Shown one piece after another: positions 1 to 64,000 of a stretch of DNA of 64,000 nt. This stretch comes from Actinomyces sp. oral taxon 171 str. F0337. Its GTDB lineage: Bacteria > Actinomycetota > Actinomycetes > Actinomycetales > Actinomycetaceae. The notes beneath the pieces were generated by a model that saw only the letters and a program-made list of their open reading frames with translations, did no database searches and was not told the DNA's origin. Where the stretch lies: assembly GCF_005696555.1 (NCBI RefSeq), contig NZ_CP040005.1, positions 806,001 through 870,000 of the forward strand. Reading direction: 5' to 3'. Numbering within the stretch: position 1 is the stretch's first letter; every line of letters begins with the position of its first letter. The translations under genes were made by a program, and so were the position numbers.

Positions 1-847
1 CGAAGCCGCCGTTGAGGATGAGGCCGGACAGGATCGGGAAGCTCGAGGAGGCCTGGGCCGCCATGAGGGAGATGAGCATGGCGGAGCGGTCGGCCGGAAC
101 GATGGCGAGCTGGCCCGCGGTCAGGCGCTCCAGGACGTGGGCGACGTCCATGGCGCACACGAGGACGGACTCGGCCTCGCGGTCGAGCAGCGTCTCGTCG
201 CCGGCGATGAGAGTGCCCTCGACGGCGTCGAGCACCTCGCGCACCACCGGAGCCGCCAGCAGCGGCACCTCGGGCAGCGTGGTGGAGGTGATGCCCTCGA
301 TGGCGGTCAGTGCCTCGCCGACGGCCTGGCGGGTCTCGGGAAGGCACTTGTTGGCCACGACCGCGACGGTGCGGGCGTGGTTGTCGGCGATCTCGGCCAT
401 GGAGACCTCCACGGAGGCGACGACGTCCTCCACGTCGTGCTGTCCGGAGACCACCAGCAGCACGGGGACGCCGATGTTGGCCGCCACCCGGGCGTTGAGG
501 GCCAGCTCGGGGTTGCCGGCGACGTCGGTGAAGTCCGAGCCGTCGATGATGACGACGTCGTGCTCGCGCGCCAGGGCCCGGTAGGCGTCGACGATACGTG
601 CCAGGGCCTCCTCGGGGTCGGCGTGGAACTCGTCCCAGGTCGCGCCGACGCACTGCTCTGCGGGCGTGGTGGAGCCGGCACGGTTCAGCAGGAGGCTGAG
701 GAAGGCATCGCCCTCACGGCTCTCCACGAAGGGGCGGAAGACGCCGACCTTGGCAACCACCTTGGTCAGGCAGGAGACCAGCCCGAGGGCCACCGTTGAC
801 TTCCCGGTTCCGGCGTTGGGTGAGGCGATGTAGATACTGCGCGCCAC
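1..847 (-). CDS. pta: Phosphate acetyltransferase, N-terminal part (cut by window edge)
   Basis: The visible 282 residues are the N-terminal part of a long-form phosphate acetyltransferase, which interconverts acetyl-CoA and acetyl phosphate in the cytoplasm. The protein starts at GTG 847 with VARSIYIASPNAGTGKST, a P-loop at residues 11-18 typical of the BioD-like/DRTGG N-terminal regulatory domain of long Pta. It continues with a segment (VVIIDGSDF, VPVLLVVSG, VAVVANKC) characteristic of the same domain. The catalytic PTA_PTB domain lies beyond position 1. No ackA is visible in the window. The family call is secure for the domain; that the missing part is the catalytic domain is inferred. 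Confidence 0.85.
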   Translation of the reverse strand, partial: MARSIYIASPNAGTGKSTVALGLVSCLTKVVAKVGVFRPFVESREGDAFLSLLLNRAGSTTPAEQCVGATWDEFHADPEEALARIVDAYRALAREHDVVIIDGSDFTDVAGNPELALNARVAANIGVPVLLVVSGQHDVEDVVASVEVSMAEIADNHARTVAVVANKCLPETRQAVGEALTAIEGITSTTLPEVPLLAAPVVREVLDAVEGTLIAGDETLLDREAESVLVCAMDVAHVLERLTAGQLAIVPADRSAMLISLMAAQASSSFPILSGLILNGGF

Positions 848-1020
848 GTTAGGTCCTTCTCGCGTTGTCTTGGAGTCAGGGGCGCCGGCTCATTCCGGTG
901 CCGTACGGGTCCGATTGTGCCCCCACCTGCGGTTCATCTGCGACCAAAGGCCCGATCTCCGTCCGTCTTGTGATGTGGGAACGGGCACACACCAGGGGGT
1001 TGGTACAGGTGTCATAGGTG

Positions 1021-2055
1021 CTAACCCGCTCGAGCGGTCGGCTCGCGGGCGGGCGTGGAGGGGACCGTGGCCCGCCCGGTACCGGGGTCGACGTTCACTG
1101 CGACGCTGTTGTGGGACTGCCGAGAGGTGACCCGTTCTCCTTGCGAGACCCAGATCGTGTATGTCGACGACGGGTCGCCCGGTTCAGGGAGGAACAGGGC
1201 GACCGCCTGCCCGCCGCCTGCCTCCTGCGCCGCGGCGACAGCGCGATGCGGCCCGATGTCCTGGTCCTGGCCCGTGCTGGTCGGTTCCACCGGGGACTGG
1301 TACCCGGTCATCGAGACGGGGGACGCGGGCTGGGTGGGGCGGATGCTGAACACGCTGGCGTAATAGCCCCACAGGAACAGCAGGGGAAGGAGGACCAGGC
1401 CGGCCGCCTTGAAGAGATCGGTGTCCCGCGACAGGCGCTGGGTGCGCCAGTGGGAGGACAGTGCGGTGCGTCGATAGCGCTGCATCGGCCACCACGTGCG
1501 CAGCCCGCTGACTGTGAGGACTACCAGGACCACGCCCGAGGTGGCCACGACCAGGCCCCCGACGGTCAGGCCCCGGTGACTGCCCCACCATCCGGTGTGG
1601 GGGATCTCCTGGGACAGCCAGTGCACGTGGCCGGGACCCTGGCAGGACAGCAGGCAGCGGTGCAGGTTGTCCAGGGCGGCAACCCACTCCGGGATCGCCG
1701 ACGCCCTGCTGATCTCGTGCCCGGTGGAGGGGTCGACCGTGTAGGTGGCCCGCTCGGTCCTGACCTCGACGATGTCGGTGTCCCACGTCGCTGACAGGAC
1801 GGGCTCGTCGGGATGACCGTTCTGGACCGTCTCGACCGCCTGAGGCAGTGAGACCTGACCGGGGTCGGCGTCGTGGGTGTAGGCGGTCGGGTTCAACGAG
1901 CGCATGATCTCTCCCTGGTGCGGCAGGAGCACGCCGCTGAGAGTAATGATCAGCAGCCCCAGACCGACTGCCGCCGACAGCCAGCGGCGCACGAGCGCCA
2001 TCACCCGGGAGGTGCGGGAGGGCGGGGAGGGTTCGGTCTCGGCCGTGGGATCCAT
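1021..2055 (-). CDS. PepSY-associated transmembrane protein
   Basis: A 344-residue membrane protein of the PepSY-TM type. Hydrophobic segments are visible near residues 27-47 (WLSAAVGLGLLIITLSGVLL), 170-190 (GLTVGGLVVATSGVVLVVLTV) and 220-238 (FKAAGLVLLPLLFLWGYYA). A PepSY-like extracytoplasmic segment lies between them (SLPQAVETVQ, YTVDPSTGHEISR), and a second one with VNVDPGTGRA sits at the C terminus. The family is often linked to iron or siderophore reduction, but nothing here fixes the substrate. The gene is 22 bp downstream of the small membrane gene at 2078-2479 on the same strand and probably forms an operon with it. The ATG at 2055 is the first plausible start. Confidence 0.75.
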   Translation of the reverse strand: MDPTAETEPSPPSRTSRVMALVRRWLSAAVGLGLLIITLSGVLLPHQGEIMRSLNPTAYTHDADPGQVSLPQAVETVQNGHPDEPVLSATWDTDIVEVRTERATYTVDPSTGHEISRASAIPEWVAALDNLHRCLLSCQGPGHVHWLSQEIPHTGWWGSHRGLTVGGLVVATSGVVLVVLTVSGLRTWWPMQRYRRTALSSHWRTQRLSRDTDLFKAAGLVLLPLLFLWGYYASVFSIRPTQPASPVSMTGYQSPVEPTSTGQDQDIGPHRAVAAAQEAGGGQAVALFLPEPGDPSSTYTIWVSQGERVTSRQSHNSVAVNVDPGTGRATVPSTPAREPTARAG

Positions 2056-2077
2056 GACGGTCTCGATGCGGAAGGGG

Positions 2078-2479
2078 TTACGACCCGGCGGGGGTCAGCA
2101 GGGCGGCCGCGGCGCACAGACAGGCGAGGGTCGCGATGAGGGCGTAGACGTGGTGACCGCGCTCCTGCCGTCGCCACAGAGAGCAGGCACCACTGACGCT
2201 GACGGCGGCGCCGGCGACCTGAATGACCAGGGCGACGCCTACGGCCAGGGGGCCGGCGTTGCCGATGGCGGGAGCCAGGGCGTAGACGATGACGCACCTG
2301 AGCCCCGATGCCCACAGTCCCAGCATGACGGCATGGATATCGGCACTGACCATGATGGGGGCCGCCGCGTCGTCCTGGGTGAGGGGGGAGGGTGTCGGGG
2401 GCGCGACATTGTCGACGTCGTCTCCGGCGTCCCTGCCTGACGAAACGTCAACATAATCAATACTGGCCGTACTCTTCAT
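2078..2479 (-). CDS. Small integral membrane protein, unknown function
   Basis: A 133-residue protein with a polar N terminus of about 40 residues followed by three or four hydrophobic segments (HAVMLGLWASGLRCVIVYALA, LAVGVALVIQVAGAAVSVSG, VYALIATLACLCAAAALLTP). I do not recognise a named family. It immediately precedes the PepSY-TM gene in transcription order, so the two may form one membrane module. The ATG at 2479 is accepted because the upstream 177 bp contain no better start. The function is unknown. Confidence 0.6.
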   Translation of the reverse strand: MKSTASIDYVDVSSGRDAGDDVDNVAPPTPSPLTQDDAAAPIMVSADIHAVMLGLWASGLRCVIVYALAPAIGNAGPLAVGVALVIQVAGAAVSVSGACSLWRRQERGHHVYALIATLACLCAAAALLTPAGS

Positions 2480-2656
2480 ACTGATGAATACGGTAACGGT
2501 CAGGATAAATCACGTCAACGCTCCGCCGTGAGCGGGGGATGTGATGTCAGACAGGCGTATTTGAGGGAAATAACCGCTGGTAGGGCCCTGTTTTGTAGGC
2601 CGGGGAAATAAGGGTTGCTGGGCTGTGTTCCGAACGAGTTCCGGACGCGGCCCGGC

Positions 2657-3430
2657 TCAGCGAAGCAGAGGCAGCGCGGAGATGATGGTCAGCGCGACGA
2701 TGATCGGCTCGAAGATCCGCTGATCCATGTGCTCGGCGAGGCGGCGACCGGCCAGGGCCGAGGCGATGACGACCGGTGCTGCGATCACGGCCAGTGACAG
2801 GGTCGTGGGGTTGACCAGGCCGGCTGAGACGGAGAAGGGCAGCTTGACCAGGTTGACCAGGAAGAAGAACCAGGCCGTCGTCCCCAGGAACGCCTTGACC
2901 GGATAGCGGCAGGCCAGGAAGTACATGGAGGTCACCGGTCCTCCGGCGTTGGCGACCATTGTGGTGAAGCCGGCCAGACTGCCGTAGACCAGGCGGGCCG
3001 GGCGGCTGCCGGCCGGGGCCGGGCGCGCCGACTCGGGCGCCTCGTCGGACCTGTTCCTGGCGGCCGAGCGGCGCTGCAGGAGCGTGATGAGGACCAGGAT
3101 CAGCAGGATGGCGCCGATGAGGCGGCGAGTGGAGTCGTTGGAGGCCAGGTGCAGGAACAGGGCGCCGGCGCCGACGCCGGTCAGGACCGCGGGGACGAGC
3201 CTGCGCAGCATGCGGAAGTCCGCGTCGCCGCGATAGCTCCACACGGCCAGCAGGTCGCCGGTCATGAGCATGAGCAGGATGGCACCGGTGGACTCCTTGG
3301 CCGGCAGCGCCGCGGTGCACAGGGCCACGGCGATGGTGGCAGCCCCGGGCAGGGCGGTCTTGGCGATGCCGCACAGGGCCGCCACGACCGCGAGCAGGAT
3401 CCAGGCGGTTGCGGTCAAGGAGGGGAGCAC
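2657..3430 (-). CDS. TauE/SafE-family membrane exporter
   Basis: A 257-residue protein with about eight hydrophobic segments arranged as in the TauE/SafE (DUF81) family. The signature-like regions are LLAVVAALCGIAKTALPGA near the N terminus and GSLAGFTTMVANAGGPVTSMYFLA in the middle. Members export sulfonates, sulfite or organic anions; the substrate here is unknown. A longer frame to ATG 3553 exists. GTG 3430 is preferred because it has a GAGAGG ribosome site just upstream and because the longer version would place an IolR-like palindrome (3473-3486) inside the coding region. The gene follows the TIM-barrel gene at 3564 on the same strand and may be co-regulated with the inositol cluster. 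Confidence 0.75.
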   Translation of the reverse strand: MLPSLTATAWILLAVVAALCGIAKTALPGAATIAVALCTAALPAKESTGAILLMLMTGDLLAVWSYRGDADFRMLRRLVPAVLTGVGAGALFLHLASNDSTRRLIGAILLILVLITLLQRRSAARNRSDEAPESARPAPAGSRPARLVYGSLAGFTTMVANAGGPVTSMYFLACRYPVKAFLGTTAWFFFLVNLVKLPFSVSAGLVNPTTLSLAVIAAPVVIASALAGRRLAEHMDQRIFEPIIVALTIISALPLLR

Positions 3431-3472
3431 AGGACCTCTCAGCGGTGAGAAGAGTCGGGGTGTGGTCTGAAC

Positions 3473-3486
3473 TTTGTCCAGACTAA
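3473..3486. promoter_or_regulatory. IolR-like operator in front of the TauE gene
   Basis: TTTGTCCAGACTAA matches the cluster consensus TTTGTC-NN-GACAAA except in the last positions of the right arm. It lies 43 bp upstream of GTG 3430. It is the weakest of the well-placed sites. Confidence 0.5.
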
Positions 3487-3563
3487 TGTATGACCGTCGA
3501 CGGCGAGGACCGATGGGGGCCTCGCCATCGACGGTGACCTGTGTGAGGTCCACCAGGTGCGGC

Positions 3564-4562
3564 TCAGAGCCGGGCGGCGGCCTCCAGGAGGTTGCGTGCG
3601 GAGATCTGGAGCCCCTTGACGTTGCCGTACTCGGCGTCCTCGTGCTCGATGTTGACGTTCATCTCCGGATCGATCTCGGTGATGGCGGCCAGGAACCGAG
3701 CCCAGTAGTCGGTGTCGTGCCCCAGGCCGAGGGCGACGAACCGCCAGGCCGGGTCCTGCGGCCAGGAATTGCACCAGTAGCCGTAGGCCACCGGGACCTT
3801 GCCCTCCGCCTCAGCGGGAACGCGGCCGAAGTCGGTGTCCAGGACCCCTCGGTAGGCGGCTCCGGGGAAGACCCTGGTGTCCTTGGCGTGGACGTGTCCC
3901 ACCAGGGAGCCCAGGCGCTTGGTGGCCTCGATCGGGTCCATCTGCTGCCAGAACAGGTGGGAGGGATCCATGTTGACCTTGATATGGGTCGCCCCGGTCT
4001 CCTCGACAAGCCTCTCGAAGGAGGGGACGTTGAAGACCAGGTTGCGCGGGTGCAGCTCCAGGCAGACCTGGACGTCGTTGTCGCGGGCCAGGGCGTCGAT
4101 CTCCTTGAAGAAGGGGACGACGACGCTCCACTGGTAGTCCAGGATCTCCATGTCGATCCCGTTCCAGGGGTTGACCACCCAGGTGGGGTACTTCGCGCTC
4201 GGGTCGGTGCCGGGGGTACCGGACATGGTGACGATCTCCTTGACGCCGAGCAGACCGGCCAGGCGGATGGCTGCCCGGATGTCCTCGGCGTGCTTGAGTC
4301 CCTCGTTGGGCAGCGGGGAGGTGGGGTTGCCCGAGGTATTGAGGCCTGAGAGCGTCATCGCCTTGTCCTTGAAGACGCCCAGGTACTCCTCGCGGGCGGT
4401 GGACGAGGCCAGCAGGGCGTCGACGGGGCAGTGCGGGGAGGGGATGAATCCTCCGACGTTGACCTCCGCCCCAGTAAGCCCCGCGTCCTTGAGGACGTCG
4501 AGGGCCTCGGGCAGGGAACGGTCCTGGAGGCAGGCGGTGTAGGCGCCGTAGGTCAGCGGCAT
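3564..4562 (-). CDS. Sugar phosphate isomerase/epimerase-type TIM-barrel protein
   Basis: A 332-residue protein of the xylose-isomerase-like TIM-barrel superfamily. The metal-binding pattern is visible as Glu in VCLELHP, Asp in VNMDPSHLFWQ, His in VGHVHAKD and Glu in NIEHEDAE. A conserved early segment GGFIPSPHCP and TMSGTPG are also typical. Members of this branch act on inosose-like or 3-keto sugars as isomerases, dehydratases or beta-eliminating lyases; the exact reaction is not known here. ATG 4562 has an AAGGAG site upstream and is preferred over an upstream ATG that lacks one. It follows the oxidoreductase at 4660-5886 by 97 bp on the same strand, suggesting that it processes the keto product of that enzyme. 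Confidence 0.75.
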   Translation of the reverse strand: MPLTYGAYTACLQDRSLPEALDVLKDAGLTGAEVNVGGFIPSPHCPVDALLASSTAREEYLGVFKDKAMTLSGLNTSGNPTSPLPNEGLKHAEDIRAAIRLAGLLGVKEIVTMSGTPGTDPSAKYPTWVVNPWNGIDMEILDYQWSVVVPFFKEIDALARDNDVQVCLELHPRNLVFNVPSFERLVEETGATHIKVNMDPSHLFWQQMDPIEATKRLGSLVGHVHAKDTRVFPGAAYRGVLDTDFGRVPAEAEGKVPVAYGYWCNSWPQDPAWRFVALGLGHDTDYWARFLAAITEIDPEMNVNIEHEDAEYGNVKGLQISARNLLEAAARL

Positions 4563-4659
4563 GGGAAGTCTCCTTGCGTGTCGTTCGATACGTCGTTGGG
4601 TGTCGGTGCGTCTGAGGGGGTCGGGCCAGCGGAGCGGACGAGGCACCGCCGGGAAGGTC

Positions 4660-5886
4660 TTACAGGCTCGCGAGCTCGGGCAGGTCCGAGACGTCGACGG
4701 CGGCGCCCCCGGTAGCGGCCGATCGGGCCACGGCGTCGGCCAGGAGCATCTCCCGGTAGCCGTCGGCGAAGCTGGCGCACCGGGGCAGGGCCCCCTGCTC
4801 GGGGGCGACGCCGGCGACCTGCTGGAGGAAGGCGTGGGCCTGGTAGGTGAACTGCTCGATCTGGGTCAGCCCGACCCCGCCGAAGGCCATGGAGGAGCCC
4901 CGTGCGAAGTAGGGGAAGTCGGGGCCCACCAGGACGCGGCGGGCCCCGCCCAGCCCGGCCGGGGAGTTGACGTCGTCGATCTTGATCTCACCGCATCGCG
5001 CCAGGTCCCAGGAGGCGCGGCCCTTGGTGCCCAGCACGTCGACCATGAGGGAGTTGGGCAGGCCCCAGGCCACGCGCGAGCAGGAGAAGGTGCCCACGGC
5101 TCCGTTGGCGAAGTGTGCGGTGAAGGTGGCGATGTCGTCGTTCTCCACCGGCTCGTAGGTGACGTCAGCGCAGTCGCCGTCGCCCAGAGCGGTGCCGCGA
5201 GTGACGTGTCCAGCGGTCACGGGGCGCTCCTTGATGGAGGTCATCATGGCTGCGCCCGAGACCGAGGTGATGGGGCCACAGATGAGCTCGGCGGTATCGA
5301 TGAGGTGACTGCCGACGTCGCCCAGGGCCCCCGAGCCCATGGGGCCCTTGTAGCGCCAGGCCATGGGGGTGGAGGGGTCGACGCCGTAGTCGCACCAGTA
5401 GCGGCCGTCGAAGTGGTTGATCTCGCCCAGGTGGCCCTCGGCGACGAGCTTGGCGAGCTCGGCCACGGCGGCGTTGCGGCGGTAGGTGAATCCGACGCCG
5501 GTGACGCCGCCGGCCTCCTTCTCGGCCCGCGCCATGGCGCGGGCGGACTCGAGCGTGTCCGCCAGGGGCTTCTCGCACAGGACGTGCTTGCCGGCCCTGA
5601 TGAGGGCCTCGGCGATCTCGCGGTGCAGGGCGTTTCCCACCACGATGGAGACGATGTCGATGTCCGGGTCCTCGGCCACGACGCGCCAGTCGTCGACGGC
5701 GCGCTCGTAGCCGTAGCGCTGGGCGGCGTCCTCGGCGAAGGGGAGGTAGGCGTCGGCGATGGTGTGCAGGCGGACCGGCGGCAGGCCCAGGTCGAAGACG
5801 GTTCCGACCTGGCGCCAGGCGTTGGCGTGGGTGGTACCGGCCATTCCGGCACCGATGACGGCGACTGACAGGGGAGTGGTGCTCAT
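4660..5886 (-). CDS. Gfo/Idh/MocA-family oxidoreductase
   Basis: A 408-residue NAD(P)-dependent dehydrogenase. It has a Rossmann start VAVIGAGMAGTTHANAW (about residues 8-24), the EKP motif (HVLCEKPLAD) whose Lys is catalytic in this family, and a GDVGSHLIDTAE segment carrying the usual active-site His. The C-terminal Gfo/Idh_C domain contains VDVLGTKGRASW. Such enzymes oxidise a secondary hydroxyl of a sugar, cyclitol or glycoside; the substrate is unknown. ATG 5886 is chosen because the Rossmann fold begins immediately after it. It is first in a probable operon with the TIM-barrel gene at 3564, and a 26-bp perfect palindrome lies 55 bp upstream. Confidence 0.85.
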   Translation of the reverse strand: MSTTPLSVAVIGAGMAGTTHANAWRQVGTVFDLGLPPVRLHTIADAYLPFAEDAAQRYGYERAVDDWRVVAEDPDIDIVSIVVGNALHREIAEALIRAGKHVLCEKPLADTLESARAMARAEKEAGGVTGVGFTYRRNAAVAELAKLVAEGHLGEINHFDGRYWCDYGVDPSTPMAWRYKGPMGSGALGDVGSHLIDTAELICGPITSVSGAAMMTSIKERPVTAGHVTRGTALGDGDCADVTYEPVENDDIATFTAHFANGAVGTFSCSRVAWGLPNSLMVDVLGTKGRASWDLARCGEIKIDDVNSPAGLGGARRVLVGPDFPYFARGSSMAFGGVGLTQIEQFTYQAHAFLQQVAGVAPEQGALPRCASFADGYREMLLADAVARSAATGGAAVDVSDLPELASL

Positions 5887-5941
5887 GGTTGCCTCGGGTG
5901 TCCTCGTTGACGAGCGGGTGGCGGGTGAAGTCCTGTGCTGA

Positions 5942-5967
5942 CATGAATTCACGCGCGTGAATTCATG
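5942..5967. promoter_or_regulatory. 26-bp perfect palindrome, probable repressor operator
   Basis: The sequence from 5942 to 5967 is a perfect inverted repeat with arms CATGAATTCACGC and its complement. It has a central CG step, as in many LacI-family operators. It sits between the oxidoreductase at 4660-5886 and the LacI-type regulator gene that ends at 6158, so that regulator is the natural candidate to bind it. The assignment of the binder is inference. Confidence 0.65.
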
Positions 5968-6016
5968 ACTTCAGTCTGAGTGCCGGTGCTGGTTGTGTCA
6001 ACCGATGAGGAGAAAC

Positions 6017-6045
6017 TTCATCCTGACAAAGGAGTTGTCCTGAGG
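6017..6045. promoter_or_regulatory. Degenerate double IolR-like site
   Basis: Two half-matched versions of the cluster operator lie side by side: TTCATCCTGACAAA at 6017-6030 and TTGTCCTGAGG at 6035-6045. Each keeps one good arm (GACAAA or TTGTC). They lie upstream of the oxidoreductase/TIM-barrel operon, next to the palindrome at 5942-5967. Weak binding is plausible but uncertain. Confidence 0.4.
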
Positions 6046-6157
6046 GCGGGGGACAGAAGTTGGAGCCGTTGGTCCTTGATCGGAGGCGGTTCGAGGCACC
6101 ACCGCTGTCCGACGACGGACGGTGCGCGAGTCGGCTCGGCGCCCGGCGTGGTGCTCG

Positions 6158-7186
6158 TCAGCGTCCCAGGGACGAGGCGCGCGTGATGAGCCGCGGCTCC
6201 AGGACCACGCTGCGGGCCTCGGTCCCGGTGCCCGCCTCGGCCTGCGTTCCGTCGTCGGACGTGAGCCCGGCGCGCCGGCACACCAGGTCCACCGCGCACT
6301 CGCCCAGGCGTTCCTCGGGCTGGTCGACGCTGGTCAGGGAGAACTCCTCGCGCAGGGCCAGGTAGGTGTTGTCGTAGGAGACCAGGGCGACGTCGACTCC
6401 GGGCTCGCGGCGGCTCTCGCGCAGGACGGGCACCGCGTCGATGGCCAGGGCGTCGTTGTGAATGACCAGGCCCAGTGGCTCGGAGTGGTCCTGCAGGGCC
6501 GTCCGTGTGGCGGGGCCGGCGTCCTCGCCGCAGCTGCGCACCTCGAAGGCCGACCCGGTTGCCCGAGTGGCGTGCGCCAACGAGCCTTCTCGGTCGTGGC
6601 GGGAGGCCGCATCGGTCAGGCGCGGGCCGATGTAGCAGATGGTGCGCATGCCCCGGGATGCCAGATGATCGGCGACGAGTCGGGCGGCGGCGGCCTCGTC
6701 GACCCGCACGGAGTCGACCCGCCCGCCTGGGCTGCGCCGTCCGATGACGCATACGGGCACCTCCTCACCGATGGCCAGCAGGTCCTCGCCGGGCAGCCAG
6801 GGCGAGACGAGGATGATGCCCGCGACGCGGACGCCCAGCAGGCTCTCGACGGCCTGGTGCAGGACCTCGGGCTGGTCGGAGCCGACCGTGACGAACAGGG
6901 TGAGGCCGCGCTGGGCGGCCGCTCGGCCCAGGCTGGCCGCGATCTGCTCGAAGAAGGCGTTGCGCAGGTTGGGCAGCACCAGGCCGATGATGCTCGAGCG
7001 CTTCCGGGCCAGCGAGGAGGCTGAGACGTTGACCCGGTATCCGAGGGAGGCGGCCACCTCCTCGATGCGCTCGCGGGTGTCTGCGGCGACCTTGGGTGAG
7101 CCGCTCAGAGCCAGCGAGACCAGGCTGCGCGAGACCCCTGCGGCGCGTGCGACGTCGCTCTGGGTGGCGGCGTGAGCCTTGGTCAC
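6158..7186 (-). CDS. LacI-family transcriptional regulator
   Basis: A 342-residue repressor-type protein. It has an N-terminal helix-turn-helix and hinge (SDVARAAGVSRSLVSLALSGSPKVAADTR, written here in part; residues about 9-55) followed by a periplasmic-binding-like sensor domain starting at IIGLVLPNLRNAFFEQIAASL. The start is GTG 7186, with AGGAGGAG seven bases upstream. It lies upstream of the oxidoreductase/TIM-barrel operon on the same strand and is separated from it by the 26-bp palindrome, its likely target. The effector is presumably a sugar of that pathway, but this is not shown by the sequence. Confidence 0.85.
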   Translation of the reverse strand: MTKAHAATQSDVARAAGVSRSLVSLALSGSPKVAADTRERIEEVAASLGYRVNVSASSLARKRSSIIGLVLPNLRNAFFEQIAASLGRAAAQRGLTLFVTVGSDQPEVLHQAVESLLGVRVAGIILVSPWLPGEDLLAIGEEVPVCVIGRRSPGGRVDSVRVDEAAAARLVADHLASRGMRTICYIGPRLTDAASRHDREGSLAHATRATGSAFEVRSCGEDAGPATRTALQDHSEPLGLVIHNDALAIDAVPVLRESRREPGVDVALVSYDNTYLALREEFSLTSVDQPEERLGECAVDLVCRRAGLTSDDGTQAEAGTGTEARSVVLEPRLITRASSLGR

Positions 7187-7328
7187 CGTCTCCTCCTGCT
7201 TCCTCCGGTGCCGGGTTGCCTCTCGCAGGACGCGTTCAGGCGGGTGCCCGGCTACCGGGAAGGCTACAGGCTGATCCGGAGGGCTGTGGCGGCGGTCGGT
7301 GGGGGCTCGCGCAGTAGATGGGGAACGA

Positions 7329-7362
7329 CGACGCTCCCGACCATCGCTGGTCGGGAGCGTCG
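7329..7362 (-). terminator. Rho-independent-type hairpin after iolE
   Basis: A 15-bp perfect stem (CGACGCTCCCGACCA with its complement) and a 4-base loop lie 62 bp beyond the stop codon of the iolE gene at 7425-8351. There is no long T run, as is common in high-GC actinobacteria. Confidence 0.7.
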
Positions 7363-7424
7363 AGCTGAGGCGTCAGCCGGTGGGATCCGTTCGGCGGGGG
7401 AGTCCGTGCGAGTCCCGTGACGTC

Positions 7425-8351
7425 TCAGGCCTTGAAGAGGGTTCCCTCAAGGTAGGCGCGCGCCTTGCGGGCGTACTCCAGGGGGTTGGCGATGGCCGGG
7501 TCCTGCTCGGCCTCCACCAGGATCCACTCGGAGTAGCCGTGGTCCACGAGGAACTTGTAGGGGACGGTGAAGTCGATCGTGCCGTCGCCGGGGACGGTGA
7601 ACATGCCGGCCAGGAAGGAGTCGAGGAAGGAGCGCTCGGCGGCCTTGGACTCCGCCATCTTCTCGGGGCGCACGTCCTTGAAGTGGACGTGCTTGACGCG
7701 GTCGATGGTGGCCTCCAGCAGGCCCATGACGTCGCCGTCACCCACGTAGGCGTGGCCGGTGTCGAACAGGAGGGAGACCTTGGCCGGGTCGGTCAGCTCC
7801 ATGAGCCGGATGGTCTCCTCCTTGGTCTGGATGACCGTGCCCAGGTGGTGGTGGTAGACGAGCTCGAGACCGTGGGCGTGGGCGACGTCGCCGAGCCGGT
7901 TGAGGCCCTCGGCCAGCACCGGCCACTGCTCCTCGGTGAGCACCGGCTTGTTGGTGAAGATGCAGACGTCACGGATGCCCTGGACCGAGCCGGTCTGCTC
8001 GGAGACGACGACGCGGGTGGCGCCCAGGTACTCCAGGTAGGCGCAGGTGGCCTCGAAGTCGGGGACGACGGCCTCGACGCCGTCGCGCAGGATGAAGGAG
8101 GAGAACCACTGGGCGACGATCTTGATGCCGCGGGCCTCGGCGGCGGCCTTGACCTCCTCCTTGGGCGGGAAGAAGCCGGCGCACTCGGTGCCCGCGTAGC
8201 CGGTGTCGGCCAGGTCGAGGAGCATGTCCTCCAGGGTGTTGAAGGCGCCGACCTCCGGGATGTCGTCATTGCGCCAGGTGATCGGGTGCATGCCCCAGGA
8301 GATGCCGTGGGGGTCGGAGATGGCGGTTGCGGGGTCGAGGGTGAAGGACAT
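7425..8351 (-). CDS. iolE: Inosose dehydratase
   Basis: A 308-residue TIM-barrel enzyme that matches the classical IolE family along its length. Key segments are GMHPITWRNDDIPE, YAGTECAGFFPPKEEV, QWFSSFILRDG, YHHHLGTVIQTKEET, DTGHAYVGDGD, VHFKDVRP and VEAEQDPAIANPLEYA. IolE converts 2-keto-myo-inositol to 3D-trihydroxycyclohexane-1,2-dione, the step between IolG and IolD. The metal ligands Glu, Asp, His and Glu of the superfamily are present. ATG 8351 has a GGAG site upstream. The gene lies far from the iolC-B-D operon and on the other strand, but it carries the same operator (8526-8539) upstream. Confidence 0.9.
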   Translation of the reverse strand: MSFTLDPATAISDPHGISWGMHPITWRNDDIPEVGAFNTLEDMLLDLADTGYAGTECAGFFPPKEEVKAAAEARGIKIVAQWFSSFILRDGVEAVVPDFEATCAYLEYLGATRVVVSEQTGSVQGIRDVCIFTNKPVLTEEQWPVLAEGLNRLGDVAHAHGLELVYHHHLGTVIQTKEETIRLMELTDPAKVSLLFDTGHAYVGDGDVMGLLEATIDRVKHVHFKDVRPEKMAESKAAERSFLDSFLAGMFTVPGDGTIDFTVPYKFLVDHGYSEWILVEAEQDPAIANPLEYARKARAYLEGTLFKA

Positions 8352-8525
8352 CGTTGCTCCGTGTTCTCGCTCGTGTGGTGATGTGCGGTGGTGAGTGGGT
8401 GGGTGGCGGTGAGGCGCGGGTGGCTGGTGCGCCGTCGGCTCGTGTCCGCCAGTGGTGCGCTCCCGGGAGGAGGGGCCGGCGTCGGTGCCGGGTGGTGGCC
8501 CGTGCAACGAACCTAGCAACAGGAC

Positions 8526-8547
8526 TTTGTCCTGACAAGCCCTTGTC
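8526..8547. promoter_or_regulatory. IolR-type operator upstream of iolE
   Basis: TTTGTCCTGACAAG (8526-8539) is a nearly perfect copy of the cluster operator. A third half-site TTGTC follows at 8543-8547. It is located 175 bp upstream of the iolE start in the 231-bp gap after the transporter gene. Confidence 0.75.
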
Positions 8548-8582
8548 GGGTCCTCCCGGGAGCGCGTTTTCTGGGGATGGGG

Positions 8583-10238
8583 TCAGGAGTAGAGCTTCTC
8601 CATCTCGACCTCGATCTCCTCCAGGGACTTGTCCTTGGTCTCCGGCATGATCTTGAACAGGACGACGGCGACGACCAGGTTGAGCACGCCGTAGATGGTG
8701 TAGGTGATACCGCCACCCAGCGTCTCCATCATGGGCGGGAAGGTCCAGGTGATGATGGCGTTGGCGGTCCACATGCAGAAGATCGCCGTGCCGTTCATGA
8801 TGCCGCGGACATTGGCCGGGAAGATCTCACCCATCATCGTCCACACGATCGTGCCGTTGGAGGACTGCACGATGAGCATGAAGACGGACATGAGTCCCAG
8901 GATGAGGTAGGCGGCCCAGGCGGGTGGAGTGGTGTGGTTGGCCATGTGCGGGGCGATGAAGAACTGGAAGGTCGCTGCGATGCCCAGGAGGGTGATACCC
9001 ACGCCGATGACGTCGCCGATGAGCACCTGGCGGCGCCGGAACTTCAGGATGAGCCAGATGCCGATGGCGGAGCCGATGACCGACATGACGCCGTTGGCCA
9101 CCTGTGCGGTGATGGATGCCGAGGTGGACATGCCGGCGTACTCCAGCACCTTGGGGGCGTAGTACATGACGGTGTTGACGCCGGTGGTCTGGTTGACCAC
9201 GGCCAGGAAGATGCCGACCAGCAGCAGCTTGCGCAGCCAGGGCGTGGCCATGACGTGGCTGAAGCCCTTGCGCTGGGACTCCTCGTCCTTCTCGTGCTGG
9301 CGGGCCTCGACCATCTCCATGATCTCGTCCTCGATGGAGCCGTCCTTCTCCGGGACACGCACGCGCTTGAGGGAGCCGATGGCGTCGTAGAGGCGCTCCT
9401 TGGCCAGGTACCAGCGCGAGGACTCGGGCATGAGGCGGATACCGATCCACAGGGCCACGGCCGGGATGGAGCACAGGACCAGCATGTAGCGCCAGGCCTC
9501 GCCGTTACCGGCGCTGATGCTGAGCTGGTCGAGGAAGGCGTGGTACTCGTCCGCGCTCATCGGGCCGCCCTTGGAGGCCTGGAGCTTGGCGATCTCGTCG
9601 AAGGCGTAGCTGTTCGGGGCGAAGCGTCCGCTGGGGTCCTCGGCGATGGTGATCATCGGGCCGCCCTGGAGGGAGTTGATGATGGCGTTCATCGAGAAGG
9701 CGAGCAGCTGTCCGGTGACGATCATGAGCTGGTCGATGGCCACGATGGAGCCGCGAATGCGTTTGGGGGCCGTTTCCGCCAGGTAGACGGGGACCGTCGC
9801 GGAGGCGGCTCCGACGGCGAAGCCCAGGACGACGCGGAAGGGGTACATGACCCAGACGTTGGGGGCGAACGTGGTGCCGAGCGCGCCGACGAAGAACAGG
9901 AAGGCCAGGAAGGTGATGTTGTGGCGCCGGCCCCAGCGGTCCGACATGAGTCCGCCCAGCAGCGCGCCCAGCGCCGCTCCGACCAGCAGGGTGCCGCCGA
10001 TGGCTCCTTCCTCGAAGGAGGTCAGCTGGAGGCCCTTGGCGTCGAAGGGCATGTACATGTACGGCAGGGCGCCGGAGATGACGCCGGTGTCGTATCCGAA
10101 GAGCAGTGAGCCGAGCGTGGCCACGGCGGCGATGGCGATGACGCCGCGGTGCTTGCCCGAAGGCGGTGTGTCGGCCACTGCCTTGGTGAGCTCTTCCCTG
10201 GTGAGTCCACGCAGGGACGTCGTGACTCCCTGAGACAT
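8583..10238 (-). CDS. MFS sugar porter, inositol/sugar:proton symporter type
   Basis: A 551-residue major facilitator of the sugar porter family with 12 predicted membrane segments. Diagnostic motifs are LLFGYDTGVISGALPYM in helix 1, GGLMSDRWGRRHN after helix 2, PVYLAETAPKRIRGS, PESSRWYLAKE in the central loop, QTTGVNTVMYYAPKVL in helix 7 and the C-terminal PETKDKSLEEIE. It is a clear paralogue of the transporter at 27846-29462. It imports a sugar or cyclitol with protons across the cytoplasmic membrane. ATG 10238 follows an AGAGGAG site. It is transcribed after the oxidoreductase at 10334-11530 (95-bp gap), so the substrate of that enzyme may be its cargo. Confidence 0.88.
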   Translation of the reverse strand: MSQGVTTSLRGLTREELTKAVADTPPSGKHRGVIAIAAVATLGSLLFGYDTGVISGALPYMYMPFDAKGLQLTSFEEGAIGGTLLVGAALGALLGGLMSDRWGRRHNITFLAFLFFVGALGTTFAPNVWVMYPFRVVLGFAVGAASATVPVYLAETAPKRIRGSIVAIDQLMIVTGQLLAFSMNAIINSLQGGPMITIAEDPSGRFAPNSYAFDEIAKLQASKGGPMSADEYHAFLDQLSISAGNGEAWRYMLVLCSIPAVALWIGIRLMPESSRWYLAKERLYDAIGSLKRVRVPEKDGSIEDEIMEMVEARQHEKDEESQRKGFSHVMATPWLRKLLLVGIFLAVVNQTTGVNTVMYYAPKVLEYAGMSTSASITAQVANGVMSVIGSAIGIWLILKFRRRQVLIGDVIGVGITLLGIAATFQFFIAPHMANHTTPPAWAAYLILGLMSVFMLIVQSSNGTIVWTMMGEIFPANVRGIMNGTAIFCMWTANAIITWTFPPMMETLGGGITYTIYGVLNLVVAVVLFKIMPETKDKSLEEIEVEMEKLYS

Positions 10239-10333
10239 AGGGGGTCTCCTCTCAGTCCTGCGGCGACGATGCCGCAGGGGTTGTTGTGATGGGTGGGTGG
10301 TGGAGTGAAGAGAAAGGTGAGGCTCGACGCGGC

Positions 10334-11530
10334 TCAGGCGTCGAAGGTGGTGCGTCCTTCGACGCGGGGGACCTCGTGCCACTGGCCGTCGGCCGCCGAG
10401 GCGACAACGGCCTCGTCGACCTCCGCGGCGCACCAGGCGTCGGCGGCCGAGGGGGCCACCTGCTTGCCGGTGAGGATGGACTCGATGAACTGTGCGGCCT
10501 CGATGGCCTTCATGTCGTCGAAGCCCATGGAGGTGCCGATGGCGGGCTGGAAGCGCTGCCACTGGCCCCACTGGGGGCCGGCCATGGCGCGGGTGTAACC
10601 GTGGGAGGCGCCGCCGTCGAGCACGGGGCAGATCTCCAGCTCGTTGAGGCGCTCGAAGTTCCACCGGGCCGAGCCCTTCGTGCCGTAGACCTCGACGACG
10701 TACTCGGCGCGCGGTCCCACGCTGACGAGGGAGGACTCCATGGTCCCCACGGTGCCGTTCTCGAAGCGCACGAGCATGGAGACGTAGTCCTCGTTCTCCA
10801 CCGGGCCCACCTCGTCGCCGATCTCGAATCCCGAGTGGCCGATACCCATCTTGGTGGGGATGGGGCGCTCAGTGATGAAGGTGTCGGTGACCGCGGTGAC
10901 CGAGGAGATGCGACCCACGATGTACTGGGCCAGGTCCGCCCCGTGGCTCATGAGGTCGGGCACGACGCCGGCCCCGGCCTTCTCCTTCGAGGCCCGCCAG
11001 GTCAGGGGGCCCATGGGGGAGGAGTTGTAGTCGGCGATGAACCACACGCGCACGTTCGTGATCCGTCCCAGCTCGCCGCCGCGCACCAGGGAGCGCAGGT
11101 ACTCAATGGCCGGGGTGTGGCGGTAGTTGAAGCCAACGGCGGTCGTCAGTCCCGCCTTCTCGGCGGCCTGAGCGATCTCCCGGGACTGCGCGGCGCTGAC
11201 CCCCATGGGCTTCTCGATCCAGAAGGGCTTGCCGGCCTCGATGGCCGCCATGGCCATCTCGTGGTGGAGGAAGTTGGGGGCGCAGATGGAGACGGCCTCC
11301 ACCTCGGGGTCGGCCAGCAGGTCGCGGTAGTCGGCGTAGGCGCGCTCGAAGCCCAGGTTGTCCACCGCCTCCTGGCGCACCTCGTCCACTGGGTCGGCGG
11401 CGGCGACCAGGCGCGGGACTACTTCCAGCTCGGGGAAGCGCTCGGCGATGGCGCGGTAGCTGCGGGAGTGAAGCCGTCCCATCCAGCCCAGGGAGATGAC
11501 TCCGATACCCAGTATTCTCTTGTCGGTCAT
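10334..11530 (-). CDS. Gfo/Idh/MocA-family oxidoreductase
   Basis: A 398-residue NAD(P)-dependent dehydrogenase. The Rossmann start is IGVISLGWMGRLHSRSYRA, the EKP motif is FWIEKPMGVS, and DLMSHGADLAQYIVG carries the usual active-site His region; VVEVYGTKGSARW marks the C-terminal domain. It is related to the oxidoreductase at 4660 but clearly diverged. ATG 11530 has AAGGA upstream; a longer frame to 11632 would run through an inverted repeat and is rejected. It is the first gene of an oxidoreductase-transporter unit under an IolR-type operator at 11639-11652. The substrate is not known; a sugar, cyclitol or glycoside is likely. Confidence 0.85.
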   Translation of the reverse strand: MTDKRILGIGVISLGWMGRLHSRSYRAIAERFPELEVVPRLVAAADPVDEVRQEAVDNLGFERAYADYRDLLADPEVEAVSICAPNFLHHEMAMAAIEAGKPFWIEKPMGVSAAQSREIAQAAEKAGLTTAVGFNYRHTPAIEYLRSLVRGGELGRITNVRVWFIADYNSSPMGPLTWRASKEKAGAGVVPDLMSHGADLAQYIVGRISSVTAVTDTFITERPIPTKMGIGHSGFEIGDEVGPVENEDYVSMLVRFENGTVGTMESSLVSVGPRAEYVVEVYGTKGSARWNFERLNELEICPVLDGGASHGYTRAMAGPQWGQWQRFQPAIGTSMGFDDMKAIEAAQFIESILTGKQVAPSAADAWCAAEVDEAVVASAADGQWHEVPRVEGRTTFDA

Positions 11531-11541
11531 TACGGTCCTTC

Positions 11542-11557
11542 CCGACAACATTGTCGG
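11542..11557. promoter_or_regulatory. Inverted GACAA/TTGTC repeat near the start of the 10334 gene
   Basis: CCGACAA-CA-TTGTCGG is a 7+7 inverted repeat with a 2-base spacer, 12 bp upstream of ATG 11530. The arms are the IolR-type half-sites in the opposite orientation. It could be a second operator or an mRNA hairpin next to the ribosome site. Confidence 0.45.
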
Positions 11558-11638
11558 CTGCTGCGTGTGTGGAAGTGCGTCCGGAAGCCCCAGGAAGCAC
11601 CTGTCGTTAATGACGTCACAGGAAGATATCAAAGCACC

Positions 11639-11652
11639 TTTGTCCTGACAAG
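11639..11652. promoter_or_regulatory. IolR-type operator, oxidoreductase-transporter unit
   Basis: TTTGTCCTGACAAG is identical to the site in front of iolE. It lies 109 bp upstream of ATG 11530 in the divergent region shared with the LacI gene at 11812. Confidence 0.75.
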
Positions 11653-11811
11653 AGGGGAATATGAGGTCTGATGACCGCCCTGAGCAGGGACTACTTGCTC
11701 GCCAGCGTTGTCAGATAAGATGCTCTCGACTGGTGTCCAACGATGGACCCCGGTTCCCGCGGATCATGCAGGTTCGCGAGGCACAACGGCGTGGAAAGGG
11801 AGACGTCTGCC

Positions 11812-12891
11812 GTGAAAGGACCTCGAGGACGAGGTGGGCGGGTCACGATCAGGACCGTCGCCGAGCGAGCCGGCCGCTCCATCTCCACTGTCTCGGCGGC
11901 TCTCAACGGCTCCGACGGCGTCTCTGAGAAGACCCGTGGCGAGATCCTGCGCATCGCCGCCGAGCTCGGCTACCAGGCGGACCCGCGCGCCCAGTTCCTG
12001 CGCCGCAGCCACACCGGACTCATCGGTGCCAGCTTCGCCATCGGGCAGGCCTACCAGGGACTCATCGTGGACGGGCTCTTCCAGGCGGCCTCCGCTCTGG
12101 AGCACGCACTGGTGCTGGCCACCTCCACCCCGCACCGCGATGTGACTGACGGGCTTCGCTCCCTGCTGCTCCAGCGCTGCGAGGGCCTCATCCTCGTCGA
12201 CCCCGACCTCTCCGTGGACGCCCTGGCCCGCATCGTGGACCGCCCCCCGGCGGTTCTCATTGGCACCAGTATCGAGCTGGAGGATGTCGATGAGGTCCAC
12301 TCCCGCGACGACGTCGGCATCCAGATGCTCGTCGATCACCTGATCGACACCGGGCGCCGCCGCATCACCCACGTGGACGGCGGGCGGGAGACCGCCGCAG
12401 GGAGACGGATCGAGAGATTCGGCCAGGCCATGGAGAGCCGGGGCCTGGGGAGAGACGTGCGGGTGGTGCCCGGGGGAGGCGATGAGGACAGCGGCGCCAG
12501 GGCGGTCCGCCACCTCGTCCGGGCCGGTGAGCTCCCCGAGGCGCTTCTGTGCTTCAACGACCACTGCGCCGTCGGAGCCCTCATGGAGCTGCGCCGTCAG
12601 GGGGTGCGGGTGCCGCAGGACCTGGCCGTCACCGGCTACGACGGCATCCCGGTCACGGCGGCCTCGGCCTTCTCCCTGACCACGGTGCGCCAGGATGCCA
12701 GCCTCATCGCCGAGGTGGCGGTGCGGGCGCTGCTGGCCCGGATGCACCCGGACCAGGACAGTCACATCCCGGCGGAGGTGGCCGGTGCGGACCGGCCTCT
12801 GGGTGGTCGCCTCTTCCGGGTGATGCCTGAGCTTGTTGTCCGCGACACGACTGCCCCGCCGTGTGAACGCCGGGACAAGGCCCGCGCCTGA
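11812..12891 (+). CDS. LacI-family transcriptional regulator
   Basis: A 359-residue regulator. The helix-turn-helix is seen in TIRTVAERAGRSISTVSAALNG (residues about 11-32, quoted in part) and the hinge in GYQADPRAQFLRR. The sensor domain begins at TGLIGASFAIGQAYQG and includes LCFNDHCAVGALMEL and VTGYDGIPVT. GTG 11812 is preferred, because AAGGGAG lies nine bases upstream. It is divergent from the oxidoreductase/transporter operon at 8583-11530 and upstream of the aldose epimerase gene at 12989. It may be a specific regulator of either unit; its operator is not identified. A possible promoter has TTGCTC near 11695 and TAAGAT at 11716-11721, with a short spacer. Confidence 0.82.
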   Translation: MKGPRGRGGRVTIRTVAERAGRSISTVSAALNGSDGVSEKTRGEILRIAAELGYQADPRAQFLRRSHTGLIGASFAIGQAYQGLIVDGLFQAASALEHALVLATSTPHRDVTDGLRSLLLQRCEGLILVDPDLSVDALARIVDRPPAVLIGTSIELEDVDEVHSRDDVGIQMLVDHLIDTGRRRITHVDGGRETAAGRRIERFGQAMESRGLGRDVRVVPGGGDEDSGARAVRHLVRAGELPEALLCFNDHCAVGALMELRRQGVRVPQDLAVTGYDGIPVTAASAFSLTTVRQDASLIAEVAVRALLARMHPDQDSHIPAEVAGADRPLGGRLFRVMPELVVRDTTAPPCERRDKARA

Positions 12892-12988
12892 TGCGGCACG
12901 TGGCGTACGGTGAACCTCGCCGAGGAAGCCACAACCGAGGAACCGAGGGGCTCACGCCCCGCACACTGGGACAGGAACCAGATCAACC

Positions 12989-13951
12989 ATGATTAACGGA
13001 GAACTCATCGACCTGGTCGTCGGCGACTACGAGGCGCGTATCGCCTCGTCGGGAGCCATGCTCGTTCACCTGCGTCGCCAGGGGCGCGACCTCATCATGC
13101 CCTTCGATGCCGAGGCCATGCTGCCCGCCGGCTGGCAGGGCAAGACCCTGCTGCCGTGGGCCAACCGCATCGCCGGGTCCCGCTACGGCTATGTCGGCAC
13201 CGAGTTCCTCGTGGGCTGCAACGAGCCGGCCAGCGGCTCGGCCCTCCACGGCCTGGCCGGCTGGATGGACTGGCAGGTCGCCGACGACGACCCCTCCGGC
13301 CCCGACGACGGCGCCCCCCGCAGCCGGGTCGTCCTGGAGCTGAGCCTGCTGGCCTCCTACGGCTACCCCTGGAGCCTGGAGGCCAGTGCCTGCTTCGAGC
13401 TCGACGCCGAGCGCGGACTGAGTGTCACGGTGACCGCCACCAACATCGGTGCGGCCCGTCCCGCCCCGCCGGTCCCCGGTGCGCCGGAGGCCGGGGGTGA
13501 GCCCGCCCCCGCTCCCTACGGTGTCTCCTGCCACCCCTACCTGACGCGCTCGGCCCCCTTGGACGACTGTGTCCTGACCATCCCGGCGGCCGAGGTCCTC
13601 GACGTCGACGAGCGCATGGCGCCCACGCACCGGCGCAGCGTGGAGGGCACCGACTGGGACTGGCGCGAGGGTCGGCTCGTCGGGGACACCCAGACGGACA
13701 ACGCCTACACCGCTCTGCCCGAGGGGGCATGGGAGGTGAGCCTGCGCGGCGGGCAGGGGAACCGCGCCGTCGTCATGAGCTCGGATGTCCCCTGGGTGCA
13801 GGCCTACACCGCCGACGAGCTCGGTCGCCCCGGCGTGGCCGTTGAGCCCATGACCTGCCCGCCCAACGCCTTCAACAGCGGTGAGGACCTCATCTTCCTG
13901 GCGGTGGGGCAGTCCCACTCCTTCACCTACCGCCTGTACGAGGAGGACTGA
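12989..13951 (+). CDS. Aldose 1-epimerase family protein
   Basis: A 320-residue galactose-mutarotase-like protein. Family marks are LLPWANRIAGSRYGY near residue 50, SALHGLAGW with the active-site-type His near residue 85, GVSCHPYLT with a second His near residue 175, and VAVEPMTCPPNAFNSG containing the likely catalytic Glu near residue 290. It interconverts alpha and beta anomers of an aldose in the cytoplasm. It lies 97 bp downstream of the LacI gene and ends before a strong terminator. A mutarotase next to sugar dehydrogenases suggests that a reducing sugar is also processed by this cluster. Start ATG 12989 is the first codon of the conserved region. Confidence 0.82.
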   Translation: MINGELIDLVVGDYEARIASSGAMLVHLRRQGRDLIMPFDAEAMLPAGWQGKTLLPWANRIAGSRYGYVGTEFLVGCNEPASGSALHGLAGWMDWQVADDDPSGPDDGAPRSRVVLELSLLASYGYPWSLEASACFELDAERGLSVTVTATNIGAARPAPPVPGAPEAGGEPAPAPYGVSCHPYLTRSAPLDDCVLTIPAAEVLDVDERMAPTHRRSVEGTDWDWREGRLVGDTQTDNAYTALPEGAWEVSLRGGQGNRAVVMSSDVPWVQAYTADELGRPGVAVEPMTCPPNAFNSGEDLIFLAVGQSHSFTYRLYEED

Positions 13952-13992
13952 GCGCGCAAGCGGCGTGCTGAGCCTGCAGGCGCGACAACGTA

Positions 13993-14034
13993 CGGTGGGC
14001 GTCGTCGAGCATTCCGTCTCGACGACGCCCACCG
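13993..14034. terminator. Bidirectional terminator between convergent genes
   Basis: A 17-bp perfect stem (13993-14009 with 14018-14034) with an 8-base loop sits between the epimerase gene (plus) and the iolG-like gene (minus). Confidence 0.85.
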
Positions 14035-14054
14035 CGCGTCAGAGGGGGCGGTGC

Positions 14055-15044
14055 TCAGCTCAGACGCACCGGCTGTCCGGAGTGGGCCGACTCCGTGGCG
14101 GCCTCGGCCAGGCGCAGGGCCGCGATGGCGTCCTCGATGCCGGTGGGGGGCGTGGTGCCGGCCTCGACGGCCTCGATGAAGGCGCTCAGCTCGATGCGGT
14201 AGGCGTCGGCGTAGCGCTCCAGGAAGAAGTCGAGGTAGGGCTCCTGGGCGTCGGTGACCTCGCCGTTGGACAGGCGCACCGTGGTGGCGCGGATGTTCTC
14301 TGCGAACAGGGCGCCCTCGCGGCCCGAGGCCTCGAGGCGCTGGTCGTAGCCGGAGGAGCAGTGGCGGTTGTTGATGATCGTGGCCACGGCGCCCGAGGCG
14401 GCCTTGAGGGTGACGACGGCGGCGTCGAAGTCGCCGGTGTCCTTCAGGGACGGGTCGAGGTTCTGCCCGGCGGCGTAGACCTCCTCGATCTCGCCCAGGA
14501 AGAAGCGGGCGGTGTCGAAGTCGTGGATGGTCATGTCGCGGAAGATGCCGCCGGAGACCTTGATGTACTCCGCCGGCGGGGCGGCCGGGTCGCGGCTGAT
14601 GATGGTCAGCTGCTCGATATCGCCGATCCTGCCGGCCTCGACCGCGGCGCGGGCGGCGGCGAAGCTGGGGTCGAAGCGGCGGTTGAAGCCGAACATGACG
14701 GGGACCTTGACGGCGTCGAGCTCGGCCTGGGCGGCCTCGACGTCCTTCATGTCCAGAGCGATCGGCTTCTCGCACAGCACCGCCTTGCCCGCCTTGGCGG
14801 CGGCCAGCAGGTGGGGGATGTGCAGCGGCGTGGGGGAGCCGACGATGACGGCGTCGATCTCGGGGTCGGCGAAGACCTCCTCGGCGTCCTTGCATGACCG
14901 GGCCCCGTAGGTGGCGGCGAGCTTCTCGGCCGCGTCCTCGAAGGGGTCGCAGACCAGGGCGAGCTCGGCCTGGGGGTGGGCGGCGATGGTCTTGGCGTGG
15001 ACGTGGCCGATGCGGCCGGCACCGATGACGGCGATGGAGAGCAT
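14055..15044 (-). CDS. Inositol 2-dehydrogenase-like oxidoreductase
   Basis: A 329-residue Gfo/Idh/MocA protein with the features of the IolG branch: Rossmann start IAVIGAGRIGHVHAKTI, VLCEKPIALD with the catalytic Lys, MFGFNRRFDPSF, and SGGIFRDMTIHDFDTARFFLGE with the Asp/His active-site pair. It probably oxidises myo-inositol or an inositol isomer to a keto-inositol with NAD. It is one of four Gfo/Idh proteins in the cluster and shares the IolG style with the gene at 25505. ATG 15044 has AAGGAG upstream. A terminator (15188-15220) separates it from the transaldolase upstream, so it may have its own promoter; no convincing operator is visible in 15045-15187. Confidence 0.85.
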   Translation of the reverse strand: MLSIAVIGAGRIGHVHAKTIAAHPQAELALVCDPFEDAAEKLAATYGARSCKDAEEVFADPEIDAVIVGSPTPLHIPHLLAAAKAGKAVLCEKPIALDMKDVEAAQAELDAVKVPVMFGFNRRFDPSFAAARAAVEAGRIGDIEQLTIISRDPAAPPAEYIKVSGGIFRDMTIHDFDTARFFLGEIEEVYAAGQNLDPSLKDTGDFDAAVVTLKAASGAVATIINNRHCSSGYDQRLEASGREGALFAENIRATTVRLSNGEVTDAQEPYLDFFLERYADAYRIELSAFIEAVEAGTTPPTGIEDAIAALRLAEAATESAHSGQPVRLS

Positions 15045-15187
15045 CCTTGCTCCTTCTGCGTGTGAGTGGGTGTCTGGGTTGGTGTCTGAACTGTGGACAG
15101 TGGTTGGGGTGGGCGGTTCGAGGGCGCGGAACGTGTGGACATGACCGAACATGCCGTGGACCCGCCCGGCGCGGCGGGTGCCGCTCT

Positions 15188-15220
15188 GGTCGTCCGGGCC
15201 CCACCGGGACCCGGACGACC
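15188..15220 (-). terminator. Hairpin after the transaldolase gene
   Basis: GGTCGTCCGGG pairs perfectly with CCCGGACGACC across an 11-base loop, 15 bp beyond the transaldolase stop codon. Confidence 0.65.
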
Positions 15221-15234
15221 CTGACTGGAGTCGA

Positions 15235-16311
15235 TCAGGGCTGGGGCATGATGACGTCGCGCACCAGGGCGTCCAGGTCGGCGTCGGCCTGGAGGAAGCC
15301 GCGCAGGGTGCGGCGGGTCGCACCGAAGGAGTCGAACTCCTCGGGCGTCATGCCGTCGGGCTCGTAGGCGCGCACGAACTCCGGGATCGACAGGAGCGTC
15401 TCCATGATCTCGGGGGCCACGGGCTCGTCGATGCGCTCCACGACCTTGTAGTCGGAGTCGTTGATGAGCTTCTGCCAGGCGAAGGGCGGGGAGACGACCA
15501 GGTCGCCGCCGACCAGCTCGGACCACTGCAGCACGTTGCGGAAGGCGGCCGACAGCACGCGGGCGCGCAGGCCGCGGGCCTGGAACTCCTGGTAGGCGCG
15601 CTTCAGGGCGGCCACGCCGCCCCACTCCAGGTGACCGGGGTCGATGAAGAGCTTGTCCCGCTTGGCCACGATCTTGAGCCAGTCGTCCAGGCGACCGCCC
15701 ATGAGGGTGACGACCGGGCCCATGGTGGAGACGTCCTTGCCCTCGGCCTCGCGGCGCTTGAGGCCGCGCTCGATGGCCTCACCGGTGGCCACGGCCTGGG
15801 GCACGGAGAAGGAGACGGTGACGTTGACCGACACGCCCCGGTAGGTGGCGTCCTCGATGGCCTCGACGCCCACGGAGGTCGCGGGGATCTTGACGATGAT
15901 GTTCTTGGCCAGGTTGGAGAACTCCTCGGCCTGGTCGGCCAGGGCCTTGGCGCTGCGGGCCAGGCGCGGGTCGGTCTGCATCGACAGGCGGCCGTTGCGT
16001 CCCTTGTGCTCCTCGAAGATGGGCTCGAGCAGCGTGGCGGCCTCGATGCTCATCTCGCGTACGACCTGCCAGCCGATCTCGGACTCGGTGGCCTCGGGCA
16101 TCTCCTCGGCCAGCTCGGCGATGCGGGGGAGCCACACGTCCTTGCGCTGGTTGATGCAGGTGTAGGCGATGGTGGGGTTGCAGGTGGCGCCCACACCGCC
16201 GAAGGAGATGGACTGGCGCAGCTCGTCGGGGTCGGCTGAGTCGTTCCACAGGGCGGTGGGCGTGTTGCGGGCGGCGTCGAGAAGGGGTCCGGGGGTGTAG
16301 TCGATGCTCAT
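15235..16311 (-). CDS. Transaldolase family protein
   Basis: A 358-residue class I aldolase of the transaldolase family. The Schiff-base Lys is seen in NIIVKIPATSVG, and GVSVNVTVSFSVPQA, FGGVGATCNPT and FIDPGHLEWGGVAA fit the barrel. Transaldolases transfer dihydroxyacetone units between sugar phosphates. The protein belongs to a longer divergent group rather than the housekeeping TalB type, so the substrate is uncertain. ATG 16311 has AAAGAGAG upstream; an ATG at 16338 is a possible alternative. An IolR-type operator lies 100 bp upstream, tying it to the inositol regulon. Confidence 0.8.
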   Translation of the reverse strand: MSIDYTPGPLLDAARNTPTALWNDSADPDELRQSISFGGVGATCNPTIAYTCINQRKDVWLPRIAELAEEMPEATESEIGWQVVREMSIEAATLLEPIFEEHKGRNGRLSMQTDPRLARSAKALADQAEEFSNLAKNIIVKIPATSVGVEAIEDATYRGVSVNVTVSFSVPQAVATGEAIERGLKRREAEGKDVSTMGPVVTLMGGRLDDWLKIVAKRDKLFIDPGHLEWGGVAALKRAYQEFQARGLRARVLSAAFRNVLQWSELVGGDLVVSPPFAWQKLINDSDYKVVERIDEPVAPEIMETLLSIPEFVRAYEPDGMTPEEFDSFGATRRTLRGFLQADADLDALVRDVIMPQP

Positions 16312-16410
16312 CGGTTCTGTGCTCTCTTTCGGGTTCATCCGCGCAGGCGTCCTTGCAGCCGCGGTCCGGTAGCCCCTATTGAAGTGCGCTCGACGGCATC
16401 TGTCAATAAA

Positions 16411-16424
16411 ATGTCAGGACAAAG
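16411..16424. promoter_or_regulatory. IolR-type operator upstream of the transaldolase gene
   Basis: ATGTCAGGACAAAG (core TGTCAGGACA at 16412-16421) matches the cluster operator read on the other strand. It lies between the GntR gene and the transaldolase start. Confidence 0.7.
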
Positions 16425-16464
16425 ATTTCTGGGAACGGCGGTGGCCCCGGCGCCGGTGTGAGGG

Positions 16465-17217
16465 CTAGCTGGAGAACAGCGAGGTCTCGAAGGTGTAGCG
16501 CGAGGCGCGGTAGATGTGCTGCCCGTACTCGATGACGCGGCCCGACTGGTCGTAGGTGATGCGGGTGGCGGTCATCAGGGCGGCGCGGCGTCGCTCATGG
16601 AGGAGGTCGGCCTCGCGGGCGGAGGCGTTGCGGGCCCCGATGGTCTGCTTGGCCGCGGTGGGGATGGCGTCCTGGGCGCGCAGCAGGTCGTAGAGGCCCC
16701 CGGTCTCCAGCTCCTCGCGGGTGGGGGCGATGGCCGCCGGCATGAGGTTGGACAGCACCGCGATCGGCTCACCGTCGGCGCAGCGAATGCGGGTGCAGGT
16801 CACGACGGCGGTGCCCTCCTCGACCTCGAGGTGCTCGGCGGCCTCGGCGTCGGCCTCGTGCTCGGTGTAGTCCAGCACGCTCGTGGAGGTCGTGTGGCCG
16901 GCCGCGGACAGGTCCGACAGCAGGCTGGTCAGCTGCATCGGCCGGTGGACGTGCATGGGGGAGACGATCGTGCCCACGCCCCGACGGCGCTTGACCAGGC
17001 CGCGGTCCACCAGGTGCTGAAGGGCCTGGCGCGCTGTGGGGCGGGAGACCTTCAGTCGCTTGGCCATCGAGAGCTCGTCCTCCAGGCGGCTGCCGGCCGG
17101 CAGTGTGCCGTCGAGGATGAGTGAGGCCAGGGGCTCAGAAATTTGCGTGTGCAACGGCGTCTTGGAGTCGCGGTCGATCGTGATGTCGAGGGCGAAAGGG
17201 GATGTTGAATCAGACAT
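16465..17217 (-). CDS. iolR: GntR-family regulator, probable IolR
   Basis: A 250-residue GntR/HutC-type repressor. A winged helix-turn-helix occupies residues about 18-88 (SLILDGTLPAGSRLEDE, SRPTARQALQHLVDRGLVKR) and a UTRA effector domain covers about residues 100-245. It is divergent from iolC, the same arrangement as the GntR-type iolR of Corynebacterium glutamicum. The operators found across the cluster match the KGWCHTRACA motif that I recall for that regulator. ATG 17217 begins just before the conserved part; GTG 17280 would add 21 residues without a ribosome site. The assignment as the regulator of the whole set is inference supported by context and motif. Confidence 0.75.
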   Translation of the reverse strand: MSDSTSPFALDITIDRDSKTPLHTQISEPLASLILDGTLPAGSRLEDELSMAKRLKVSRPTARQALQHLVDRGLVKRRRGVGTIVSPMHVHRPMQLTSLLSDLSAAGHTTSTSVLDYTEHEADAEAAEHLEVEEGTAVVTCTRIRCADGEPIAVLSNLMPAAIAPTREELETGGLYDLLRAQDAIPTAAKQTIGARNASAREADLLHERRRAALMTATRITYDQSGRVIEYGQHIYRASRYTFETSLFSS

Positions 17218-17327
17218 GAGATAGGCCTGTGTCAGACGTGATAATGCCTCGAGCATACGGATGCTGTCTGCTGATGTCACGCACTGTCGTCATCCCGGCG
17301 CCGCTCTTCGGGGAAGTGGGCCCTCAA

Positions 17328-17341
17328 ATGTTCTGACAATT
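17328..17341. promoter_or_regulatory. IolR-type operator between iolR and iolC
   Basis: ATGTTCTGACAATT (core 17329-17338) lies in the divergent region. It overlaps a TTGACC -35-like element at 17344-17349 closely enough to block the iolC promoter, and it could also control the regulator gene itself. Confidence 0.7.
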
Positions 17342-17445
17342 GCTTGACCTGGGGCGGTCCTGTGGGGCAGGCTTCGCAGTGACGCCCGAAGCAGACCTCA
17401 TTCCCGCAGGCCTGCAGGCCCCAAGGATGTGGAGACGCGATCACC

Positions 17446-18498
17446 GTGACGACAGCGACGACGGCAACGACCAAGGCAACTGAGTCGGTCGCGCCCGAGG
17501 GTCCGCCCCCAGGCGCCGGAGGCGCTGATCGGCTCGACGTGCTCACCATCGGGCGCTGCGGCATTGACATCTATCCCCTCCAGGTCGGCGTCGGGCTGGA
17601 GGACGTGGAGAGCTTCGGCAAGTTCCTGGGCGGAAGCCCCACCAATGTGGCGGTGGCCGCCGCCCGCTACGGGCACCGCTCCGCCGTCGTCACCGGCGTT
17701 GGCAACGACCCCTTCGGGCGCTTCGTGCACACCGAGATGCGCCGCCTGGGCGTCGACGACCGCCACGTCGTCACCAAGGCCGCCTACAACACCCCGGTCA
17801 CCTTCTGCGAGATCTTCCCGCCGGATGACTTCCCCCTCTACTTCTACCGCGAGCCATCGGCCCCCGATCTGGAGCTGACCTGGGACGACCTGCCGCTGGA
17901 GTCCATCCGCGACGCCTCCATCTTCTGGATCTCGGTGACCGGGCTGAGCAAGGAGCCCTCGCGCTCGGCCCACCACGCGGCCCTGGGCACCCGCGACCGG
18001 CGGCGCTTCACGATCGCCGACCTCGACTACCGTCCCATGTTCTGGAAGGACAAGGAGACGGCCCACCGGGAGGTCTCCAGGATCCTGCCCAAGGTCACCG
18101 TCGCCATCGGCAACCGGGAGGAGTGCGAGGTCGCCGTCGGCGAGCGCGACCCCGAGCGGGCGGCCGACGCCCTCCTGGAGGCCGGCGTCGAGCTGGCCAT
18201 CGTCAAGCAGGGGCTGGAGGGGACGCTGGCCAAGACCCGCACCGAGCGGGTGGAGATGCCCGTGACCTCAGTGGACACGAAGAACGGCCTGGGTGCCGGG
18301 GACGCCTTCGGCGGGGCCATCTGCCACGGTCTGCTGTCGGGATGGTCCCTGGAGAAGACCATCTTCGCCGCCTCCACCGCGGGGGCGATCGTCTCGTCCC
18401 GACTGGAGTGCTCCACCGCCATGCCCACCGAGCCCGAGCTGCTCGAGCTCATGCGCGCCTGCCGCGACGAGGTCGCCCCGGGGCTGACGGACCTGTGA
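17446..18498 (+). CDS. iolC: 5-dehydro-2-deoxygluconokinase
   Basis: A 350-residue PfkB-family sugar kinase that phosphorylates 5-dehydro-2-deoxy-D-gluconate (DKG). After a low-complexity N terminus of about 28 residues come LTIGRCGIDIYP, the PfkB signature GGSPTNVAVAAARYG and VVTGVGNDPFG. The catalytic ATP-binding segment NGLGAGDAFGGA, with its Asp base, is near residue 285. The TIGRCGIDIYP start is characteristic of IolC. The GTG start at 17446 precedes this; GGAGA lies upstream. It is first in the operon with the Cgl0159-type gene, iolB and iolD. Confidence 0.92.
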   Translation: MTTATTATTKATESVAPEGPPPGAGGADRLDVLTIGRCGIDIYPLQVGVGLEDVESFGKFLGGSPTNVAVAAARYGHRSAVVTGVGNDPFGRFVHTEMRRLGVDDRHVVTKAAYNTPVTFCEIFPPDDFPLYFYREPSAPDLELTWDDLPLESIRDASIFWISVTGLSKEPSRSAHHAALGTRDRRRFTIADLDYRPMFWKDKETAHREVSRILPKVTVAIGNREECEVAVGERDPERAADALLEAGVELAIVKQGLEGTLAKTRTERVEMPVTSVDTKNGLGAGDAFGGAICHGLLSGWSLEKTIFAASTAGAIVSSRLECSTAMPTEPELLELMRACRDEVAPGLTDL

Positions 18499-18508
18499 GG
18501 AGCCCCCG

Positions 18509-19423
18509 ATGAGCGCATCACCCACCCCTGCCGCCTCCGCCTCGGGGCCGCGGCCGCTGACCGACGCCGTCACCGAGATCCGGGCCACCGACCCCGGCCG
18601 TATCGGTCGGGCGCTGGCCCAGCGCCCCCGCGCCGACCTGGCCGGGGCCGGGCGCCTCATGGTCATCGCCTGCGACCACCCGGCCCGCGGGGCCCTGGGG
18701 GCGGGGGAGCGGCCCCTGGCGATGGCCGACCGTGAGGACCTCCTCCAGCGCTGCATGACGGCCCTGTCCCGCCCCGGCGTCAACGGGTTCCTGGGAACCG
18801 CGGAGATCATCGAGGACCTGACGCTCCTGGGCGCCCTGGACGGCAAGCTCGTGTGGGGCTCCATGAACCGGATCGGCCTCCAGGGGGCCTCCTTCGAGAT
18901 GGATGACCGCTTCGGCGCCTACGACGCCGAGGGCATCGAGGCCTCTCACCTCGACGGCGGCAAGATGCTCACCCGCGTCAACTACGCCGACCCCGCCAGC
19001 GCCGCCACCCTCGAGGCCAGCGCCAAGGCCATCGACTCCCTGTCCGAGCGCGGGCTGAACGCGATGATCGAGCCCTTCATCTCGCGGTGGGAGGGCGGCC
19101 GGATCGTCAACGACATCAGCGAGGAGGCCGTCATCCGCTCGATCTGCATCGCCCAGGCGCTGGGGCGCAGCTCGGCGCACACCTGGCTCAAGCTGCCCTG
19201 CGTCAGCGGCCCCGCCTCAATGCGGCGCGTCATGGCCTCCACCTCCCTGCCCAGCCTCATTCTGGGCGGCGAGGTCTCGGCCGACCCCGAGGCCACCCGG
19301 GCTTCCTGGGCGGCCGCCCTCGAGCTGCCCAATGTCAGGGGGCTGGTCGTGGGCCGCTCCCTGCTCTACCCGGGCAATGACGACGTCAAGGCCGCCGTCG
19401 ACGCCGCCGTCGCCCTGCTGTGA
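18509..19423 (+). CDS. Cgl0159-family (beta/alpha)8-barrel protein, aldolase-like
   Basis: A 304-residue protein of the Cgl0159 type, which sits next to iolC in actinobacterial inositol operons. Typical segments are LMVIACDHPARGALGAGE, NGFLGTAEIIEDL, KLVWGSMNRIGLQGASFE, LNAMIEPFISRW and GLVVGRSLLYPG. The fold is that of DeoC/LacD-like aldolases. No classical iolJ aldolase is seen, so this protein is a good candidate to cleave DKG 6-phosphate into dihydroxyacetone phosphate and malonic semialdehyde; that activity is inferred. It starts 10 bp after iolC stops and is clearly co-transcribed. Confidence 0.8.
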   Translation: MSASPTPAASASGPRPLTDAVTEIRATDPGRIGRALAQRPRADLAGAGRLMVIACDHPARGALGAGERPLAMADREDLLQRCMTALSRPGVNGFLGTAEIIEDLTLLGALDGKLVWGSMNRIGLQGASFEMDDRFGAYDAEGIEASHLDGGKMLTRVNYADPASAATLEASAKAIDSLSERGLNAMIEPFISRWEGGRIVNDISEEAVIRSICIAQALGRSSAHTWLKLPCVSGPASMRRVMASTSLPSLILGGEVSADPEATRASWAAALELPNVRGLVVGRSLLYPGNDDVKAAVDAAVALL

Positions 19424-19549
19424 GCACCTGAAGCATCCACAAGCGGGGCGACCGCCCCAGTCCGCAGCCACTGTCAATCGGCCCCGGCAGGGCCGCCCCG
19501 TACGAGACAATCCGCACGAGTACCACCCAGGAGCTGAAGGAGCACCACC

Positions 19550-20464
19550 ATGGGCCACACCGACCGCACCGCCCAGCCCGAGACGTCGAGTCAGTCCCGC
19601 TACGTCATCCGCGCCGGCGAGCTCGCCCACGACAGCTACGAGCTGGACCTCACCCCTGAGCGGGCCGGTTGGGAGTGGTCCTCCCTGCGCGTGGTGGCGC
19701 TCGCCCCCGGTGGGAGCCTGACCGTGCCCGCCGGCGAGCACGAGTACCTCGTCCTGCCGCTGTCGGGGGGCTGCGGCGTCCAGGCCGGCGGTGAGCGCTT
19801 CGAGGTCGCCGGCCGCGAGTCGGTCTTCACCGACATCACCGACTACGTCTACGTCCCCCGCCGCACTGAGGTGACCCTCACCAGCGCAGACGGCGCCCGC
19901 ATCGCCCTGCCCGGCTCCAAGGCCACCACCGACAAGCCGCTGCGCTACTGCCCGCGCTCCGAGGTCGGCACCGGCCTGCGCGGGGCCGGCCCCTCCTCGC
20001 GCCAGGTCAACAACTACGCCCTGGGCAACGACGTCGAGACCTCCCACCTGCTGGCCTGCGAGGTCCTGACCCCCGGGGGCAACTGGTCCTCCTACCCGCC
20101 CCACAAGCACGACGAGCACACCGAGGTCGAGCGGGTCCTGGAGGAGATCTACTACTACCAGGTCCGCGCCGGCGAGGGTGACGCCGAGGGCTTCGCGCTC
20201 CAGCGCATCTACCCCTCGCCCGGCCACGACATCGACGTGTGCACCGAGGTGCGCGACGGTGACGTCGTCGTCATGCCCTACGGCTACCACGGCCCCTCCG
20301 TGGCCGCCCCCGGCTACGACCTCTACTACCTCAACGTCATGGCCGGCCCCGCCGAGGACTCCGTGTGGCTCATGACCGACGACCCCCACCACACCTGGGT
20401 GCGCCAGACCTGGGAAGGGCAGGAGGTCGACCCGCGCCTGCCCATGACCCCCATGAACGACTAG
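19550..20464 (+). CDS. iolB: 5-deoxy-glucuronate isomerase
   Basis: A 304-residue double-cupin protein of the IolB family, which isomerises 5-deoxy-D-glucuronate to DKG. The metal-binding motif is HKHDEHTEVERVLEEIYYYQ near residues 184-203, with further conserved LPGSKA, RQVNNYALG and VVVMPYGYHGPSVAAPGYDL. ATG 19550 is preceded by AAGGAG. It lies 126 bp after the Cgl0159-type gene without a visible terminator, consistent with a single iolC-iolD operon. Confidence 0.93.
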   Translation: MGHTDRTAQPETSSQSRYVIRAGELAHDSYELDLTPERAGWEWSSLRVVALAPGGSLTVPAGEHEYLVLPLSGGCGVQAGGERFEVAGRESVFTDITDYVYVPRRTEVTLTSADGARIALPGSKATTDKPLRYCPRSEVGTGLRGAGPSSRQVNNYALGNDVETSHLLACEVLTPGGNWSSYPPHKHDEHTEVERVLEEIYYYQVRAGEGDAEGFALQRIYPSPGHDIDVCTEVRDGDVVVMPYGYHGPSVAAPGYDLYYLNVMAGPAEDSVWLMTDDPHHTWVRQTWEGQEVDPRLPMTPMND

Positions 20465-20518
20465 CCGACCCGCCTTTCGACCGCCCCCACCACCTGAGAA
20501 GAGCAGAGAAGAACCACG

Positions 20519-22426
20519 ATGAGTAACGAAGCCTACGCCGGCACGATCCGCCTGACGGTCGCCCAGGCCACCATCCGTTTCCTGTCCAACCAGTACTCCG
20601 AGCGCGACGGCGTCGAGCAGCGCCTCATCGCCGGCGCCTTCGGGATCTTCGGCCACGGCAACGTGGCCGGCATCGGTCAGGCCCTCCTGCAGAACGAGAT
20701 CGCCCGCGCCGACGGCGAGCAGGAGATGCCCTACATCATGCCCCGCAACGAGCAGGGGCAGGTGCACGCGGCCGCTGCCTTCGCCAAGACCACCAACCGC
20801 CTCCAGACCTACATGTGCACGGCCTCCATCGGTCCGGGGTCCCTCAACATGGTCACCGGGGCCGCCCTGGCCACCACCAACCGCCTGCCGGTGCTGCTGC
20901 TCCCCTCCGACCAGTTCGCCACCCGCGTCCCCGACCCCGTGCTCCAGCAGCTGGAGGACCCCACCAGCCTGGACGTCTCGGTCAATGACGCCTTCCGGCC
21001 CGTCTCGCGCTTCTTCGACCGCATCAACCGGCCCGAGCAGCTCATCCCCTCGCTGCTGAACGCCATGCGCGTGCTCACCGACCCGGCCGAGACCGGCGCG
21101 GTCACCATCGCCATGCCTCAGGACGTCCAGGCCGAGGTCTTCGACTGGCCCGTGGAGCTGTTCCGCAAGCGCGTGTGGCACGTGCGCCGCCCGGTGCCCG
21201 AGCCCGCCGCCCTGGAGCGCGCCGTCGCCCTCATCAAGGCCGCCAAGCGCCCCCTCATCATCGCCGGCGGAGGCACCATCTACGCCGGTGCCAGCGAGGA
21301 GCTGCGCGCCCTGGCCACCGCCACCGGCATCCCGGTGGGCGACACCCAGGCCGGCAAGGGCGCCATCAACTTCGACCACCCCAGCGCCGTGGGCGGCGTG
21401 GGCTCCACCGGATGCGACTCCGGCAACCACATCGCTGACAAGGCCGACCTCATCATCGGCGTGGGCACCCGCTACTCCGACTTCACCACGGCCTCCAAGA
21501 CCCAGTTCAAGAACCCCAACGTGACGTTCGTGAACATCAACGTCACCCCCTTCGACGCCGCCAAGGAGAGCGCGGAGATGGTGGTGGCCGACGCCCGCGA
21601 GGCCCTGGCGGCCCTGAGGGAGGCGCTCGCGGACTACCGTGTCGAGACGGCCTACTCCGAGGAGATCACCGCGGAGAAGGAGGCCTGGCTCAAGGCCACC
21701 GAGCGCTGCTACCACCTGGACCACGGGCCCCTGCCCGCCCAGACCGAGGTCTTCGGCGCCCTCAACGAGCTCATGGGGGAGGAGGACGTGGTCATCAACG
21801 CCGCCGGCTCCATGCCCGGTGACCTCCAGGCCCTGTGGCAGGCCCGCAGCCCGCTGCAGTACCACGTGGAGTACGCCTTCTCCTGCATGGGCTACGAGGT
21901 GCCCGCCGCCATGGGCGTCAAGCTCGCCCGCCCCGAGGTCGAGGTGGTCTCCATCGTGGGTGACGGCACCTACCAGATGCTCCCCATGGAGCTGGCCACC
22001 GTGGTCCAGGAGAACATCAAGGTCATCTACGTCCTGCTGCAGAACTACGGCTTCTGCTCCATCGGCGCCCTCTCGGAGTCCCGCGGGTCCCAGCGCTTCG
22101 GCACCAAGTACCGCCGGCGCGGCGAGGGCAGCCACCTGGCCGACGAGCAGGTCATCGACGGCGTCGACATCGCCGCCAACGCCCGCTCCTGGGGTCTGGA
22201 CGTCCTCGAGGTCCACACCATCGCGGAGTTCAAGGAGGCCTACCGCAAGGCCGAGGCCTCCGACCGTCCCACGATGATCCACATCGAGACCGACCTCTAC
22301 GGCCCCAACCCTCCCGGGTCGAGCTGGTGGGACGTCCCGGTCTCGGGCGTCTCCGAGCTGGAGTCCACGCAGCGCGCCTACGAGGAGTACCTGCGTGACC
22401 GCAAGCCTCAACGTCACTACCTGTAA
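20519..22426 (+). CDS. iolD: 3D-(3,5/4)-trihydroxycyclohexane-1,2-dione acylhydrolase
   Basis: A 635-residue thiamine diphosphate enzyme that opens the cyclitol ring to give 5-deoxy-glucuronate. The N-terminal half has GIFGHGNVAGIGQAL and NEQGQVHAAAAFAK. The C-terminal ThDP/Mg-binding motif runs from GDGTYQMLPMELATV to LLQNYGF. A FAD/NAD-like middle domain includes IIAGGGTIYAGA. The length and order match IolD. It is the last gene of the iolC operon and is followed by a strong terminator. Confidence 0.95.
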   Translation: MSNEAYAGTIRLTVAQATIRFLSNQYSERDGVEQRLIAGAFGIFGHGNVAGIGQALLQNEIARADGEQEMPYIMPRNEQGQVHAAAAFAKTTNRLQTYMCTASIGPGSLNMVTGAALATTNRLPVLLLPSDQFATRVPDPVLQQLEDPTSLDVSVNDAFRPVSRFFDRINRPEQLIPSLLNAMRVLTDPAETGAVTIAMPQDVQAEVFDWPVELFRKRVWHVRRPVPEPAALERAVALIKAAKRPLIIAGGGTIYAGASEELRALATATGIPVGDTQAGKGAINFDHPSAVGGVGSTGCDSGNHIADKADLIIGVGTRYSDFTTASKTQFKNPNVTFVNINVTPFDAAKESAEMVVADAREALAALREALADYRVETAYSEEITAEKEAWLKATERCYHLDHGPLPAQTEVFGALNELMGEEDVVINAAGSMPGDLQALWQARSPLQYHVEYAFSCMGYEVPAAMGVKLARPEVEVVSIVGDGTYQMLPMELATVVQENIKVIYVLLQNYGFCSIGALSESRGSQRFGTKYRRRGEGSHLADEQVIDGVDIAANARSWGLDVLEVHTIAEFKEAYRKAEASDRPTMIHIETDLYGPNPPGSSWWDVPVSGVSELESTQRAYEEYLRDRKPQRHYL

Positions 22427-22492
22427 GGCCACTACCTGAAGGGATCGCAGGTAGGACGCGGGAAATGGCGCGCAGCTCCTGCGCCAGCCGCG

Positions 22493-22535
22493 ACGGCGGG
22501 GGTCCACGGCGGATAGTGCCGTGGACCCCCGCCGT
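22493..22535 (+). terminator. Terminator of the iolC-iolD operon
   Basis: An 18-bp perfect stem (ACGGCGGGGGTCCACGGC and its complement) with a 7-base loop lies 66 bp after the iolD stop. Confidence 0.85.
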
Positions 22536-22630
22536 GCGCGCGCTCCCTTCTGGGACGGGTGTCCCTCGGGTGCTGTGTCAGCGGCGCTGCGGAAGGACGC
22601 CAAGATCACGATGTGGTCAACGCCCCCATT

Positions 22631-22644
22631 ATGTTCTGACAAAA
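22631..22644. promoter_or_regulatory. IolR-type operator upstream of iolA
   Basis: ATGTTCTGACAAAA (core 22632-22641) has the same core as the site in front of iolC. It lies 155 bp upstream of ATG 22799 and just after the operon terminator. Confidence 0.75.
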
Positions 22645-22798
22645 CGGCACCATTTGCCGTCTAGGACGTTAGGCTTGGAGTACATGCAAGGCGCTGGGCG
22701 CCCGACCGGCCCGTTCGTGAGACCTTGGTCGGGGTCCGGCCCTGCCCACCCCATAGACGGGGTGGGTCCGCGAAACCGACAATCAGGAGTCGATAACG

Positions 22799-24292
<1,494 letters not shown>

Positions 24293-24318
24293 GCCCGGCT
24301 GCTCCGCCACCCATCACC

Positions 24319-24385
24319 GCGGACGCACCATAGAACTCAACGACTGATCTGCAGGATGAGTCCGCGAGATCTACGGTGCGTCCGC
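24319..24385 (+). terminator. Inverted repeat after iolA
   Basis: GCGGACGCACC (24319-24329) is perfectly complementary to GGTGCGTCCGC (24375-24385). The 45-base loop holds a smaller GATCT/AGATC pairing. It probably ends the iolA transcript. Confidence 0.5.
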
Positions 24386-24416
24386 GCCTTGTTGGAAGCG
24401 CTAGAGATCAGACCTC

Positions 24417-24430
24417 TTTGTCAGTACAAA
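24417..24430. promoter_or_regulatory. IolR-type operator upstream of the 24514 gene
   Basis: TTTGTCAGTACAAA is a symmetrical site with one change in the GAC arm. It lies 83 bp upstream of ATG 24514. Confidence 0.68.
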
Positions 24431-24513
24431 ACTCTATGCTTTCGATCAGTTGAGGTATATCGTGGATCTCGCATCCGAAACGATTCGGGTATCGCCACGC
24501 GAAGGAGACAACG

Positions 24514-25443
24514 ATGTCCAAAGCCGTCAACACCAACGATCCCAAGTACTCCAAACTCACCATCGGTGTCTGCCCCGACCAGTGGGGCGTCTGGTTCCCC
24601 GAGGACCCCAGGCAGATGGACCCCCGTCAGGCCTGGGAGGAGATGGCCGAGGCCGGCTTCGAGGTCATCGAGACCGGCCCCTTCGGCTACTTCCCGACCG
24701 CCCCCAAGGAGCTCCAGAAGTGGTGCGACGAGTTCGGCATGAGGGTGGTGGCCGGTACCGGCTGGGGCGTCCTGCACAAGCAGGAGGCCTGGGAGACCAC
24801 CCTCAAGACCTTCCGCGCCATCGCCGAGACCCACGCCGCCGTCGGCGCCGAGTACATCGTCCACCTGCCCCCGCTCTACCGCGATGACAAGACCTGGGAG
24901 TGGACCGACGACCGCGTCCTGTCCGACGACGCCTGGAAGCTCTACGTCGAGCACGCCAACGCCCTGGGGCAGATGCTCCTGGATGAGTACGGCCTCAAGA
25001 TGGTCCTCCACCCCCACGGCGACTCTCACATCGAGACTCCCGAGGAGATCGCCCGCATCTTCGACGCCACCGACCCCACCTACGTCAACCTGTGCCTGGA
25101 CTCCGGGCACGTCGTCTACGGAGGCGGCGACCCCGTCGAGCTGTGCCGGAAGTACCCCGAGCGCATCACCTACGTCCACATCAAGGCCTTCGACGAGGGC
25201 ATCACCCGAGAGGCCCATGAGAAGGACTGGCCCTTCGGTGAGGCCGTCACCAAGGGCGCCTCAGTCTGCCCGCCCGCCGGCCTGCCCGAGATGCACGAGT
25301 TCGTCGACGCCCTGGCCGCCCTGGACAAGCCGATCTACGCGATCTGCGAGCAGGACTGCTACCCCTGCGAGCCCTCCTTCCCCAAGCAGAACGCCATCAA
25401 CATGCGCACGTACGTGGCCGAGTGCGGCCTGGGACTGGCCTGA
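24514..25443 (+). CDS. IolE/IolI-like TIM-barrel protein
   Basis: A 309-residue xylose-isomerase-like protein with metal-ligand segments MVLHPHGDSHIE, LCLDSGHVVYGGGD and ITYVHIKAF, and a typical N terminus LTIGVCPDQWGVWFPEDP. In actinobacterial inositol clusters genes of this type precede iolG. The reaction could be inosose dehydration or isomerisation of a keto-inositol. The classical IolE is the gene at 7425, so this one may handle another isomer. ATG 24514 has GAAGGAG upstream. The oxidoreductase iolG follows after 61 bp on the same strand. Confidence 0.8.
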   Translation: MSKAVNTNDPKYSKLTIGVCPDQWGVWFPEDPRQMDPRQAWEEMAEAGFEVIETGPFGYFPTAPKELQKWCDEFGMRVVAGTGWGVLHKQEAWETTLKTFRAIAETHAAVGAEYIVHLPPLYRDDKTWEWTDDRVLSDDAWKLYVEHANALGQMLLDEYGLKMVLHPHGDSHIETPEEIARIFDATDPTYVNLCLDSGHVVYGGGDPVELCRKYPERITYVHIKAFDEGITREAHEKDWPFGEAVTKGASVCPPAGLPEMHEFVDALAALDKPIYAICEQDCYPCEPSFPKQNAINMRTYVAECGLGLA

Positions 25444-25504
25444 GGCCTTCCGCCGCGTCCAACAGCCGACCTACCACTGACACCACCTCAACGAGGAGAC
25501 ACGC

Positions 25505-26515
25505 ATGACTGTACGCATCGGACTCATCGGCGCCGGCGGCATGGGCCGCGCCCACCTGGCCCGCATCGCGGGCGTCCTGTCCGGCGGCGAGATCGTCGCC
25601 GTGGCCGACATCAACCACGAGGCCGCGGTCTCGGCCGCGCAGCCCTACGGCGCCAAGGCCTACGACAGCGCCGACGATCTCATCAACGACCCGGACGTCG
25701 ACGCCGTCCTCATCGCCACCTTCGGCAAGGTCCACGCCCCGGACGTCATCAAGGCTGTCGAGGCCGGCAAGTACGTCCTGTGCGAGAAGCCGCTGGCCAC
25801 CACCGCCGAGGACTGCATCGCCATCATGGAGGCCGAGCAGAAGGCCGGCAAGAAGCTCGTCACCGTGGGCTTCATGCGCCGCTTCGACGCCGCCTACAAC
25901 GAGATGAAGAAGGTCCTCGACGACGGCGACAACGGACGGGCCCTCCTGGTCCACAACCGTCACCGCAACCCCACCGTGCCGGAGTCCTACACCTCGCGCA
26001 TGGCCATCGACGACACGGCGATCCACGAGATCGACACGATGCGCTGGCTCCTGGACGAGGAGATCGTCAAGGTGCGCGTCGAGCGCCCGAGGTCCACCAC
26101 CCACCGCTTCGACCACCTCATCGACCCGGTCGTCGTCGTCATGTACACCGAGTCCGGCGTGCGCATCGACGACGAGGTCAACGTCAACCTGCAGTACGCC
26201 TACTCCATCGAGTGCGAGCTCGTGCTGGAGACCGCCGCGGTGAGGCTGGGCGACCAGGAGCGGATCCACATCCGCGACATCCACGGCAACCGCAACGCCA
26301 TGTGCCAGTCGCACATCGACCGCTTCGAGGACGCCTTCAACCGCGAGGTGCAGGAGTGGATCAACGCCGTGGCCCGCGACGAGCACACCGGCTCGACCTC
26401 CTGGGACGGCTACGCGGCCACCTCCGTGGTCGACGCGGCGGTCGCGTCACTGGAGGACGAGTCCTCGCCGATGGTCGACGTCACGCTCATCGACAAGCCC
26501 GCCTTCTACGCCTGA
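25505..26515 (+). CDS. iolG: Myo-inositol 2-dehydrogenase
   Basis: A 336-residue Gfo/Idh/MocA dehydrogenase of the canonical IolG group, oxidising myo-inositol to 2-keto-myo-inositol with NAD. It has the Rossmann motif IGLIGAGGMGRAHLARI, the catalytic Lys in VLCEKPLATT, VGFMRRFDAAYNEMK, the Asp/His pair in DDTAIHEIDTMRWLL, and NRHRNPTVPESYTS. ATG 25505 follows GAGGAGA. It is the second gene of a two-gene unit and is followed by a Rho-independent terminator. Confidence 0.9.
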   Translation: MTVRIGLIGAGGMGRAHLARIAGVLSGGEIVAVADINHEAAVSAAQPYGAKAYDSADDLINDPDVDAVLIATFGKVHAPDVIKAVEAGKYVLCEKPLATTAEDCIAIMEAEQKAGKKLVTVGFMRRFDAAYNEMKKVLDDGDNGRALLVHNRHRNPTVPESYTSRMAIDDTAIHEIDTMRWLLDEEIVKVRVERPRSTTHRFDHLIDPVVVVMYTESGVRIDDEVNVNLQYAYSIECELVLETAAVRLGDQERIHIRDIHGNRNAMCQSHIDRFEDAFNREVQEWINAVARDEHTGSTSWDGYAATSVVDAAVASLEDESSPMVDVTLIDKPAFYA

Positions 26516-26635
26516 AGCCTCCCGTCATCGTCCTCGCCGATACGGCCGCTTGCCGGAGCGTTCGCGATTGCTGCGTGTTCGCGAGTGCGCCGGGGTCGCC
26601 CTCGGCAGGACGGTGACGGGTCCCGCCCGCCGTGT

Positions 26636-26672
26636 TCGTCCCGGGAGGCATGAGCCCCGCCTCCCGGGACGA
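26636..26672 (+). terminator. Rho-independent terminator after iolG
   Basis: TCGTCCCGGGAGGC pairs with GCCTCCCGGGACGA across a 9-base loop and is followed by GGACTTTT. Confidence 0.85.
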
Positions 26673-26757
26673 GGACTTTTCGTCGGCAGGACGGGGGTCT
26701 CCTGCCGCTTCGTTGAAGGATCTGGAAATTCCCGCCACGACCACTTCCCCAGACGTC

Positions 26758-26771
26758 ATTGTCATGACATT
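26758..26771. promoter_or_regulatory. IolR-type operator upstream of the iolH-like gene
   Basis: CATTGTCATGACATT contains the core TGTCATGACA (26760-26769), which fits the KGWCHTRACA motif. It lies about 45 bp upstream of the chosen TTG start at 26816. Confidence 0.72.
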
Positions 26772-26815
26772 ATGGGGGTGTCGACATGGATGTCGGCGCC
26801 CGAGAGGAGACCTCC

Positions 26816-27685
26816 TTGGTAGACATCGCCCTTGACCCGAACATGTACTACCGCACCATGTCCACGGTGCGCACGCTCCACAAGGCCGCCGAGCTGGGCT
26901 TCGAGCACGTCGAGCTCTCACCCAACGCGGACTTCCACTTCTGGCACCACCGCCCCGCCGCCGACGACGCCTTCGTCGCCGAGCTCAACAAGGCTCAGAA
27001 GGAGACGGGCGTCAAGGTGCGCACCCTCAACCCCGTCTTCAACTGGTCCTCGCCCGACGAGGAGGAGCGGCGCGCCCAGGTGTCCAACTGGCGCCGCCTG
27101 CTCGAGCTCGCCGACCAGATCGACGTCCGGGAGATCACCTCCGAGTTCTCCGGAGACCGCAACCAGGCCCGCCGCAGCGAGGAGCAGTGGTTCCGCTCCA
27201 TCGAGGAGCTCATCCCCGACTTCGAGCGCTACGGCATCCGCCTCAACATGGAGGCCCACCCCTACGACTTCGTCGAGCTGCACGACCCCGCCCTGAACCT
27301 CGTGCGTGCGGTCAACAAGGACTGGATCGGCTACGAGTTCTGCTGCCCCCACGCCTTCCACCTCTCCGACGGTGCCGGCGACGTCGAGCGCATGATCCGC
27401 ACCGCCCACGAGGCCGGCAAGCTGCGCGAGGTCCACATCGCCGACGGCTTCAACCACCGCGCCAACGACGGCAACCGCTACATCGTCAACCCGCCCGGCG
27501 CCGACGTCACCGTCCACCAGCACAACGAGATCGGCAACGGCGAGGTCGACTGGGACGCCGTCTTCTCCACGCTGCGTGACATCAGCTTCGACGGCGTGCT
27601 CTCCGTGTGCGTCTTCGGCTGGCACGAGCACGCCGACGACATCAACCGCCGAGTGCTGGCCCGGCTCCGCGAGGAGCTCGGCTGA
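26816..27685 (+). CDS. iolH: IolH-like TIM-barrel protein
   Basis: A 289-residue TIM-barrel protein of the type annotated as IolH or sugar phosphate isomerase in actinobacterial inositol clusters. It begins DIALDPNMYYRTMSTVRT and contains HVELSPNADFHFW, EITSEFSGDRNQA, LNMEAHPYDFVE, VHIADGFNHRA and VTVHQHNEIGNGEVDWDAVF. The role of IolH in inositol breakdown is not settled. TTG 26816 is preferred, because AGAGGAGA ends six bases before it; the upstream ATG 26786 has no ribosome site and lies close to the operator. The transporter gene follows after 160 bp, with a GC-rich hairpin in between. Confidence 0.78.
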   Translation: MVDIALDPNMYYRTMSTVRTLHKAAELGFEHVELSPNADFHFWHHRPAADDAFVAELNKAQKETGVKVRTLNPVFNWSSPDEEERRAQVSNWRRLLELADQIDVREITSEFSGDRNQARRSEEQWFRSIEELIPDFERYGIRLNMEAHPYDFVELHDPALNLVRAVNKDWIGYEFCCPHAFHLSDGAGDVERMIRTAHEAGKLREVHIADGFNHRANDGNRYIVNPPGADVTVHQHNEIGNGEVDWDAVFSTLRDISFDGVLSVCVFGWHEHADDINRRVLARLREELG

Positions 27686-27692
27686 CCCTCAT

Positions 27693-27720
27693 CGGCCCTC
27701 GCCGCTCCCGGTGAGGGCCG
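27693..27720 (+). terminator. Possible attenuating hairpin between iolH-like and transporter genes
   Basis: CGGCCCTC pairs with GAGGGCCG across a 12-base loop just after the iolH-like stop codon. It is short and may only partly end transcription, because no new operator precedes the transporter. Confidence 0.45.
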
Positions 27721-27845
27721 CCCACGCTGCCGGCTCCCGCTCCTGCGCTGCGGCGCGGTGACCGGCGGACCGGGCCATCCGGTCCACCCAGCAGCGCTCT
27801 CTTTCGCCTCCGCCAACGATGGCGGACGACCCAAGGAGTTCCTTC

Positions 27846-29462
27846 ATGTCCACATCACCCAGCTCTGCGGCGCACTACACGCCGGAGAAGATCCAGGAGC
27901 TGGTCGACCAGACCCCCGCCTCAGGGCCGAAGCGCTCGCTCGGACTCATCGCCCTGGTCGCCACCCTCGGCTCGCTGCTCTTCGGCTACGACACCGGTGT
28001 CATCTCCGGAGCCCTGCCCTACATGTATCTGCCGCACGGCGCCGACGGCCTGCAGATCACCTCCTGGGAGGAGGGCTGGATCGGCGGCCTGCTCTGCCTG
28101 GGCGCCGCGCTCGGCGCCTCGGTGGGGGGCAAGCTCTCCGACAAGTACGGGCGCCGGCACAACATCATGCTCCTGGCCATCGTCTTCTTCATCGGGGCAC
28201 TGGGCTGCACGATCTCGCCCAACATCTGGGTCCTCTACTTCTTCCGGATCGTGCTGGGCTTCGCCGTCGGCGGTGCCTCGGCGATCGTCCCCGTCTTCCT
28301 CGGTGAGACGGCCCCCAAGCGCATCCGCGGCACCCTGGTGGCCGTGGACCAGATGATGATCGTCTTCGGCCAGTTCCTCGCCTTCTCCATGAACGCCGTC
28401 CTCGCCCGCATGCACGGCGGCCCGGAGGTCACCCTCGCCAACGACGTCGTCAACAACTCCGGTGAGGTCGTCGCCAAGGCCGGCGACAAGGTCGCCTGGG
28501 AGAGTGTGCAGCACTTCAGCAACGTCATGATCGAGTCCGGCAACGGTATGACCTGGCGCTACATGCTCGTGCTGGCCACCCTGCCCGCCGTCGCCCTGTG
28601 GTTCGGCATCCGCCTCATGCCGGAGTCCTCGCGCTGGTACGTCGCCAACCTGCGCATCGCCGAGGCCATCGGCTCCCTCAAGCGGGTGCGCGACGAGTCC
28701 AAGGACGGTTCCATCGCCGAAGAGGTCGACGAGATGCTTGAGATCCAGCGCAAGGAGGCCAACCAGGAGAAGTGGGGCCTGGCGCAGATCATGGGCGTCA
28801 AGTGGACCCGCCACCTGCTCTTCATCGGCATCATCCTGGGCCTGGCCGACCAGCTCACCGGCATCAACACGGCCATGTACTACACGCCCAAGGTGCTCTC
28901 CGCGGCCGGCCTGCCCATGAGTGACGCGATCTCCCTCAATGTGGTCTCCGGATTCGTCTCCTTCGTGGGGTCGGCCGTCGGCCTGTGGCTGGTCACCAAG
29001 TTCGCCCGCCGGCACGTGGGCATCTACCAGGAGGCCAGCATCGTGGTCTCCCTCGGGCTCCTGGCAGCGGTCTTCTACTTCCTCATCCAGCCCTACCAGG
29101 ACGCCGACGGCAACATCAAGGGAGCCCCTGCCTTCGCCCCCTACCTGGTGCTGCTCATCGTCTCGCTGTTCGTGTTCGCCAAGCAGTCCGGAACAGTCAC
29201 CTGGGTCCTCGTCGCGGAGATCTTCCCCGCCAAGGTTCGCGGCACGGCCATGGGACTGGCCGTGGGCACCCTGTGGATCGCCAATGGGATCGTCGCCCTG
29301 GTGTTCCCCATCATGATGGAGAAGCTCGGAGGAGCGGGCACCTACCTCATCTTCTGCCTGTTCAACGTCATGTCACTCATCTTCTACATGAAGTTCGTGC
29401 CCGAGACGAAGTACCACTCCCTGGAGGAGCTCGAGGCCCGATTCGAGAAGGAGTACAGCTGA
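27846..29462 (+). CDS. iolT: Inositol transporter, MFS sugar porter
   Basis: A 538-residue sugar porter with 12 membrane segments: SLLFGYDTGVISGALPYM, GGKLSDKYGRRHN, VFLGETAPKRIRGT, PESSRWYVANLR, QLTGINTAMYYTPKVL and VPETKYHSLEELE. It probably imports myo-inositol with protons. It is a clear paralogue of the transporter at 8583-10238 but has a different C-terminal half. ATG 27846 has AAGGAG six bases upstream; an in-frame ATG at 27819 lacks one. Its position at the end of the iolH unit is the usual one for IolT in actinobacteria. Confidence 0.88.
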   Translation: MSTSPSSAAHYTPEKIQELVDQTPASGPKRSLGLIALVATLGSLLFGYDTGVISGALPYMYLPHGADGLQITSWEEGWIGGLLCLGAALGASVGGKLSDKYGRRHNIMLLAIVFFIGALGCTISPNIWVLYFFRIVLGFAVGGASAIVPVFLGETAPKRIRGTLVAVDQMMIVFGQFLAFSMNAVLARMHGGPEVTLANDVVNNSGEVVAKAGDKVAWESVQHFSNVMIESGNGMTWRYMLVLATLPAVALWFGIRLMPESSRWYVANLRIAEAIGSLKRVRDESKDGSIAEEVDEMLEIQRKEANQEKWGLAQIMGVKWTRHLLFIGIILGLADQLTGINTAMYYTPKVLSAAGLPMSDAISLNVVSGFVSFVGSAVGLWLVTKFARRHVGIYQEASIVVSLGLLAAVFYFLIQPYQDADGNIKGAPAFAPYLVLLIVSLFVFAKQSGTVTWVLVAEIFPAKVRGTAMGLAVGTLWIANGIVALVFPIMMEKLGGAGTYLIFCLFNVMSLIFYMKFVPETKYHSLEELEARFEKEYS

Positions 29463-29665
29463 TTCACGTGGTCAGGGAGCTGAGTCAGTGTTGAGCCAGC
29501 GACAGGCCGTCGGGTCGGTGGGCCCGACAGGGGCGGATTGAAGCCGACCGCTCGGTTCTGACACACTGTCTCAGTTCCCGTCCGACGTCGTCAGCGTCAG
29601 CTGATGCCACATCTGAACAGACATCTACACACAATGCCGTCCATGACGTACACGGTGACCGGTCC

Positions 29666-30946
29666 ATGACCCCCCATCCGCCGCGCAGCGCGCCACCCGC
29701 TCCGCTCCGCCTCCGCCTGTACGCATGGGCGGCAGGTCTGTTCCTCGGCGCCCTCGAAGGGGCGCTGGCCATCGTCGTCGCAGACATCCGCAGCGATGCG
29801 CTGGCGCTGGTCTGCGTCGTTGGTGCGGCCATGGGTTTGGGGACCGTCGCCGGCATGCCCCTTGCCCGGCACCTGGGCCGCAGGAGAACCGGCCTGGTCG
29901 TGGCCGTGCTGGCTGCAGTGGGGGCGGGGCTCGCAGCGGGGCTCCACGGCGTCCCCGCCCTCATCGGCGCCGGGCTCGCAGGATCGGCCGCCGGCGGGGT
30001 GCTCGTCGTGGCGCCACTGGTCTGCCACGAGCTCTCCCTGAGGGGGCACAAGCGTCTCATGCCGCAGGCCATGGCCCTCGGTCCTGCCGGGGCGGGCATC
30101 ACGACCCTGGCGGCCTGGTGGAGCCCGGCGCGCACCCCCACCGCCTGGGTGGTGGTCGCAGTCGCTGCGCTGGTCTACCTGTTCTGCGCCCTGTCTCTGC
30201 CCGAGAGCCCGACCTGGCTGGTGCGGCAGAGCCGTGACGTCGAGGCCTTCGAGGCCCTGCGCCGACTGCACGGGACCCTGGAGGCCTCTGTGGCCATCGA
30301 CTGGACCCGACTGGACGCCGAGATGCTGGCCGAGCAACAGGCTCTGACCCCTGCGGACTTGCGGGTGCCCCAGGTGCGTGCCGCCGTGCTGACCGGCGCC
30401 GTCCTCATCCTCGCTCAGGAGGCGCCGCTGGGCGCGGCGGCTCTGGTCCTCGCTCCGCTGGTCGCGGTCGACCTCGGCCTTGGCTCGAGCGCGATTGCCA
30501 CCAGCGCCGCGGCCTGGGGCGGGTTGGCCCTTCTTGCCCTGGTGCTGGTGACCCGGATCGAGCAGCTGCGCTTCCTGCGCGTGGTCCTGGGCACCGTTGT
30601 GGCCGTGCTGGGGGCGACCTTCCTGGTCACCGGCCTGACTCTCGGGGGAGTGGGCGGTGCTTGGACCATCGTCGTGTCGCTGACGATCCTCGTGGCCAGC
30701 CAGTCCGTCCTGGTCCTGCCCGCCTGCCAGGGGGCGATCGACCCGCGGATCCCGCCCTGGCTGGTCGAGGCGCAGCGGCGCGCCTCGGCGACCGGAGGGG
30801 TCCTGGCGCGCGCCGGGGTCCTCCTGGCCTCGCTGCTCGTCGTGAGCTACCTCGGGACGTCCGTCCTGTACTGGGCGGCCTTTGCGCTGTCGCTGGTCAG
30901 CGTCGTCGCCGTGCTCCTGCGCCTGCCACGGGAGCTGAAGGTCTAA
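29666..30946 (+). CDS. Divergent MFS transporter
   Basis: A 426-residue protein with about 12 hydrophobic segments. It keeps LARHLGRRRTG after helix 2 and PESPTWLVRQSRDVEAFEALRRLHG in the central loop, which are sugar-porter marks. It has lost the QxxG(I/V)N helix-7 signature, which here reads AQEAPLGAAALVLAPL. It is shorter than the two intact porters in the cluster. It may transport something else or be a degenerating paralogue. ATG 29666 has no clear ribosome site, so the start is uncertain. It lies 203 bp after iolT; no terminator was recognised between them. Confidence 0.65.
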   Translation: MTPHPPRSAPPAPLRLRLYAWAAGLFLGALEGALAIVVADIRSDALALVCVVGAAMGLGTVAGMPLARHLGRRRTGLVVAVLAAVGAGLAAGLHGVPALIGAGLAGSAAGGVLVVAPLVCHELSLRGHKRLMPQAMALGPAGAGITTLAAWWSPARTPTAWVVVAVAALVYLFCALSLPESPTWLVRQSRDVEAFEALRRLHGTLEASVAIDWTRLDAEMLAEQQALTPADLRVPQVRAAVLTGAVLILAQEAPLGAAALVLAPLVAVDLGLGSSAIATSAAAWGGLALLALVLVTRIEQLRFLRVVLGTVVAVLGATFLVTGLTLGGVGGAWTIVVSLTILVASQSVLVLPACQGAIDPRIPPWLVEAQRRASATGGVLARAGVLLASLLVVSYLGTSVLYWAAFALSLVSVVAVLLRLPRELKV

Positions 30947-31017
30947 AGGTCTAAGGGTGGGACGGGTCCGGAGGGTATCCGTGACCGGATCTCGCGACTC
31001 CGACTTCAGACCTATGA

Positions 31018-31031
31018 TTTGTCAGGACAAA
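31018..31031. promoter_or_regulatory. IolR-type operator upstream of the alcohol dehydrogenase
   Basis: TTTGTCAGGACAAA is the most symmetrical copy in the window (ATTTGTC-AGG-ACAAAT counting the outer A/T). It is located 80 bp upstream of ATG 31112. Confidence 0.78.
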
Positions 31032-31111
31032 TGTCGTATGGTGGGGGTGTGGCCGCGAGGGGCCACTCGACGACCCGTCGTCGTCGACACCTGACAGAGA
31101 GGCACCTGAGC

Positions 31112-32278
31112 ATGACGAGCAACGAGGCAGTCCAGGCCTCAGAGACAACCGCGTCCATCCCTGAGACCATGAAGGCGGCGGTCCTGCGGGACCACGAGGT
31201 CGGCCTGCAGATCGAGACCCTGCGCACCCCCCGGCCCAAGACCGGCGAGGTCCTCATCAAGGTGGCCGCCTGCGGGCTGTGCCACTCCGACCTCCACGTC
31301 ATCGGCGGTGCCATCGCCTTCCCGCTGCCGGCGGTGCTCGGCCACGAGGTCTCCGGCACCATCGTGGAGCTTGGCCCCGGCAACGAGCACACCGGCCTGA
31401 CTGTCGGGCAGAAGGTGGCCGGCGGCTTCCTCATGCCCTGTGGCCAGTGCGACGCCTGCGCCTCGGGACGCGACGAGCTGTGCGGCCCCTTCTTCGACCT
31501 CAACCGTCTCAAGGGCCTCCTCTACGACGGCACCACCCGTCTGGCCACCCCCGACGGCGAACCGGTGGCCATGTACTCCATGGGCGGTCTGGCCGAGTAC
31601 GCGGTCGTCCCCTCCACCGCCGTGGCCCCCGTGCCAGACACCATCGACATGGTGCCGGCGGCCATCCTGGGCTGCGCCGCCATGACCGGTTACGGGGCCG
31701 TGCGCCGCGGCGCCGACCTGCGCTACGGGGAGACCGTCGCCGTGGTCGCCACCGGCGGCGTGGGCACCAACATCGTCCAGATCGCCCGGGCCTTCGGCGC
31801 CAGCCAGATCATCGCCATCGACGTCGACGACGACAAGCTCGCCCCCATGCTCGATTACGGGGCCACGGCCGTGGTCAACTCCGTCACCCAGGACGCCCGT
31901 GAGGAGGTCTTCCGACTCACCGGCGGCAAGGGCGTCGACGTCTCCTTCGAGGCACTGGGCATCCCCGCCACCTGGACCACCGCCCTCGACGTTCTGGCCG
32001 ACGGTGGCCGCATGGTGCCGATCGGCCTGGGGGCCGGCGTGCAGACCGCCGGGGTGGAGATCAACCGCACCGTGCGCCGCTCGCAGTCGATCCTCGGCTC
32101 CTACGGGGCGCGTACCCGCCAGGACCTGCCGGCCGTCGTCGACCTGGCCGACAAGGGCGTCATCAACTACCGCGACGTCGTCTCGCGCCGCCTGCCGCTG
32201 GAGGAGGCCGGCGCCGGCTACACCGCCCTGCGCAACCGCGAGATCCAGGGGCGCGCCGTCGTCGACATGTCGCTGTGA
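31112..32278 (+). CDS. Zinc-dependent alcohol dehydrogenase (MDR family)
   Basis: A 388-residue medium-chain dehydrogenase. Catalytic-zinc ligands are in CGLCHSDLHV and GHEVSGT; the structural-zinc cysteines are in CGQCDACASGRDELC. The NAD-binding segment is VVATGGVGTNIVQIARAFGA. The substrate is unknown; the operator suggests a polyol, cyclitol or aldehyde related to inositol use. ATG 31112 has AGAGAGG eight bases upstream; a longer frame from 31019 would start inside the operator and is rejected. A terminator-like hairpin follows at 32286-32316. Confidence 0.85.
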   Translation: MTSNEAVQASETTASIPETMKAAVLRDHEVGLQIETLRTPRPKTGEVLIKVAACGLCHSDLHVIGGAIAFPLPAVLGHEVSGTIVELGPGNEHTGLTVGQKVAGGFLMPCGQCDACASGRDELCGPFFDLNRLKGLLYDGTTRLATPDGEPVAMYSMGGLAEYAVVPSTAVAPVPDTIDMVPAAILGCAAMTGYGAVRRGADLRYGETVAVVATGGVGTNIVQIARAFGASQIIAIDVDDDKLAPMLDYGATAVVNSVTQDAREEVFRLTGGKGVDVSFEALGIPATWTTALDVLADGGRMVPIGLGAGVQTAGVEINRTVRRSQSILGSYGARTRQDLPAVVDLADKGVINYRDVVSRRLPLEEAGAGYTALRNREIQGRAVVDMSL

Positions 32279-32285
32279 GCCCCGG

Positions 32286-32316
32286 CGGTGAAGTCCCGGT
32301 CGCTGGGGCTTCACCG
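32286..32316 (+). terminator. Terminator after the alcohol dehydrogenase
   Basis: CGGTGAAGTCCC pairs with GGGGCTTCACCG (one G-T pair) across a 7-base loop, 7 bp after the stop codon. Confidence 0.7.
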
Positions 32317-32408
32317 TGACCTCCCGTCCTCGCGCCTCCTGCCCGGGCCCTGCTGCTCTGAGTGGGAGGCGCGATGCCTGATCCGAAACCGAGGAAGAGG
32401 GTGCTTGG

Positions 32409-32528
32409 TGTCCAAATCGGAGACAAAGGAGCCGGTGGCTCGATCAGGCCGCTGATGAAACCGCGGAATCATGCGGTTTCCTATCGGTGGCGTGAGCTCG
32501 GAGTTCGCCTTTGTGTCCGATATGGACA
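32409..32528. repeat. 120-nt imperfect inverted repeat with inner hairpins
   Basis: The 21-nt arms 32409-32429 and 32508-32528 are complementary at 19 positions. Inside lie a GAGCC/GGCTC hairpin (32429-32441) and GAAACCGC/GCGGTTTC (32457-32464 with 32473-32480). The right arm itself contains TGTCC-GATAT-GGACA. No coding sequence is convincing here. The 547 bp between 32279 and 32825 otherwise hold only two terminator-like hairpins. Confidence 0.6.
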
Positions 32529-32690
32529 TCTCGGCCGCTCCTGTGCCGCTCGGGAGGGTGGTGTCTGCCTTGTGGGGAGGGGTGCACCAGTGGTGAGCGG
32601 AGTCGGTGCGAGACCTGGTTCCGTTTGCGTTGCGGGGAGGGGGATATGAGAAGAGAGGCGCCGCCTGTGCGGTTCCCCTCGGGTTGCCAT

Positions 32691-32720
32691 GGCTGCGCGG
32701 GCTTCCTTGGCCGCGCAGCC
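32691..32720 (+). terminator. Hairpin followed by T-rich stretch
   Basis: GGCTGCGCGG pairs with CCGCGCAGCC across a 10-base loop, followed by TCGTTGTTCT. It is downstream of the inverted repeat at 32409-32528, with no gene in between, and could end a non-coding transcript. Confidence 0.5.
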
Positions 32721-32825
32721 TCGTTGTTCTGTGCCCTTGCCGGGCTGGGTCCGGGGCCTGCGTTGCTTGTGGTGCGTGGTCCGGATCTGGTGGAGCTCCG
32801 ATGAGCTTGCTGGAGTCGTCTATGC

Positions 32826-33095
32826 TCAGCGGGCCTCGAGGAGGTTGATGCCGGTGTAGATGCCCACGCCCATGGTGATCGCGGCCAGGACGGAGGAGGC
32901 GAACATGAGGGTCGGGATGCCGGTGACGGCGCCAACGACAGCCATGACCATGACGGCGAACATGACGGCGATCATGGCGACGGCGAAGGTGAGGCGGTTG
33001 GCGTCGGTCTGCGTGCCGGTGGTCGCCTGGGTGGCGGTGGCAGCAGCGGTGGTCTCGACGGTCTGGGTGGGGCGCTCGGTGGTGGTGGCGGTCAT
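32826..33095 (-). CDS. Small membrane protein under an IolR-type operator
   Basis: An 89-residue protein. The N-terminal 35 residues are rich in Thr, Ala and Gln (TATTTERPTQTVETTAAATA). Two hydrophobic segments follow (LTFAVAMIAVMFAVMVMAVVGAV, quoted in part, and LMFASSVLAAITMGVGIYTGI). It resembles small two-helix inner-membrane proteins, but I do not recognise the family. ATG 33095 has AGAGGA eight bases upstream. The palindrome TTGTCTAGACAA at 33230-33241 lies 135 bp upstream, suggesting co-regulation with inositol genes. Confidence 0.65.
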   Translation of the reverse strand: MTATTTERPTQTVETTAAATATQATTGTQTDANRLTFAVAMIAVMFAVMVMAVVGAVTGIPTLMFASSVLAAITMGVGIYTGINLLEAR

Positions 33096-33228
33096 GTGAG
33101 TGTTCCTCTCGGTGTGTGTCGAGCAGGTCCGCCTGACCATGAGTCGTGCGTCCCTGCACGACTGTGTGCAGCCCGTGGGCCGGACGAAGGTTTTTCCGTC
33201 ACGTAGAACTCTAGGAACACTCCATCTG

Positions 33229-33242
33229 ATTGTCTAGACAAA
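33229..33242. promoter_or_regulatory. IolR-like operator upstream of the 89-residue protein gene
   Basis: ATTGTCTAGACAAA contains a perfect 12-bp palindrome TTGTCTAGACAA. The centre differs from other sites (TA instead of CT or AG). The remaining gap from 33096 to 33543 shows nothing else. Confidence 0.6.
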
Positions 33243-33531
33243 GGATCGTGACGTGTGTTGCGTCGATAGTCCGTGGATCACAGGTGGCACTGGGAGGGGT
33301 GTGGTCCGAGCGTGGAGGCGTGTGTCCAGATGTGACGTTATTGAGGGGATTCCGGGCTGCGACGGGGCTCGAGGGGTGTCGGCGTTGCGGTGGTTTTGAT
33401 CCGGAGACGTGACCTGTGCTGTAGGAGTGCGACGTCAACCACTGGTCTAGTCATCCTGTGTGGTGGGCAATGCCGAGAAGTGGTGACGTCGCCGGCCGGC
33501 AGGGCGGAAGGTGGTCGGTTGCTGCCCCGGC

Positions 33532-33537
33532 TATTCT
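33532..33537 (+). promoter_or_regulatory. -10 element of guaA
   Basis: TATTCT ends seven bases before the GTG start of guaA, and no ribosome site is present. This points to a leaderless transcript. No good -35 element is seen. Confidence 0.45.
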
Positions 33538-33543
33538 GTTCCG

Positions 33544-35130
<1,587 letters not shown>

Positions 35131-35165
35131 CGGGCGAGTCGGAACGATAGCCCGCCGCCTGCTGG

Positions 35166-35196
35166 GCCCCGCCGGTGCAATGCGCCGGCGGGGCCT
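35166..35196 (+). terminator. guaA terminator
   Basis: GGCCCCGCCGG pairs perfectly with CCGGCGGGGCC across a 9-base loop, 36 bp after the stop, followed by TTGCTGT. Confidence 0.8.
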
Positions 35197-35270
35197 TGCT
35201 GTGCCCGTGGGTGAGTGCGATCCGGCGTGCTTCCCGGCCCTGGTCGGGGCGGGGCCGGCTGTCGGGTGGG

Positions 35271-35443
35271 GCAGTGGGTCGGAGCTGCGGATTGAGGACT
35301 GCGATTCCTGCCGAGGACGTACGTGTCCTCCAGATCACTGGGGTTCCCCCGCAGTGATCTGGAGGAAAAGTCAGTCCTCGTGCAGGAAGTACGTTCCCGA
35401 TCCGGGAAGGCTTGGATTTGGGGTGGCGATTGCGTGACCTGTG
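35271..35443. repeat. 173-bp structured intergenic repeat, copy 1
   Basis: This is aligned without gaps to 36711-36883 at an offset of exactly 1440 bp, with roughly 85% identity by eye. It contains a 15-bp stem TCCTCCAGATCACTG / CAGTGATCTGGAGGA, a second stem TTCCCG-ATC-CGGGAA, and a GAGGACTG / CAGTCCTC pair that would enclose the first stem. No ORF is conserved. The rest of the gap 35131-35648 holds only the guaA terminator and the promoter of the next gene. Confidence 0.75.
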
Positions 35444-35598
35444 GGGGTGGTGGAGTGCTCCTCTCGGTGGTCGGAAGAGGCTTTGCGAAATCACTGTTAG
35501 GTCAATAATGCATGCGACTTCCGTGCTTCGAAAGAGCCAAAAGTAGAGGTTAATTGAAGGGGTGGATGATTATCGAATCCCGCCTCTCCCGAGGAGTG

Positions 35599-35627
35599 TT
35601 GACAGTGCTACGATCACGCCCATAAAA
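35599..35627 (+). promoter_or_regulatory. Promoter of the DUF2510/SHOCT gene
   Basis: TTGACA at 35599-35604 and CATAAA at 35621-35626 are separated by 16 bp. They lie 22 bp before the chosen GTG start. Confidence 0.55.
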
Positions 35628-35648
35628 CACGTCAATGGAGGTGTGGCG

Positions 35649-36662
35649 GTGTCTGCCCCAGCAGGTTGGTATGACGATGGAACGGGCCAGCAACGATGGT
35701 GGGATGGCAGCGCATGGGGTGTCTATGCGCAGGATGTCTCCTCCGTCCCGGGGGACCCTGGTGCGGCGGGTTATGGGCAGGTGGCTGGGTCGGTCGGACA
35801 GCCTGTGAAGGAGCCTGGAATACTCAACGCCCTGGGGCAGGCTGTCAAGAATGCGGCGGTTGAACAAAAGAGTCTGGCGATCGGGGCGCTGACTGCCGGC
35901 GTGAGGGCGCGTCGAGAGCGTGAGAAGCGTGAGCGTGAAGAGCGTCTTCGGCAAGCCGAGTGCGCTCGGATGGCTGGAAGGCGGGTGACGAGTGGAGAGT
36001 TTGGGGCTTCGGAAGTTGAGATCTATGAGAACGGGTATGTGCGTGTAGCTGGACCCAATGAAGGTGGACGTTCTTGTTGGATGGACGAATCGACTCCTTA
36101 CGAGAATCTGATCTCTATATCTTTTGAGCGCCCTGATGGTGGCAATTCTGGGGCGGTTGGTGCGGTGGCTGCGCCATCGGTTGCGACGGCCGGAACTGCA
36201 GTCAAGGTGGTGTCGATGATCGCGAAACGTCACCCTGTAGGGATGGCGGTTTCAAGTGGTATTGGCCTTGCTGCCGCAGGGGCTGGTACGGTTGCTAAAA
36301 TCATGTCAGCGAAGGCTGTCCTGACTATTACCACTGACCAGAGAGTTCATGTGCTGACGAATCAGGTGAAGCATCCGAAAACGGGCATCCCCATGCCCAG
36401 AAAAGATCATGAAAGTGTTGGCGCTGTCCTGGAGCAAACAGGTAACTCGGTGCTGACCGCCCTGGGGCGTGGGCCTGTGATGTCGAACGCTCCCACTCTT
36501 CCGTCAGGTCAGGTCGAGGTTTCTCAGGGGATGAGTTCTCCTGGCCTATCTACTGAAGATGTCGCGAAACGTCTACGTGAGTTGGCTGAGCTACGTAAGG
36601 AAGGCATTCTGGATGATGCCGACTTCGCCATTGCCAAGCGTCAGCTATTGGAGAAGCTCTAG
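35649..36662 (+). CDS. DUF2510 and SHOCT domain protein
   Basis: A 337-residue protein. The N terminus APAGWYDDGTGQQRWWDGSAW is a DUF2510 repeat (quoted in part as PAGWYDDGTGQQRWWDG). A basic coiled-coil-like stretch follows (RARREREKREREERLRQAE), then a central PH-like region with EIYENGYVRV. A Gly/Ala-rich hydrophobic segment precedes the C-terminal SHOCT domain (LRELAELRKEGILDDADF, ending KRQLLEKL). Such proteins are common in actinobacteria and of unknown function, possibly membrane-linked. GTG 35649 has GGAGG seven bases upstream. The gene is AT-richer than its neighbours and is bracketed by two 173-bp repeats. Confidence 0.75.
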   Translation: MSAPAGWYDDGTGQQRWWDGSAWGVYAQDVSSVPGDPGAAGYGQVAGSVGQPVKEPGILNALGQAVKNAAVEQKSLAIGALTAGVRARREREKREREERLRQAECARMAGRRVTSGEFGASEVEIYENGYVRVAGPNEGGRSCWMDESTPYENLISISFERPDGGNSGAVGAVAAPSVATAGTAVKVVSMIAKRHPVGMAVSSGIGLAAAGAGTVAKIMSAKAVLTITTDQRVHVLTNQVKHPKTGIPMPRKDHESVGAVLEQTGNSVLTALGRGPVMSNAPTLPSGQVEVSQGMSSPGLSTEDVAKRLRELAELRKEGILDDADFAIAKRQLLEKL

Positions 36663-36710
36663 CGCTGTCGTCGTAGGCCGTCATCGACCAACGTTTAGAA
36701 CCGCCTCCTT

Positions 36711-36883
36711 GCAGTGGGCCTGGCCTGTGGATCGAGGACTGCGATTCTCGCCGACGACGTACGTGTCCTCCAGACTGCTGGGATTTCCCCGCAGTGGTCT
36801 GGAGGAGAAATCAGTCCTCGTGCAGGAAGGGCGTTCCCGATCCGGGAAGGCTTGGATTTAGGGTGGCGATTGCGTGAGCTACG
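36711..36883. repeat. 173-bp structured intergenic repeat, copy 2
   Basis: This is the second copy of the repeat at 35271-35443. The main stem is TCCTCCAGACTGCTG / CAGTGGTCTGGAGGA. Compared with copy 1, a T-A pair has become C-G and two other pairs have become G-T wobbles, so pairing is preserved. The rest of 36884-37292 is AT-rich (TTGACT at 36977, TTGACG at 37000) without a recognisable gene. Confidence 0.75.
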
Positions 36884-37292
36884 GGAATGTTGGGCGCTTT
36901 TCTGAGTGTCAGCTGGAGTCTTGAAAAATCGCCGGCAGATCGATAGTGGTCCTCGAGTCCTGAGTTTCAATGGAGTTTGACTCCGGGAGTGAATTATTGT
37001 TGACGGCTACTCAATTTTAGGGGTTGCTATATTCCTTTGGTTGGATGTATTAATTTGCAGTGGTCGATGTGCGCAGGTGTATGTCTGGCGAGTAGTGGTC
37101 ATGTCGCTGGTAGTTGCGATGACATTAAGTTTCATTCGGACGGTTAGTGTTCATTTTGGAATGTAAGAATTCTGAATTCTGTGCCTCCGGGTGTGCTGTC
37201 CGGGTGTTGTTCTAGCTACGATGAGTGGCGCAGCGGGTGTCGCTGCATTCGTTTGTCTCATTTCGGCATACTGTCGAATATCAGGAGCCACA

Positions 37293-38159
37293 ATGTCGTA
37301 CCCTCCTCAGTCCGTCCCTCCCCAGCAGTACCCGCCTCAAGATCAGGTTCCTGTGCCCATTCAGCAAGCGCCTGCGCCAGTAAAGAAGGGGCGCAACACC
37401 GTGGGCATCGTTGCTCTGGTGATGGCGATCATCGGGTTCATCTTCGCCTGCGTCCCTGGCGCGCTCATCGTCGGCTGGATTCTGCTGCCAATCTCCTTCA
37501 TCGTCGGTTTGGTGGGTCTCTTCCGGAAGGGGGAGGTGATCTGGCCTGCAATCACCGCGGTGATCGTCTCGGTTGTCGGAACTGTCGTCGGTGTCTTCGT
37601 CTTCCTTGTGGTTGTGAGCAACGCTGTCGATGAGGCGATGTCCTCCACGAGTGCCGTCTCTGCGGCGCCGGCTCCCGATGGGGCGTCGTCGAACTCAGAA
37701 GGATCGAGTGCTGCGGACTCCGCACAGGGAAAGACTCGGGAGAACCCCTACCCGCTCCGTACCGAGATCTCCAGCAAGGAATGGAAAGTGGTCATCAACT
37801 CGGTCACTTTCAAGGCTGACGATCAGGTTGCCGCGGCCAACCAGTTCAACGACCCTCCCGCTGAAGGGAAGGAATACGTTCTCATCAACTACACCGCCAC
37901 CTACATCGGCAACGACCCAAGCGGAGACACACCTGCTTTTGTGCTGGTCGACTTCGTGACGGCGGATGGTGTCACCGTCGATGGGGCCGACTCCATCGCC
38001 GTCGCCCCGGATGCCATCGATACTCTGACCACGCTGTACAACGGGGCCAGCGTCTCAGGCAACGTTGTGCGCGCGGTGCCGTCGGCCAACGCCCAGGACG
38101 GGGTTCTTGCGGTGACCCCCGGTCTTCTCGCCGACAAGGTCTTCGTCGCGGTGAAGTGA
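37293..38159 (+). CDS. Membrane-anchored DUF4352-type protein
   Basis: A 288-residue protein. It has a Pro/Gln-rich cytoplasmic N terminus (SYPPQSVPPQQYPPQ) and two or three membrane segments (VGIVALVMAIIGFIFACVPG, LIVGWILLPISFIVGLVGLF, and AVIVSVVGTVVGVFVFLVVV). A Ser/Ala-rich linker leads to a C-terminal domain with EWKVVINSVTFKAD, GKEYVLINYTATYIG and FVLVDFVTADG, which fits the DUF4352 immunoglobulin-like fold. The outer domain probably faces the exterior. ATG 37293 has CAGGAG upstream. A strong bidirectional terminator follows. Confidence 0.72.
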   Translation: MSYPPQSVPPQQYPPQDQVPVPIQQAPAPVKKGRNTVGIVALVMAIIGFIFACVPGALIVGWILLPISFIVGLVGLFRKGEVIWPAITAVIVSVVGTVVGVFVFLVVVSNAVDEAMSSTSAVSAAPAPDGASSNSEGSSAADSAQGKTRENPYPLRTEISSKEWKVVINSVTFKADDQVAAANQFNDPPAEGKEYVLINYTATYIGNDPSGDTPAFVLVDFVTADGVTVDGADSIAVAPDAIDTLTTLYNGASVSGNVVRAVPSANAQDGVLAVTPGLLADKVFVAVK

Positions 38160-38190
38160 CGACCTCGGCGTCGACCGTAGGGCCAGACTT

Positions 38191-38224
38191 TTGGGGCCGG
38201 CCACCAGGTGGTGGCCGGCCCCAA
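38191..38224. terminator. Bidirectional terminator
   Basis: A 16-bp perfect stem (TTGGGGCCGGCCACCA and complement) with a 2-base loop lies between the convergent DUF4352 gene and the ABC permease gene. Confidence 0.85.
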
Positions 38225-38258
38225 GGTCGTGTTTGCGGGTGCTCCGCGCCCCTGCGTC

Positions 38259-39443
38259 CTACAGGGCCGACCGGGCCCGGGCGCGCCCCACGGCCACGGC
38301 GACGGAGAAGACCGCGACGGCGAACAGGGCGCAGATGCCGCAGTCCACCAGCAGGGGCCCAATGACGGCGGCGGACATGGAGGTCGCCTCGTACGCCCCG
38401 GAGATCGCTCGGTCCGCCCAGTAGCCGGGCGTGAGCCTCGCCGCCCGGGCGAGCGAGTCGGGCAACCACTCGATGGGCACCCACGCCCCACCCAGGAAGG
38501 ACAGGGCCATGCCGCCGATGTTGGCGACCGCGTTGGCCGCGTGCTGTCCCAGACCTATCTGCCCCATGAGGAATCCGATCGAGACCGCCACGAGCGTGTA
38601 GCTGCCCACCGCCGCTGCGACCACTCCCAGAAGCGGAGCCGACGTCGCCACGCTGCCCAGGCCGAAGGCCGCCACTCCCAGCCCGAAGACCCACAGCCAC
38701 CCGGCGAGCCCCACCACGAGGCATGCGCCCAGCAGCCCGAGGCTACGGACAGTACCGCTCACCGGGGTGGCCTCGAGGCGTGCGCGCACCTCCCGGCGCC
38801 CCAGCGCCGCCATCAGCGTGGAGATCGTGACGACCGCGAAGGCCATGAGCGGGTAGAACGAGAACCTGGCGTAGGTGACGAAGCTGTGGGACAGAGGCGT
38901 GGCGTCCGGGGTGATCCGTTTCGCGGGGGCGGAGTGGTTCATCGTCTCCTTGGCAAGTGCCACGGCCCGGACCGGGTCGTCCGTGGTGGTCGACAGGTAG
39001 TCGCTGACCTGCCCCACGTAGGAGTCGGCGCGCACATTCATAAGCGCGCCGGACGCCGACTCGTACCCGATGACCGTGTCCATGCGGGGCGGCTCGGTGC
39101 CCTCGCGAGCCGCCTGCTGCAGCCTCTGCCCGTAACCGGCGGGAATGATGAGGATGTAGCTGATGCGGTTCTGCGCGGTGGCGTCCTGGAGGGCCTGCCT
39201 GGAGTCCTCAAGCGGCTGAGCCTCGCCGACGGACTCGACATAGCCCTTGACCCCGCGGGAGATCGTGGAGCCGTCGCGGTCGATGACGGCCACACTCGCC
39301 GTGGCAGCCGTGACCTCATCGGAGCTGTCCTCGGACTTGGCCATCCCGGTGAACAGACCGAACAGGCTCAGCACCACCAGGTAGATGAGGATGTACAGCC
39401 GGTGAGCGGCCACAACTCTCACACATGTCTTAAAGGTGCTCAT
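38259..39443 (-). CDS. ABC-2 type permease subunit
   Basis: A 394-residue membrane protein of the ABC-2 exporter type. One N-terminal membrane segment (LYILIYLVVLSLFGLFTG) is followed by an extracellular domain of about 150 residues (SVAVIDRDGSTISRGVKGYVE, quoted in part). Five C-terminal segments follow, including GGMALSFLGGAWVPIEWLP. Such proteins export drugs, lantibiotics or lipids. The start overlaps the end of the upstream permease gene by 14 bp, indicating translational coupling. A dimer with that permease is likely. Confidence 0.82.
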   Translation of the reverse strand: MSTFKTCVRVVAAHRLYILIYLVVLSLFGLFTGMAKSEDSSDEVTAATASVAVIDRDGSTISRGVKGYVESVGEAQPLEDSRQALQDATAQNRISYILIIPAGYGQRLQQAAREGTEPPRMDTVIGYESASGALMNVRADSYVGQVSDYLSTTTDDPVRAVALAKETMNHSAPAKRITPDATPLSHSFVTYARFSFYPLMAFAVVTISTLMAALGRREVRARLEATPVSGTVRSLGLLGACLVVGLAGWLWVFGLGVAAFGLGSVATSAPLLGVVAAAVGSYTLVAVSIGFLMGQIGLGQHAANAVANIGGMALSFLGGAWVPIEWLPDSLARAARLTPGYWADRAISGAYEATSMSAAVIGPLLVDCGICALFAVAVFSVAVAVGRARARSAL

Positions 39444-40572
39444 GGGTCATCCTCCTGGCGCGGATCAGGGCGATGGTCAGGAACAGGCACGTCATGCCCA
39501 GCAGGACTGCGCAGCTGCGGGCGAAGGGCGCCAGAGAGTCGTAGTACAGGAGCCCGTAGAAGCAGCGGGCCGTCTGCCACAGGGGATTGGCCTGCGCCAG
39601 CAGCGGTGCGTGCTCCTCAATAGAGCTGGCCAGGGACTGGGACGCGGGCCCGTACATGCCGGTGAACAAGGACAGCAGGGCCGGGAAGCCGGAGACTATC
39701 CCGGTCTCCAGGCGACCCAGCGTCCCCAGGGCGGCTCCCACCGCGCTCGCCATGAGGCTGCACACCCCGATCGCCACGAGGCACAGCAGCACATGGGGCC
39801 CGAAGTCCACGCCCACGACCGAGGCCATGAAGGCGAAGGCGATGAGCAGGCAGGCGAACACGCACACCCAGGAGGCCGCGAGCGTGGCCGTCAGGACCTT
39901 CCACCGGGGCAGGCCCGCCAGGGTCTGCCTGGCGCCCACCGGTGAGACGGCCATGATTCCTTTCACGGCCACCATGGCCACGGTCGTTCCCATGCCGCAG
40001 GCGAAGGCCAGCAGCGCGAAGTAGTAGTGGGTCTCCGGCTTGACGGGGGAGGGCGTCACCGAGATCGAGTGGGTGAAGGACTGGTCGGTCTCCAGCGCGG
40101 CCAGCTTCTCGGGAGCCGCCCCCGCCTTGGCTAGGGCCTCGTACTCGGCCTGCCTCTGGGTGTAGGAGTCCATGACCACTCGCAGGACCCGAGTCGTCTC
40201 GGCCTCGTTGCCCTGCTGAGTCACGTGCAGCACGGGCTCGCTGCCCTCGACGGCGAGGTACCCGTTGGTCTCTCCCCGCTTCGCGGCGGTCTCGGCCTGC
40301 GCGACCGTGGAGTGGGTGACCTTCGTGATGAGGTGATGATCGGCGTCGTCGGCGGAGATGCGCTCCACGACGGCGTCCAGCCCCGGAGCTGTCCGGTAGG
40401 CCTCGTCCTGGACGACGCCGAAGCTCATGGGGGTGGCTTCGAAGGCTTTCTCCAGGTTGGAGAACATCGCCATGAAGATGAGGGACAGGACGACGGGGAT
40501 GCCGAGTGTCCACACGAGCAGGACCCGGTCTCGCAGGAGCCTGAGTACTTGATACAGGAAGACGGTCAACAT
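39430..40572 (-). CDS. ABC-2 type permease subunit
   Basis: A 380-residue protein with the same layout as its downstream neighbour. The N-terminal segment is LLRDRVLLVWTLGIPVVLSLIFMAM (quoted in part). A large outer loop follows (SFGVVQDEAYRTAPGLDAVV), and the C-terminal segments include YYFALLAFACGMGTTVAMVAV and LLSLFTGMYGPASQ. It starts 1 bp after the stop of the ATPase gene, so the three genes form a tight operon. The exported substrate is unknown. Confidence 0.82.
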   Translation of the reverse strand: MLTVFLYQVLRLLRDRVLLVWTLGIPVVLSLIFMAMFSNLEKAFEATPMSFGVVQDEAYRTAPGLDAVVERISADDADHHLITKVTHSTVAQAETAAKRGETNGYLAVEGSEPVLHVTQQGNEAETTRVLRVVMDSYTQRQAEYEALAKAGAAPEKLAALETDQSFTHSISVTPSPVKPETHYYFALLAFACGMGTTVAMVAVKGIMAVSPVGARQTLAGLPRWKVLTATLAASWVCVFACLLIAFAFMASVVGVDFGPHVLLCLVAIGVCSLMASAVGAALGTLGRLETGIVSGFPALLSLFTGMYGPASQSLASSIEEHAPLLAQANPLWQTARCFYGLLYYDSLAPFARSCAVLLGMTCLFLTIALIRARRMTHEHL

Positions 40573-40573
40573 C

Positions 40574-41557
40574 TCAGGCCGCCTCGTCTCGTAGGGCCCG
40601 CCCGGTGATTTCCAGGAAGACGTCGTTGAGGGTCGGGGGCTCGGAGGTCACCCGGCCGCAGGTCGCCCCAGCGGCATCCAGTGCCCTCATGACATCGGTG
40701 AGGTTGTGAGCCCCGGGGGAGCACTCGATGAGCACCTCACCGTCCTGGTAGGCGGCCGTGCGCACATGCTCCAGGCGGCGCAGGCCCTCCAGGGCCTCCT
40801 CGCCTAGCGGGGCGGGGTCGACGACCTCCACGCGGATGCGCTCACCGGTGCCGATCATGGCCTTGAGCTCGTCGGAGGTGCCGGAGGCCACCTGCCGGCC
40901 GCGGTCCATAATGACGATCCGGTCGCACAGCTGCTCCACCTCCTCCATGTAGTGGCTCGTGTAGATGACGGTGGCACCGCGCTCGTTGAGACGCTTGATG
41001 CCCTCGAGGATGGCGCCCCGGCTCTGCGGGTCGACGGCGACTGTGGGCTCATCGAGGAAGATGAGGTCGGGGCCATGGGCGATGCCGCAGGCGATGTTGA
41101 GGCGGCGCAGCAGGCCGCCGGAGAGCTTCTTGGGCTTGAACCTCACGAACTTCTCCAGGCCGACGAAGGCGATTGCCTCGGCCACCAGGCGGCGCCTTTC
41201 GGCACGGTCACGCACGTAGAGGGCGCAGAAGGCATTGACGTTCTCCGCCACCGTGAGCTCATCGAAGACGGCGACCTCCTGAGGCACCACGCCGATGCGG
41301 CGCTTGAGGCCGTAAGAGGTGGGCGTCATCGGTTCACCGAAGACGCGGATCGAGCCCTTGTCGTAGGTGAGCAGCTGAAGGACACAGCTGATCGTCGTCG
41401 TCTTGCCCGAGCCGTTCGGGCCGAGCAGCCCCAGGACCTGGCCGCGCGGGATCGTCAGCGACAGGCCATCGACCGCCACCAGCTCCCCATAGCGCTTGAC
41501 CAGTGAGTCGACCTCCACCGCCAGGCTCGCCTCGTGGTTCTCATCCTTGATGTCCAT
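40574..41557 (-). CDS. ABC transporter ATP-binding protein
   Basis: A 327-residue ATPase energising the two permeases downstream. Walker A is GPNGSGKTT (residues about 46-54). The signature motif is LSGGLLRRL, an unusual variant of LSGGQ/LSGGM. Walker B is LIFLDEPTVAVDP, and the switch His is in YTSHYMEE. A C-terminal DUF4162-like tail follows (PTLNDVFLEITGRALRD). ATG 41557 has AAGGAG six bases upstream and is preferred over ATG 41572. It is divergent from the two-component system, which likely controls it. Confidence 0.9.
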   Translation of the reverse strand: MDIKDENHEASLAVEVDSLVKRYGELVAVDGLSLTIPRGQVLGLLGPNGSGKTTTISCVLQLLTYDKGSIRVFGEPMTPTSYGLKRRIGVVPQEVAVFDELTVAENVNAFCALYVRDRAERRRLVAEAIAFVGLEKFVRFKPKKLSGGLLRRLNIACGIAHGPDLIFLDEPTVAVDPQSRGAILEGIKRLNERGATVIYTSHYMEEVEQLCDRIVIMDRGRQVASGTSDELKAMIGTGERIRVEVVDPAPLGEEALEGLRRLEHVRTAAYQDGEVLIECSPGAHNLTDVMRALDAAGATCGRVTSEPPTLNDVFLEITGRALRDEAA

Positions 41558-41642
41558 CTCGGCTCCTTCCATTGCTGCGCCGGTGGTCCCCGGCTCATGG
41601 CATCCATGGTCGCGGGGCGTGGGGGCGGCCAGAAGTGCCTGG

Positions 41643-41681
41643 TGTCATGACTGCGGCCGGCCGCCCATGACTTCTGTCATG
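41643..41681. promoter_or_regulatory. CATGAC repeats between the ABC operon and histidine kinase gene
   Basis: GTCATGAC at 41644-41651 and CATGAC-TTCT-GTCATG at 41666-41681 give four CATGAC-type half-sites in the 194-bp divergent region. They are good candidates for the binding site of the adjacent NarL-type response regulator. Confidence 0.5.
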
Positions 41682-41751
41682 AGATGCCGCAGCGCGTCCG
41701 CCGACGGCATGCCGAGCCCGCGAGCGTGGGCCATCGACCGATAATCGGGGG

Positions 41752-42888
41752 ATGAGGGTTCTGGTCGACAAGGGCGCACTGCTGTGCGGATGCCTCCTGC
41801 TGGCCCTGCTCGTGGGGCAGGTGAAGACGGCGACCGTGATCTGGCTGATCGCGGCCGTGACCGTCGCCGGCCTGAGCATGACCGTCGATCAGCGACGTTG
41901 GGGCATCGCCGTGCCCGCCGCCTATCTCCTCGTAGGGGCCCTCTCGACGGACTCCGTGACCGGGGCCCCGCTGGTCGTCTACGCCCTGGCCCGCCTCGGC
42001 GCGCTCGGGACCCGGAGTGAGCGAATGGTGACGGTGGCCGTCTGCATTCTTTTCGCGGCTCTCATGGCAGCCCGGGTTCAGGACATGCCCGTGCTGGCCC
42101 TGGCTCTGGCGGTCTGTGCGCTCGCGGCCCTCCTGGCGCTGCGCACCGTCCAGGAGGCGGAGGCGCGAAGGAGTCTGCACGTGGTGCGCGACGACCTGCG
42201 CGAGAAGGTCCTCACCCTGCAGGACATGAACGCCCAGCTGCTCCAGGCTCAGGACTACGAGCTGCGCGCCGCCGCCCTGGCCGAACGCACCCGCATCGCC
42301 CGCGAGATCCACGACGGCGTCGGCCACCTCCTCACCCGTCTCCTGCTGCAGGTCAAGGCCCTCCAGGTCGTCCACCGTGACGAGCCGGGTGTCGTCGCCG
42401 ACCTGGCCACCCTGGACGGCGGCCTGGGCGAGGCCCTGGACTCCATGCGCCGCTCCGTCCACGCCCTGTCCGACGACGGCGAGGAGCTGGCCACCTCCCT
42501 CAACCTGCTGGGCTCGCGCTGCGGCATCGAGTCGGTGCGCGTGGACTGCTCCACCGAGGCTGAGCCACCGGCGGCGGTGGCGCGCTGCGTCGTCGCCGTC
42601 GTTCGGGAGGCCCTGACCAACGCCGCCCGCCACGGTGGGGCCCGCTCGGCCCGCGTGGCCGTCGCCGACTACCCTGCGTTCTGGCAGGTGACGGTCGACA
42701 ATGACGGCATCGTTCCCGCCGAGGGTGAGCCGGCCGTGGACGGCCGCGGCGGCTCGGGCCTGGGCCTGCGCTCCATGACGGAGCGGGTCGAGGCCCTGGG
42801 CGGACGGGTGCGCATCACCCCGCGGCCACGGTTCACGGTCTTTGCCACGATCCCCAAGGACGGACAAGGGAAAGAAGGAGCATCATGA
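41752..42888 (+). CDS. Sensor histidine kinase, NarL/DesK type
   Basis: A 378-residue membrane kinase. Five or six N-terminal membrane segments occupy about residues 5-130. A helical linker leads to the HisKA_3 dimerisation domain with the phospho-acceptor His187 in AREIHDGVGHLLTRLL. The HATPase has the N box REALTNAARHGG and the G box GGSGLGLRSMTERVEALGG. ATG 41752 follows GATAAT by six bases, and a GGGGG could serve as a weak ribosome site, so the mRNA may be leaderless. The stop overlaps the start of the response regulator. It probably senses envelope stress or a peptide/antibiotic and controls the divergent ABC exporter. Confidence 0.88.
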   Translation: MRVLVDKGALLCGCLLLALLVGQVKTATVIWLIAAVTVAGLSMTVDQRRWGIAVPAAYLLVGALSTDSVTGAPLVVYALARLGALGTRSERMVTVAVCILFAALMAARVQDMPVLALALAVCALAALLALRTVQEAEARRSLHVVRDDLREKVLTLQDMNAQLLQAQDYELRAAALAERTRIAREIHDGVGHLLTRLLLQVKALQVVHRDEPGVVADLATLDGGLGEALDSMRRSVHALSDDGEELATSLNLLGSRCGIESVRVDCSTEAEPPAAVARCVVAVVREALTNAARHGGARSARVAVADYPAFWQVTVDNDGIVPAEGEPAVDGRGGSGLGLRSMTERVEALGGRVRITPRPRFTVFATIPKDGQGKEGAS

Positions 42889-43565
42889 GGGTCCTCATCG
42901 TTGACGACGACGCGCTCGTCGCCCAGTCCCTGTCCACGATTCTGTCGGTTGAGGATGACGTCGAGGTCGTCGGCTTGGGCTGCTCGGGACCCGAGGCTAC
43001 TGAGCGCTACCGGGAGCTGACCCCGGACATCCTCCTCATGGATATCCAGATGCCCGGCGGGGACGGGCTCAGTGCGGCCGAACAGATTCTGGCCGAGGAC
43101 GGCGGGGCGCGCATCGTCTTCCTGACCACCTTCTCCGACGACGAGTACATCGTGCGGGCCCTCAAGATGGGGGCGCGCGGCTACCTCATCAAGCAGGACG
43201 TCGCCCAGGTCGCCCCGGCGCTGCGCTCCGTCATGGCCGGGGTCTGCGTCCTGGAGGGGGAGGTGCTCGAGCGCAGCACCACCATGGGGCTTAGCGGAGG
43301 CACCGCAGGGCGGGAGCAGTCCGAGGGAAGCCGGGGGCCGTCCGCCAAGGACCTGCGGAGCACCGCCTTCGCGGCCCTGACCGACCGCGAGTACGAAGTT
43401 GTCGAGGCTGTGGCCGAGGGACTGGACAACGCTGAGGCCGCGGCGCGGCTGTTCGTGAGCGAGGGCACGGTGCGCAACCACATCAGCGCGATCCTGGCCA
43501 AGCTCGGCCTGCGCAACCGCACCCAGGTCGCGGTCATGTACTACCGCTCCGCCCAGGCCGGGTGA
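42885..43565 (+). CDS. NarL/LuxR-type response regulator
   Basis: A 226-residue regulator. The receiver domain begins RVLIVDDDALVAQSL, with the phospho-acceptor Asp53 in ILLMDIQMPGGDG and the switch Lys in GYLIKQDVA. A linker of about 25 residues rich in Gly and Ser is longer than usual. The LuxR-type helix-turn-helix starts at LTDREYEVVEAVAEGLDNAEAAARL (quoted in part) and ends GTVRNHISAILAKLGLRNRTQ. The ATGA overlap with the kinase gene shows coupling. Confidence 0.92.
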   Translation: MRVLIVDDDALVAQSLSTILSVEDDVEVVGLGCSGPEATERYRELTPDILLMDIQMPGGDGLSAAEQILAEDGGARIVFLTTFSDDEYIVRALKMGARGYLIKQDVAQVAPALRSVMAGVCVLEGEVLERSTTMGLSGGTAGREQSEGSRGPSAKDLRSTAFAALTDREYEVVEAVAEGLDNAEAAARLFVSEGTVRNHISAILAKLGLRNRTQVAVMYYRSAQAG

Positions 43566-43631
43566 TCCTGGCGCAGCCGTACCCCAGCGTGACACGTCGT
43601 GTTACCCTCGATGGGAGACGAGGAGGAAGCG

Positions 43632-43913
43632 ATGTCGACCGCTATGGAGAATCTCAACGTCAAGATCGATGCCGAGGACAAGCGTCTGTTCGTTGAGCTT
43701 GCTCGCCAGATGGGAACGACTCCGTCCAATGCTGTACGCATGTTCGTCCGTGCGTTCAATGACTTCAAGGGTTTCCCTTTCGACACCTCACGTCCCTATG
43801 GCATGACTGCCGAGGCACGACGGGCTTACGAGGAGGCCGATGCGGCGATCGCCGCAGGAACGGCCAAGCGTTACCGGACCGTAGCTGACCTGCGCAACGA
43901 CCTGGGCCTGTGA
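43632..43913 (+). CDS. RelB/DinJ-family antitoxin
   Basis: A 93-residue protein. The N terminus MSTAMENLNVKIDAEDKR is a ribbon-helix-helix strand typical of RelB/DinJ, followed by LARQMGTTPSNAVRMFVRAF. The C-terminal half would bind the toxin. ATG 43632 has GAGGAGG upstream. The stop codon overlaps the ATG of a YafQ/RelE-like toxin that is cut by an insertion sequence 72 bp later. The antitoxin is therefore an orphan here. Confidence 0.85.
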   Translation: MSTAMENLNVKIDAEDKRLFVELARQMGTTPSNAVRMFVRAFNDFKGFPFDTSRPYGMTAEARRAYEEADAAIAAGTAKRYRTVADLRNDLGL

Positions 43914-43984
43914 TGCTCCAGATCGTCATCTCGAACAAGTGCAAGAAGGACCTCAAGCGGGCTAAGAAGCGCGGTCTCGACCTG
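43913..43984 (+). pseudogene. YafQ/RelE-like toxin, 5' fragment cut by IS
   Basis: The fragment reads MLQIVISNKCKKDLKRAKKR followed by GLDL, the conserved N terminus of YafQ-type mRNA interferases. It overlaps the antitoxin stop by one base. The IS begins at 43985, and the rest of the toxin gene is not found on the far side of the IS or of the composite element. The active-site residues of the C-terminal half are missing, so it cannot be functional. Confidence 0.8.
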
Positions 43985-44868
43985 GAAGGTTATTCAGGGG
44001 TTGGTGTAGGCGTAGAGGGCTAGGGTGGCTGTGATAGTTTCTTTGAAGGTGTGCAGGGGGCGCCTGTAGTCGTGGGCCAGGATCTTCCAGGATTTGATGT
44101 GCGCGATGGTTCTCTCCACGACATACCGGATTTCATTTAGGGATTTGTTGGCCTGCTTCTGGGCCTTGGTGAGCTCACTGTTGGGAGGTTTCTTGTAGGG
44201 GGTGAGAACCCCGGTTCCGATGTCGCCTTTATCGGCGATGCAGCAGGAGGGGTCGATCTCCTCCAAGAGACCGGAGGTGGTGATGGCCTTGGTGTCGTGG
44301 GTGGCCCCCGGTAGCGGGTCTGAGGCCCACCGCAGGCGCCCGGCGGGGCTGACCAGCACTTGCAGGCTCAGGCCGGTGCGCTTGTGCTTGCCCGACCACA
44401 GGTCCGTCCGATCCTTCCAGCTCCAGCACGCCAGGAGCGTACCGTCGATGATGTGCACGCCCCCATGGGGGACCTCCTCGACGGTCGTCAGCACAGGCCC
44501 CAAGACCCTGGCGATGATCCGGGTGACCACCGAGATCGCCCGCGAGATCGTCGGCTGTGACACCCCCATGATCTCGGCGATCGCCTCCTGGGAGGTGTTG
44601 GTGCGCAAATACATCAACTACATCAACGTCGCCCGCACCGCGGCCAGTGGGCCAAGAACTCTTGGCGCCAAGGGGATCTCAGTGTCATCCAGCACCATTT
44701 CCACCAGGCAGCTCAACTGCGTTCTGTCCAGGCCTGTGATACCCTTACCCATGACGGCTCGTTCCTGAGAGGTTTCATGTAGCAATCTGATTCTCTCAGA
44801 CCAACGAGCCGTCACCCATTCAACACACCGAACCCCTAAACCCCCACACACGCCCCTGAATAACCTTC
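43985..44868 (-). mobile_element. IS5-like insertion sequence, copy 1 (884 bp)
   Basis: It is bounded by 16-bp inverted repeats GAAGGTTATTCAGGGG (43985-44000) and its complement (44853-44868). It carries a single transposase reading frame on the minus strand, broken by an in-frame stop. It is almost identical to the element at 45929-46803 in the opposite orientation and is 9 bp longer. No clear target duplication flanks it (CTG on the left, ATG on the right). Confidence 0.88.
43994..44752 (-). pseudogene. IS5-like transposase with in-frame stop
   Basis: Same product as the intact transposase at 46045-46794: an N-terminal helix-turn-helix (SQEAIAEIMGVSQPTISRAI) and a DDE domain with HIIDGTLLACWSW and GATHDTKAITTSG. 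A 9-bp tandem duplication (TTGATGTAG type) near 44618 introduces an in-frame TAG after RATLM. The duplication accounts exactly for the length difference between the two IS copies. A restart at TTG 44617 could produce only a protein without the first 77 residues. It is probably inactive unless the stop is suppressed. Confidence 0.85.
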
Positions 44869-44872
44869 ATGG

Positions 44873-44878
44873 TATAAT
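44873..44878 (+). promoter_or_regulatory. Consensus -10 element next to the IS end
   Basis: TATAAT lies 5 bp outside the right end of IS copy 1 and 35 bp before the membrane-protein gene. A -35 element would have to lie inside the IS terminus; none is convincing. Confidence 0.4.
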
Positions 44879-44912
44879 TGATCGATAAGAAGTACTAAGT
44901 TTGGAGGTTCCC

Positions 44913-45377
44913 ATGAACTGGTTAGAATTTGTTTTTATTGTGATTACAGGTTTTACTGCATCGGCAGAATTCGGTTCGTTCGCATTCGTTCACCCCGTCG
45001 TGAAGCGCTTGCCGCCGAAACACCATATTATGGTGGAGAAGGGGCTGGTTGGTACTTTCGGTGTATTTATGCCGTTTGCGATGACAATTTGTTCGGTTAT
45101 TGGCATATCCTTTGCCTTCATGACTCAGGACGAGCCAAAACATGTGCACGTTCTGGCGATATCATCAGCACTAAGTTTTGCTCTTTCGATTGCTTTCACC
45201 TTGGCGATTAATGTTCCGCGAAACTTTGCTGTTACTAAGTGGGATGTTAACGACCTGCCTAGCGACTGGAAACGACAAAGAAATCTATGGGAAATTTTTC
45301 AAGGAATTCGCGCAACGTTACTGCTTATCGGGTTTCTGCTTCTTGTAGCTGGCATTCTATCGATGCATGCAAGATAG
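44913..45377 (+). CDS. DUF1772-like membrane protein, composite-transposon cargo
   Basis: A 154-residue protein with four hydrophobic segments (FVFIVITGFTASAEFGSFAF, VGTFGVFMPFAMTICSVIGI, ISSALSFALSIAFTLAI, ATLLLIGFLLLVAGIL). It also has the conserved-looking INVPRNFAVTKWDVNDLPSDWKRQRNLWEIF (quoted in part as LPSDWKRQRNLW), which resembles the DUF1772/anthrone-oxygenase-like group. ATG 44913 has GGAGG five bases upstream. Codon use is AT-richer than in surrounding genes, indicating transfer. The function is unknown. Confidence 0.7.
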   Translation: MNWLEFVFIVITGFTASAEFGSFAFVHPVVKRLPPKHHIMVEKGLVGTFGVFMPFAMTICSVIGISFAFMTQDEPKHVHVLAISSALSFALSIAFTLAINVPRNFAVTKWDVNDLPSDWKRQRNLWEIFQGIRATLLLIGFLLLVAGILSMHAR

Positions 45378-45383
45378 GCAACA

Positions 45384-45914
45384 ATGCACGATACAACGAT
45401 AGTAATTGTAGACACACATGCGCACACGGGCGTATCGTACACGAGGTTTGCTTTGTACTGCGATCAGCATGGCGTGGTATATAAAACAGCTTTTAGCCGC
45501 GGGCAGCCCGCCGATTATACGATGCAAGCTGTGGGAAGCGTCGTGGCGGATCAGCAGCATCCCTACGTAGTTGCCGTGCGGGCCTATTGTGCTGGTGATT
45601 GCACTGCACTTGATGTAATTCCCCATCAGTCCCGTACTGCTATGACGCCGTTCCAACGGGCTGTCTATCAGGCTATGAGTCGTATTCCATACGGCCAGGT
45701 GCGTTCCTATAAAGAGTTAGCGGCAGCGGCTGGCTACCCTGGTGCAGCCCGCGCTGTTGGTACCGCCTGCAAAAATAACCCACTACCACTGCTGGTGCCT
45801 TGCCACCGGGTTGTGCCGGCAACGGGTGGGTTTGGTAATTACATTTACGGCACAGAGCTCAAGCAGCAGCTTTTGCGCATAGAGGGCTATTCTGGCTCGC
45901 AACTACCGCTATAA
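45384..45914 (+). CDS. ogt: Methylated-DNA-[protein]-cysteine S-methyltransferase
   Basis: A 176-residue DNA repair protein that transfers alkyl groups from O6-alkylguanine to itself. The acceptor is Cys140 in LPLLVPCHRVV, preceded by the helix-turn-helix RIPYGQVRSYKELAAAAG and the Asn hinge in CKNNPLP. The N-terminal 80 residues are poorly conserved, as in Ogt/Ada proteins. It starts 7 bp after the membrane gene and ends 14 bp before IS copy 2. Base composition is lower in GC than the chromosome around it. It is likely carried as cargo by the IS pair. Confidence 0.88.
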   Translation: MHDTTIVIVDTHAHTGVSYTRFALYCDQHGVVYKTAFSRGQPADYTMQAVGSVVADQQHPYVVAVRAYCAGDCTALDVIPHQSRTAMTPFQRAVYQAMSRIPYGQVRSYKELAAAAGYPGAARAVGTACKNNPLPLLVPCHRVVPATGGFGNYIYGTELKQQLLRIEGYSGSQLPL

Positions 45915-45928
45915 AACTAAGGAACACG

Positions 45929-46803
45929 GAAGGTTATTCAGGGGCGTGTGTGGGGGTTTAGGGGTTCGGTGTGTTGAATGGGTGACGGCTCGTTGGTCTG
46001 AGAGAATCAGATTGCTACATGAAACCTCTCAGGAACGAGCCGTCATGGGTAAGGGTATCACGGGCCTGGACAGAACGCAGTTGAGCTGCCTGGTGGAAAT
46101 GGTGCTGGGTGATACTGAGATCTCCTTGGCGCCAAGAATTCTTGGCCCACTGGCCGCGGTGCGGGCGACGTTGATGTATTTGCGCACCAACACCTCCCAG
46201 GAGGCGATCGCCGAGATCATGGGGGTGTCACAGCCGACGATCTCGCGGGCGATCTCGGTGGTCACCCGGATCATCGCCAGGGTCTTGGGGCCTGTGCTGA
46301 CGACCGTCGAGGAGGTCCCCCATGGGGGCGTGCACATCATCGACGGTACGCTCCTGGCGTGCTGGAGCTGGAAGGATCGGACGGACCTGTGGTCGGGCAA
46401 GCACAAGCGCACCGGCCTGAGCCTGCAAGTGCTGGTCAGCCCCGCCGGGCGCCTGCGGTGGGCCTCAGACCCGCTACCGGGGGCCACCCACGACACCAAG
46501 GCCATCACCACCTCCGGTCTCTTGGAGGAGATCGACCCCTCCTGCTGCATCGCCGATAAAGGCGACATCGGAACCGGGGTTCTCACCCCCTACAAGAAAC
46601 CTCCCAACAGTGAGCTCACCAAGGCCCAGAAGCAGGCCAACAAATCCCTAAATGAAATCCGGTATGTCGTGGAGAGAACCATCGCGCACATCAAATCCTG
46701 GAAGATCCTGGCCCACGACTACAGGCGCCCCCTGCACACCTTCAAAGAAACTATCACAGCCACCCTAGCCCTCTACGCCTACACCAACCCCTGAATAACC
46801 TTC
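45929..46803 (+). mobile_element. IS5-like insertion sequence, copy 2 (875 bp)
   Basis: It is bounded by GAAGGTTATTCAGGGG (45929-45944) and its complement (46788-46803); the outermost G/C adds a 17th matching base. It is in inverted orientation relative to copy 1. Its right end abuts codon TGG of a truncated gene at 46805. Confidence 0.9.
46045..46794 (+). CDS. IS5-like transposase, intact
   Basis: A 249-residue DDE transposase. The helix-turn-helix is SQEAIAEIMGVSQPTISRAI. The first Asp is in HIIDGTLLACW and the second in GATHDTKAITTSGLLEE; the Glu-containing helix is VVERTIAHIKSWKIL. This order fits the HTH plus DDE_Tnp_4 type of the IS5 family. ATG 46045 is chosen because it begins the conserved part. 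An in-frame GTG at 45946 would add 33 residues from the IS end. It is probably able to mobilise both IS copies. Confidence 0.88.
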   Translation: MGKGITGLDRTQLSCLVEMVLGDTEISLAPRILGPLAAVRATLMYLRTNTSQEAIAEIMGVSQPTISRAISVVTRIIARVLGPVLTTVEEVPHGGVHIIDGTLLACWSWKDRTDLWSGKHKRTGLSLQVLVSPAGRLRWASDPLPGATHDTKAITTSGLLEEIDPSCCIADKGDIGTGVLTPYKKPPNSELTKAQKQANKSLNEIRYVVERTIAHIKSWKILAHDYRRPLHTFKETITATLALYAYTNP

Positions 46804-46804
46804 C

Positions 46805-47701
46805 TGGCAGTTCCGTGACCCCGAGGCTAATGAGCCGTCCGATAGTGCCTTCGCGGTGCAGCGGTTCTTTGCCTTTGTTAGTCTTCTGGTGATTGTGGGT
46901 GGTGCATTCTTTTTTGTGTCGGCATCGCACAGGAATGCGAGTGACCGCGCAACGGATGATGTCTCTCCTCATGTGTACCCAAACATTTATTCTTCGAGCG
47001 ATGGTGAGGATAGTGATGGATATGCCGAGACGACCGTGACTTCGTCTCCGGTTGATCCTTTCCCGTCAGCTTCTTCGACTGCCGTGGGATCTGGGGAGCC
47101 GGTTGTCCTTTTCAAGCCGGTTCTCGAGGGTGCGGCCGGTGAGCAGAAATCGGACTCTTCGGTCAGCATCGGCATCGACGCCTTCTATTACTCTTGGCTG
47201 CCCGGAAACCATCCGCGTGCCTTCGCTGCGGCAAGCGTCGTCGACTCCAAGGTCGCCTTGGGGACGCTCGATCCCGCCCAAGCGACCACGGCCAGTGGTG
47301 GAGAATCGGCATTGGGCGAGGGGACTGCGATTATTGTCCGGATGACAAAGGCGGTGTGCGCCGTCACGTCGGTATCGGTCGAAGAGTATGAGCAGGGCAT
47401 TCAGATCGCTGTCCATGGGGTCACCGATCCGGCCCGCTGCGGGCAGACAACCGAGGGCGCTTACGTCGCCATCCCGCTCACCGATGAGCAGGTGGCGAAG
47501 GCGCGCAGCTACGAGGCTCCCGCCTACCATCCTCTGGACGACTCCGAGCTGAAGTACGGGTGGCAGAGTTCCCCCGAAGGGGAGTACAGCCCGACCATCT
47601 TCCAGGCTCGTAGCCGTGCCAAGCTCTCCGAGGTATGGCAGTCAGAGGAGACAGACCGCCAGCTGACACCTCATGTGCTTCTGCCTCGCAGCGCTGGTTA
47701 A
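46805..47701 (+). pseudogene. 5'-truncated paralogue of the 49071 gene
   Basis: The reading frame is open from the IS edge: W-QFRDPEANEPSD matches WKYRDPDANEPSE of the intact paralogue at 49071-50114. The rest runs in parallel (DPFPSASS with DPFSSAVA, TLDPAQATT, RCGQTTEGAYVAIPLTDEQV). The first 29 residues, including the first membrane helix, are lost. GTG 46856 could still start a 281-residue protein with one membrane segment (FFAFVSLLVIVGGAFFFV), but no good ribosome site is seen. Loss is due to the IS copy 2 boundary. Confidence 0.75.
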
Positions 47702-47715
47702 AGAGCGCCGGCTGG

Positions 47716-48720
47716 TCAGGCGAGCTCACCGGTGACCAGGCGGACGAGGTCTCGGCGCGCCCGGCGTCCCTCCGGGGTGGGGAACATCGGGTAGACGTGG
47801 TTGAGGTTCTCGCCGACGTGCAGCGTTGAGTCCACCCCGGCCTCCAGGAGCTTGGCGTGGAAGAGCGTGCTGTCCGGCAGGAAAATCTCTCGGGTCCCCA
47901 CGAAGGTCGTCACCTTCTTCAGACCTGACAGGTCACCGTAGATGGGGGAGAGGTGCCAGTCGGTCAGCGGGGTGCCGCCCGCCCAGGAACGGCCGATCTC
48001 AGTGAGGGGCTCGGGCGCCATGAGCGGGTCGGCGTCGACGTAGTCGGCGATATCCGGGTTGGTGTTGGTGATGTCGACCCAGGGGGAGATGAGGGCGAGC
48101 TCATCGGGCTGGGCCTCACCCGCCTCGGCCAGGGACAGGGAGATGACTGCCGCCAGGCCCCCGCCCGCACTGTCCCCCATGAGGATGATCCGCTTACCCG
48201 GGTTCTCCGCGACCGTGCGCCGATAGAGGTCCAGCACCAACCGGTGCGCCTCGGACCAGGTGTGGTGGGGCGTCAGCGGGTAGAGCGGCATGACGACGTC
48301 GGCCCCCGTCCTGCGGGCCAGGTGATCGACCAGCCAGGCGTGCGCCGAGACCGCCGTCGAGATGTAGCCGCCGCCGTGCAGGTAGATGATGACCGCGCTC
48401 GACGGTGTCCGCGGGTAGACGTGGTAGACGGGCATGCCGGAGTTATCTCGCCGCTCCAGGTCGTAGAAGAAGCGTCCCCAGGCGGGGAAGGTGACGGAGC
48501 GCGCAGGTTCGGGGCGGCTGGCCAGGCGGGCGATCCGCTCGGTGATCGGCCTGCACGCGTTCAGCGCCTTGACCGGCCGGGTTCCGTACTCCGCCAGGCT
48601 CGCCGCGGCCGAGCGGCCATAGCGCTTGCGGGAGTAAAGGCTGAAGGCCCCCACCGTCAGGCCCACGCCGGCCACGCCGACGGCGATCCTGCTCCCGCTT
48701 AGTCTCCTGGGCGCCTTCAT
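47716..48720 (-). CDS. Alpha/beta hydrolase, hormone-sensitive-lipase-type esterase
   Basis: A 334-residue esterase. The oxyanion-hole motif is IIYLHGGGYIST, the nucleophile Ser is in LMGDSAGGGLAAV, and the Asp/His pair is expected near EIFLPDSTLF and GENLNHVYPMF. An N-terminal hydrophobic stretch (GSRIAVGVAGVGLTVGAFSL) may anchor it in the membrane. It hydrolyses short acyl esters; the substrate is unknown. ATG 48720 has AGGAGG upstream. It lies between the truncated and intact copies of an unrelated paralogous pair, on the opposite strand. Confidence 0.85.
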   Translation of the reverse strand: MKAPRRLSGSRIAVGVAGVGLTVGAFSLYSRKRYGRSAAASLAEYGTRPVKALNACRPITERIARLASRPEPARSVTFPAWGRFFYDLERRDNSGMPVYHVYPRTPSSAVIIYLHGGGYISTAVSAHAWLVDHLARRTGADVVMPLYPLTPHHTWSEAHRLVLDLYRRTVAENPGKRIILMGDSAGGGLAAVISLSLAEAGEAQPDELALISPWVDITNTNPDIADYVDADPLMAPEPLTEIGRSWAGGTPLTDWHLSPIYGDLSGLKKVTTFVGTREIFLPDSTLFHAKLLEAGVDSTLHVGENLNHVYPMFPTPEGRRARRDLVRLVTGELA

Positions 48721-48953
48721 GAATCCTCCTCTTCGCAGGGCCTCGAACGCTGTCCGAAGAGTTCTCCGGATCCGGCGGCCGCCTCACTCATCGTAAGCGC
48801 CAGAGTCCCGCGACGGTGGGGTGAGTCCAGCTCGTTCACTCCGTGCGGAGTTGGGGTGCGGCTGGGAGGGGAGCACTGCGAGGCCGGGCGGTCCCCCTCG
48901 GGCCACCGACGGTGGTGGGCGGGCACGGCAGAACGGCGAGGGGGTGGAAACCT

Positions 48954-48990
48954 GACGTCCAGATGGTCGGATTGCAATATAGTGGACGTC
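48954..48990. promoter_or_regulatory. GACGTCCA inverted repeat around a -10 element
   Basis: GACGTCCA (48954-48961) and TGGACGTC (48983-48990) are perfectly inverted with 21 bp between. TATAGT at 48978-48983 inside the repeat could be the -10 of the gene starting at 49071. The rest of the 350-bp gap 48721-49070 shows nothing else. Confidence 0.45.
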
Positions 48991-49070
48991 CGGTAGCGCT
49001 GATCTGGTTAGTGCTGTTTGATTGAATGCGATCTTGAGTGAGGTGTCTTCCTGTGGGTGGAGCGCAGTTG

Positions 49071-50114
49071 ATGCTTATCCTGTTGGCTATTGTTATGGCA
49101 TTGCTGGGATTGTGGCAGATGGTCAACCCGAGAGGGAATTGGCGGGCGACGGAAGGGTGGAAATATCGTGACCCCGATGCTAATGAGCCCTCCGAGGTCT
49201 CGTATGGTTTACGGAGTCTCGGGGGTCTGTTTACCATCGTGATGGCGGCGGTTCTGGCTGGATTAGGTATGCAATCAGGCAGTCTGGGGGTGTCGAAATC
49301 GGGGAGCTCTGCTGATGATACGTATTCTGGTCCTTGCCCTCCCTATATGGTGGGTTGCTATAGCGATGATTCCTCCCCGGCTCCTCGTCCTACTGCTTCG
49401 GGGAAGACCGTGGATCCTTTCTCCTCGGCTGTGGCGAGCCCGGTCGCCGGTGGGGAGCCCGTCACTCTCTTCACCCCGGTGGTTGAAGGTGAGGTCCAGC
49501 GCGATCAGTCGGACTCCTCGAAGCAAATCGGAGTCAAGCCGGTCTACTACCCGTGGACTGCGAGTGATCAGCCCGCAGCCTTCGCCTCCGCCGCGGTCAT
49601 CAACTCCAAGATCGCCTTGGCCACCCTCGATCCGGCGCAGGCGACAACCCAGGGGGCTGGAGCCGGCGTGCTGGGGGAGAGGACCTACATCGTGGTCCAG
49701 CTCAGCCAGCCCGCCTGTGCGATCACGTCGGCCAGTGCCTCCCTGTCGAATGATCAAACCTACATCTCGATCTCGGTCTACGGGCTCTCCGACCTCAGTC
49801 GCTGCGGACAGCCGACCGAGGGCGCTTACGTCGCTATCCCTCTCAGTGACGAGCTGGTCCAGGCGGCACGGAACTACCAGGCGCCTGTGTACCATCCGCT
49901 GGCGCCGACGACGTCTCCATCCGGAGCCTCCGGGCACACGTCGGACCCGACTCCTGGAAACGCCTGGTCAAGCGCGTCCAACCACGGCGACTATAAGCCG
50001 ACTATTTTCCGATCCGAAAGGCGGGGAGAGTTCACCGAGATATGGAAGGACCCTGTCACCGATGCTGATATTGATCGCGATACGCTCGTCCCCTGGGTCG
50101 CTCCCGGCTCATAG
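49071..50114 (+). CDS. Membrane-anchored protein with DUF6199-like N terminus
   Basis: A 347-residue protein. The first helix is LILLAIVMALLGLWQMV, followed by NPRGNWRATEGWKYRDPDAN EPSE and a second helix (LFTIVMAAVLAGLGM). This N-terminal arrangement resembles a small actinobacterial domain I associate with DUF6199, from memory. The remaining 270 residues are probably extracytoplasmic and contain TLDPAQATTQGAG and RCGQPTEGAYVAIPLSDELV. The intact sister of the truncated gene at 46805. The function is unknown. ATG 49071 has GGTGGAG upstream. Confidence 0.7.
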   Translation: MLILLAIVMALLGLWQMVNPRGNWRATEGWKYRDPDANEPSEVSYGLRSLGGLFTIVMAAVLAGLGMQSGSLGVSKSGSSADDTYSGPCPPYMVGCYSDDSSPAPRPTASGKTVDPFSSAVASPVAGGEPVTLFTPVVEGEVQRDQSDSSKQIGVKPVYYPWTASDQPAAFASAAVINSKIALATLDPAQATTQGAGAGVLGERTYIVVQLSQPACAITSASASLSNDQTYISISVYGLSDLSRCGQPTEGAYVAIPLSDELVQAARNYQAPVYHPLAPTTSPSGASGHTSDPTPGNAWSSASNHGDYKPTIFRSERRGEFTEIWKDPVTDADIDRDTLVPWVAPGS

Positions 50115-50164
50115 TGAGCCGTATCGTGGGCATTTTGTCACGACACGTCCTGGAGTAGCTGCGT

Positions 50165-52684
50165 ATGGACACCCATGAGACCGACCACCTCGCCGCCGTC
50201 CGCGCTCTCGCCCCCGAGTGCATGGTGCTGCTGCGCTCCGACGACGCCTTCCCCCTGACTGAGCCGGGCGAGATCGCCCTGTTCGGCTCCGGTGCGCGGC
50301 ACACCATCAAGGGCGGCACCGGCAGCGGAGACGTCAACTCCCGCCACGTCACCACCATCGAGGAGGGCCTGGAGGCGGCCGGCTTCACCATCGTCACCCG
50401 GCCCTGGCTGGAGGCCTACGACCGTGTCCGAGCTCAGGCCCACCAGGACTTCATCGCCGATATCAGGGCCGAGGCCGCCAAGCGCGGCGTCCCCGCCATC
50501 ATGGTCGGCATGGGCTCGGTCATGCCCGAGCCGGAGTACACGATCCCCCTCGATATCCAGGCCGACACCGACCCGCGTACAGCCGTCTACGTCCTGGCCC
50601 GAACCTCTGGGGAAGGCAGTGACCGCAGCCCCGAGGCCGGAGACCTCAGGCTCACCGACACCGAGATCCGTGACATCCTCGCCCTCAATGGGCGCTTCGA
50701 GCGGTTCCTCCTCGTGCTCAACGTGGGCGGCGTCGTCGACCTCAGCCCGCTGGGCGACGTTGCCAACATCCTCCTGCTCTCCCAGCTCGGCGCGACCGTC
50801 GGCGACGCCTTCACCGACGTTCTTCTGGGGCGGGCCTACCCCTCCGGAAAGCTCACCACCACCTGGGCCGCCTGGGACGAGGACGACCAGATCGGCGACT
50901 TCGGCGACCCGGACGACACCCACTACCGCGAGGGCATCTACGTCGGCTACCGCCTCTATGACTCAGTCGGCAAGGAACCGCTCGTCCCCTTCGGATTCGG
51001 CCTGGGCTACACGACCTTCGACGTCGAAACCCGCCAGGTGAGCCTTGACGGCGCCCGCGTGAGCATCGATGTCGACGTCACCAACACCGGCGATTACCCG
51101 GGCAAGGAGACCGTCCAGGTCTACGCCAGTGTGCCGGCCGGACACCTCGACCAGCCCCTCCAGGCGCTGGCCGGCTTCACCAAGACCGGTGAGATTGCCC
51201 CCGGCGCCACGGCACGGATCACCGTCGACGTCGACCTGACCGACCTGGCCTCTTATGACGAGGCCACCCGTGCCACGATCCTGGAGGCCGGCCACTACCT
51301 GCTGCGGGTGGGAACCTCCAGCCGGCACCTGAGCCCCGTCGCCGTCGTCGAGCTCGCCCAGGACGCAACCGTGCGATGCCTGGCCGGAGACCTGGGGCAA
51401 CCCGGCTTCACGGACTGGAAGCCCGAGGTCCCGGCGGTCCTCGACATCCCGACTGGCCTGCCGGTGCTCGACGTCGACCCGGCCCACCTGCGCCGGTCGG
51501 ACGTCGCCAAGCCCACTGAGCAGGCCGCGCCGGAGGACTTCAGCCAGGCCCTCACCCAGGCCCGGGGGCTCTCCGACGACGAGCTCATCCATACCGTTCT
51601 GGGGGACTACCGCAGCGGCGAGGAGTCCGGCTCCATCGTCGGGGCGTCCTCTACCACCGTCATCGGTGCGGCGGGCCAGACCACCACCCGGATCCCCGGA
51701 CTGCCCAGCATCATCATGGCTGACGGCCCCGCTGGCCTGCGCCTGGCCCCCACCTACGGCGTCGACGCCGAGGGCCCCTTCTCCCTGAGAGACTCCAGCC
51801 TGCCCGCCACCTTCCTCGAGCTCATGGACGATGCCGGACGCGAGGCCCTCGGCATCGCCGACGAGCCCGAACCCCGCGAACCCGCCGAGATCCGCGAGCA
51901 GTACACCACCGCCATCCCCATCGGCACCGCGCTCGCCCAGTCCTGGAACCCGGCACTCGCCGAGAGTCTCGGCGACGTCGTCGGAGCCGAGATGGAGCGC
52001 TTCGGCATCCACCTCTGGCTCGCCCCCGCCTTCAACCTGCACCGCAGCGTCTTGTGCGGACGCAACTTCGAGTACCTCTCCGAGGACCCGCTGCTGGCCG
52101 GACGCATCGCCGCCGGCATCACCCGCGGCGTCCAGGCCCGCCCGGGGCGGGGCGTGACCATCAAGCATCTGGCCTGCAACAACCAGGAGACCAACCGCCT
52201 CAACTCCAACAGCCGGGTCAGCCCCCGAGCCCTGCGCGACCTCTACCTGCGCGCCTTCGAGATCTGCGTACGCCAGGCCCGGCCCGCCGCCGTCATGACC
52301 TCCTACAACCTCATCAACGGCGTCCACACATCCGAGTCGGCCCAGCTGCTCGAGGTGATCCTGCGCCAGGAGTGGGCCTTCGACGGCCTGGTCATGACCG
52401 ACTGGGTCGTCGACGGCATGACCCGCAGCGACATGAAGCACCCGCGTGCCACCGCAGCCGCCACCATCAAGGCCGGCAACGAGCTCTTCATGCCCGGAGG
52501 CGAGACGGACCGGGAGGACCTCCTGGCAGCCCTGGAGCGGGGGAGCGAAGGCGGAGGTGGCGAGTCAGACTGCGATGCCGAGCCGGTCGACGGCGCTGTC
52601 GGCCTGACGCGCGCCGAGCTCGAGAAGCAGGCCGCCCGCGTCATCCACGCGGCTCGGAGGATAGCCACGATCTCGACATCCTGA
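50165..52684 (+). CDS. Glycoside hydrolase family 3, domain-swapped order
   Basis: An 839-residue cytoplasmic glycosidase, probably a beta-glucosidase or related enzyme. The domain order is reversed compared with common GH3 proteins. The GH3 C-terminal-type domain comes first (IALFGSGARHTIKGGTGSGDVN to VGYRLYDS, residues about 35-280, quoted in part). An Fn3-like domain follows (VSIDVDVTNTGDYPGKETVQVY). The catalytic (alpha/beta)8 domain comes last (PSIIMADGPAGLR to about residue 820). The nucleophile is Asp746 in VMTDWVVDG, and KHLACNNQETNR is the substrate-binding motif. No signal peptide is present. Confidence 0.88.
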   Translation: MDTHETDHLAAVRALAPECMVLLRSDDAFPLTEPGEIALFGSGARHTIKGGTGSGDVNSRHVTTIEEGLEAAGFTIVTRPWLEAYDRVRAQAHQDFIADIRAEAAKRGVPAIMVGMGSVMPEPEYTIPLDIQADTDPRTAVYVLARTSGEGSDRSPEAGDLRLTDTEIRDILALNGRFERFLLVLNVGGVVDLSPLGDVANILLLSQLGATVGDAFTDVLLGRAYPSGKLTTTWAAWDEDDQIGDFGDPDDTHYREGIYVGYRLYDSVGKEPLVPFGFGLGYTTFDVETRQVSLDGARVSIDVDVTNTGDYPGKETVQVYASVPAGHLDQPLQALAGFTKTGEIAPGATARITVDVDLTDLASYDEATRATILEAGHYLLRVGTSSRHLSPVAVVELAQDATVRCLAGDLGQPGFTDWKPEVPAVLDIPTGLPVLDVDPAHLRRSDVAKPTEQAAPEDFSQALTQARGLSDDELIHTVLGDYRSGEESGSIVGASSTTVIGAAGQTTTRIPGLPSIIMADGPAGLRLAPTYGVDAEGPFSLRDSSLPATFLELMDDAGREALGIADEPEPREPAEIREQYTTAIPIGTALAQSWNPALAESLGDVVGAEMERFGIHLWLAPAFNLHRSVLCGRNFEYLSEDPLLAGRIAAGITRGVQARPGRGVTIKHLACNNQETNRLNSNSRVSPRALRDLYLRAFEICVRQARPAAVMTSYNLINGVHTSESAQLLEVILRQEWAFDGLVMTDWVVDGMTRSDMKHPRATAAATIKAGNELFMPGGETDREDLLAALERGSEGGGGESDCDAEPVDGAVGLTRAELEKQAARVIHAARRIATISTS

Positions 52685-52695
52685 TGCTCGTGCTG

Positions 52696-52727
52696 TAGAA
52701 TTAATCGAAGGATTTAGCAGCAGGAGG
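52696..52727 (+). promoter_or_regulatory. -10 and ribosome site of the Phd/ParE module
   Basis: TAGAAT at 52696-52701 is a good -10 element, and AGGAGG follows within 30 bases, just before ATG 52733. Confidence 0.45.
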
Positions 52728-52732
52728 ATGTT

Positions 52733-53002
52733 ATGCCGACGATCAAGCCAGTATCAGATCTGAGGAGCTACACCGACGTTCTCAAGGATGTTGCGGAGGA
52801 CTCGCCTGTTTTCCTCACCAAGAATGGTCATGGGAGGTACGTCCTTCTCGATATGAAGGACTATGACCGCATTAAGGCGGGTCGTCGTCTCCTCCGAGAG
52901 GTCGAGGCGGGCCGGATTTCTGGTGAGGAGCAAGGGTGGGTTAGTGCTGCAGACGTGCGTGCGCACTTCGTCGCACGGCGGGATTCCGCCCATGAGTGCT
53001 GA
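52733..53002 (+). CDS. Phd/YefM-family antitoxin
   Basis: An 89-residue protein. The N-terminal dimer and DNA-binding part reads IKPVSDLRSYTDVLKDV, followed by SPVFLTKNGHGRYVLLDMKDY, diagnostic of Phd/YefM. The C-terminal tail is the toxin-binding segment. It overlaps the toxin gene by 11 bp, indicating coupling, and probably autoregulates the operon. Confidence 0.88.
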   Translation: MPTIKPVSDLRSYTDVLKDVAEDSPVFLTKNGHGRYVLLDMKDYDRIKAGRRLLREVEAGRISGEEQGWVSAADVRAHFVARRDSAHEC

Positions 53003-53309
53003 GATCGTCTACTCCACTGATGCTCTCATTGATCTTGATGAGGCCTGGGATTTCACGGTTGAGATCTCCGGTGACCCGGACTTAGCGTTTCAGCAGGTGG
53101 ATGCCCTGCTTGAGGCGGTCGAAGGGGCTCGTAGCTACCCGTTGGCCGGGAGTAGGTTGGATGTTGTTGTTGGCACGCCAACTGACAGTCGCTATGTTGT
53201 GGCTGGTCGTCTGCTGGCTGTTTACAGCATTGAAGAGCACTTCATTCGGGTGGATCGGATCTTCGATGCTCGGCAGGATTGGGTCTCTGTGCTCGTCCGG
53301 CGTGGCTGA
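52992..53309 (+). CDS. RelE/ParE-family toxin
   Basis: A 105-residue toxin. VYSTDALIDLDEAWDFTVEI is the ParE-like N-terminal helix pair. RYVVAGRLLAVYSIEEHFIRVDRIFDARQDW is the C-terminal beta-sheet with the conserved Arg/Asp segment (quoted here in part as VDRIFDARQDW). It targets either ribosome-bound mRNA or DNA gyrase; the sequence does not decide which. The start ATG 52992 lies inside the antitoxin gene. Confidence 0.85.
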   Translation: MSAEIVYSTDALIDLDEAWDFTVEISGDPDLAFQQVDALLEAVEGARSYPLAGSRLDVVVGTPTDSRYVVAGRLLAVYSIEEHFIRVDRIFDARQDWVSVLVRRG

Positions 53310-53405
53310 GATCCCGTGTTCTGGGAGGACTGCTGTGGCCTGTCGCTGGGGCAGCGAACGTGACATGCTCGGCTGAGCCGCCCGCACTGCACAAGGAGTC
53401 CCTCC

Positions 53406-54186
53406 ATGGCGCTGACACCTCAAGCACGTGAGACCTTCACCAGGCTGTTCGGGGTGGAGCCCCAACCCCACCCCACGGACCCCGAGCTGTTCGACATCCT
53501 CCAGAACGGGATCTTCGACGAGGCCTTCTCCACCGGAGTCCTCACCGACGTCGAGCGCGAGCTGCTCACCATCACCGCCCTGACCTCCATGCAGACCCTC
53601 CCGCAGCTGAGGGCTCACGTGGGCGCCGCCCTCAACATCGGCACCAGCCCGCTCCAGCTGCGCGAGACCATCTACCAGTGCGCCCCCCTACATCGGCTTC
53701 CCCAAGACCCTCAACGCCATCGACATCGCCAACGGGGTCTTCGAGGCCAACGACATCTCCCTGCCCCTGGAGAACGCCGGCGCCGTCGACGCCACTGACC
53801 CCCGTGCCCGAGAGCAGGCCGGCGCCGCCATCCAGGCACCGCTGTACGGCAACGAGGTCAAGGAGGTCTTCTCCGCCCTGCCCGAGCCCTTCGATGAGTT
53901 CGTGCCCCACCTGCTGACCTCCTCCGCCTTCGGCGACTTCGCCACCCGCGGCGGGCTCGACGTCGCCCAGCGCGAGCTCATCAGCCTCGTGGCCATCGCC
54001 GCCATCGGCGCCACCACCCAGCTGCGCCCGCACGTGGCCGGGGCGATCCGGGCCGGCTCCTCCCCCCAGGAGGTGGCCGCCGCCCTGGTTCAGGTCATGC
54101 CCTACATCGGCGGCCCCTACGCCCTGTCCGGCCTGGTCCTCGTGGCCCGCTACGACGAGAGTGCCTCCGCAGAGGCCTACCGCTGA
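53406..54186 (+). pseudogene. Carboxymuconolactone decarboxylase-family gene with a frameshift
   Basis: Two fragments in different frames together give a 259-residue protein with two CMD/AhpD-like domains. Frame 1 covers 53406 to about 53690 (LFGVEPQPHPTDPELFDIL, LLTITALTSMQTLPQLRAHV, YQCAP). The second frame continues at once with YIGFPKTLNAIDIANGVFE and runs to 54186 with QRELISLVAIAAIGATTQLRPHV. The break lies in a run of six C at about 53683-53688; five would restore the frame. It is either a real mutation, a phase-variable tract or a sequencing error. The enzyme class is gamma-carboxymuconolactone decarboxylase-like, often acting on peroxides or quinones. Confidence 0.8.
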
Positions 54187-54237
54187 GAAGAAGGTCCATG
54201 TGGGCCGGCATCCTCCGCGGTTGTTGTGGGGTGAGTG

Positions 54238-54645
54238 TTAATCAGCGAGATGAGTCTCGCGTAGGGCGGCGATGCGCTTGGCGAGGTCGTCGGGATCTGC
54301 GCTGAGCTTGGGGGCGTTGCGAGAGGTTGACGGGTCGATGCGTGCGCCGAGTCGGCCGAGCTCGATCAGCAGTGGCACCGTCGCCAAGCCTTGCTCGGTC
54401 AACGAGTACCTCCCCTGCTTGCCCCGGGCGACCTCGCTCTTGGTGAGGAAGCCCGCCTCAACCAGGTCGGTCAGTCGGCGGGACAGCACCGGGGCGCTGA
54501 TGCCCTCCTCGCTGCCGGTGAGCAGCTCGCGGAAGGAGCGTCGGTCATGCAGGACGATGTCTCGCAGAATTAGCAGACTCCACCTGTCGCCGAGCATCTC
54601 GAGGCTGCGGTTGATAGGGCAGGCGGAGCGAGGCCGGGGGATCAT
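54238..54645 (-). CDS. HxlR-family transcriptional regulator
   Basis: A 135-residue winged-helix regulator. The family mark is ACPINRSLEMLGDRWSLLILRDI with its N-terminal Cys (quoted in part as CPINRSLEMLGDRWSLLIL), then RRSFRELLTGSEEGISAPVLSRRL and GKQGRYSLTEQG. ATG 54645 has GAAGGG upstream. It is divergent from the quinone oxidoreductase gene and probably represses it in response to aldehydes or quinones; the Cys could be redox-sensing. GTAAC-type half-sites lie between the two genes. Confidence 0.88.
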   Translation of the reverse strand: MIPRPRSACPINRSLEMLGDRWSLLILRDIVLHDRRSFRELLTGSEEGISAPVLSRRLTDLVEAGFLTKSEVARGKQGRYSLTEQGLATVPLLIELGRLGARIDPSTSRNAPKLSADPDDLAKRIAALRETHLAD

Positions 54646-54676
54646 CGTGCGCCCTTCTTCGTGGTAGTTGCATTCT

Positions 54677-54723
54677 GTTACTGGATAGCATATCGTCCAT
54701 CTCAAGTGGTAACACAATGTAAC
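54677..54723. promoter_or_regulatory. GTAAC half-sites between HxlR and oxidoreductase genes
   Basis: GTTAC at 54677-54681 and GTAAC at 54709-54713 and 54719-54723 lie in the 114-bp divergent region. The last two form a direct repeat with a 10-bp period. They are candidates for the HxlR operator. Confidence 0.45.
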
Positions 54724-54759
54724 TAGATGTCTGGTGCTGCGGCACAGGAAGGACACCAC

Positions 54760-55785
54760 GTGAAGGCCTTCGTCCTGGAGAAGTACGGTCGCCCCCTGAG
54801 AGCCGTCGACATACCCGTTGCCGAGCCTGGACCACGCCAGGTCCTGGTGCGGATGATCGCCTCCGGCGTCAACCACGCCGATGAGCGCACCCGCACCGGT
54901 GAGTTCAAGGCCGTCTTCCGGCTCGACCTGCCCAAGGTGATGGGAGGGGAGCTGAGCGGAGAGGTGGTCGCCGTCGGCTCTCAGGTCACAGAGCTCGCCG
55001 TTGGCGATCAGGTCTACGGCTACACCGGCGTGGTGGCCATGGGAACCTGGGCCGAGTTCGTCGTGGTCGACGCCGATGCCCTCGCTCCCGCGCCCCGCAG
55101 CATCTCAATGGCTCAGGCGGCCTCCCTGCCGGTCGTCGCCCTGACCGCGTGGCAGTCGCTGGTGACGATCGGCCGCCTCCAGCCGGGCCAGACGGTCCTG
55201 GTTCACGGCGGCGCAGGCGGAGTGGGGTCGGCCGTCATCCAGCTCGCCAAGCACCTGGGCGCCACCGTCGCCACCACGGCCTCGGCCTCCAGTGCCGACA
55301 CCGTCCGGCAGCTCGGAGCGGACATCATCATCGACTACCGCAGTGAGGACTTCGTCCAACGCCTGGCAGAGACCCCGGTGGACATCGTCGTCGACACCCA
55401 GGGCGGCGAGATCACCTCACGGTCCTTCCAGGTCCTGCGTCCCGGCGGGATCGTGGTGGGTATCGCCGGTGCCCCCGACCCGTCACTGGCCGATCAGGCC
55501 GGCGCCGGGCCGCTGGTCAAGGTCGCGCTGTCCGCCCTCAGCCTCAAGGTGCGCCGCCAGGCCCGCAAGCTCGGCGTGCGCTACCGGTTCCTGTTCATCG
55601 AACCCGACGGAGAGGCCCTGCGCACCATTGCCGGACTCGTGGACGACGGCGTCATCCAGCCCGTCGTCGACCGGATCCTGCCCTTCGAGCAGACCCTCGC
55701 CGCGCTCGACCAGCTGCTGGCCGGCGGAACCCGCGGCAAGGTCCTCATCACTACCAACGAGCAGGAGGTCACCACTCATGCCTGA
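54760..55785 (+). CDS. NADPH:quinone oxidoreductase-type MDR enzyme
   Basis: A 341-residue zinc-free medium-chain reductase. It has IASGVNHADERTRTGEF, PKVMGGELSGEVVAVG, and the cofactor-binding loop VLVHGGAGGVGSAVIQLAKHLGA (quoted in part as HGGAGGVGSAVIQLAKHLGA). The zinc-ligand cysteines of alcohol dehydrogenases are absent. GTG 54760 has AGGAAGGAC upstream and is preferred over ATG 54727. It reduces quinones or unsaturated carbonyls with NADPH. It overlaps the next gene by 8 bp and is probably controlled by the divergent HxlR protein. Confidence 0.87.
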   Translation: MKAFVLEKYGRPLRAVDIPVAEPGPRQVLVRMIASGVNHADERTRTGEFKAVFRLDLPKVMGGELSGEVVAVGSQVTELAVGDQVYGYTGVVAMGTWAEFVVVDADALAPAPRSISMAQAASLPVVALTAWQSLVTIGRLQPGQTVLVHGGAGGVGSAVIQLAKHLGATVATTASASSADTVRQLGADIIIDYRSEDFVQRLAETPVDIVVDTQGGEITSRSFQVLRPGGIVVGIAGAPDPSLADQAGAGPLVKVALSALSLKVRRQARKLGVRYRFLFIEPDGEALRTIAGLVDDGVIQPVVDRILPFEQTLAALDQLLAGGTRGKVLITTNEQEVTTHA

Positions 55786-56656
55786 GGCAGACACCACCAC
55801 CATGCTCGCAGGGCCCGTCACCCGGTGGACCTCCGCTCCCACTCGGCACCTGCGGGTGAGGGGAGAGTCCTTCGCGTACCGGGACCTCGGGATCGACGGC
55901 GGCACACCCATTGTCCTTCTCGCCCATCTCGGAGCCACTCTCGACGAGTGGGACCCCCGCGTCGTCGATGCGCTCGCCGAGGGCCGCCGCGTCATTGCGG
56001 TCGACCTGCCAGGCATCGGCTCCTCCACCGGGAGCGTCCCACGAACCATTAAAGGGATGGCCGGTGCTGCACGGGCCTTCATCTCCGAACTCGGTCTGAC
56101 CCGGATCGACCTCATGGGCTTCTCCCTGGGAGGGTTCGTGGCCCAGCAGGTCGCCCTCGACGCCCCGAACCTGGTCCGACGGCTCGTCCTGGCCGGAACC
56201 GGTCCCGCAGGAGGTAAGGGGATCGACCGGCCAACCGGAGCCGCCTACGTCTACCTCGACATACTGCGCGGAGTGCTCGCCCGCACCGACGCTAAAGAGT
56301 TCCTCTTCTTCCCGCGCACGTGCGATGGCAAGGCCGCGGCGCGCGACTACCTCGCCCGGATTCACGAACGAGTCATGGATCGTGATTCCCCGATCAGCTT
56401 GAAAGCCTTTCGCACTCAGATCGCCGCCATCAAGGCCTGGGGGCGCCAGTGGCCACAGGACCTGTCCAGGATCGCGGCCCCCACGCTGATCGCCAATGGG
56501 GATCACGATCGTATGGTCCCGACCCCGTTGTCTCAGGACATGCACCGGAGAATCCCCGGCAGCACCCTGGTCATCTACCCCGGGGCGGGACACGGCGGGG
56601 TCTTCCAGTACTACCGGGAGTTCATCCCCACGCTGCTGGGCCATCTCGACTCGTGA
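55778..56656 (+). CDS. Alpha/beta hydrolase
   Basis: A 292-residue hydrolase. The nucleophile elbow is LMGFSLGGFVAQQ, the oxyanion region VLLAHLGATLDEWDPR, the acid Asp in IANGDHDRMVP, and the His in YPGAGHGGVFQYY. It is translationally coupled to the oxidoreductase upstream by an 8-bp overlap. The substrate is unknown; a role in detoxification together with the reductase is possible. A hairpin terminator follows. Confidence 0.85.
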   Translation: MPEADTTTMLAGPVTRWTSAPTRHLRVRGESFAYRDLGIDGGTPIVLLAHLGATLDEWDPRVVDALAEGRRVIAVDLPGIGSSTGSVPRTIKGMAGAARAFISELGLTRIDLMGFSLGGFVAQQVALDAPNLVRRLVLAGTGPAGGKGIDRPTGAAYVYLDILRGVLARTDAKEFLFFPRTCDGKAAARDYLARIHERVMDRDSPISLKAFRTQIAAIKAWGRQWPQDLSRIAAPTLIANGDHDRMVPTPLSQDMHRRIPGSTLVIYPGAGHGGVFQYYREFIPTLLGHLDS

Positions 56657-56682
56657 GGTCAGGGAACCCGATTCGGCAGTGA

Positions 56683-56716
56683 GGCCCGGCGGCCCGTCTA
56701 CGATGGCCGCCGGGCC
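56683..56716 (+). terminator. Terminator after the hydrolase gene
   Basis: GGCCCGGCGGCC pairs with GGCCGCCGGGCC across a 10-base loop. Confidence 0.75.
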
Positions 56717-56753
56717 GGTTCTCGTTGCCGGCCCCGCACAGCAAGGAGAACAC

Positions 56754-57536
56754 GTGACGACGACGCAGCCCTACCTCTCACGGCAGGTCACCCTCACCGT
56801 CCAGGGGCAGAGGGTCGGGGGACTGGCCTACGTCCCGCACGCGGCGTCGTCGGCACCCGGACCCCTGGTCATCTGCTGCCACGGCATGGAGGGCTCCCAC
56901 ACCCGCGTCGCCCCCATGGCCAGGCGCTTCGCCGCGGCCGGGGCCGTGGCCGTCTGCTTCGACTTCCGCGGAGGCGGCGGCAGCGCCAGCCAGGGCGAGA
57001 CCACCGCGATGTCGGCCCTCACTGAGCTGGCCGACCTCGAAGCCGTCCTCACCGCCGCCTGCGCCTGGCCGGAGGTCGACGCCTCCCGGGTCGCCCTGTT
57101 CGGGCTGAGCCTGGGCGGAGCGGTCGCGGCGCTCGCGGCCGCCCGCCACTCGCAACGGATCACGGCTTTGGCCCTGTGGTACCCGGCCCTGCGGCTGGGG
57201 GAGAGCCTGCGCGCCGCCTTCCGCACGCTGGCGGCCGTGCCCGAGGAGTTCGACTGGGCGGGCACCCGCCTGGGGCGCGCCTACGCCGTCGACGGCTGGA
57301 ACCTGGAGGTCGGGGCCGAGCTGGCCACCTACCGCCGCCCCGTTCTCATCGTCCACGGGGACCAGGACCGCGCCGTGCCCATCGAGGTCTCCCGGGCCGC
57401 CGTGAGCGCCACGCCTGACGCCGAGCTCGTCACCATCCACGGCGCCGCCCACGGCTTCGGCGACGCCAACTGGGAGGAGGCCATGCGCCGCACCATCGGC
57501 TTCCTGGCCTGGAACGGGGTCCTCGAGGAGGACTGA
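56754..57536 (+). CDS. Alpha/beta hydrolase, dienelactone-hydrolase-like
   Basis: A 260-residue serine hydrolase. The segments are LVICCHGMEGSHTRVAPMAR (oxyanion region), VCFDFRGGGGS, the nucleophile in ALFGLSLGGAVAAL, the acid Asp in LIVHGDQDRAVP and the His in IHGAAHGFGDANWEEA. It resembles cytoplasmic esterases or acyl-peptidase-like proteins without a propeller. GTG 56754 has AAGGAGAA six bases upstream and is preferred over longer frames that cross the terminator. The substrate is unknown. Confidence 0.83.
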   Translation: MTTTQPYLSRQVTLTVQGQRVGGLAYVPHAASSAPGPLVICCHGMEGSHTRVAPMARRFAAAGAVAVCFDFRGGGGSASQGETTAMSALTELADLEAVLTAACAWPEVDASRVALFGLSLGGAVAALAAARHSQRITALALWYPALRLGESLRAAFRTLAAVPEEFDWAGTRLGRAYAVDGWNLEVGAELATYRRPVLIVHGDQDRAVPIEVSRAAVSATPDAELVTIHGAAHGFGDANWEEAMRRTIGFLAWNGVLEED

Positions 57537-57624
57537 GCTCCGCAGCGGACAGCGGCAACGGGCGGCGCAGCCCGTTTTCTGACAACGGTGGCTCCCGAGC
57601 GACCGACATCGCAGAATTGGCCGC

Positions 57625-58434
57625 ATGAGCGCATACGAGGCGGCGGACCTGAGCAGTGTCAGCAAGACGATGCTGCTGACCCTCCACGCCCGGGCGGAGC
57701 ACACGCTCTCCGAGCGGCCGCGCTTTACGGACCCCGCCGCCGTCGAGCTCGTCTCCCGGCTCGACTACGACTTCACCATGGCCAGCCAGGACCGGCTCAT
57801 GGCCGACGGCGTCGTGCTGCGCACCCTCACGCTCGACCCGCTCGTGGCCGGGTACCTCGCCACCCACCCCGGCTGCACGGTGGTCAACATCGCCTGCGGG
57901 CTCGACACCCGCTTCCAGCGCCTCGACGACGGGCGCGTCACCTGGTACGACCTCGACCTCCCCGACGTCATCGCGCTGCGACGCCGGTTGCTCGAGGACG
58001 GCGAGCGTCACCGCACCATTGCCGCCTCCGCCCTCGACCCCGACTGGCCCGACCATCTGGGGGACATGAGCCGTGACGTGCTCGTCATCATCGAGGGGCT
58101 GAGCATGTACCTCGAGCAGGAGGAGGTGTGCACGCTCCTGGACATCATCGCCGCGCGCCTGCCCGGGGCGACCATCCTCATCGAGGTCATGCCCCGCCTG
58201 TTCCAGAAGTACGGCCGGGAACGCTCGGTGGAGGACGCGGGGGCGCGCTACACCTACGGCTGCTCCAGTGCCGCGGAGTTCCACCGGACGGTGGCCCCCG
58301 GTTACACGCTGCTCCACGACGTTCCCTTCACCCGCACCATCGCGCGCTATCACCCCCTGCTCGCGCCCCTGACGCGGCTGCCGCTGGTGGACAGGCTCGC
58401 CGAGTGGATCGTGGTGCTGCGAGCGCCGGCCTGA
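57625..58434 (+). CDS. SAM-dependent methyltransferase, LCM/PKS-O-MT type
   Basis: A 269-residue class I methyltransferase of the leucine-carboxyl-methyltransferase-like group (PF04072 type). It has the SAM-binding VVNIACGLDTRFQRLDDG, the acidic motif VTWYDLDLPDVI, and LVIIEGLSMYLEQEEV. The substrate is unknown; relatives methylate carboxyl or hydroxyl groups of small molecules. CAGAAT lies seven bases before ATG 57625 and no ribosome site is seen, so the mRNA may be leaderless. It is a single gene followed by an intergenic repeat. Confidence 0.83.
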   Translation: MSAYEAADLSSVSKTMLLTLHARAEHTLSERPRFTDPAAVELVSRLDYDFTMASQDRLMADGVVLRTLTLDPLVAGYLATHPGCTVVNIACGLDTRFQRLDDGRVTWYDLDLPDVIALRRRLLEDGERHRTIAASALDPDWPDHLGDMSRDVLVIIEGLSMYLEQEEVCTLLDIIAARLPGATILIEVMPRLFQKYGRERSVEDAGARYTYGCSSAAEFHRTVAPGYTLLHDVPFTRTIARYHPLLAPLTRLPLVDRLAEWIVVLRAPA

Positions 58435-58518
58435 GTGCTGGGCGGGGCGCTGGGTAGGGACCTGGCCTGGCACTGGTCCGGTGCTGGCCTGGCACTGCTC
58501 GGGGCGGCCGATCTCGAC

Positions 58519-58662
58519 GGGGACATCCTGCGCGTGGGGGTGCATTCTCTTCCGGCCAGGGACAGGCTGCGCGTAGGGGGACAGGAAGCCGGTCCCCGAC
58601 GGCGTCGAATGCCCCCGGCCGGAAGGACACGCCTCCGGCCGCGTGGAATGTCCCCGGCCGCG
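58519..58662. repeat. 144-bp intergenic repeat, copy 1
   Basis: It aligns with 59948-60090 along its whole length with at most one indel. It begins GGGGACAT and has ATGTCCCC (58648-58655) near the other end, so it is an imperfect inverted structure with shorter internal GGGGACA/TGTCCCC-like units. Both copies lie in non-coding gaps. Confidence 0.7.
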
Positions 58663-58732
58663 AAGAAATGCCCCCGGCTGTCGCCGTGCGTCTCCAAGCC
58701 GAAGGATCGACGCCTTGCCTCACCAGACTGCG

Positions 58733-59110
58733 CTATATCGAACTGCGGCCGTGCCATTGAGACAATGCCTCAGTGATCTCCTTGAGTGAGAGCCTCCCAG
58801 CGGCGACATCCATCACCAGCCGGTAGGCGTCGTCGTCGGGGGCCTCGACCCAGTGGCCGTTGATGTCCAGGAAGACCAGCGTGGCCAACCACCCCAGGCG
58901 CTTGTTGCCATCCACCAGTGGATGATTGCGGACCAGGGAATCGAGCAGAGCTGCCGCCTTCTCGTCGATCGTGGCATAAGCGTCGTGCCCCCAGAGCATG
59001 GTCGCAGGTCGGTGCAGCGCCGAGTCGAGCAGGCCGAGATCCCGGACTGGTCCCACAGCCAGGTCCTCAATGAGAGACAGCGCGTCCTCGAGCGTCAGAT
59101 ACTCGACCAT
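58733..59110 (-). CDS. Doc/Fic-family toxin
   Basis: A 125-residue Doc-type toxin that in known cases phosphorylates EF-Tu. The catalytic motif is HPLVDGNKRLGW (residues about 63-74) with the essential His and the GNKR loop. The N terminus VEYLTLEDALSLIEDL and the LLDSALHRP segment are typical. It follows the RHH antitoxin gene by 10 bp on the same strand. ATG 59110 starts the conserved region; upstream codons of the frame overlap the antitoxin gene. Confidence 0.9.
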   Translation of the reverse strand: MVEYLTLEDALSLIEDLAVGPVRDLGLLDSALHRPATMLWGHDAYATIDEKAAALLDSLVRNHPLVDGNKRLGWLATLVFLDINGHWVEAPDDDAYRLVMDVAAGRLSLKEITEALSQWHGRSSI

Positions 59111-59120
59111 CTCTGCCCGA

Positions 59121-59324
59121 TCAGCGGCCGAGGCGTTCCAGGACCTCGGCGTACCGGTTGCGGATACGGGCGGAGGCGTCCGCGACTCGCTGCTCATGTC
59201 CGCGGCGCGCGGCCACCTCGTGGATCGCCCGGATCGTCGCCTCCTGGCGGCTGACCCCGTCCTCCTCCGCAAGGAGCGCGAGCAGCCGCTCATCCTCTTT
59301 GCTCAAGCGCAATGTCATCGCCAT
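59121..59324 (-). CDS. Ribbon-helix-helix antitoxin of the Doc module
   Basis: A 67-residue protein. TLRLSKEDERLLALLAEEDGVSRQEATIRAI (quoted in part as LRLSKEDERLLALLAEEDG) is a CopG/MetJ-type ribbon-helix-helix. The C-terminal charged helix RNRYAEVLERLG is the likely toxin-binding part. Doc toxins usually pair with Phd, but CopG-type partners are also known in actinobacteria. No ribosome site is visible; CTACTGT just upstream could be a -10 of a leaderless transcript. Confidence 0.82.
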   Translation of the reverse strand: MAMTLRLSKEDERLLALLAEEDGVSRQEATIRAIHEVAARRGHEQRVADASARIRNRYAEVLERLGR

Positions 59325-59341
59325 ACGTCCACAGTAGCACG

Positions 59342-59363
59342 TGGTATCAGGCTGGTATCAGGT
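59342..59363. promoter_or_regulatory. Tandem 11-bp repeats upstream of the antitoxin gene
   Basis: TGGTATCAGGC and TGGTATCAGGT follow each other directly, 18 bp upstream of the antitoxin start. They are the likely autoregulatory operator of the RHH protein, overlapping its promoter. Confidence 0.5.
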
Positions 59364-59696
59364 GGATGCGTTCTCAGGATCGACCGGATCCCACCGCGCA
59401 CCTGCGGGACCATCCTGACCAACCCCAGTCCCAGACACAAAACACCCTTCCCGCGAGCGGTGCATCATCCACCACCAGACCCCACCCTGCGTGTTGGAGA
59501 CCAAGAGGCGTGGGACGAGTACCGACGACGCAGGTGTCCACAAGGGCGACTGTCTTTCCACGGAATCCCCGTGTTGTGGAGTCCGAGAAGGGCTGCCGGC
59601 GCCCGTTGGCATGATGGGTGATGCCTCCCATGGCATCTTCTCCCGGAACACTCATGTCCTTGCCGGGGAGGAAGGAGTCGGGAGGAGGTGAGGGCC

Positions 59697-59840
59697 GTGT
59701 CCAAGCCGACAGGACGACGCACAGAAGTCCGCAAGGGCAAGGTAACGGCCCGGAAGGTGAGCGAAGTACTCAACGCTGTCGCTCGCCTGATCCGGGCCGT
59801 CGGTGTCCTTGTGGATGCCCTCAGCAAGTGGATCGGCTAG
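59697..59840 (+). CDS. Small basic/amphipathic protein, 47 residues
   Basis: An open frame of 47 codons starts at GTG 59697, eight bases after a very strong GGGAGGAGG ribosome site, and ends at TAG 59838-59840. The N-terminal half is basic (SKPTGRRTEVRKGKVTARK). The C-terminal half forms an amphipathic, mostly hydrophobic helix (LNAVARLIRAVGVLVDALS) ending KWIG. I do not recognise a family; it could be a small membrane-active peptide or a regulatory protein. The upstream stretch 59364-59696 shows no gene, only a short GATGCC/GGCATC hairpin at 59620-59637. Confidence 0.5.
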   Translation: MSKPTGRRTEVRKGKVTARKVSEVLNAVARLIRAVGVLVDALSKWIG

Positions 59841-59947
59841 GCCGTTCCCTTGCCAGGGGAGTCGCCCGGCTAGCACCCGGGTGGCTCTCCACCATTATGG
59901 GGCCGCCGTTCCGCACTGTCCACATCGTCTCTCCTTCTTCTGCCTGT

Positions 59948-60090
59948 GGGGACATGCTGCGCGTGGGGGTGCACTTTTTTCGGCCGGGGACATGTCGCGC
60001 GTAGGGGGACAGGAATCCGGTCCCCGACGGCGTCGAATGACCCCGTCTGGAGGGACACGCACCCGGCGGCGTGGAATGTCCCCGCTCGCG
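59948..60090. repeat. 143-bp intergenic repeat, copy 2
   Basis: This is the partner of 58519-58662. It begins GGGGACAT and carries ATGTCCCC at 60076-60083. It ends 25 bp before the start of the alpha-amylase gene. The two copies bracket the Doc module and the 47-residue ORF. Confidence 0.7.
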
Positions 60091-60115
60091 GGGGAGGGCT
60101 GGCAGCATCGGAGCC

Positions 60116-61648
60116 GTGACCGAGAACCACGCCCAGCCCAGCCCCGCCAACCCGGACGACGTCGTCAACCCCCTCCTGCTCCAGGCCTTCGCCTGGGACC
60201 TGCCCGCCGACTCCACCCACTGGCGCCTCCTGGCGGACAACGCCGCCCTCCTGGCCGACTGCGGGGTGAGCTCGGTGTGGCTGCCGCCTGCCTACAAGGG
60301 GCAGGCCGGAGTGGAGGACGTCGGCTACGGCGTCTACGACACCTACGACCTGGGCGAGTTCGACCAGAAGGGCACCGTCCCCACCAAGTACGGCACCAAG
60401 GAGGACTACCTCGCCGCCATCGAGGCCCTGCACACGGCCGGCATTAGCGTCGTGGCGGACATCGTCCTCAACCACCGCATGGGCGGAGACGGCACCGAGG
60501 TCGTGCGCGCCACCCCGGTGGGCCCCCACGACCGCACGCGCCCCATCGGCGAGACCGAGGAGATCACCGCCTGGACCCGCTACACCTTCCCGGGGCGCGC
60601 CGGCGCCTACTCGGACTTCACCTGGGACTGGACCTGTTTCCACGGCACCGACTGGGACGAGGCCCGCCACCAGCAGGGCGTGTGGCTCTTCGAGGGCAAG
60701 CAGTGGAACGAGAACGTCAACGATGAGCTCGGTAACTACGACTACCTCATGGGCTCCGACGTCCACGTCACCGACCCCGCCGTCAGCGCCGAGATGGATC
60801 GCTGGGGGCGCTGGTACGTGGAGACCACCGGCGTCGACGGCCTGCGCCTGGACGCTCTCAAGCACGTCGGCGCCGACTTCTTCGCCCGCTGGCTGCCCGA
60901 GCTGCGACGCGCCACCGGGCGCGCCCTGCCAGCCGTGGGCGAGTACTGGACCCGCGACGTCGCTGAGCTGGAGGGCTACCTGGAGGCCGTGCCCTTCATG
61001 AGCCTGTTCGACGTCCCCCTCCACTTCCACCTGCACGCCGCCTCCACCTCCAACGGCGACGTCGACCTGACCCGCCTCTTCGAGGGCACCCTCGTGGCCG
61101 CTGACCCGGCGCGCGCCGTCACCTTTGTGGAGAACCACGACACCCAGCCGGGCCAGTCGCTGGCCTCCACCATCGAGTCCTGGTTCAAGCCCTCGGCCTA
61201 CGCCCTCATCCTGCTGCGCGAGGCCGGAACCCCCTGCGTCTTCTGGGGCGACCTGTTCGGCACCCCCGAGACCGGCGACCTGCCGGCCGTCACCGAGCTG
61301 CCGCTGCTCATGACCATGCGGCGCGCCCTGGCCCACGGCCCTCAGCACGACGCCCTCGACGACCCCGACGTCGTCGGCTTCGCGCGTGAGGGCGACGAGG
61401 CCCACCCCGGCTCCGGGCTCGCCGTCGTCCTGTCCGACCGCAGGGCCGCCACCAAGTGCCTCCACGTCGGGGCGCGGCACGCCGGTGAGCAGTGGATCTG
61501 CGTCCTGGGCGGTCACGAGCCGGTCACCGTCGCCGACGACGGCAGCGTGGAGCTGCCCGTGTCCGACGGCGGCCTGAGCGTCTACGCGCCGCAGACCGCC
61601 CGGCCGATCCTGGACAGCGCCGAGCAGCACCTCCTGCGCCAGCGCTGA
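60116..61648 (+). CDS. Intracellular alpha-amylase, GH13
   Basis: A 510-residue GH13 enzyme without signal peptide, so it acts on maltodextrin or glycogen in the cytoplasm. It starts LLLQAFAWDLPADSTHW, typical of the AmyS/GH13_5 type. Catalytic residues are Asp246 in GLRLDALKH, Glu276 in VGEYWTRD and Asp342 in ENHDTQPGQ. VADIVLNHRMGGDG is conserved region I, and a calcium-binding segment is plausible. GTG 60116 has only a weak GGAG site. It is a single gene, preceded by the intergenic repeat. Confidence 0.9.
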   Translation: MTENHAQPSPANPDDVVNPLLLQAFAWDLPADSTHWRLLADNAALLADCGVSSVWLPPAYKGQAGVEDVGYGVYDTYDLGEFDQKGTVPTKYGTKEDYLAAIEALHTAGISVVADIVLNHRMGGDGTEVVRATPVGPHDRTRPIGETEEITAWTRYTFPGRAGAYSDFTWDWTCFHGTDWDEARHQQGVWLFEGKQWNENVNDELGNYDYLMGSDVHVTDPAVSAEMDRWGRWYVETTGVDGLRLDALKHVGADFFARWLPELRRATGRALPAVGEYWTRDVAELEGYLEAVPFMSLFDVPLHFHLHAASTSNGDVDLTRLFEGTLVAADPARAVTFVENHDTQPGQSLASTIESWFKPSAYALILLREAGTPCVFWGDLFGTPETGDLPAVTELPLLMTMRRALAHGPQHDALDDPDVVGFAREGDEAHPGSGLAVVLSDRRAATKCLHVGARHAGEQWICVLGGHEPVTVADDGSVELPVSDGGLSVYAPQTARPILDSAEQHLLRQR

Positions 61649-61758
61649 GGATCGCCCGAAGGGTCGGGGAGGAGCGGTGTCCTTCACGCCTGGCGTCACG
61701 GGCGCGTAGGGTGATGGCGTCAGCCGCACTGACCTGAGCCGACCTTCCTGGAGGAGAC

Positions 61759-62352
61759 ATGCCCGCTTTCCACGCGCCCACCGACCAGAGGACTGACAAG
61801 ACCGTCGCCGTCTTCATCGCGCCCGGGCTGGAGGAGGTCGAAGCGCTGGCGACCGTGGACATCCTCTTCCGCGCCGGCATCCCCACGACGATGATCTCGG
61901 TGACCCCTGAGCGGGCCGTCGTCTCCTCCCACAACATCGTCGTCACCTGCGACCTCACCCTGGCCGAGGCGAACCTGGACGACTACGACATGCTCGTCCT
62001 GCCCGGTGGCATCCCCGGCACCCCCAACCTCAAGGCCGTCGAGCCGCTCATGGCCGCGGTCACCGAGCGGGTACGCGCCGGCCGGCCGGTGGCCGCGATC
62101 TGCGCCGCCCCCTCGATCCTGGCCGAGCTGGGCCTGCTCGAGGGTCGCCAGGCGACGTCGAACCCCGGCTTCGTGGGCGTGCTCGCCGAGCGCGGCGCGC
62201 AGGTCAGCCAGGCCGCCGTCGTCACAGACGGCCCCGTCATCACCTCACGCGGCATGGGCACCGCCATCGACTTCGGCCTGGAGATCGTGCGCCACTACCT
62301 GGGCGAGGAGGCCGTCGACGACGTCAAGGCCAAGATCGTCTACCAGGGCTGA
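61759..62352 (+). CDS. DJ-1/PfpI family protein
   Basis: A 197-residue protein of the DJ-1 type. The nucleophile-elbow Cys115 is in VAAICAAPSILAELG, the conserved Glu is in APGLEEVEALATVDIL, and MLVLPGGIPGTPNL is the family's central motif. Members act as glyoxalases, deglycases or chaperones. ATG 61759 has GGAGGAG upstream. It is a single gene, convergent with the next. Confidence 0.9.
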   Translation: MPAFHAPTDQRTDKTVAVFIAPGLEEVEALATVDILFRAGIPTTMISVTPERAVVSSHNIVVTCDLTLAEANLDDYDMLVLPGGIPGTPNLKAVEPLMAAVTERVRAGRPVAAICAAPSILAELGLLEGRQATSNPGFVGVLAERGAQVSQAAVVTDGPVITSRGMGTAIDFGLEIVRHYLGEEAVDDVKAKIVYQG

Positions 62353-62406
62353 TATCCACTCTTGCCGTTGTCTGATCCCGGTGGGTTTTCCAGTGCGATC
62401 AAGGCT

Positions 62407-62480
62407 CGCGAGGACGCACGTTGGGGTTCGCGGCCGCACCTTGGAGGCGCAGTCGGCGAGCTCTCACGTGCGTCCTCGCG
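62407..62480. repeat. 15-bp inverted repeat with a 44-base loop
   Basis: CGCGAGGACGCACGT (62407-62421) is perfectly complementary to 62466-62480. It lies between convergent genes and may serve as a bidirectional terminator, though the loop is long. Confidence 0.5.
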
Positions 62481-62515
62481 GCTCGATGGGGCGGTTACGG
62501 GGTGAATCGGGCGGA

Positions 62516-62998
62516 TCAGGCTTTGCTGCTGCGGCGCTTCTTGGGAATGAGGGCGGCGACGACGAGCAGGCCCCCCAGGCCCGCCAGGCAGGCGATGGCC
62601 GTCGTCGTGAAATCGAAGCGCAGCCCCAGGCCCGCCGCGATGAGCAGCCCGCCCACCAGGAGCAGGAAGGCCCCCCACAGGAGCGTGGAGCCCTTGATGT
62701 CCTGGGGCGCCTGCGGGCGGTCCTGCTCAGTGACCGTCCCGGCGCTCCACACCGGGCTCGACGTCGACGACGCGGGCGCCGAGTCCGCGGACGCCTTGTC
62801 CGCACCCGCCTCGTCGGACGTGGGCAGCGGCATGGTCACCGGCTGAGTCTCGGGCTGAGCCATGGGCTGGGTCAGCGGTGGGGTCAACGGTTGGGTGTCG
62901 CCGGTGGCCGGGAAGGGCCTGGTGGCGTCCTCGCCGGTCGCCTCGGTGCTGTTGCTGCCGGCATCGTCGGGCGACGTCGTGGATGAGGTGCTGCTCAT
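62516..62998 (-). CDS. Small membrane protein with Thr/Pro/Gln-rich N terminus
   Basis: A 160-residue protein. About 95 residues are low-complexity and hydrophilic (TQPLTPPLTQPMAQPETQPV). Two hydrophobic helices follow (LLWGAFLLLVGGLLIAAGLGL and TAIACLAGLGGLLVVAALI) and a basic end PKKRRSSKA. ATG 62998 has AAGGAG upstream. It follows the partly visible gene at 63079 on the same strand, 80 bp away; that gene looks like an envelope-stress protein, so this one may be its membrane partner. The function is unknown. Confidence 0.65.
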   Translation of the reverse strand: MSSTSSTTSPDDAGSNSTEATGEDATRPFPATGDTQPLTPPLTQPMAQPETQPVTMPLPTSDEAGADKASADSAPASSTSSPVWSAGTVTEQDRPQAPQDIKGSTLLWGAFLLLVGGLLIAAGLGLRFDFTTTAIACLAGLGGLLVVAALIPKKRRSSKA

Positions 62999-63078
62999 GG
63001 GGGTCTCCTTGGGTGGGGCCGGGACGTGCCCGGGGAAGAGTTCTGGTGGCTGAGGCCGGCGCGTAGACGCGGGCGCGA

Positions 63079-64000
63079 TCAGCCGGCTGTCGGGGTGGCC
63101 GTGGCGGACTGATTGGTGGGCGCCGGGGACGGCGTCGGAGTGGCCGGTCCGGAGGGAGTCGGGCTTGCACCGGGCTGTGCGGCGCCCTGCCCGGACAAGG
63201 TCTTCTGCACGCAGGAGTCGTAGGAGGTGCGCTCCGCGGAGGTCAGGTCGGACAGGTCGCTCCATCTGACATCCTCGCTGCGGCTGCCCTCGTCCACGCT
63301 CTCGTGGGCCGTGCGGATGCAGGCCTCGGCCTCCTCGGCTGTGATGGCCTGGTGGTTCATGCCCGGAACCGGCAGATCGTCGCCGTGGGCATCGCCCTTC
63401 TCGTCGTACCAGGAGCTGACGATCCACACGGGCTCCTCGACGTTGCCGTACCAGGAGACGGTGTTGCTGCGCTCCTCGATGTTGATCGTCCCGGTGTCCA
63501 CCGAGGCGTTGATCGTGATCTCCGGCCGCCCGTCATCGCTGCTGGGGGAGGCCAGGGTGCGCTTGGTGTTCAGACCGCCGCTGGAGCTGGCGTAGGTGGT
63601 GATGCTCTTGCCGGTCACGTCGTGGCGACGCGGGCCCTCGTCGTCCTGATCCATCTGCCGGCCGTTGACGGTCCAGGCCCGGTCGACCTGTGAGTCGACC
63701 GCCCCCATGTCGACGTCGGCCTTGACCGTCACCCGCTGGTTGCCGTCGGTCTTGATACGCAGGGTCCCGACGTCGAGGTGGGTGGTGATGGTGGAGAGCT
63801 TGCCGGCCTCCTCGGCGGGCATACCCCGCAGGTCCAGGGTGAGGTCACCGATGCTCTTGCTGCGGGTGACGCTGCCGCCGCTGGCCGACGCCGTCAGCTC
63901 CTTCCAGGTCACCGTGGTCGAGGCGGCGGTGGTCGAGTCCTTGAGGGTCCCGAAGGGCATACGGGCCAGGCTCGTGGGGACGATAGACGCTGTGGCCAGA
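63079..64000 (-). CDS. Probable LiaF/DUF4097-like envelope protein, C-terminal part
   Basis: The frame is open through the right window edge, so the start is missing; 307 residues are visible. The visible part has repeated beta-strand segments of the type SKSIGDLTLDLRGM, VGTLRIKTDGNQRVTVKADVDMG (quoted in part as VGTLRIKTDGNQRVTV) and PEITINASVDTGTINIEE. This fits the beta-helical DUF4097/LiaF C-terminal domain often found after a PspC membrane domain. The last 50 residues are a Pro/Thr/Ser-rich tail. An upstream PspC-like or membrane part beyond 64000 is inferred only. Confidence 0.55.
   Translation of the reverse strand, partial: LATASIVPTSLARMPFGTLKDSTTAASTTVTWKELTASASGGSVTRSKSIGDLTLDLRGMPAEEAGKLSTITTHLDVGTLRIKTDGNQRVTVKADVDMGAVDSQVDRAWTVNGRQMDQDDEGPRRHDVTGKSITTYASSSGGLNTKRTLASPSSDDGRPEITINASVDTGTINIEERSNTVSWYGNVEEPVWIVSSWYDEKGDAHGDDLPVPGMNHQAITAEEAEACIRTAHESVDEGSRSEDVRWSDLSDLTSAERTSYDSCVQKTLSGQGAAQPGASPTPSGPATPTPSPAPTNQSATATPTAG

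Follow-up and report, generated by a model that had tools for sequence, protein, structure and literature searches.

The window analysed here is a 64,000-nt stretch of the genome of Actinomyces sp. oral taxon 171 str. F0337 (NZ_CP040005.1). Gaps at positions 3473-33242 contain 11 palindromes resembling TTTGTC-NN-GACAAA. The transcription units that they precede cover uptake and the complete IolG-E-D-B-C-aldolase-A route, with several inositol dehydrogenases, and add four unclassical members. The features are as follows (strand is given for genes only):

3473..3486: predicted operator TTTGTCCAGACTAA, upstream of tauE
2657..3430, minus strand: tauE, predicted membrane exporter of the TauE/SafE family (PF01925, 111 bits); start GTG at 3430 or slightly upstream
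6017..6030: predicted operator TTCATCCTGACAAA, upstream of gfoA-apeA; conserved TTGACA 14-15 nt downstream
4660..5952, minus strand: gfoA, Gfo/Idh/MocA oxidoreductase (profile matches)
3564..4646, minus strand: apeA, sugar isomerase/epimerase-like TIM barrel (PF01261)
8526..8539: predicted operator TTTGTCCTGACAAG, upstream of iolE1; the -35 is one half-site
7425..8519 (longest frame), minus strand: iolE1, myo-inosose-2 dehydratase (TIGR04379, 334 bits, above cut-off); likely start near 8351-8309
11639..11652: predicted operator TTTGTCCTGACAAG, between gfoB (minus) and lacI2 (plus); includes the gfoB -35
10334..11632, minus strand: gfoB oxidoreductase, followed by sugar porter mfs1 (8583-about 10180)
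6158-7186 and 11743-12891: two LacI-family genes (profile matches)
16410..16423: predicted operator AATGTCAGGACAAA, upstream of tal-iolG1; a conserved TTGACA-17/18-TTCAAT promoter begins 2-3 nt after it
15235..16338, minus strand: tal, inositol-linked transaldolase-like enzyme (PF00923, 126 bits)
14055..15323, minus strand: iolG1, inositol 2-dehydrogenase (TIGR04380, 398 bits, above cut-off); likely start near 15056
16465..17280, minus strand: gntR, candidate IolR-type repressor (PF07702, UTRA; PF00392, GntR)
17327..17340: predicted operator AATGTTCTGACAAT, between gntR (minus) and iolC (plus); conserved TTGAC- box 3-4 nt on, with CAGGCT at 17-18 nt spacing
17446..22426, plus strand: iolC, Cgl0159-type aldolase, iolB and iolD (TIGR04382, PF22649, TIGR04378, TIGR04377, above cut-off)
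22630..22643: predicted operator TATGTTCTGACAAA, upstream of iolA
22799..24292, plus strand: iolA, (methyl)malonate-semialdehyde dehydrogenase (TIGR01722, 626 bits)
24417..24430: predicted operator TTTGTCAGTACAAA, upstream of iolE2-iolG2
24514..26515, plus strand: iolE2 and iolG2 (inositol/chiro-inositol dehydrogenase-like), scoring below equivalog cut-offs
26758..26771: predicted operator ATTGTCATGACATT, upstream of iolH-mfs2
26816..29462, plus strand: iolH-like TIM barrel and sugar porter mfs2 (PF01261, TIGR00879)
31018..31031: perfect predicted operator TTTGTCAGGACAAA, upstream of adh
31127..32278, plus strand: adh, zinc alcohol dehydrogenase, inositol-linked (PF08240/PF00107); start near 31112-31127
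33229..33242: predicted operator ATTGTCTAGACAAA, upstream of mem89; includes the mem89 -35
32826..33095, minus strand: mem89, 89-residue membrane protein without a Pfam match

Sequence, rarity and conservation of the palindromes

The original prediction described one 14-bp palindrome shared by these units, and the motif is present at every position it named, although three of the 14-mers start one nucleotide earlier (16410, 17327 and 22630). The pattern is common to all, but 'the same palindrome' is loose wording, since the 11 sites differ from TTTGTCNNGACAAA by 0-4 positions: only 31018 is perfect, five have one mismatch (3473, 8526, 11639, 24417 and 33229), three have two (6017, 16410 and 22630), 26758 has three and 17327 four (counted by eye). 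The first half of a proposed degenerate pair at 6017-6045 was recovered (matrix score 17.4) but the second is absent from window matches scoring at least 7. When each of the 11 sites is left out of the matrix in turn, it scores 14.0-24.6, against 17.4-25.0 with the full matrix; the best other 14-mer in the window, at 45075, scores 14.0. All 11 lie outside coding regions, as had been claimed, provided that tauE and adh begin downstream of their longest-frame starts. KGWCHTRACA, reportedly the motif of the GntR-type IolR of Corynebacterium glutamicum, is matched exactly by five of the 11 sites and at one other place in the window (35495).

The genome scan suggested with the original prediction was performed with strict patterns rather than a position weight matrix and found the motif dense here and rare elsewhere. 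With at most one mismatch there are eight places in the 3.10 Mb genome, six of them within this 29.8 kb (binomial P 2e-11); the core TGTCNNGACA occurs at 19 places, again with six in this region (P 2e-8). A control using the reversed pattern gave, per strand, 1 match against 8 at one mismatch, 18 against 27 at two mismatches and 15 against 19 for the core. At up to three mismatches the window contains 13 matches for 6.6 expected, a weakly unusual number that was reached by 4 of 100 shuffles. Eleven of the 18 other matching genome places inspected fall within a called frame, two of these (1349448 and 21530) being no more than 80 nt from the frame's longest start.

In ten related Actinomyces genomes the sites recur, with gaps, upstream of the same units and stay with their unit despite gene loss or relocation. 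Because the matrix itself served to pick the sites in relatives, part of their core conservation is built in, and many of the genomes are closely related and hence not independent. The operators of gfoB/lacI2 (11639), tal (16410), gntR/iolC (17327) and adh (31018) were found in 10/10 relatives and that of iolA (22630) in 9/10. The iolE2 operator (24417) is present in all six relatives having this gene (one scores just 14.1), and the gfoA operator in four of the five having gfoA in the compared stretch. The iolE1 operator occurs in 6/10, with no site scoring at least 14 in G024, G034, G018 and G029, and the tauE operator in G010, G007, G003, G026 and G001, with no such site in G024, G031 and G018. 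An equivalent of 26758 lies upstream of mfs2 in G010 and G007, both of which lack iolH; none was found upstream of iolH in G018 and G029. When small frames were read, mem89 homologues were seen in G010, G026, G001, G024, G034 and G018 and none in G002, while the G031 stretch ends short of the place.

In six units (tal, iolC, iolE1, gfoB, mem89 and gfoA) the operator lies at a constant distance from conserved -35/-10 boxes. Among the genomes listed this register holds in 11/11 for tal (one -10 reads TTGAAT), 11/11 for iolC (score 7.9; 7.6 is reached by 5% of random windows), 9/9 for gfoB, 8/8 for mem89 and 6/6 for iolE1, the last two counts including the present genome. For iolA a conserved promoter accompanies the operator in 3/9, and in the relatives compared none was recognised for tauE, lacI2, gntR, iolE2, iolH or adh.

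The GntR regulator and a predicted inositol regulon

The gntR product carries a GntR winged helix (PF00392, 48 bits) and a UTRA domain (PF07702, 126 bits), both above cut-off, and its best solved relative is 2ra5 (193 bits). In this genome and in 10/10 relatives the gene is divergent from iolC with the operator between them (here 17280, 17327-17340 and 17446). Sites were found in 23 of 24 genomes with a GntR orthologue and in none of five without, of 29 tested. The exception, G014, retains the GntR gene (66% identity), has no site at one mismatch and has also lost IolD. The reversed-pattern control gave 0-3 matches per genome, as many as the real pattern in G002 (3 and 3) and nearly as many in G013 (2 and 3). 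In the 12 genomes with complete site lists, 61/71 sites are within 45 kb of gntR. A site scoring at least 16.4 is present at gntR or iolC in all nine stretches (eight genomes) from elsewhere in the order, and likewise in L086, L087 and L088. The proposal of a single operator set for an inositol regulon is borne out to the extent that the motif accompanies the GntR gene and the inositol units across the genus and beyond it, in other families.

From these sequence comparisons, the palindromes are very probably the operators of an inositol regulon governed by the GntR/UTRA IolR-type repressor in this Actinomyces, a member of the oris group. We infer the binding protein, the direction of control and the inducing ligand as follows. 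The protein encoded at 16465-17280 most likely binds as a dimer to the TTTGTC-NN-GACAAA palindromes and would keep the roughly eleven transcription units off; in several of them the palindrome overlaps the -35 region or lies directly next to it. An inositol-derived ligand occupying the UTRA domain would release the protein.

The two LacI-family genes lie within the cluster, one having the 11639 site in its gap, and a LacI-family protein might be the one that binds. This is very unlikely, since the factor common across genomes is the GntR gene and not LacI: G002 has nine sites scoring at least 13 (seven outside matched genes), yet the 20 kb read there contain no relative of these LacI proteins; such a relative is likewise missing from the stretches of L086, L087 and L088, all of which carry sites at gntR. 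A central CG is usual in LacI operators; a palindrome of this type, CCGAAACGATTCGG, exists at 24475, away from the 11 sites, and is found again in G026, G001, G018 and G029. It could also be argued that the sites are mere -35 elements, or AT-rich palindromes arising by chance in a genome rich in GC: the -35 hexamer is part of the site in iolE1, gfoB and mem89, the three-mismatch count barely exceeds chance and the two-mismatch control is close below the real value. We consider this extremely improbable, however, because both half-sites are conserved, tal and iolC have a distinct TTGAC- box after the operator, and strict matches are enriched genome-wide and linked to gntR. As for the 33229 site, it lies between the divergent guaA and mem89, and in G024 the guaA match begins about 80 bp away. 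That it serves guaA is nevertheless quite unlikely, as the conserved -35/-10 pair on the site is directed at mem89 in every genome listed and a mem89 homologue also exists in G024 and G034.

A GntR-controlled inositol regulon is of a type already known, to which the Actinomyces set adds another instance. Published work on C. glutamicum describes a GntR-type inositol repressor, multiple inositol dehydrogenases, two inositol transporters and more than 20 inositol-responsive genes (PMC9603128, PMC6475665, PMC8634428, PMC5948850). The Actinomyces locus, judged from its genes, encodes predicted counterparts of the first three. It differs in having a separate predicted operator for nearly every unit (11 in about 30 kb) and in adding a transaldolase, ADH, TauE and mem89. 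The original prediction had singled out these four as reaching beyond the classical iol genes, and all are present. A genome survey of inositol catabolic clusters, which names Actinomyces, similarly describes a core of iolBCDE with regulators, transporters and dehydrogenases, in a pathway scheme relying on IolC and IolJ (PMC9430895, available part). Neither PMC9603128 nor PMC9430895 mentions a transaldolase in the text available.

A transaldolase-like enzyme linked to inositol

Within the genus, tal and adh are inositol-linked by co-occurrence: each is present in exactly 31/37 genomes, those with IolD. Among the other six, tal is absent from four and fragmentary in two. We read both as inositol enzymes because they belong to the operator set. 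The neighbours of tal here are iol genes, and three Planktophila-like genomes (G117, G082 and G146) have an iolABDE-tal-iolG run; genome-wide, no IolC reaching cut-off and no Cgl0159 aldolase was found in these three. Tal falls below the curated transaldolase cut-offs (TIGR00876, 79.6 of 233.75; PRK03343, 112 of 367). The Schiff-base Lys (K150) is kept in 15/15 inositol-type sequences, all with Q121 and M213, where 5/5 canonical enzymes have E and F; we take these positions to be Glu96 (the acid-base Glu) and Phe178 of TalB. Tal shares with TalB the Schiff-base Lys together with Asp, Asn, Thr and an Arg (TalB position 181); unlike TalB, it has Gln121 for the canonical Glu and Met213 for Phe. 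The TalB variant F178Y (Phe to Tyr) is an aldolase (PMC3962226).

We tentatively propose, as a possibility somewhat short of even, a second, non-phosphorylating inositol branch in which Tal cleaves 5-keto-2-deoxy-D-gluconate, bypassing IolC and IolJ/Cgl0159. This compound, unphosphorylated, would be the direct substrate, its ketone and adjacent hydroxyls having the D-fructose arrangement. Tal would transfer C4-C6 as a dihydroxyacetone unit to glyceraldehyde-3-phosphate, yielding fructose-6-phosphate, or else free these carbons as dihydroxyacetone; the malonate semialdehyde left would pass to IolA. In the freshwater actinobacteria G117, G082 and G146 Tal would be the only such route found, and in Actinomyces, where IolR would control it, it would operate alongside the classical one. 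In Actinomyces part of the semialdehyde could also be reduced to 3-hydroxypropionate by the ADH under IolR control, and TauE could export this acid. Literature searches found no publication proposing Tal cleavage of unphosphorylated 5-keto-2-deoxygluconate.

Tal might instead be the ordinary pentose-phosphate transaldolase of the genus, merely induced by inositol. It is the sole PF00923 match of the Actinomyces genome, which also has a transketolase, and outside the genus, in G100 and G228, its locus is free of iol genes in 20 kb. In Propionibacterium freudenreichii on soy, where IolC, IolD and IolG1 are up, it is Transaldolase 1 that is listed among the raised proteins, and the authors group it with pentose-phosphate enzymes (PMC7736159); a close tal homologue, P0150, is named Transaldolase 2 in one source. 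We nevertheless judge this unlikely, in view of the absence or fragmentation of tal in 6/6 genus genomes without IolD, the sub-threshold scores, the active-site Gln and Met in place of Glu and Phe, and G042, whose iol cluster holds tal while a canonical transaldolase gene lies elsewhere in that genome.

The sulfo-transaldolase branch is part of sulfoquinovose breakdown and acts on 6-deoxy-6-sulfofructose. The proposed Tal branch could be its carboxylate counterpart: Tal, likewise of transaldolase fold, would take dihydroxyacetone from an acidic ketose, pass it to glyceraldehyde-3-phosphate and leave a C3 acid aldehyde, and the set is linked with an exporter of TauE type. Here, in contrast, the substrate would be the carboxylate 5-keto-2-deoxygluconate, and tal adjoins iolG. 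Tal matches BmSF-TAL, of which structures are solved, with only 33 bits (residues 102-184).

For a genus common in the human mouth, the operator set provides a testable candidate IolR regulon, which, with tal under the same switch, may include a possibly undescribed way to cut the inositol carbon chain. If the Tal branch is true, inositol clusters without kinase and aldolase genes would be complete, inositol carbon could enter as fructose-6-phosphate, and one step of a textbook pathway would have an alternative, so far unrecognised, in oral and freshwater actinobacteria and in propionibacteria.

Genes of the inositol region

The genome is a single contig of 3.10 Mb, in which the window is G000:C1:806001-870000. 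Coding frames were picked by codon composition and then named with NCBIfam and Pfam. From left to right the genes are:

TauE, sugar isomerase-like protein, Gfo/Idh oxidoreductase, LacI, IolE, sugar porter, Gfo/Idh
LacI, aldose epimerase, IolG, transaldolase-like protein (tal), GntR/UTRA, IolC, Cgl0159-type aldolase
IolB, IolD, IolA, second IolE-like and IolG-like pair, IolH-like protein
second sugar porter, weak sugar-porter relative, zinc alcohol dehydrogenase (adh), small membrane protein of 89 residues (mem89), GuaA

An IolM-type role was not accepted for the alcohol dehydrogenase, whose 155 bits fall short of the cut-off of 450. The weak sugar-porter relative (29666-30946, 426 aa, 47 bits) diverges far faster than the adjoining genes, with 45-93% identity among relatives. 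No Rfam match was obtained in the window at gathering level. In a scan of named genomes, the closest relatives of the GntR protein are from Actinomyces: four A. oris records share 94-97% identity with it, and A. johnsonii and A. naeslundii share 91-92%.

The palindrome and its conservation

The original prediction of a shared TTTGTC-NN-GACAAA palindrome stands in that eleven sites fit it, with the qualification that only the site at 31018 is perfect, the other ten carrying one to four mismatches. Of the degenerate pair placed at 6017-6045, one half is kept as a site and the other is not. As had been expected, the motif is rarer elsewhere in the genome: with at most one mismatch there are 8 matches in the genome, 6 of them between 809473 and 839242 (P 2e-11), and of the 19 occurrences of the core TGTCNNGACA, 6 fall in this region. 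With looser matching the reversed-pattern control is high (18 against 27 real matches at two mismatches), and in the window alone, at up to three mismatches, 4 of 100 shuffles reach the real count, which is not convincing. The case is therefore carried by the strict matches and by conservation. An origin of the palindrome by chance or as a product of promoter boxes was rejected on the strict genome counts and the linkage to gntR.

Eighteen matching places elsewhere in the genome were inspected, 11 of which lie within called frames. They include the following (genome coordinates):

1586531 and 1972677: deep within coding frames
1349448: 71 nt into the longest frame of a gene; upstream if the true start is later
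2618372: not within any called frame
1505675: where a T run ends, in the gap ahead of a 161-aa frame
3011789, 1060084 and 990490 (2 mismatches): gap positions with a frame starting 50-74 nt away

None of the eighteen was accepted as a target; the regulon may still have a few distal targets beyond the cluster. In the window itself, an operator-like TTTGTCACGACACG (50134-50147) lies directly ahead of an 839-aa frame (50165-52684). Its matrix score is just 11.9 and it was not accepted as an operator.

Among 59 genomes searched, GntR is present at 62% identity or more in 34 of the 37 from the genus. The strict-pattern operator scan took in 29 of the 59: it gave 2-10 sites per genome in 23 of 24 genomes with a GntR orthologue and none in the five without, the reversed-pattern control giving 0-3 per genome and, in G002, the same as the true count. 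The exception is G014, which keeps the GntR gene and a porter, lacks IolD and has no strict-pattern site. The GntR gene is also kept without IolD in G015 and G022 (L100 and L108; L099 in G014), a regulator outliving its regulon. A hand tally over those 12 of the 29 scanned genomes with complete site lists places 61 of 71 sites within 45 kb of gntR.

At a matrix score of at least 14, sites occur ahead of tal, gntR/iolC, the oxidoreductase gene gfoB and adh in 10/10 relatives each, and ahead of iolA in 9/10. Presence is gapped ahead of iolE1 (6/10), tauE (5/8), the oxidoreductase gene gfoA (4/5) and iolE2 (6/6). A site precedes mem89 in all eight relatives in which this gene falls in the stretch. 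Where iolE2-iolG2-iolH is absent (G010, G007) the site lies directly ahead of the porter instead, and in G003, in which the porter is also missing, there is no site at that place: after gene loss, the operator stays with its unit. Nine stretches from eight further genomes of the order all have a site at gntR or iolC (score 16.4-25). A site also precedes tal-tauE in L086 (Propionibacteriaceae) and L087 (Actinomycetes), and tal in L088 (Winkia). G002 has nine sites of score 13 or more, seven of them outside matched genes.

Promoters and the likely reader of the sites

The promoter comparison counts in the own genome and leaves out G007. For tal and iolC, a conserved TTGAC- box follows 2-4 nt after the end of the operator, with the -10 at 17-18 nt (11/11 genomes each). 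The -35 lies within the operator for iolE1 (6/6 genomes), gfoB (9/9) and mem89 (8/8), and 14-15 nt downstream of it for gfoA (4/4). No consistent promoter was found in the remaining units, iolA alone having one in 3/9. Promoter scores are 7.9 for the iolC pair and 7.6-9.2 for the others, to be read against random windows of equal length, which reach 7.6 in 5%. The sign of regulation suggested by this arrangement is repression: a GntR dimer bound to the operator would keep RNA polymerase off and would be released once the UTRA domain takes up a ligand derived from inositol. IolR of Corynebacterium glutamicum is described, in excerpts of the relevant papers, as a GntR-type repressor of inositol genes (PMC8634428, PMC6475665, PMC5948850, PMC9603128).

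With two LacI genes in the same run, the palindromes might instead be LacI operators. This is unlikely: relatives of the two LacI proteins were not found in the stretches read around the site-bearing clusters of G002, L086, L087 and L088. Since gntR is common to site-bearing clusters and LacI relatives are missing beside some, GntR is the likely reader. A separate LacI-like palindrome with a central CG, CCGAAACGATTCGG (24475-24488), lies downstream of the iolE2 operator and recurs in G026, G001, G018 and G029; it is perhaps the site of one of the cluster LacI proteins. Close relatives share the leader from the 33229 operator to mem89 (33096-33228). It contains a small inverted repeat, GTGC-agggac-GCAC (about 33146-33159), and has no Rfam match.

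The inositol-linked transaldolase-like enzyme

Of the 37 genus genomes, 31 have IolD over the cut-off; precisely these carry a full-length tal and an adh with 79% identity or more, and the remaining six carry neither (Fisher P 4e-7 for tal and IolD, shared descent ignored). In G012, an 82% complete genome, adh is split in two. Two of the six (G015, G022) carry tal in fragments, as if it had decayed together with the pathway. There is no further PF00923 match in the own genome. Among nine other IolD genomes of the order, only G042 has this tal, with a canonical transaldolase at a separate place. Lys150, Asp33, Asn54, Asn172, Thr174 and Arg216 are kept in all 20 sequences of both types. Gln121, Met213 and Ser176 occur in 15/15 inositol-type sequences and are Glu, Phe and Ile in 5/5 canonical ones (a sixth, from G049, had been read in the wrong frame and is not counted). 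We take the Met213 position, by TalB numbering, to be that of a Phe of TalB. Changing this Phe to Tyr makes TalB an aldolase, according to an excerpt of PMC3962226.

It was proposed earlier that the tal product cleaves unphosphorylated 5-keto-2-deoxygluconate, bypassing IolC and the Cgl0159 aldolase. In a class-wide draw the tal family occurs in 11 of 197 genomes, the own genome included, and IolC and Cgl0159 were sought in twelve (the ten new ones, G042 and the own genome). G117, G082 and G146, of one genus, are single contigs of about 1.35 Mb (99% complete) with one run iolA-iolB-iolD-iolE-tal-Gfo-iolG. Identity is 91% between the G117 protein and one labelled Candidatus Planktophila dulcis. 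NCBIfam was applied to the G117 cluster, the other two being read by similarity to the window proteins: IolA, IolB and IolD pass the curated cut-offs, IolG, with 350.5 of 355, falls narrowly under, and the IolE-like protein reaches 133 of 290. None of the three has IolC over the cut-off (70-96 bits against 300), nor was a Cgl0159 protein found in them. Neither was found in G181, though its draft assembly is in about 110 contigs; in G201, IolC is present and Cgl0159 absent.

Further PfkB-type kinases occur in each of G117, G082 and G146, so it is possible that these use another kinase or another aldolase. Four further members of their genus (G100, G189, G218, G228) have both IolC and Cgl0159, which speaks against a simple replacement, and Actinomyces keeps both routes. 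In G100 and G228, whose surroundings were read, tal lies away from the iol genes; its neighbour is a DNA alkylation repair protein in G100 and, in the regions read, TauE in G228, L086 and L087. In G100, G228 and G230 (L138, L139, L140), iolB, Cgl0159, iolC and a gfoB-like gene form a group, and the 20 kb surveyed in G100 and G228 contain no IolD match; these groups perhaps represent another pathway sharing the kinase and aldolase.

No link between transaldolase and inositol catabolism was found in open-licence PubMed Central text (titles, abstract starts and word counts). Excerpts of a proteome of soy-grown P. freudenreichii report raised IolC, IolD and IolG1 and list Transaldolase 1 rather than 2, and so, as far as they go, do not support the proposal (PMC7736159).

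Worked out from its name, 5-keto-2-deoxygluconate would carry a ketone and two hydroxyls at the scissile bond as in D-fructose, so that a transaldolase, or an enzyme resembling fructose-6-phosphate aldolase, could cleave it in unphosphorylated form. The cut would yield malonate semialdehyde, the substrate of IolA. The proposed branch would mirror sulfo-transaldolase chemistry on a carboxylate; more speculatively, the alcohol dehydrogenase and TauE might handle surplus semialdehyde as 3-hydroxypropionate.
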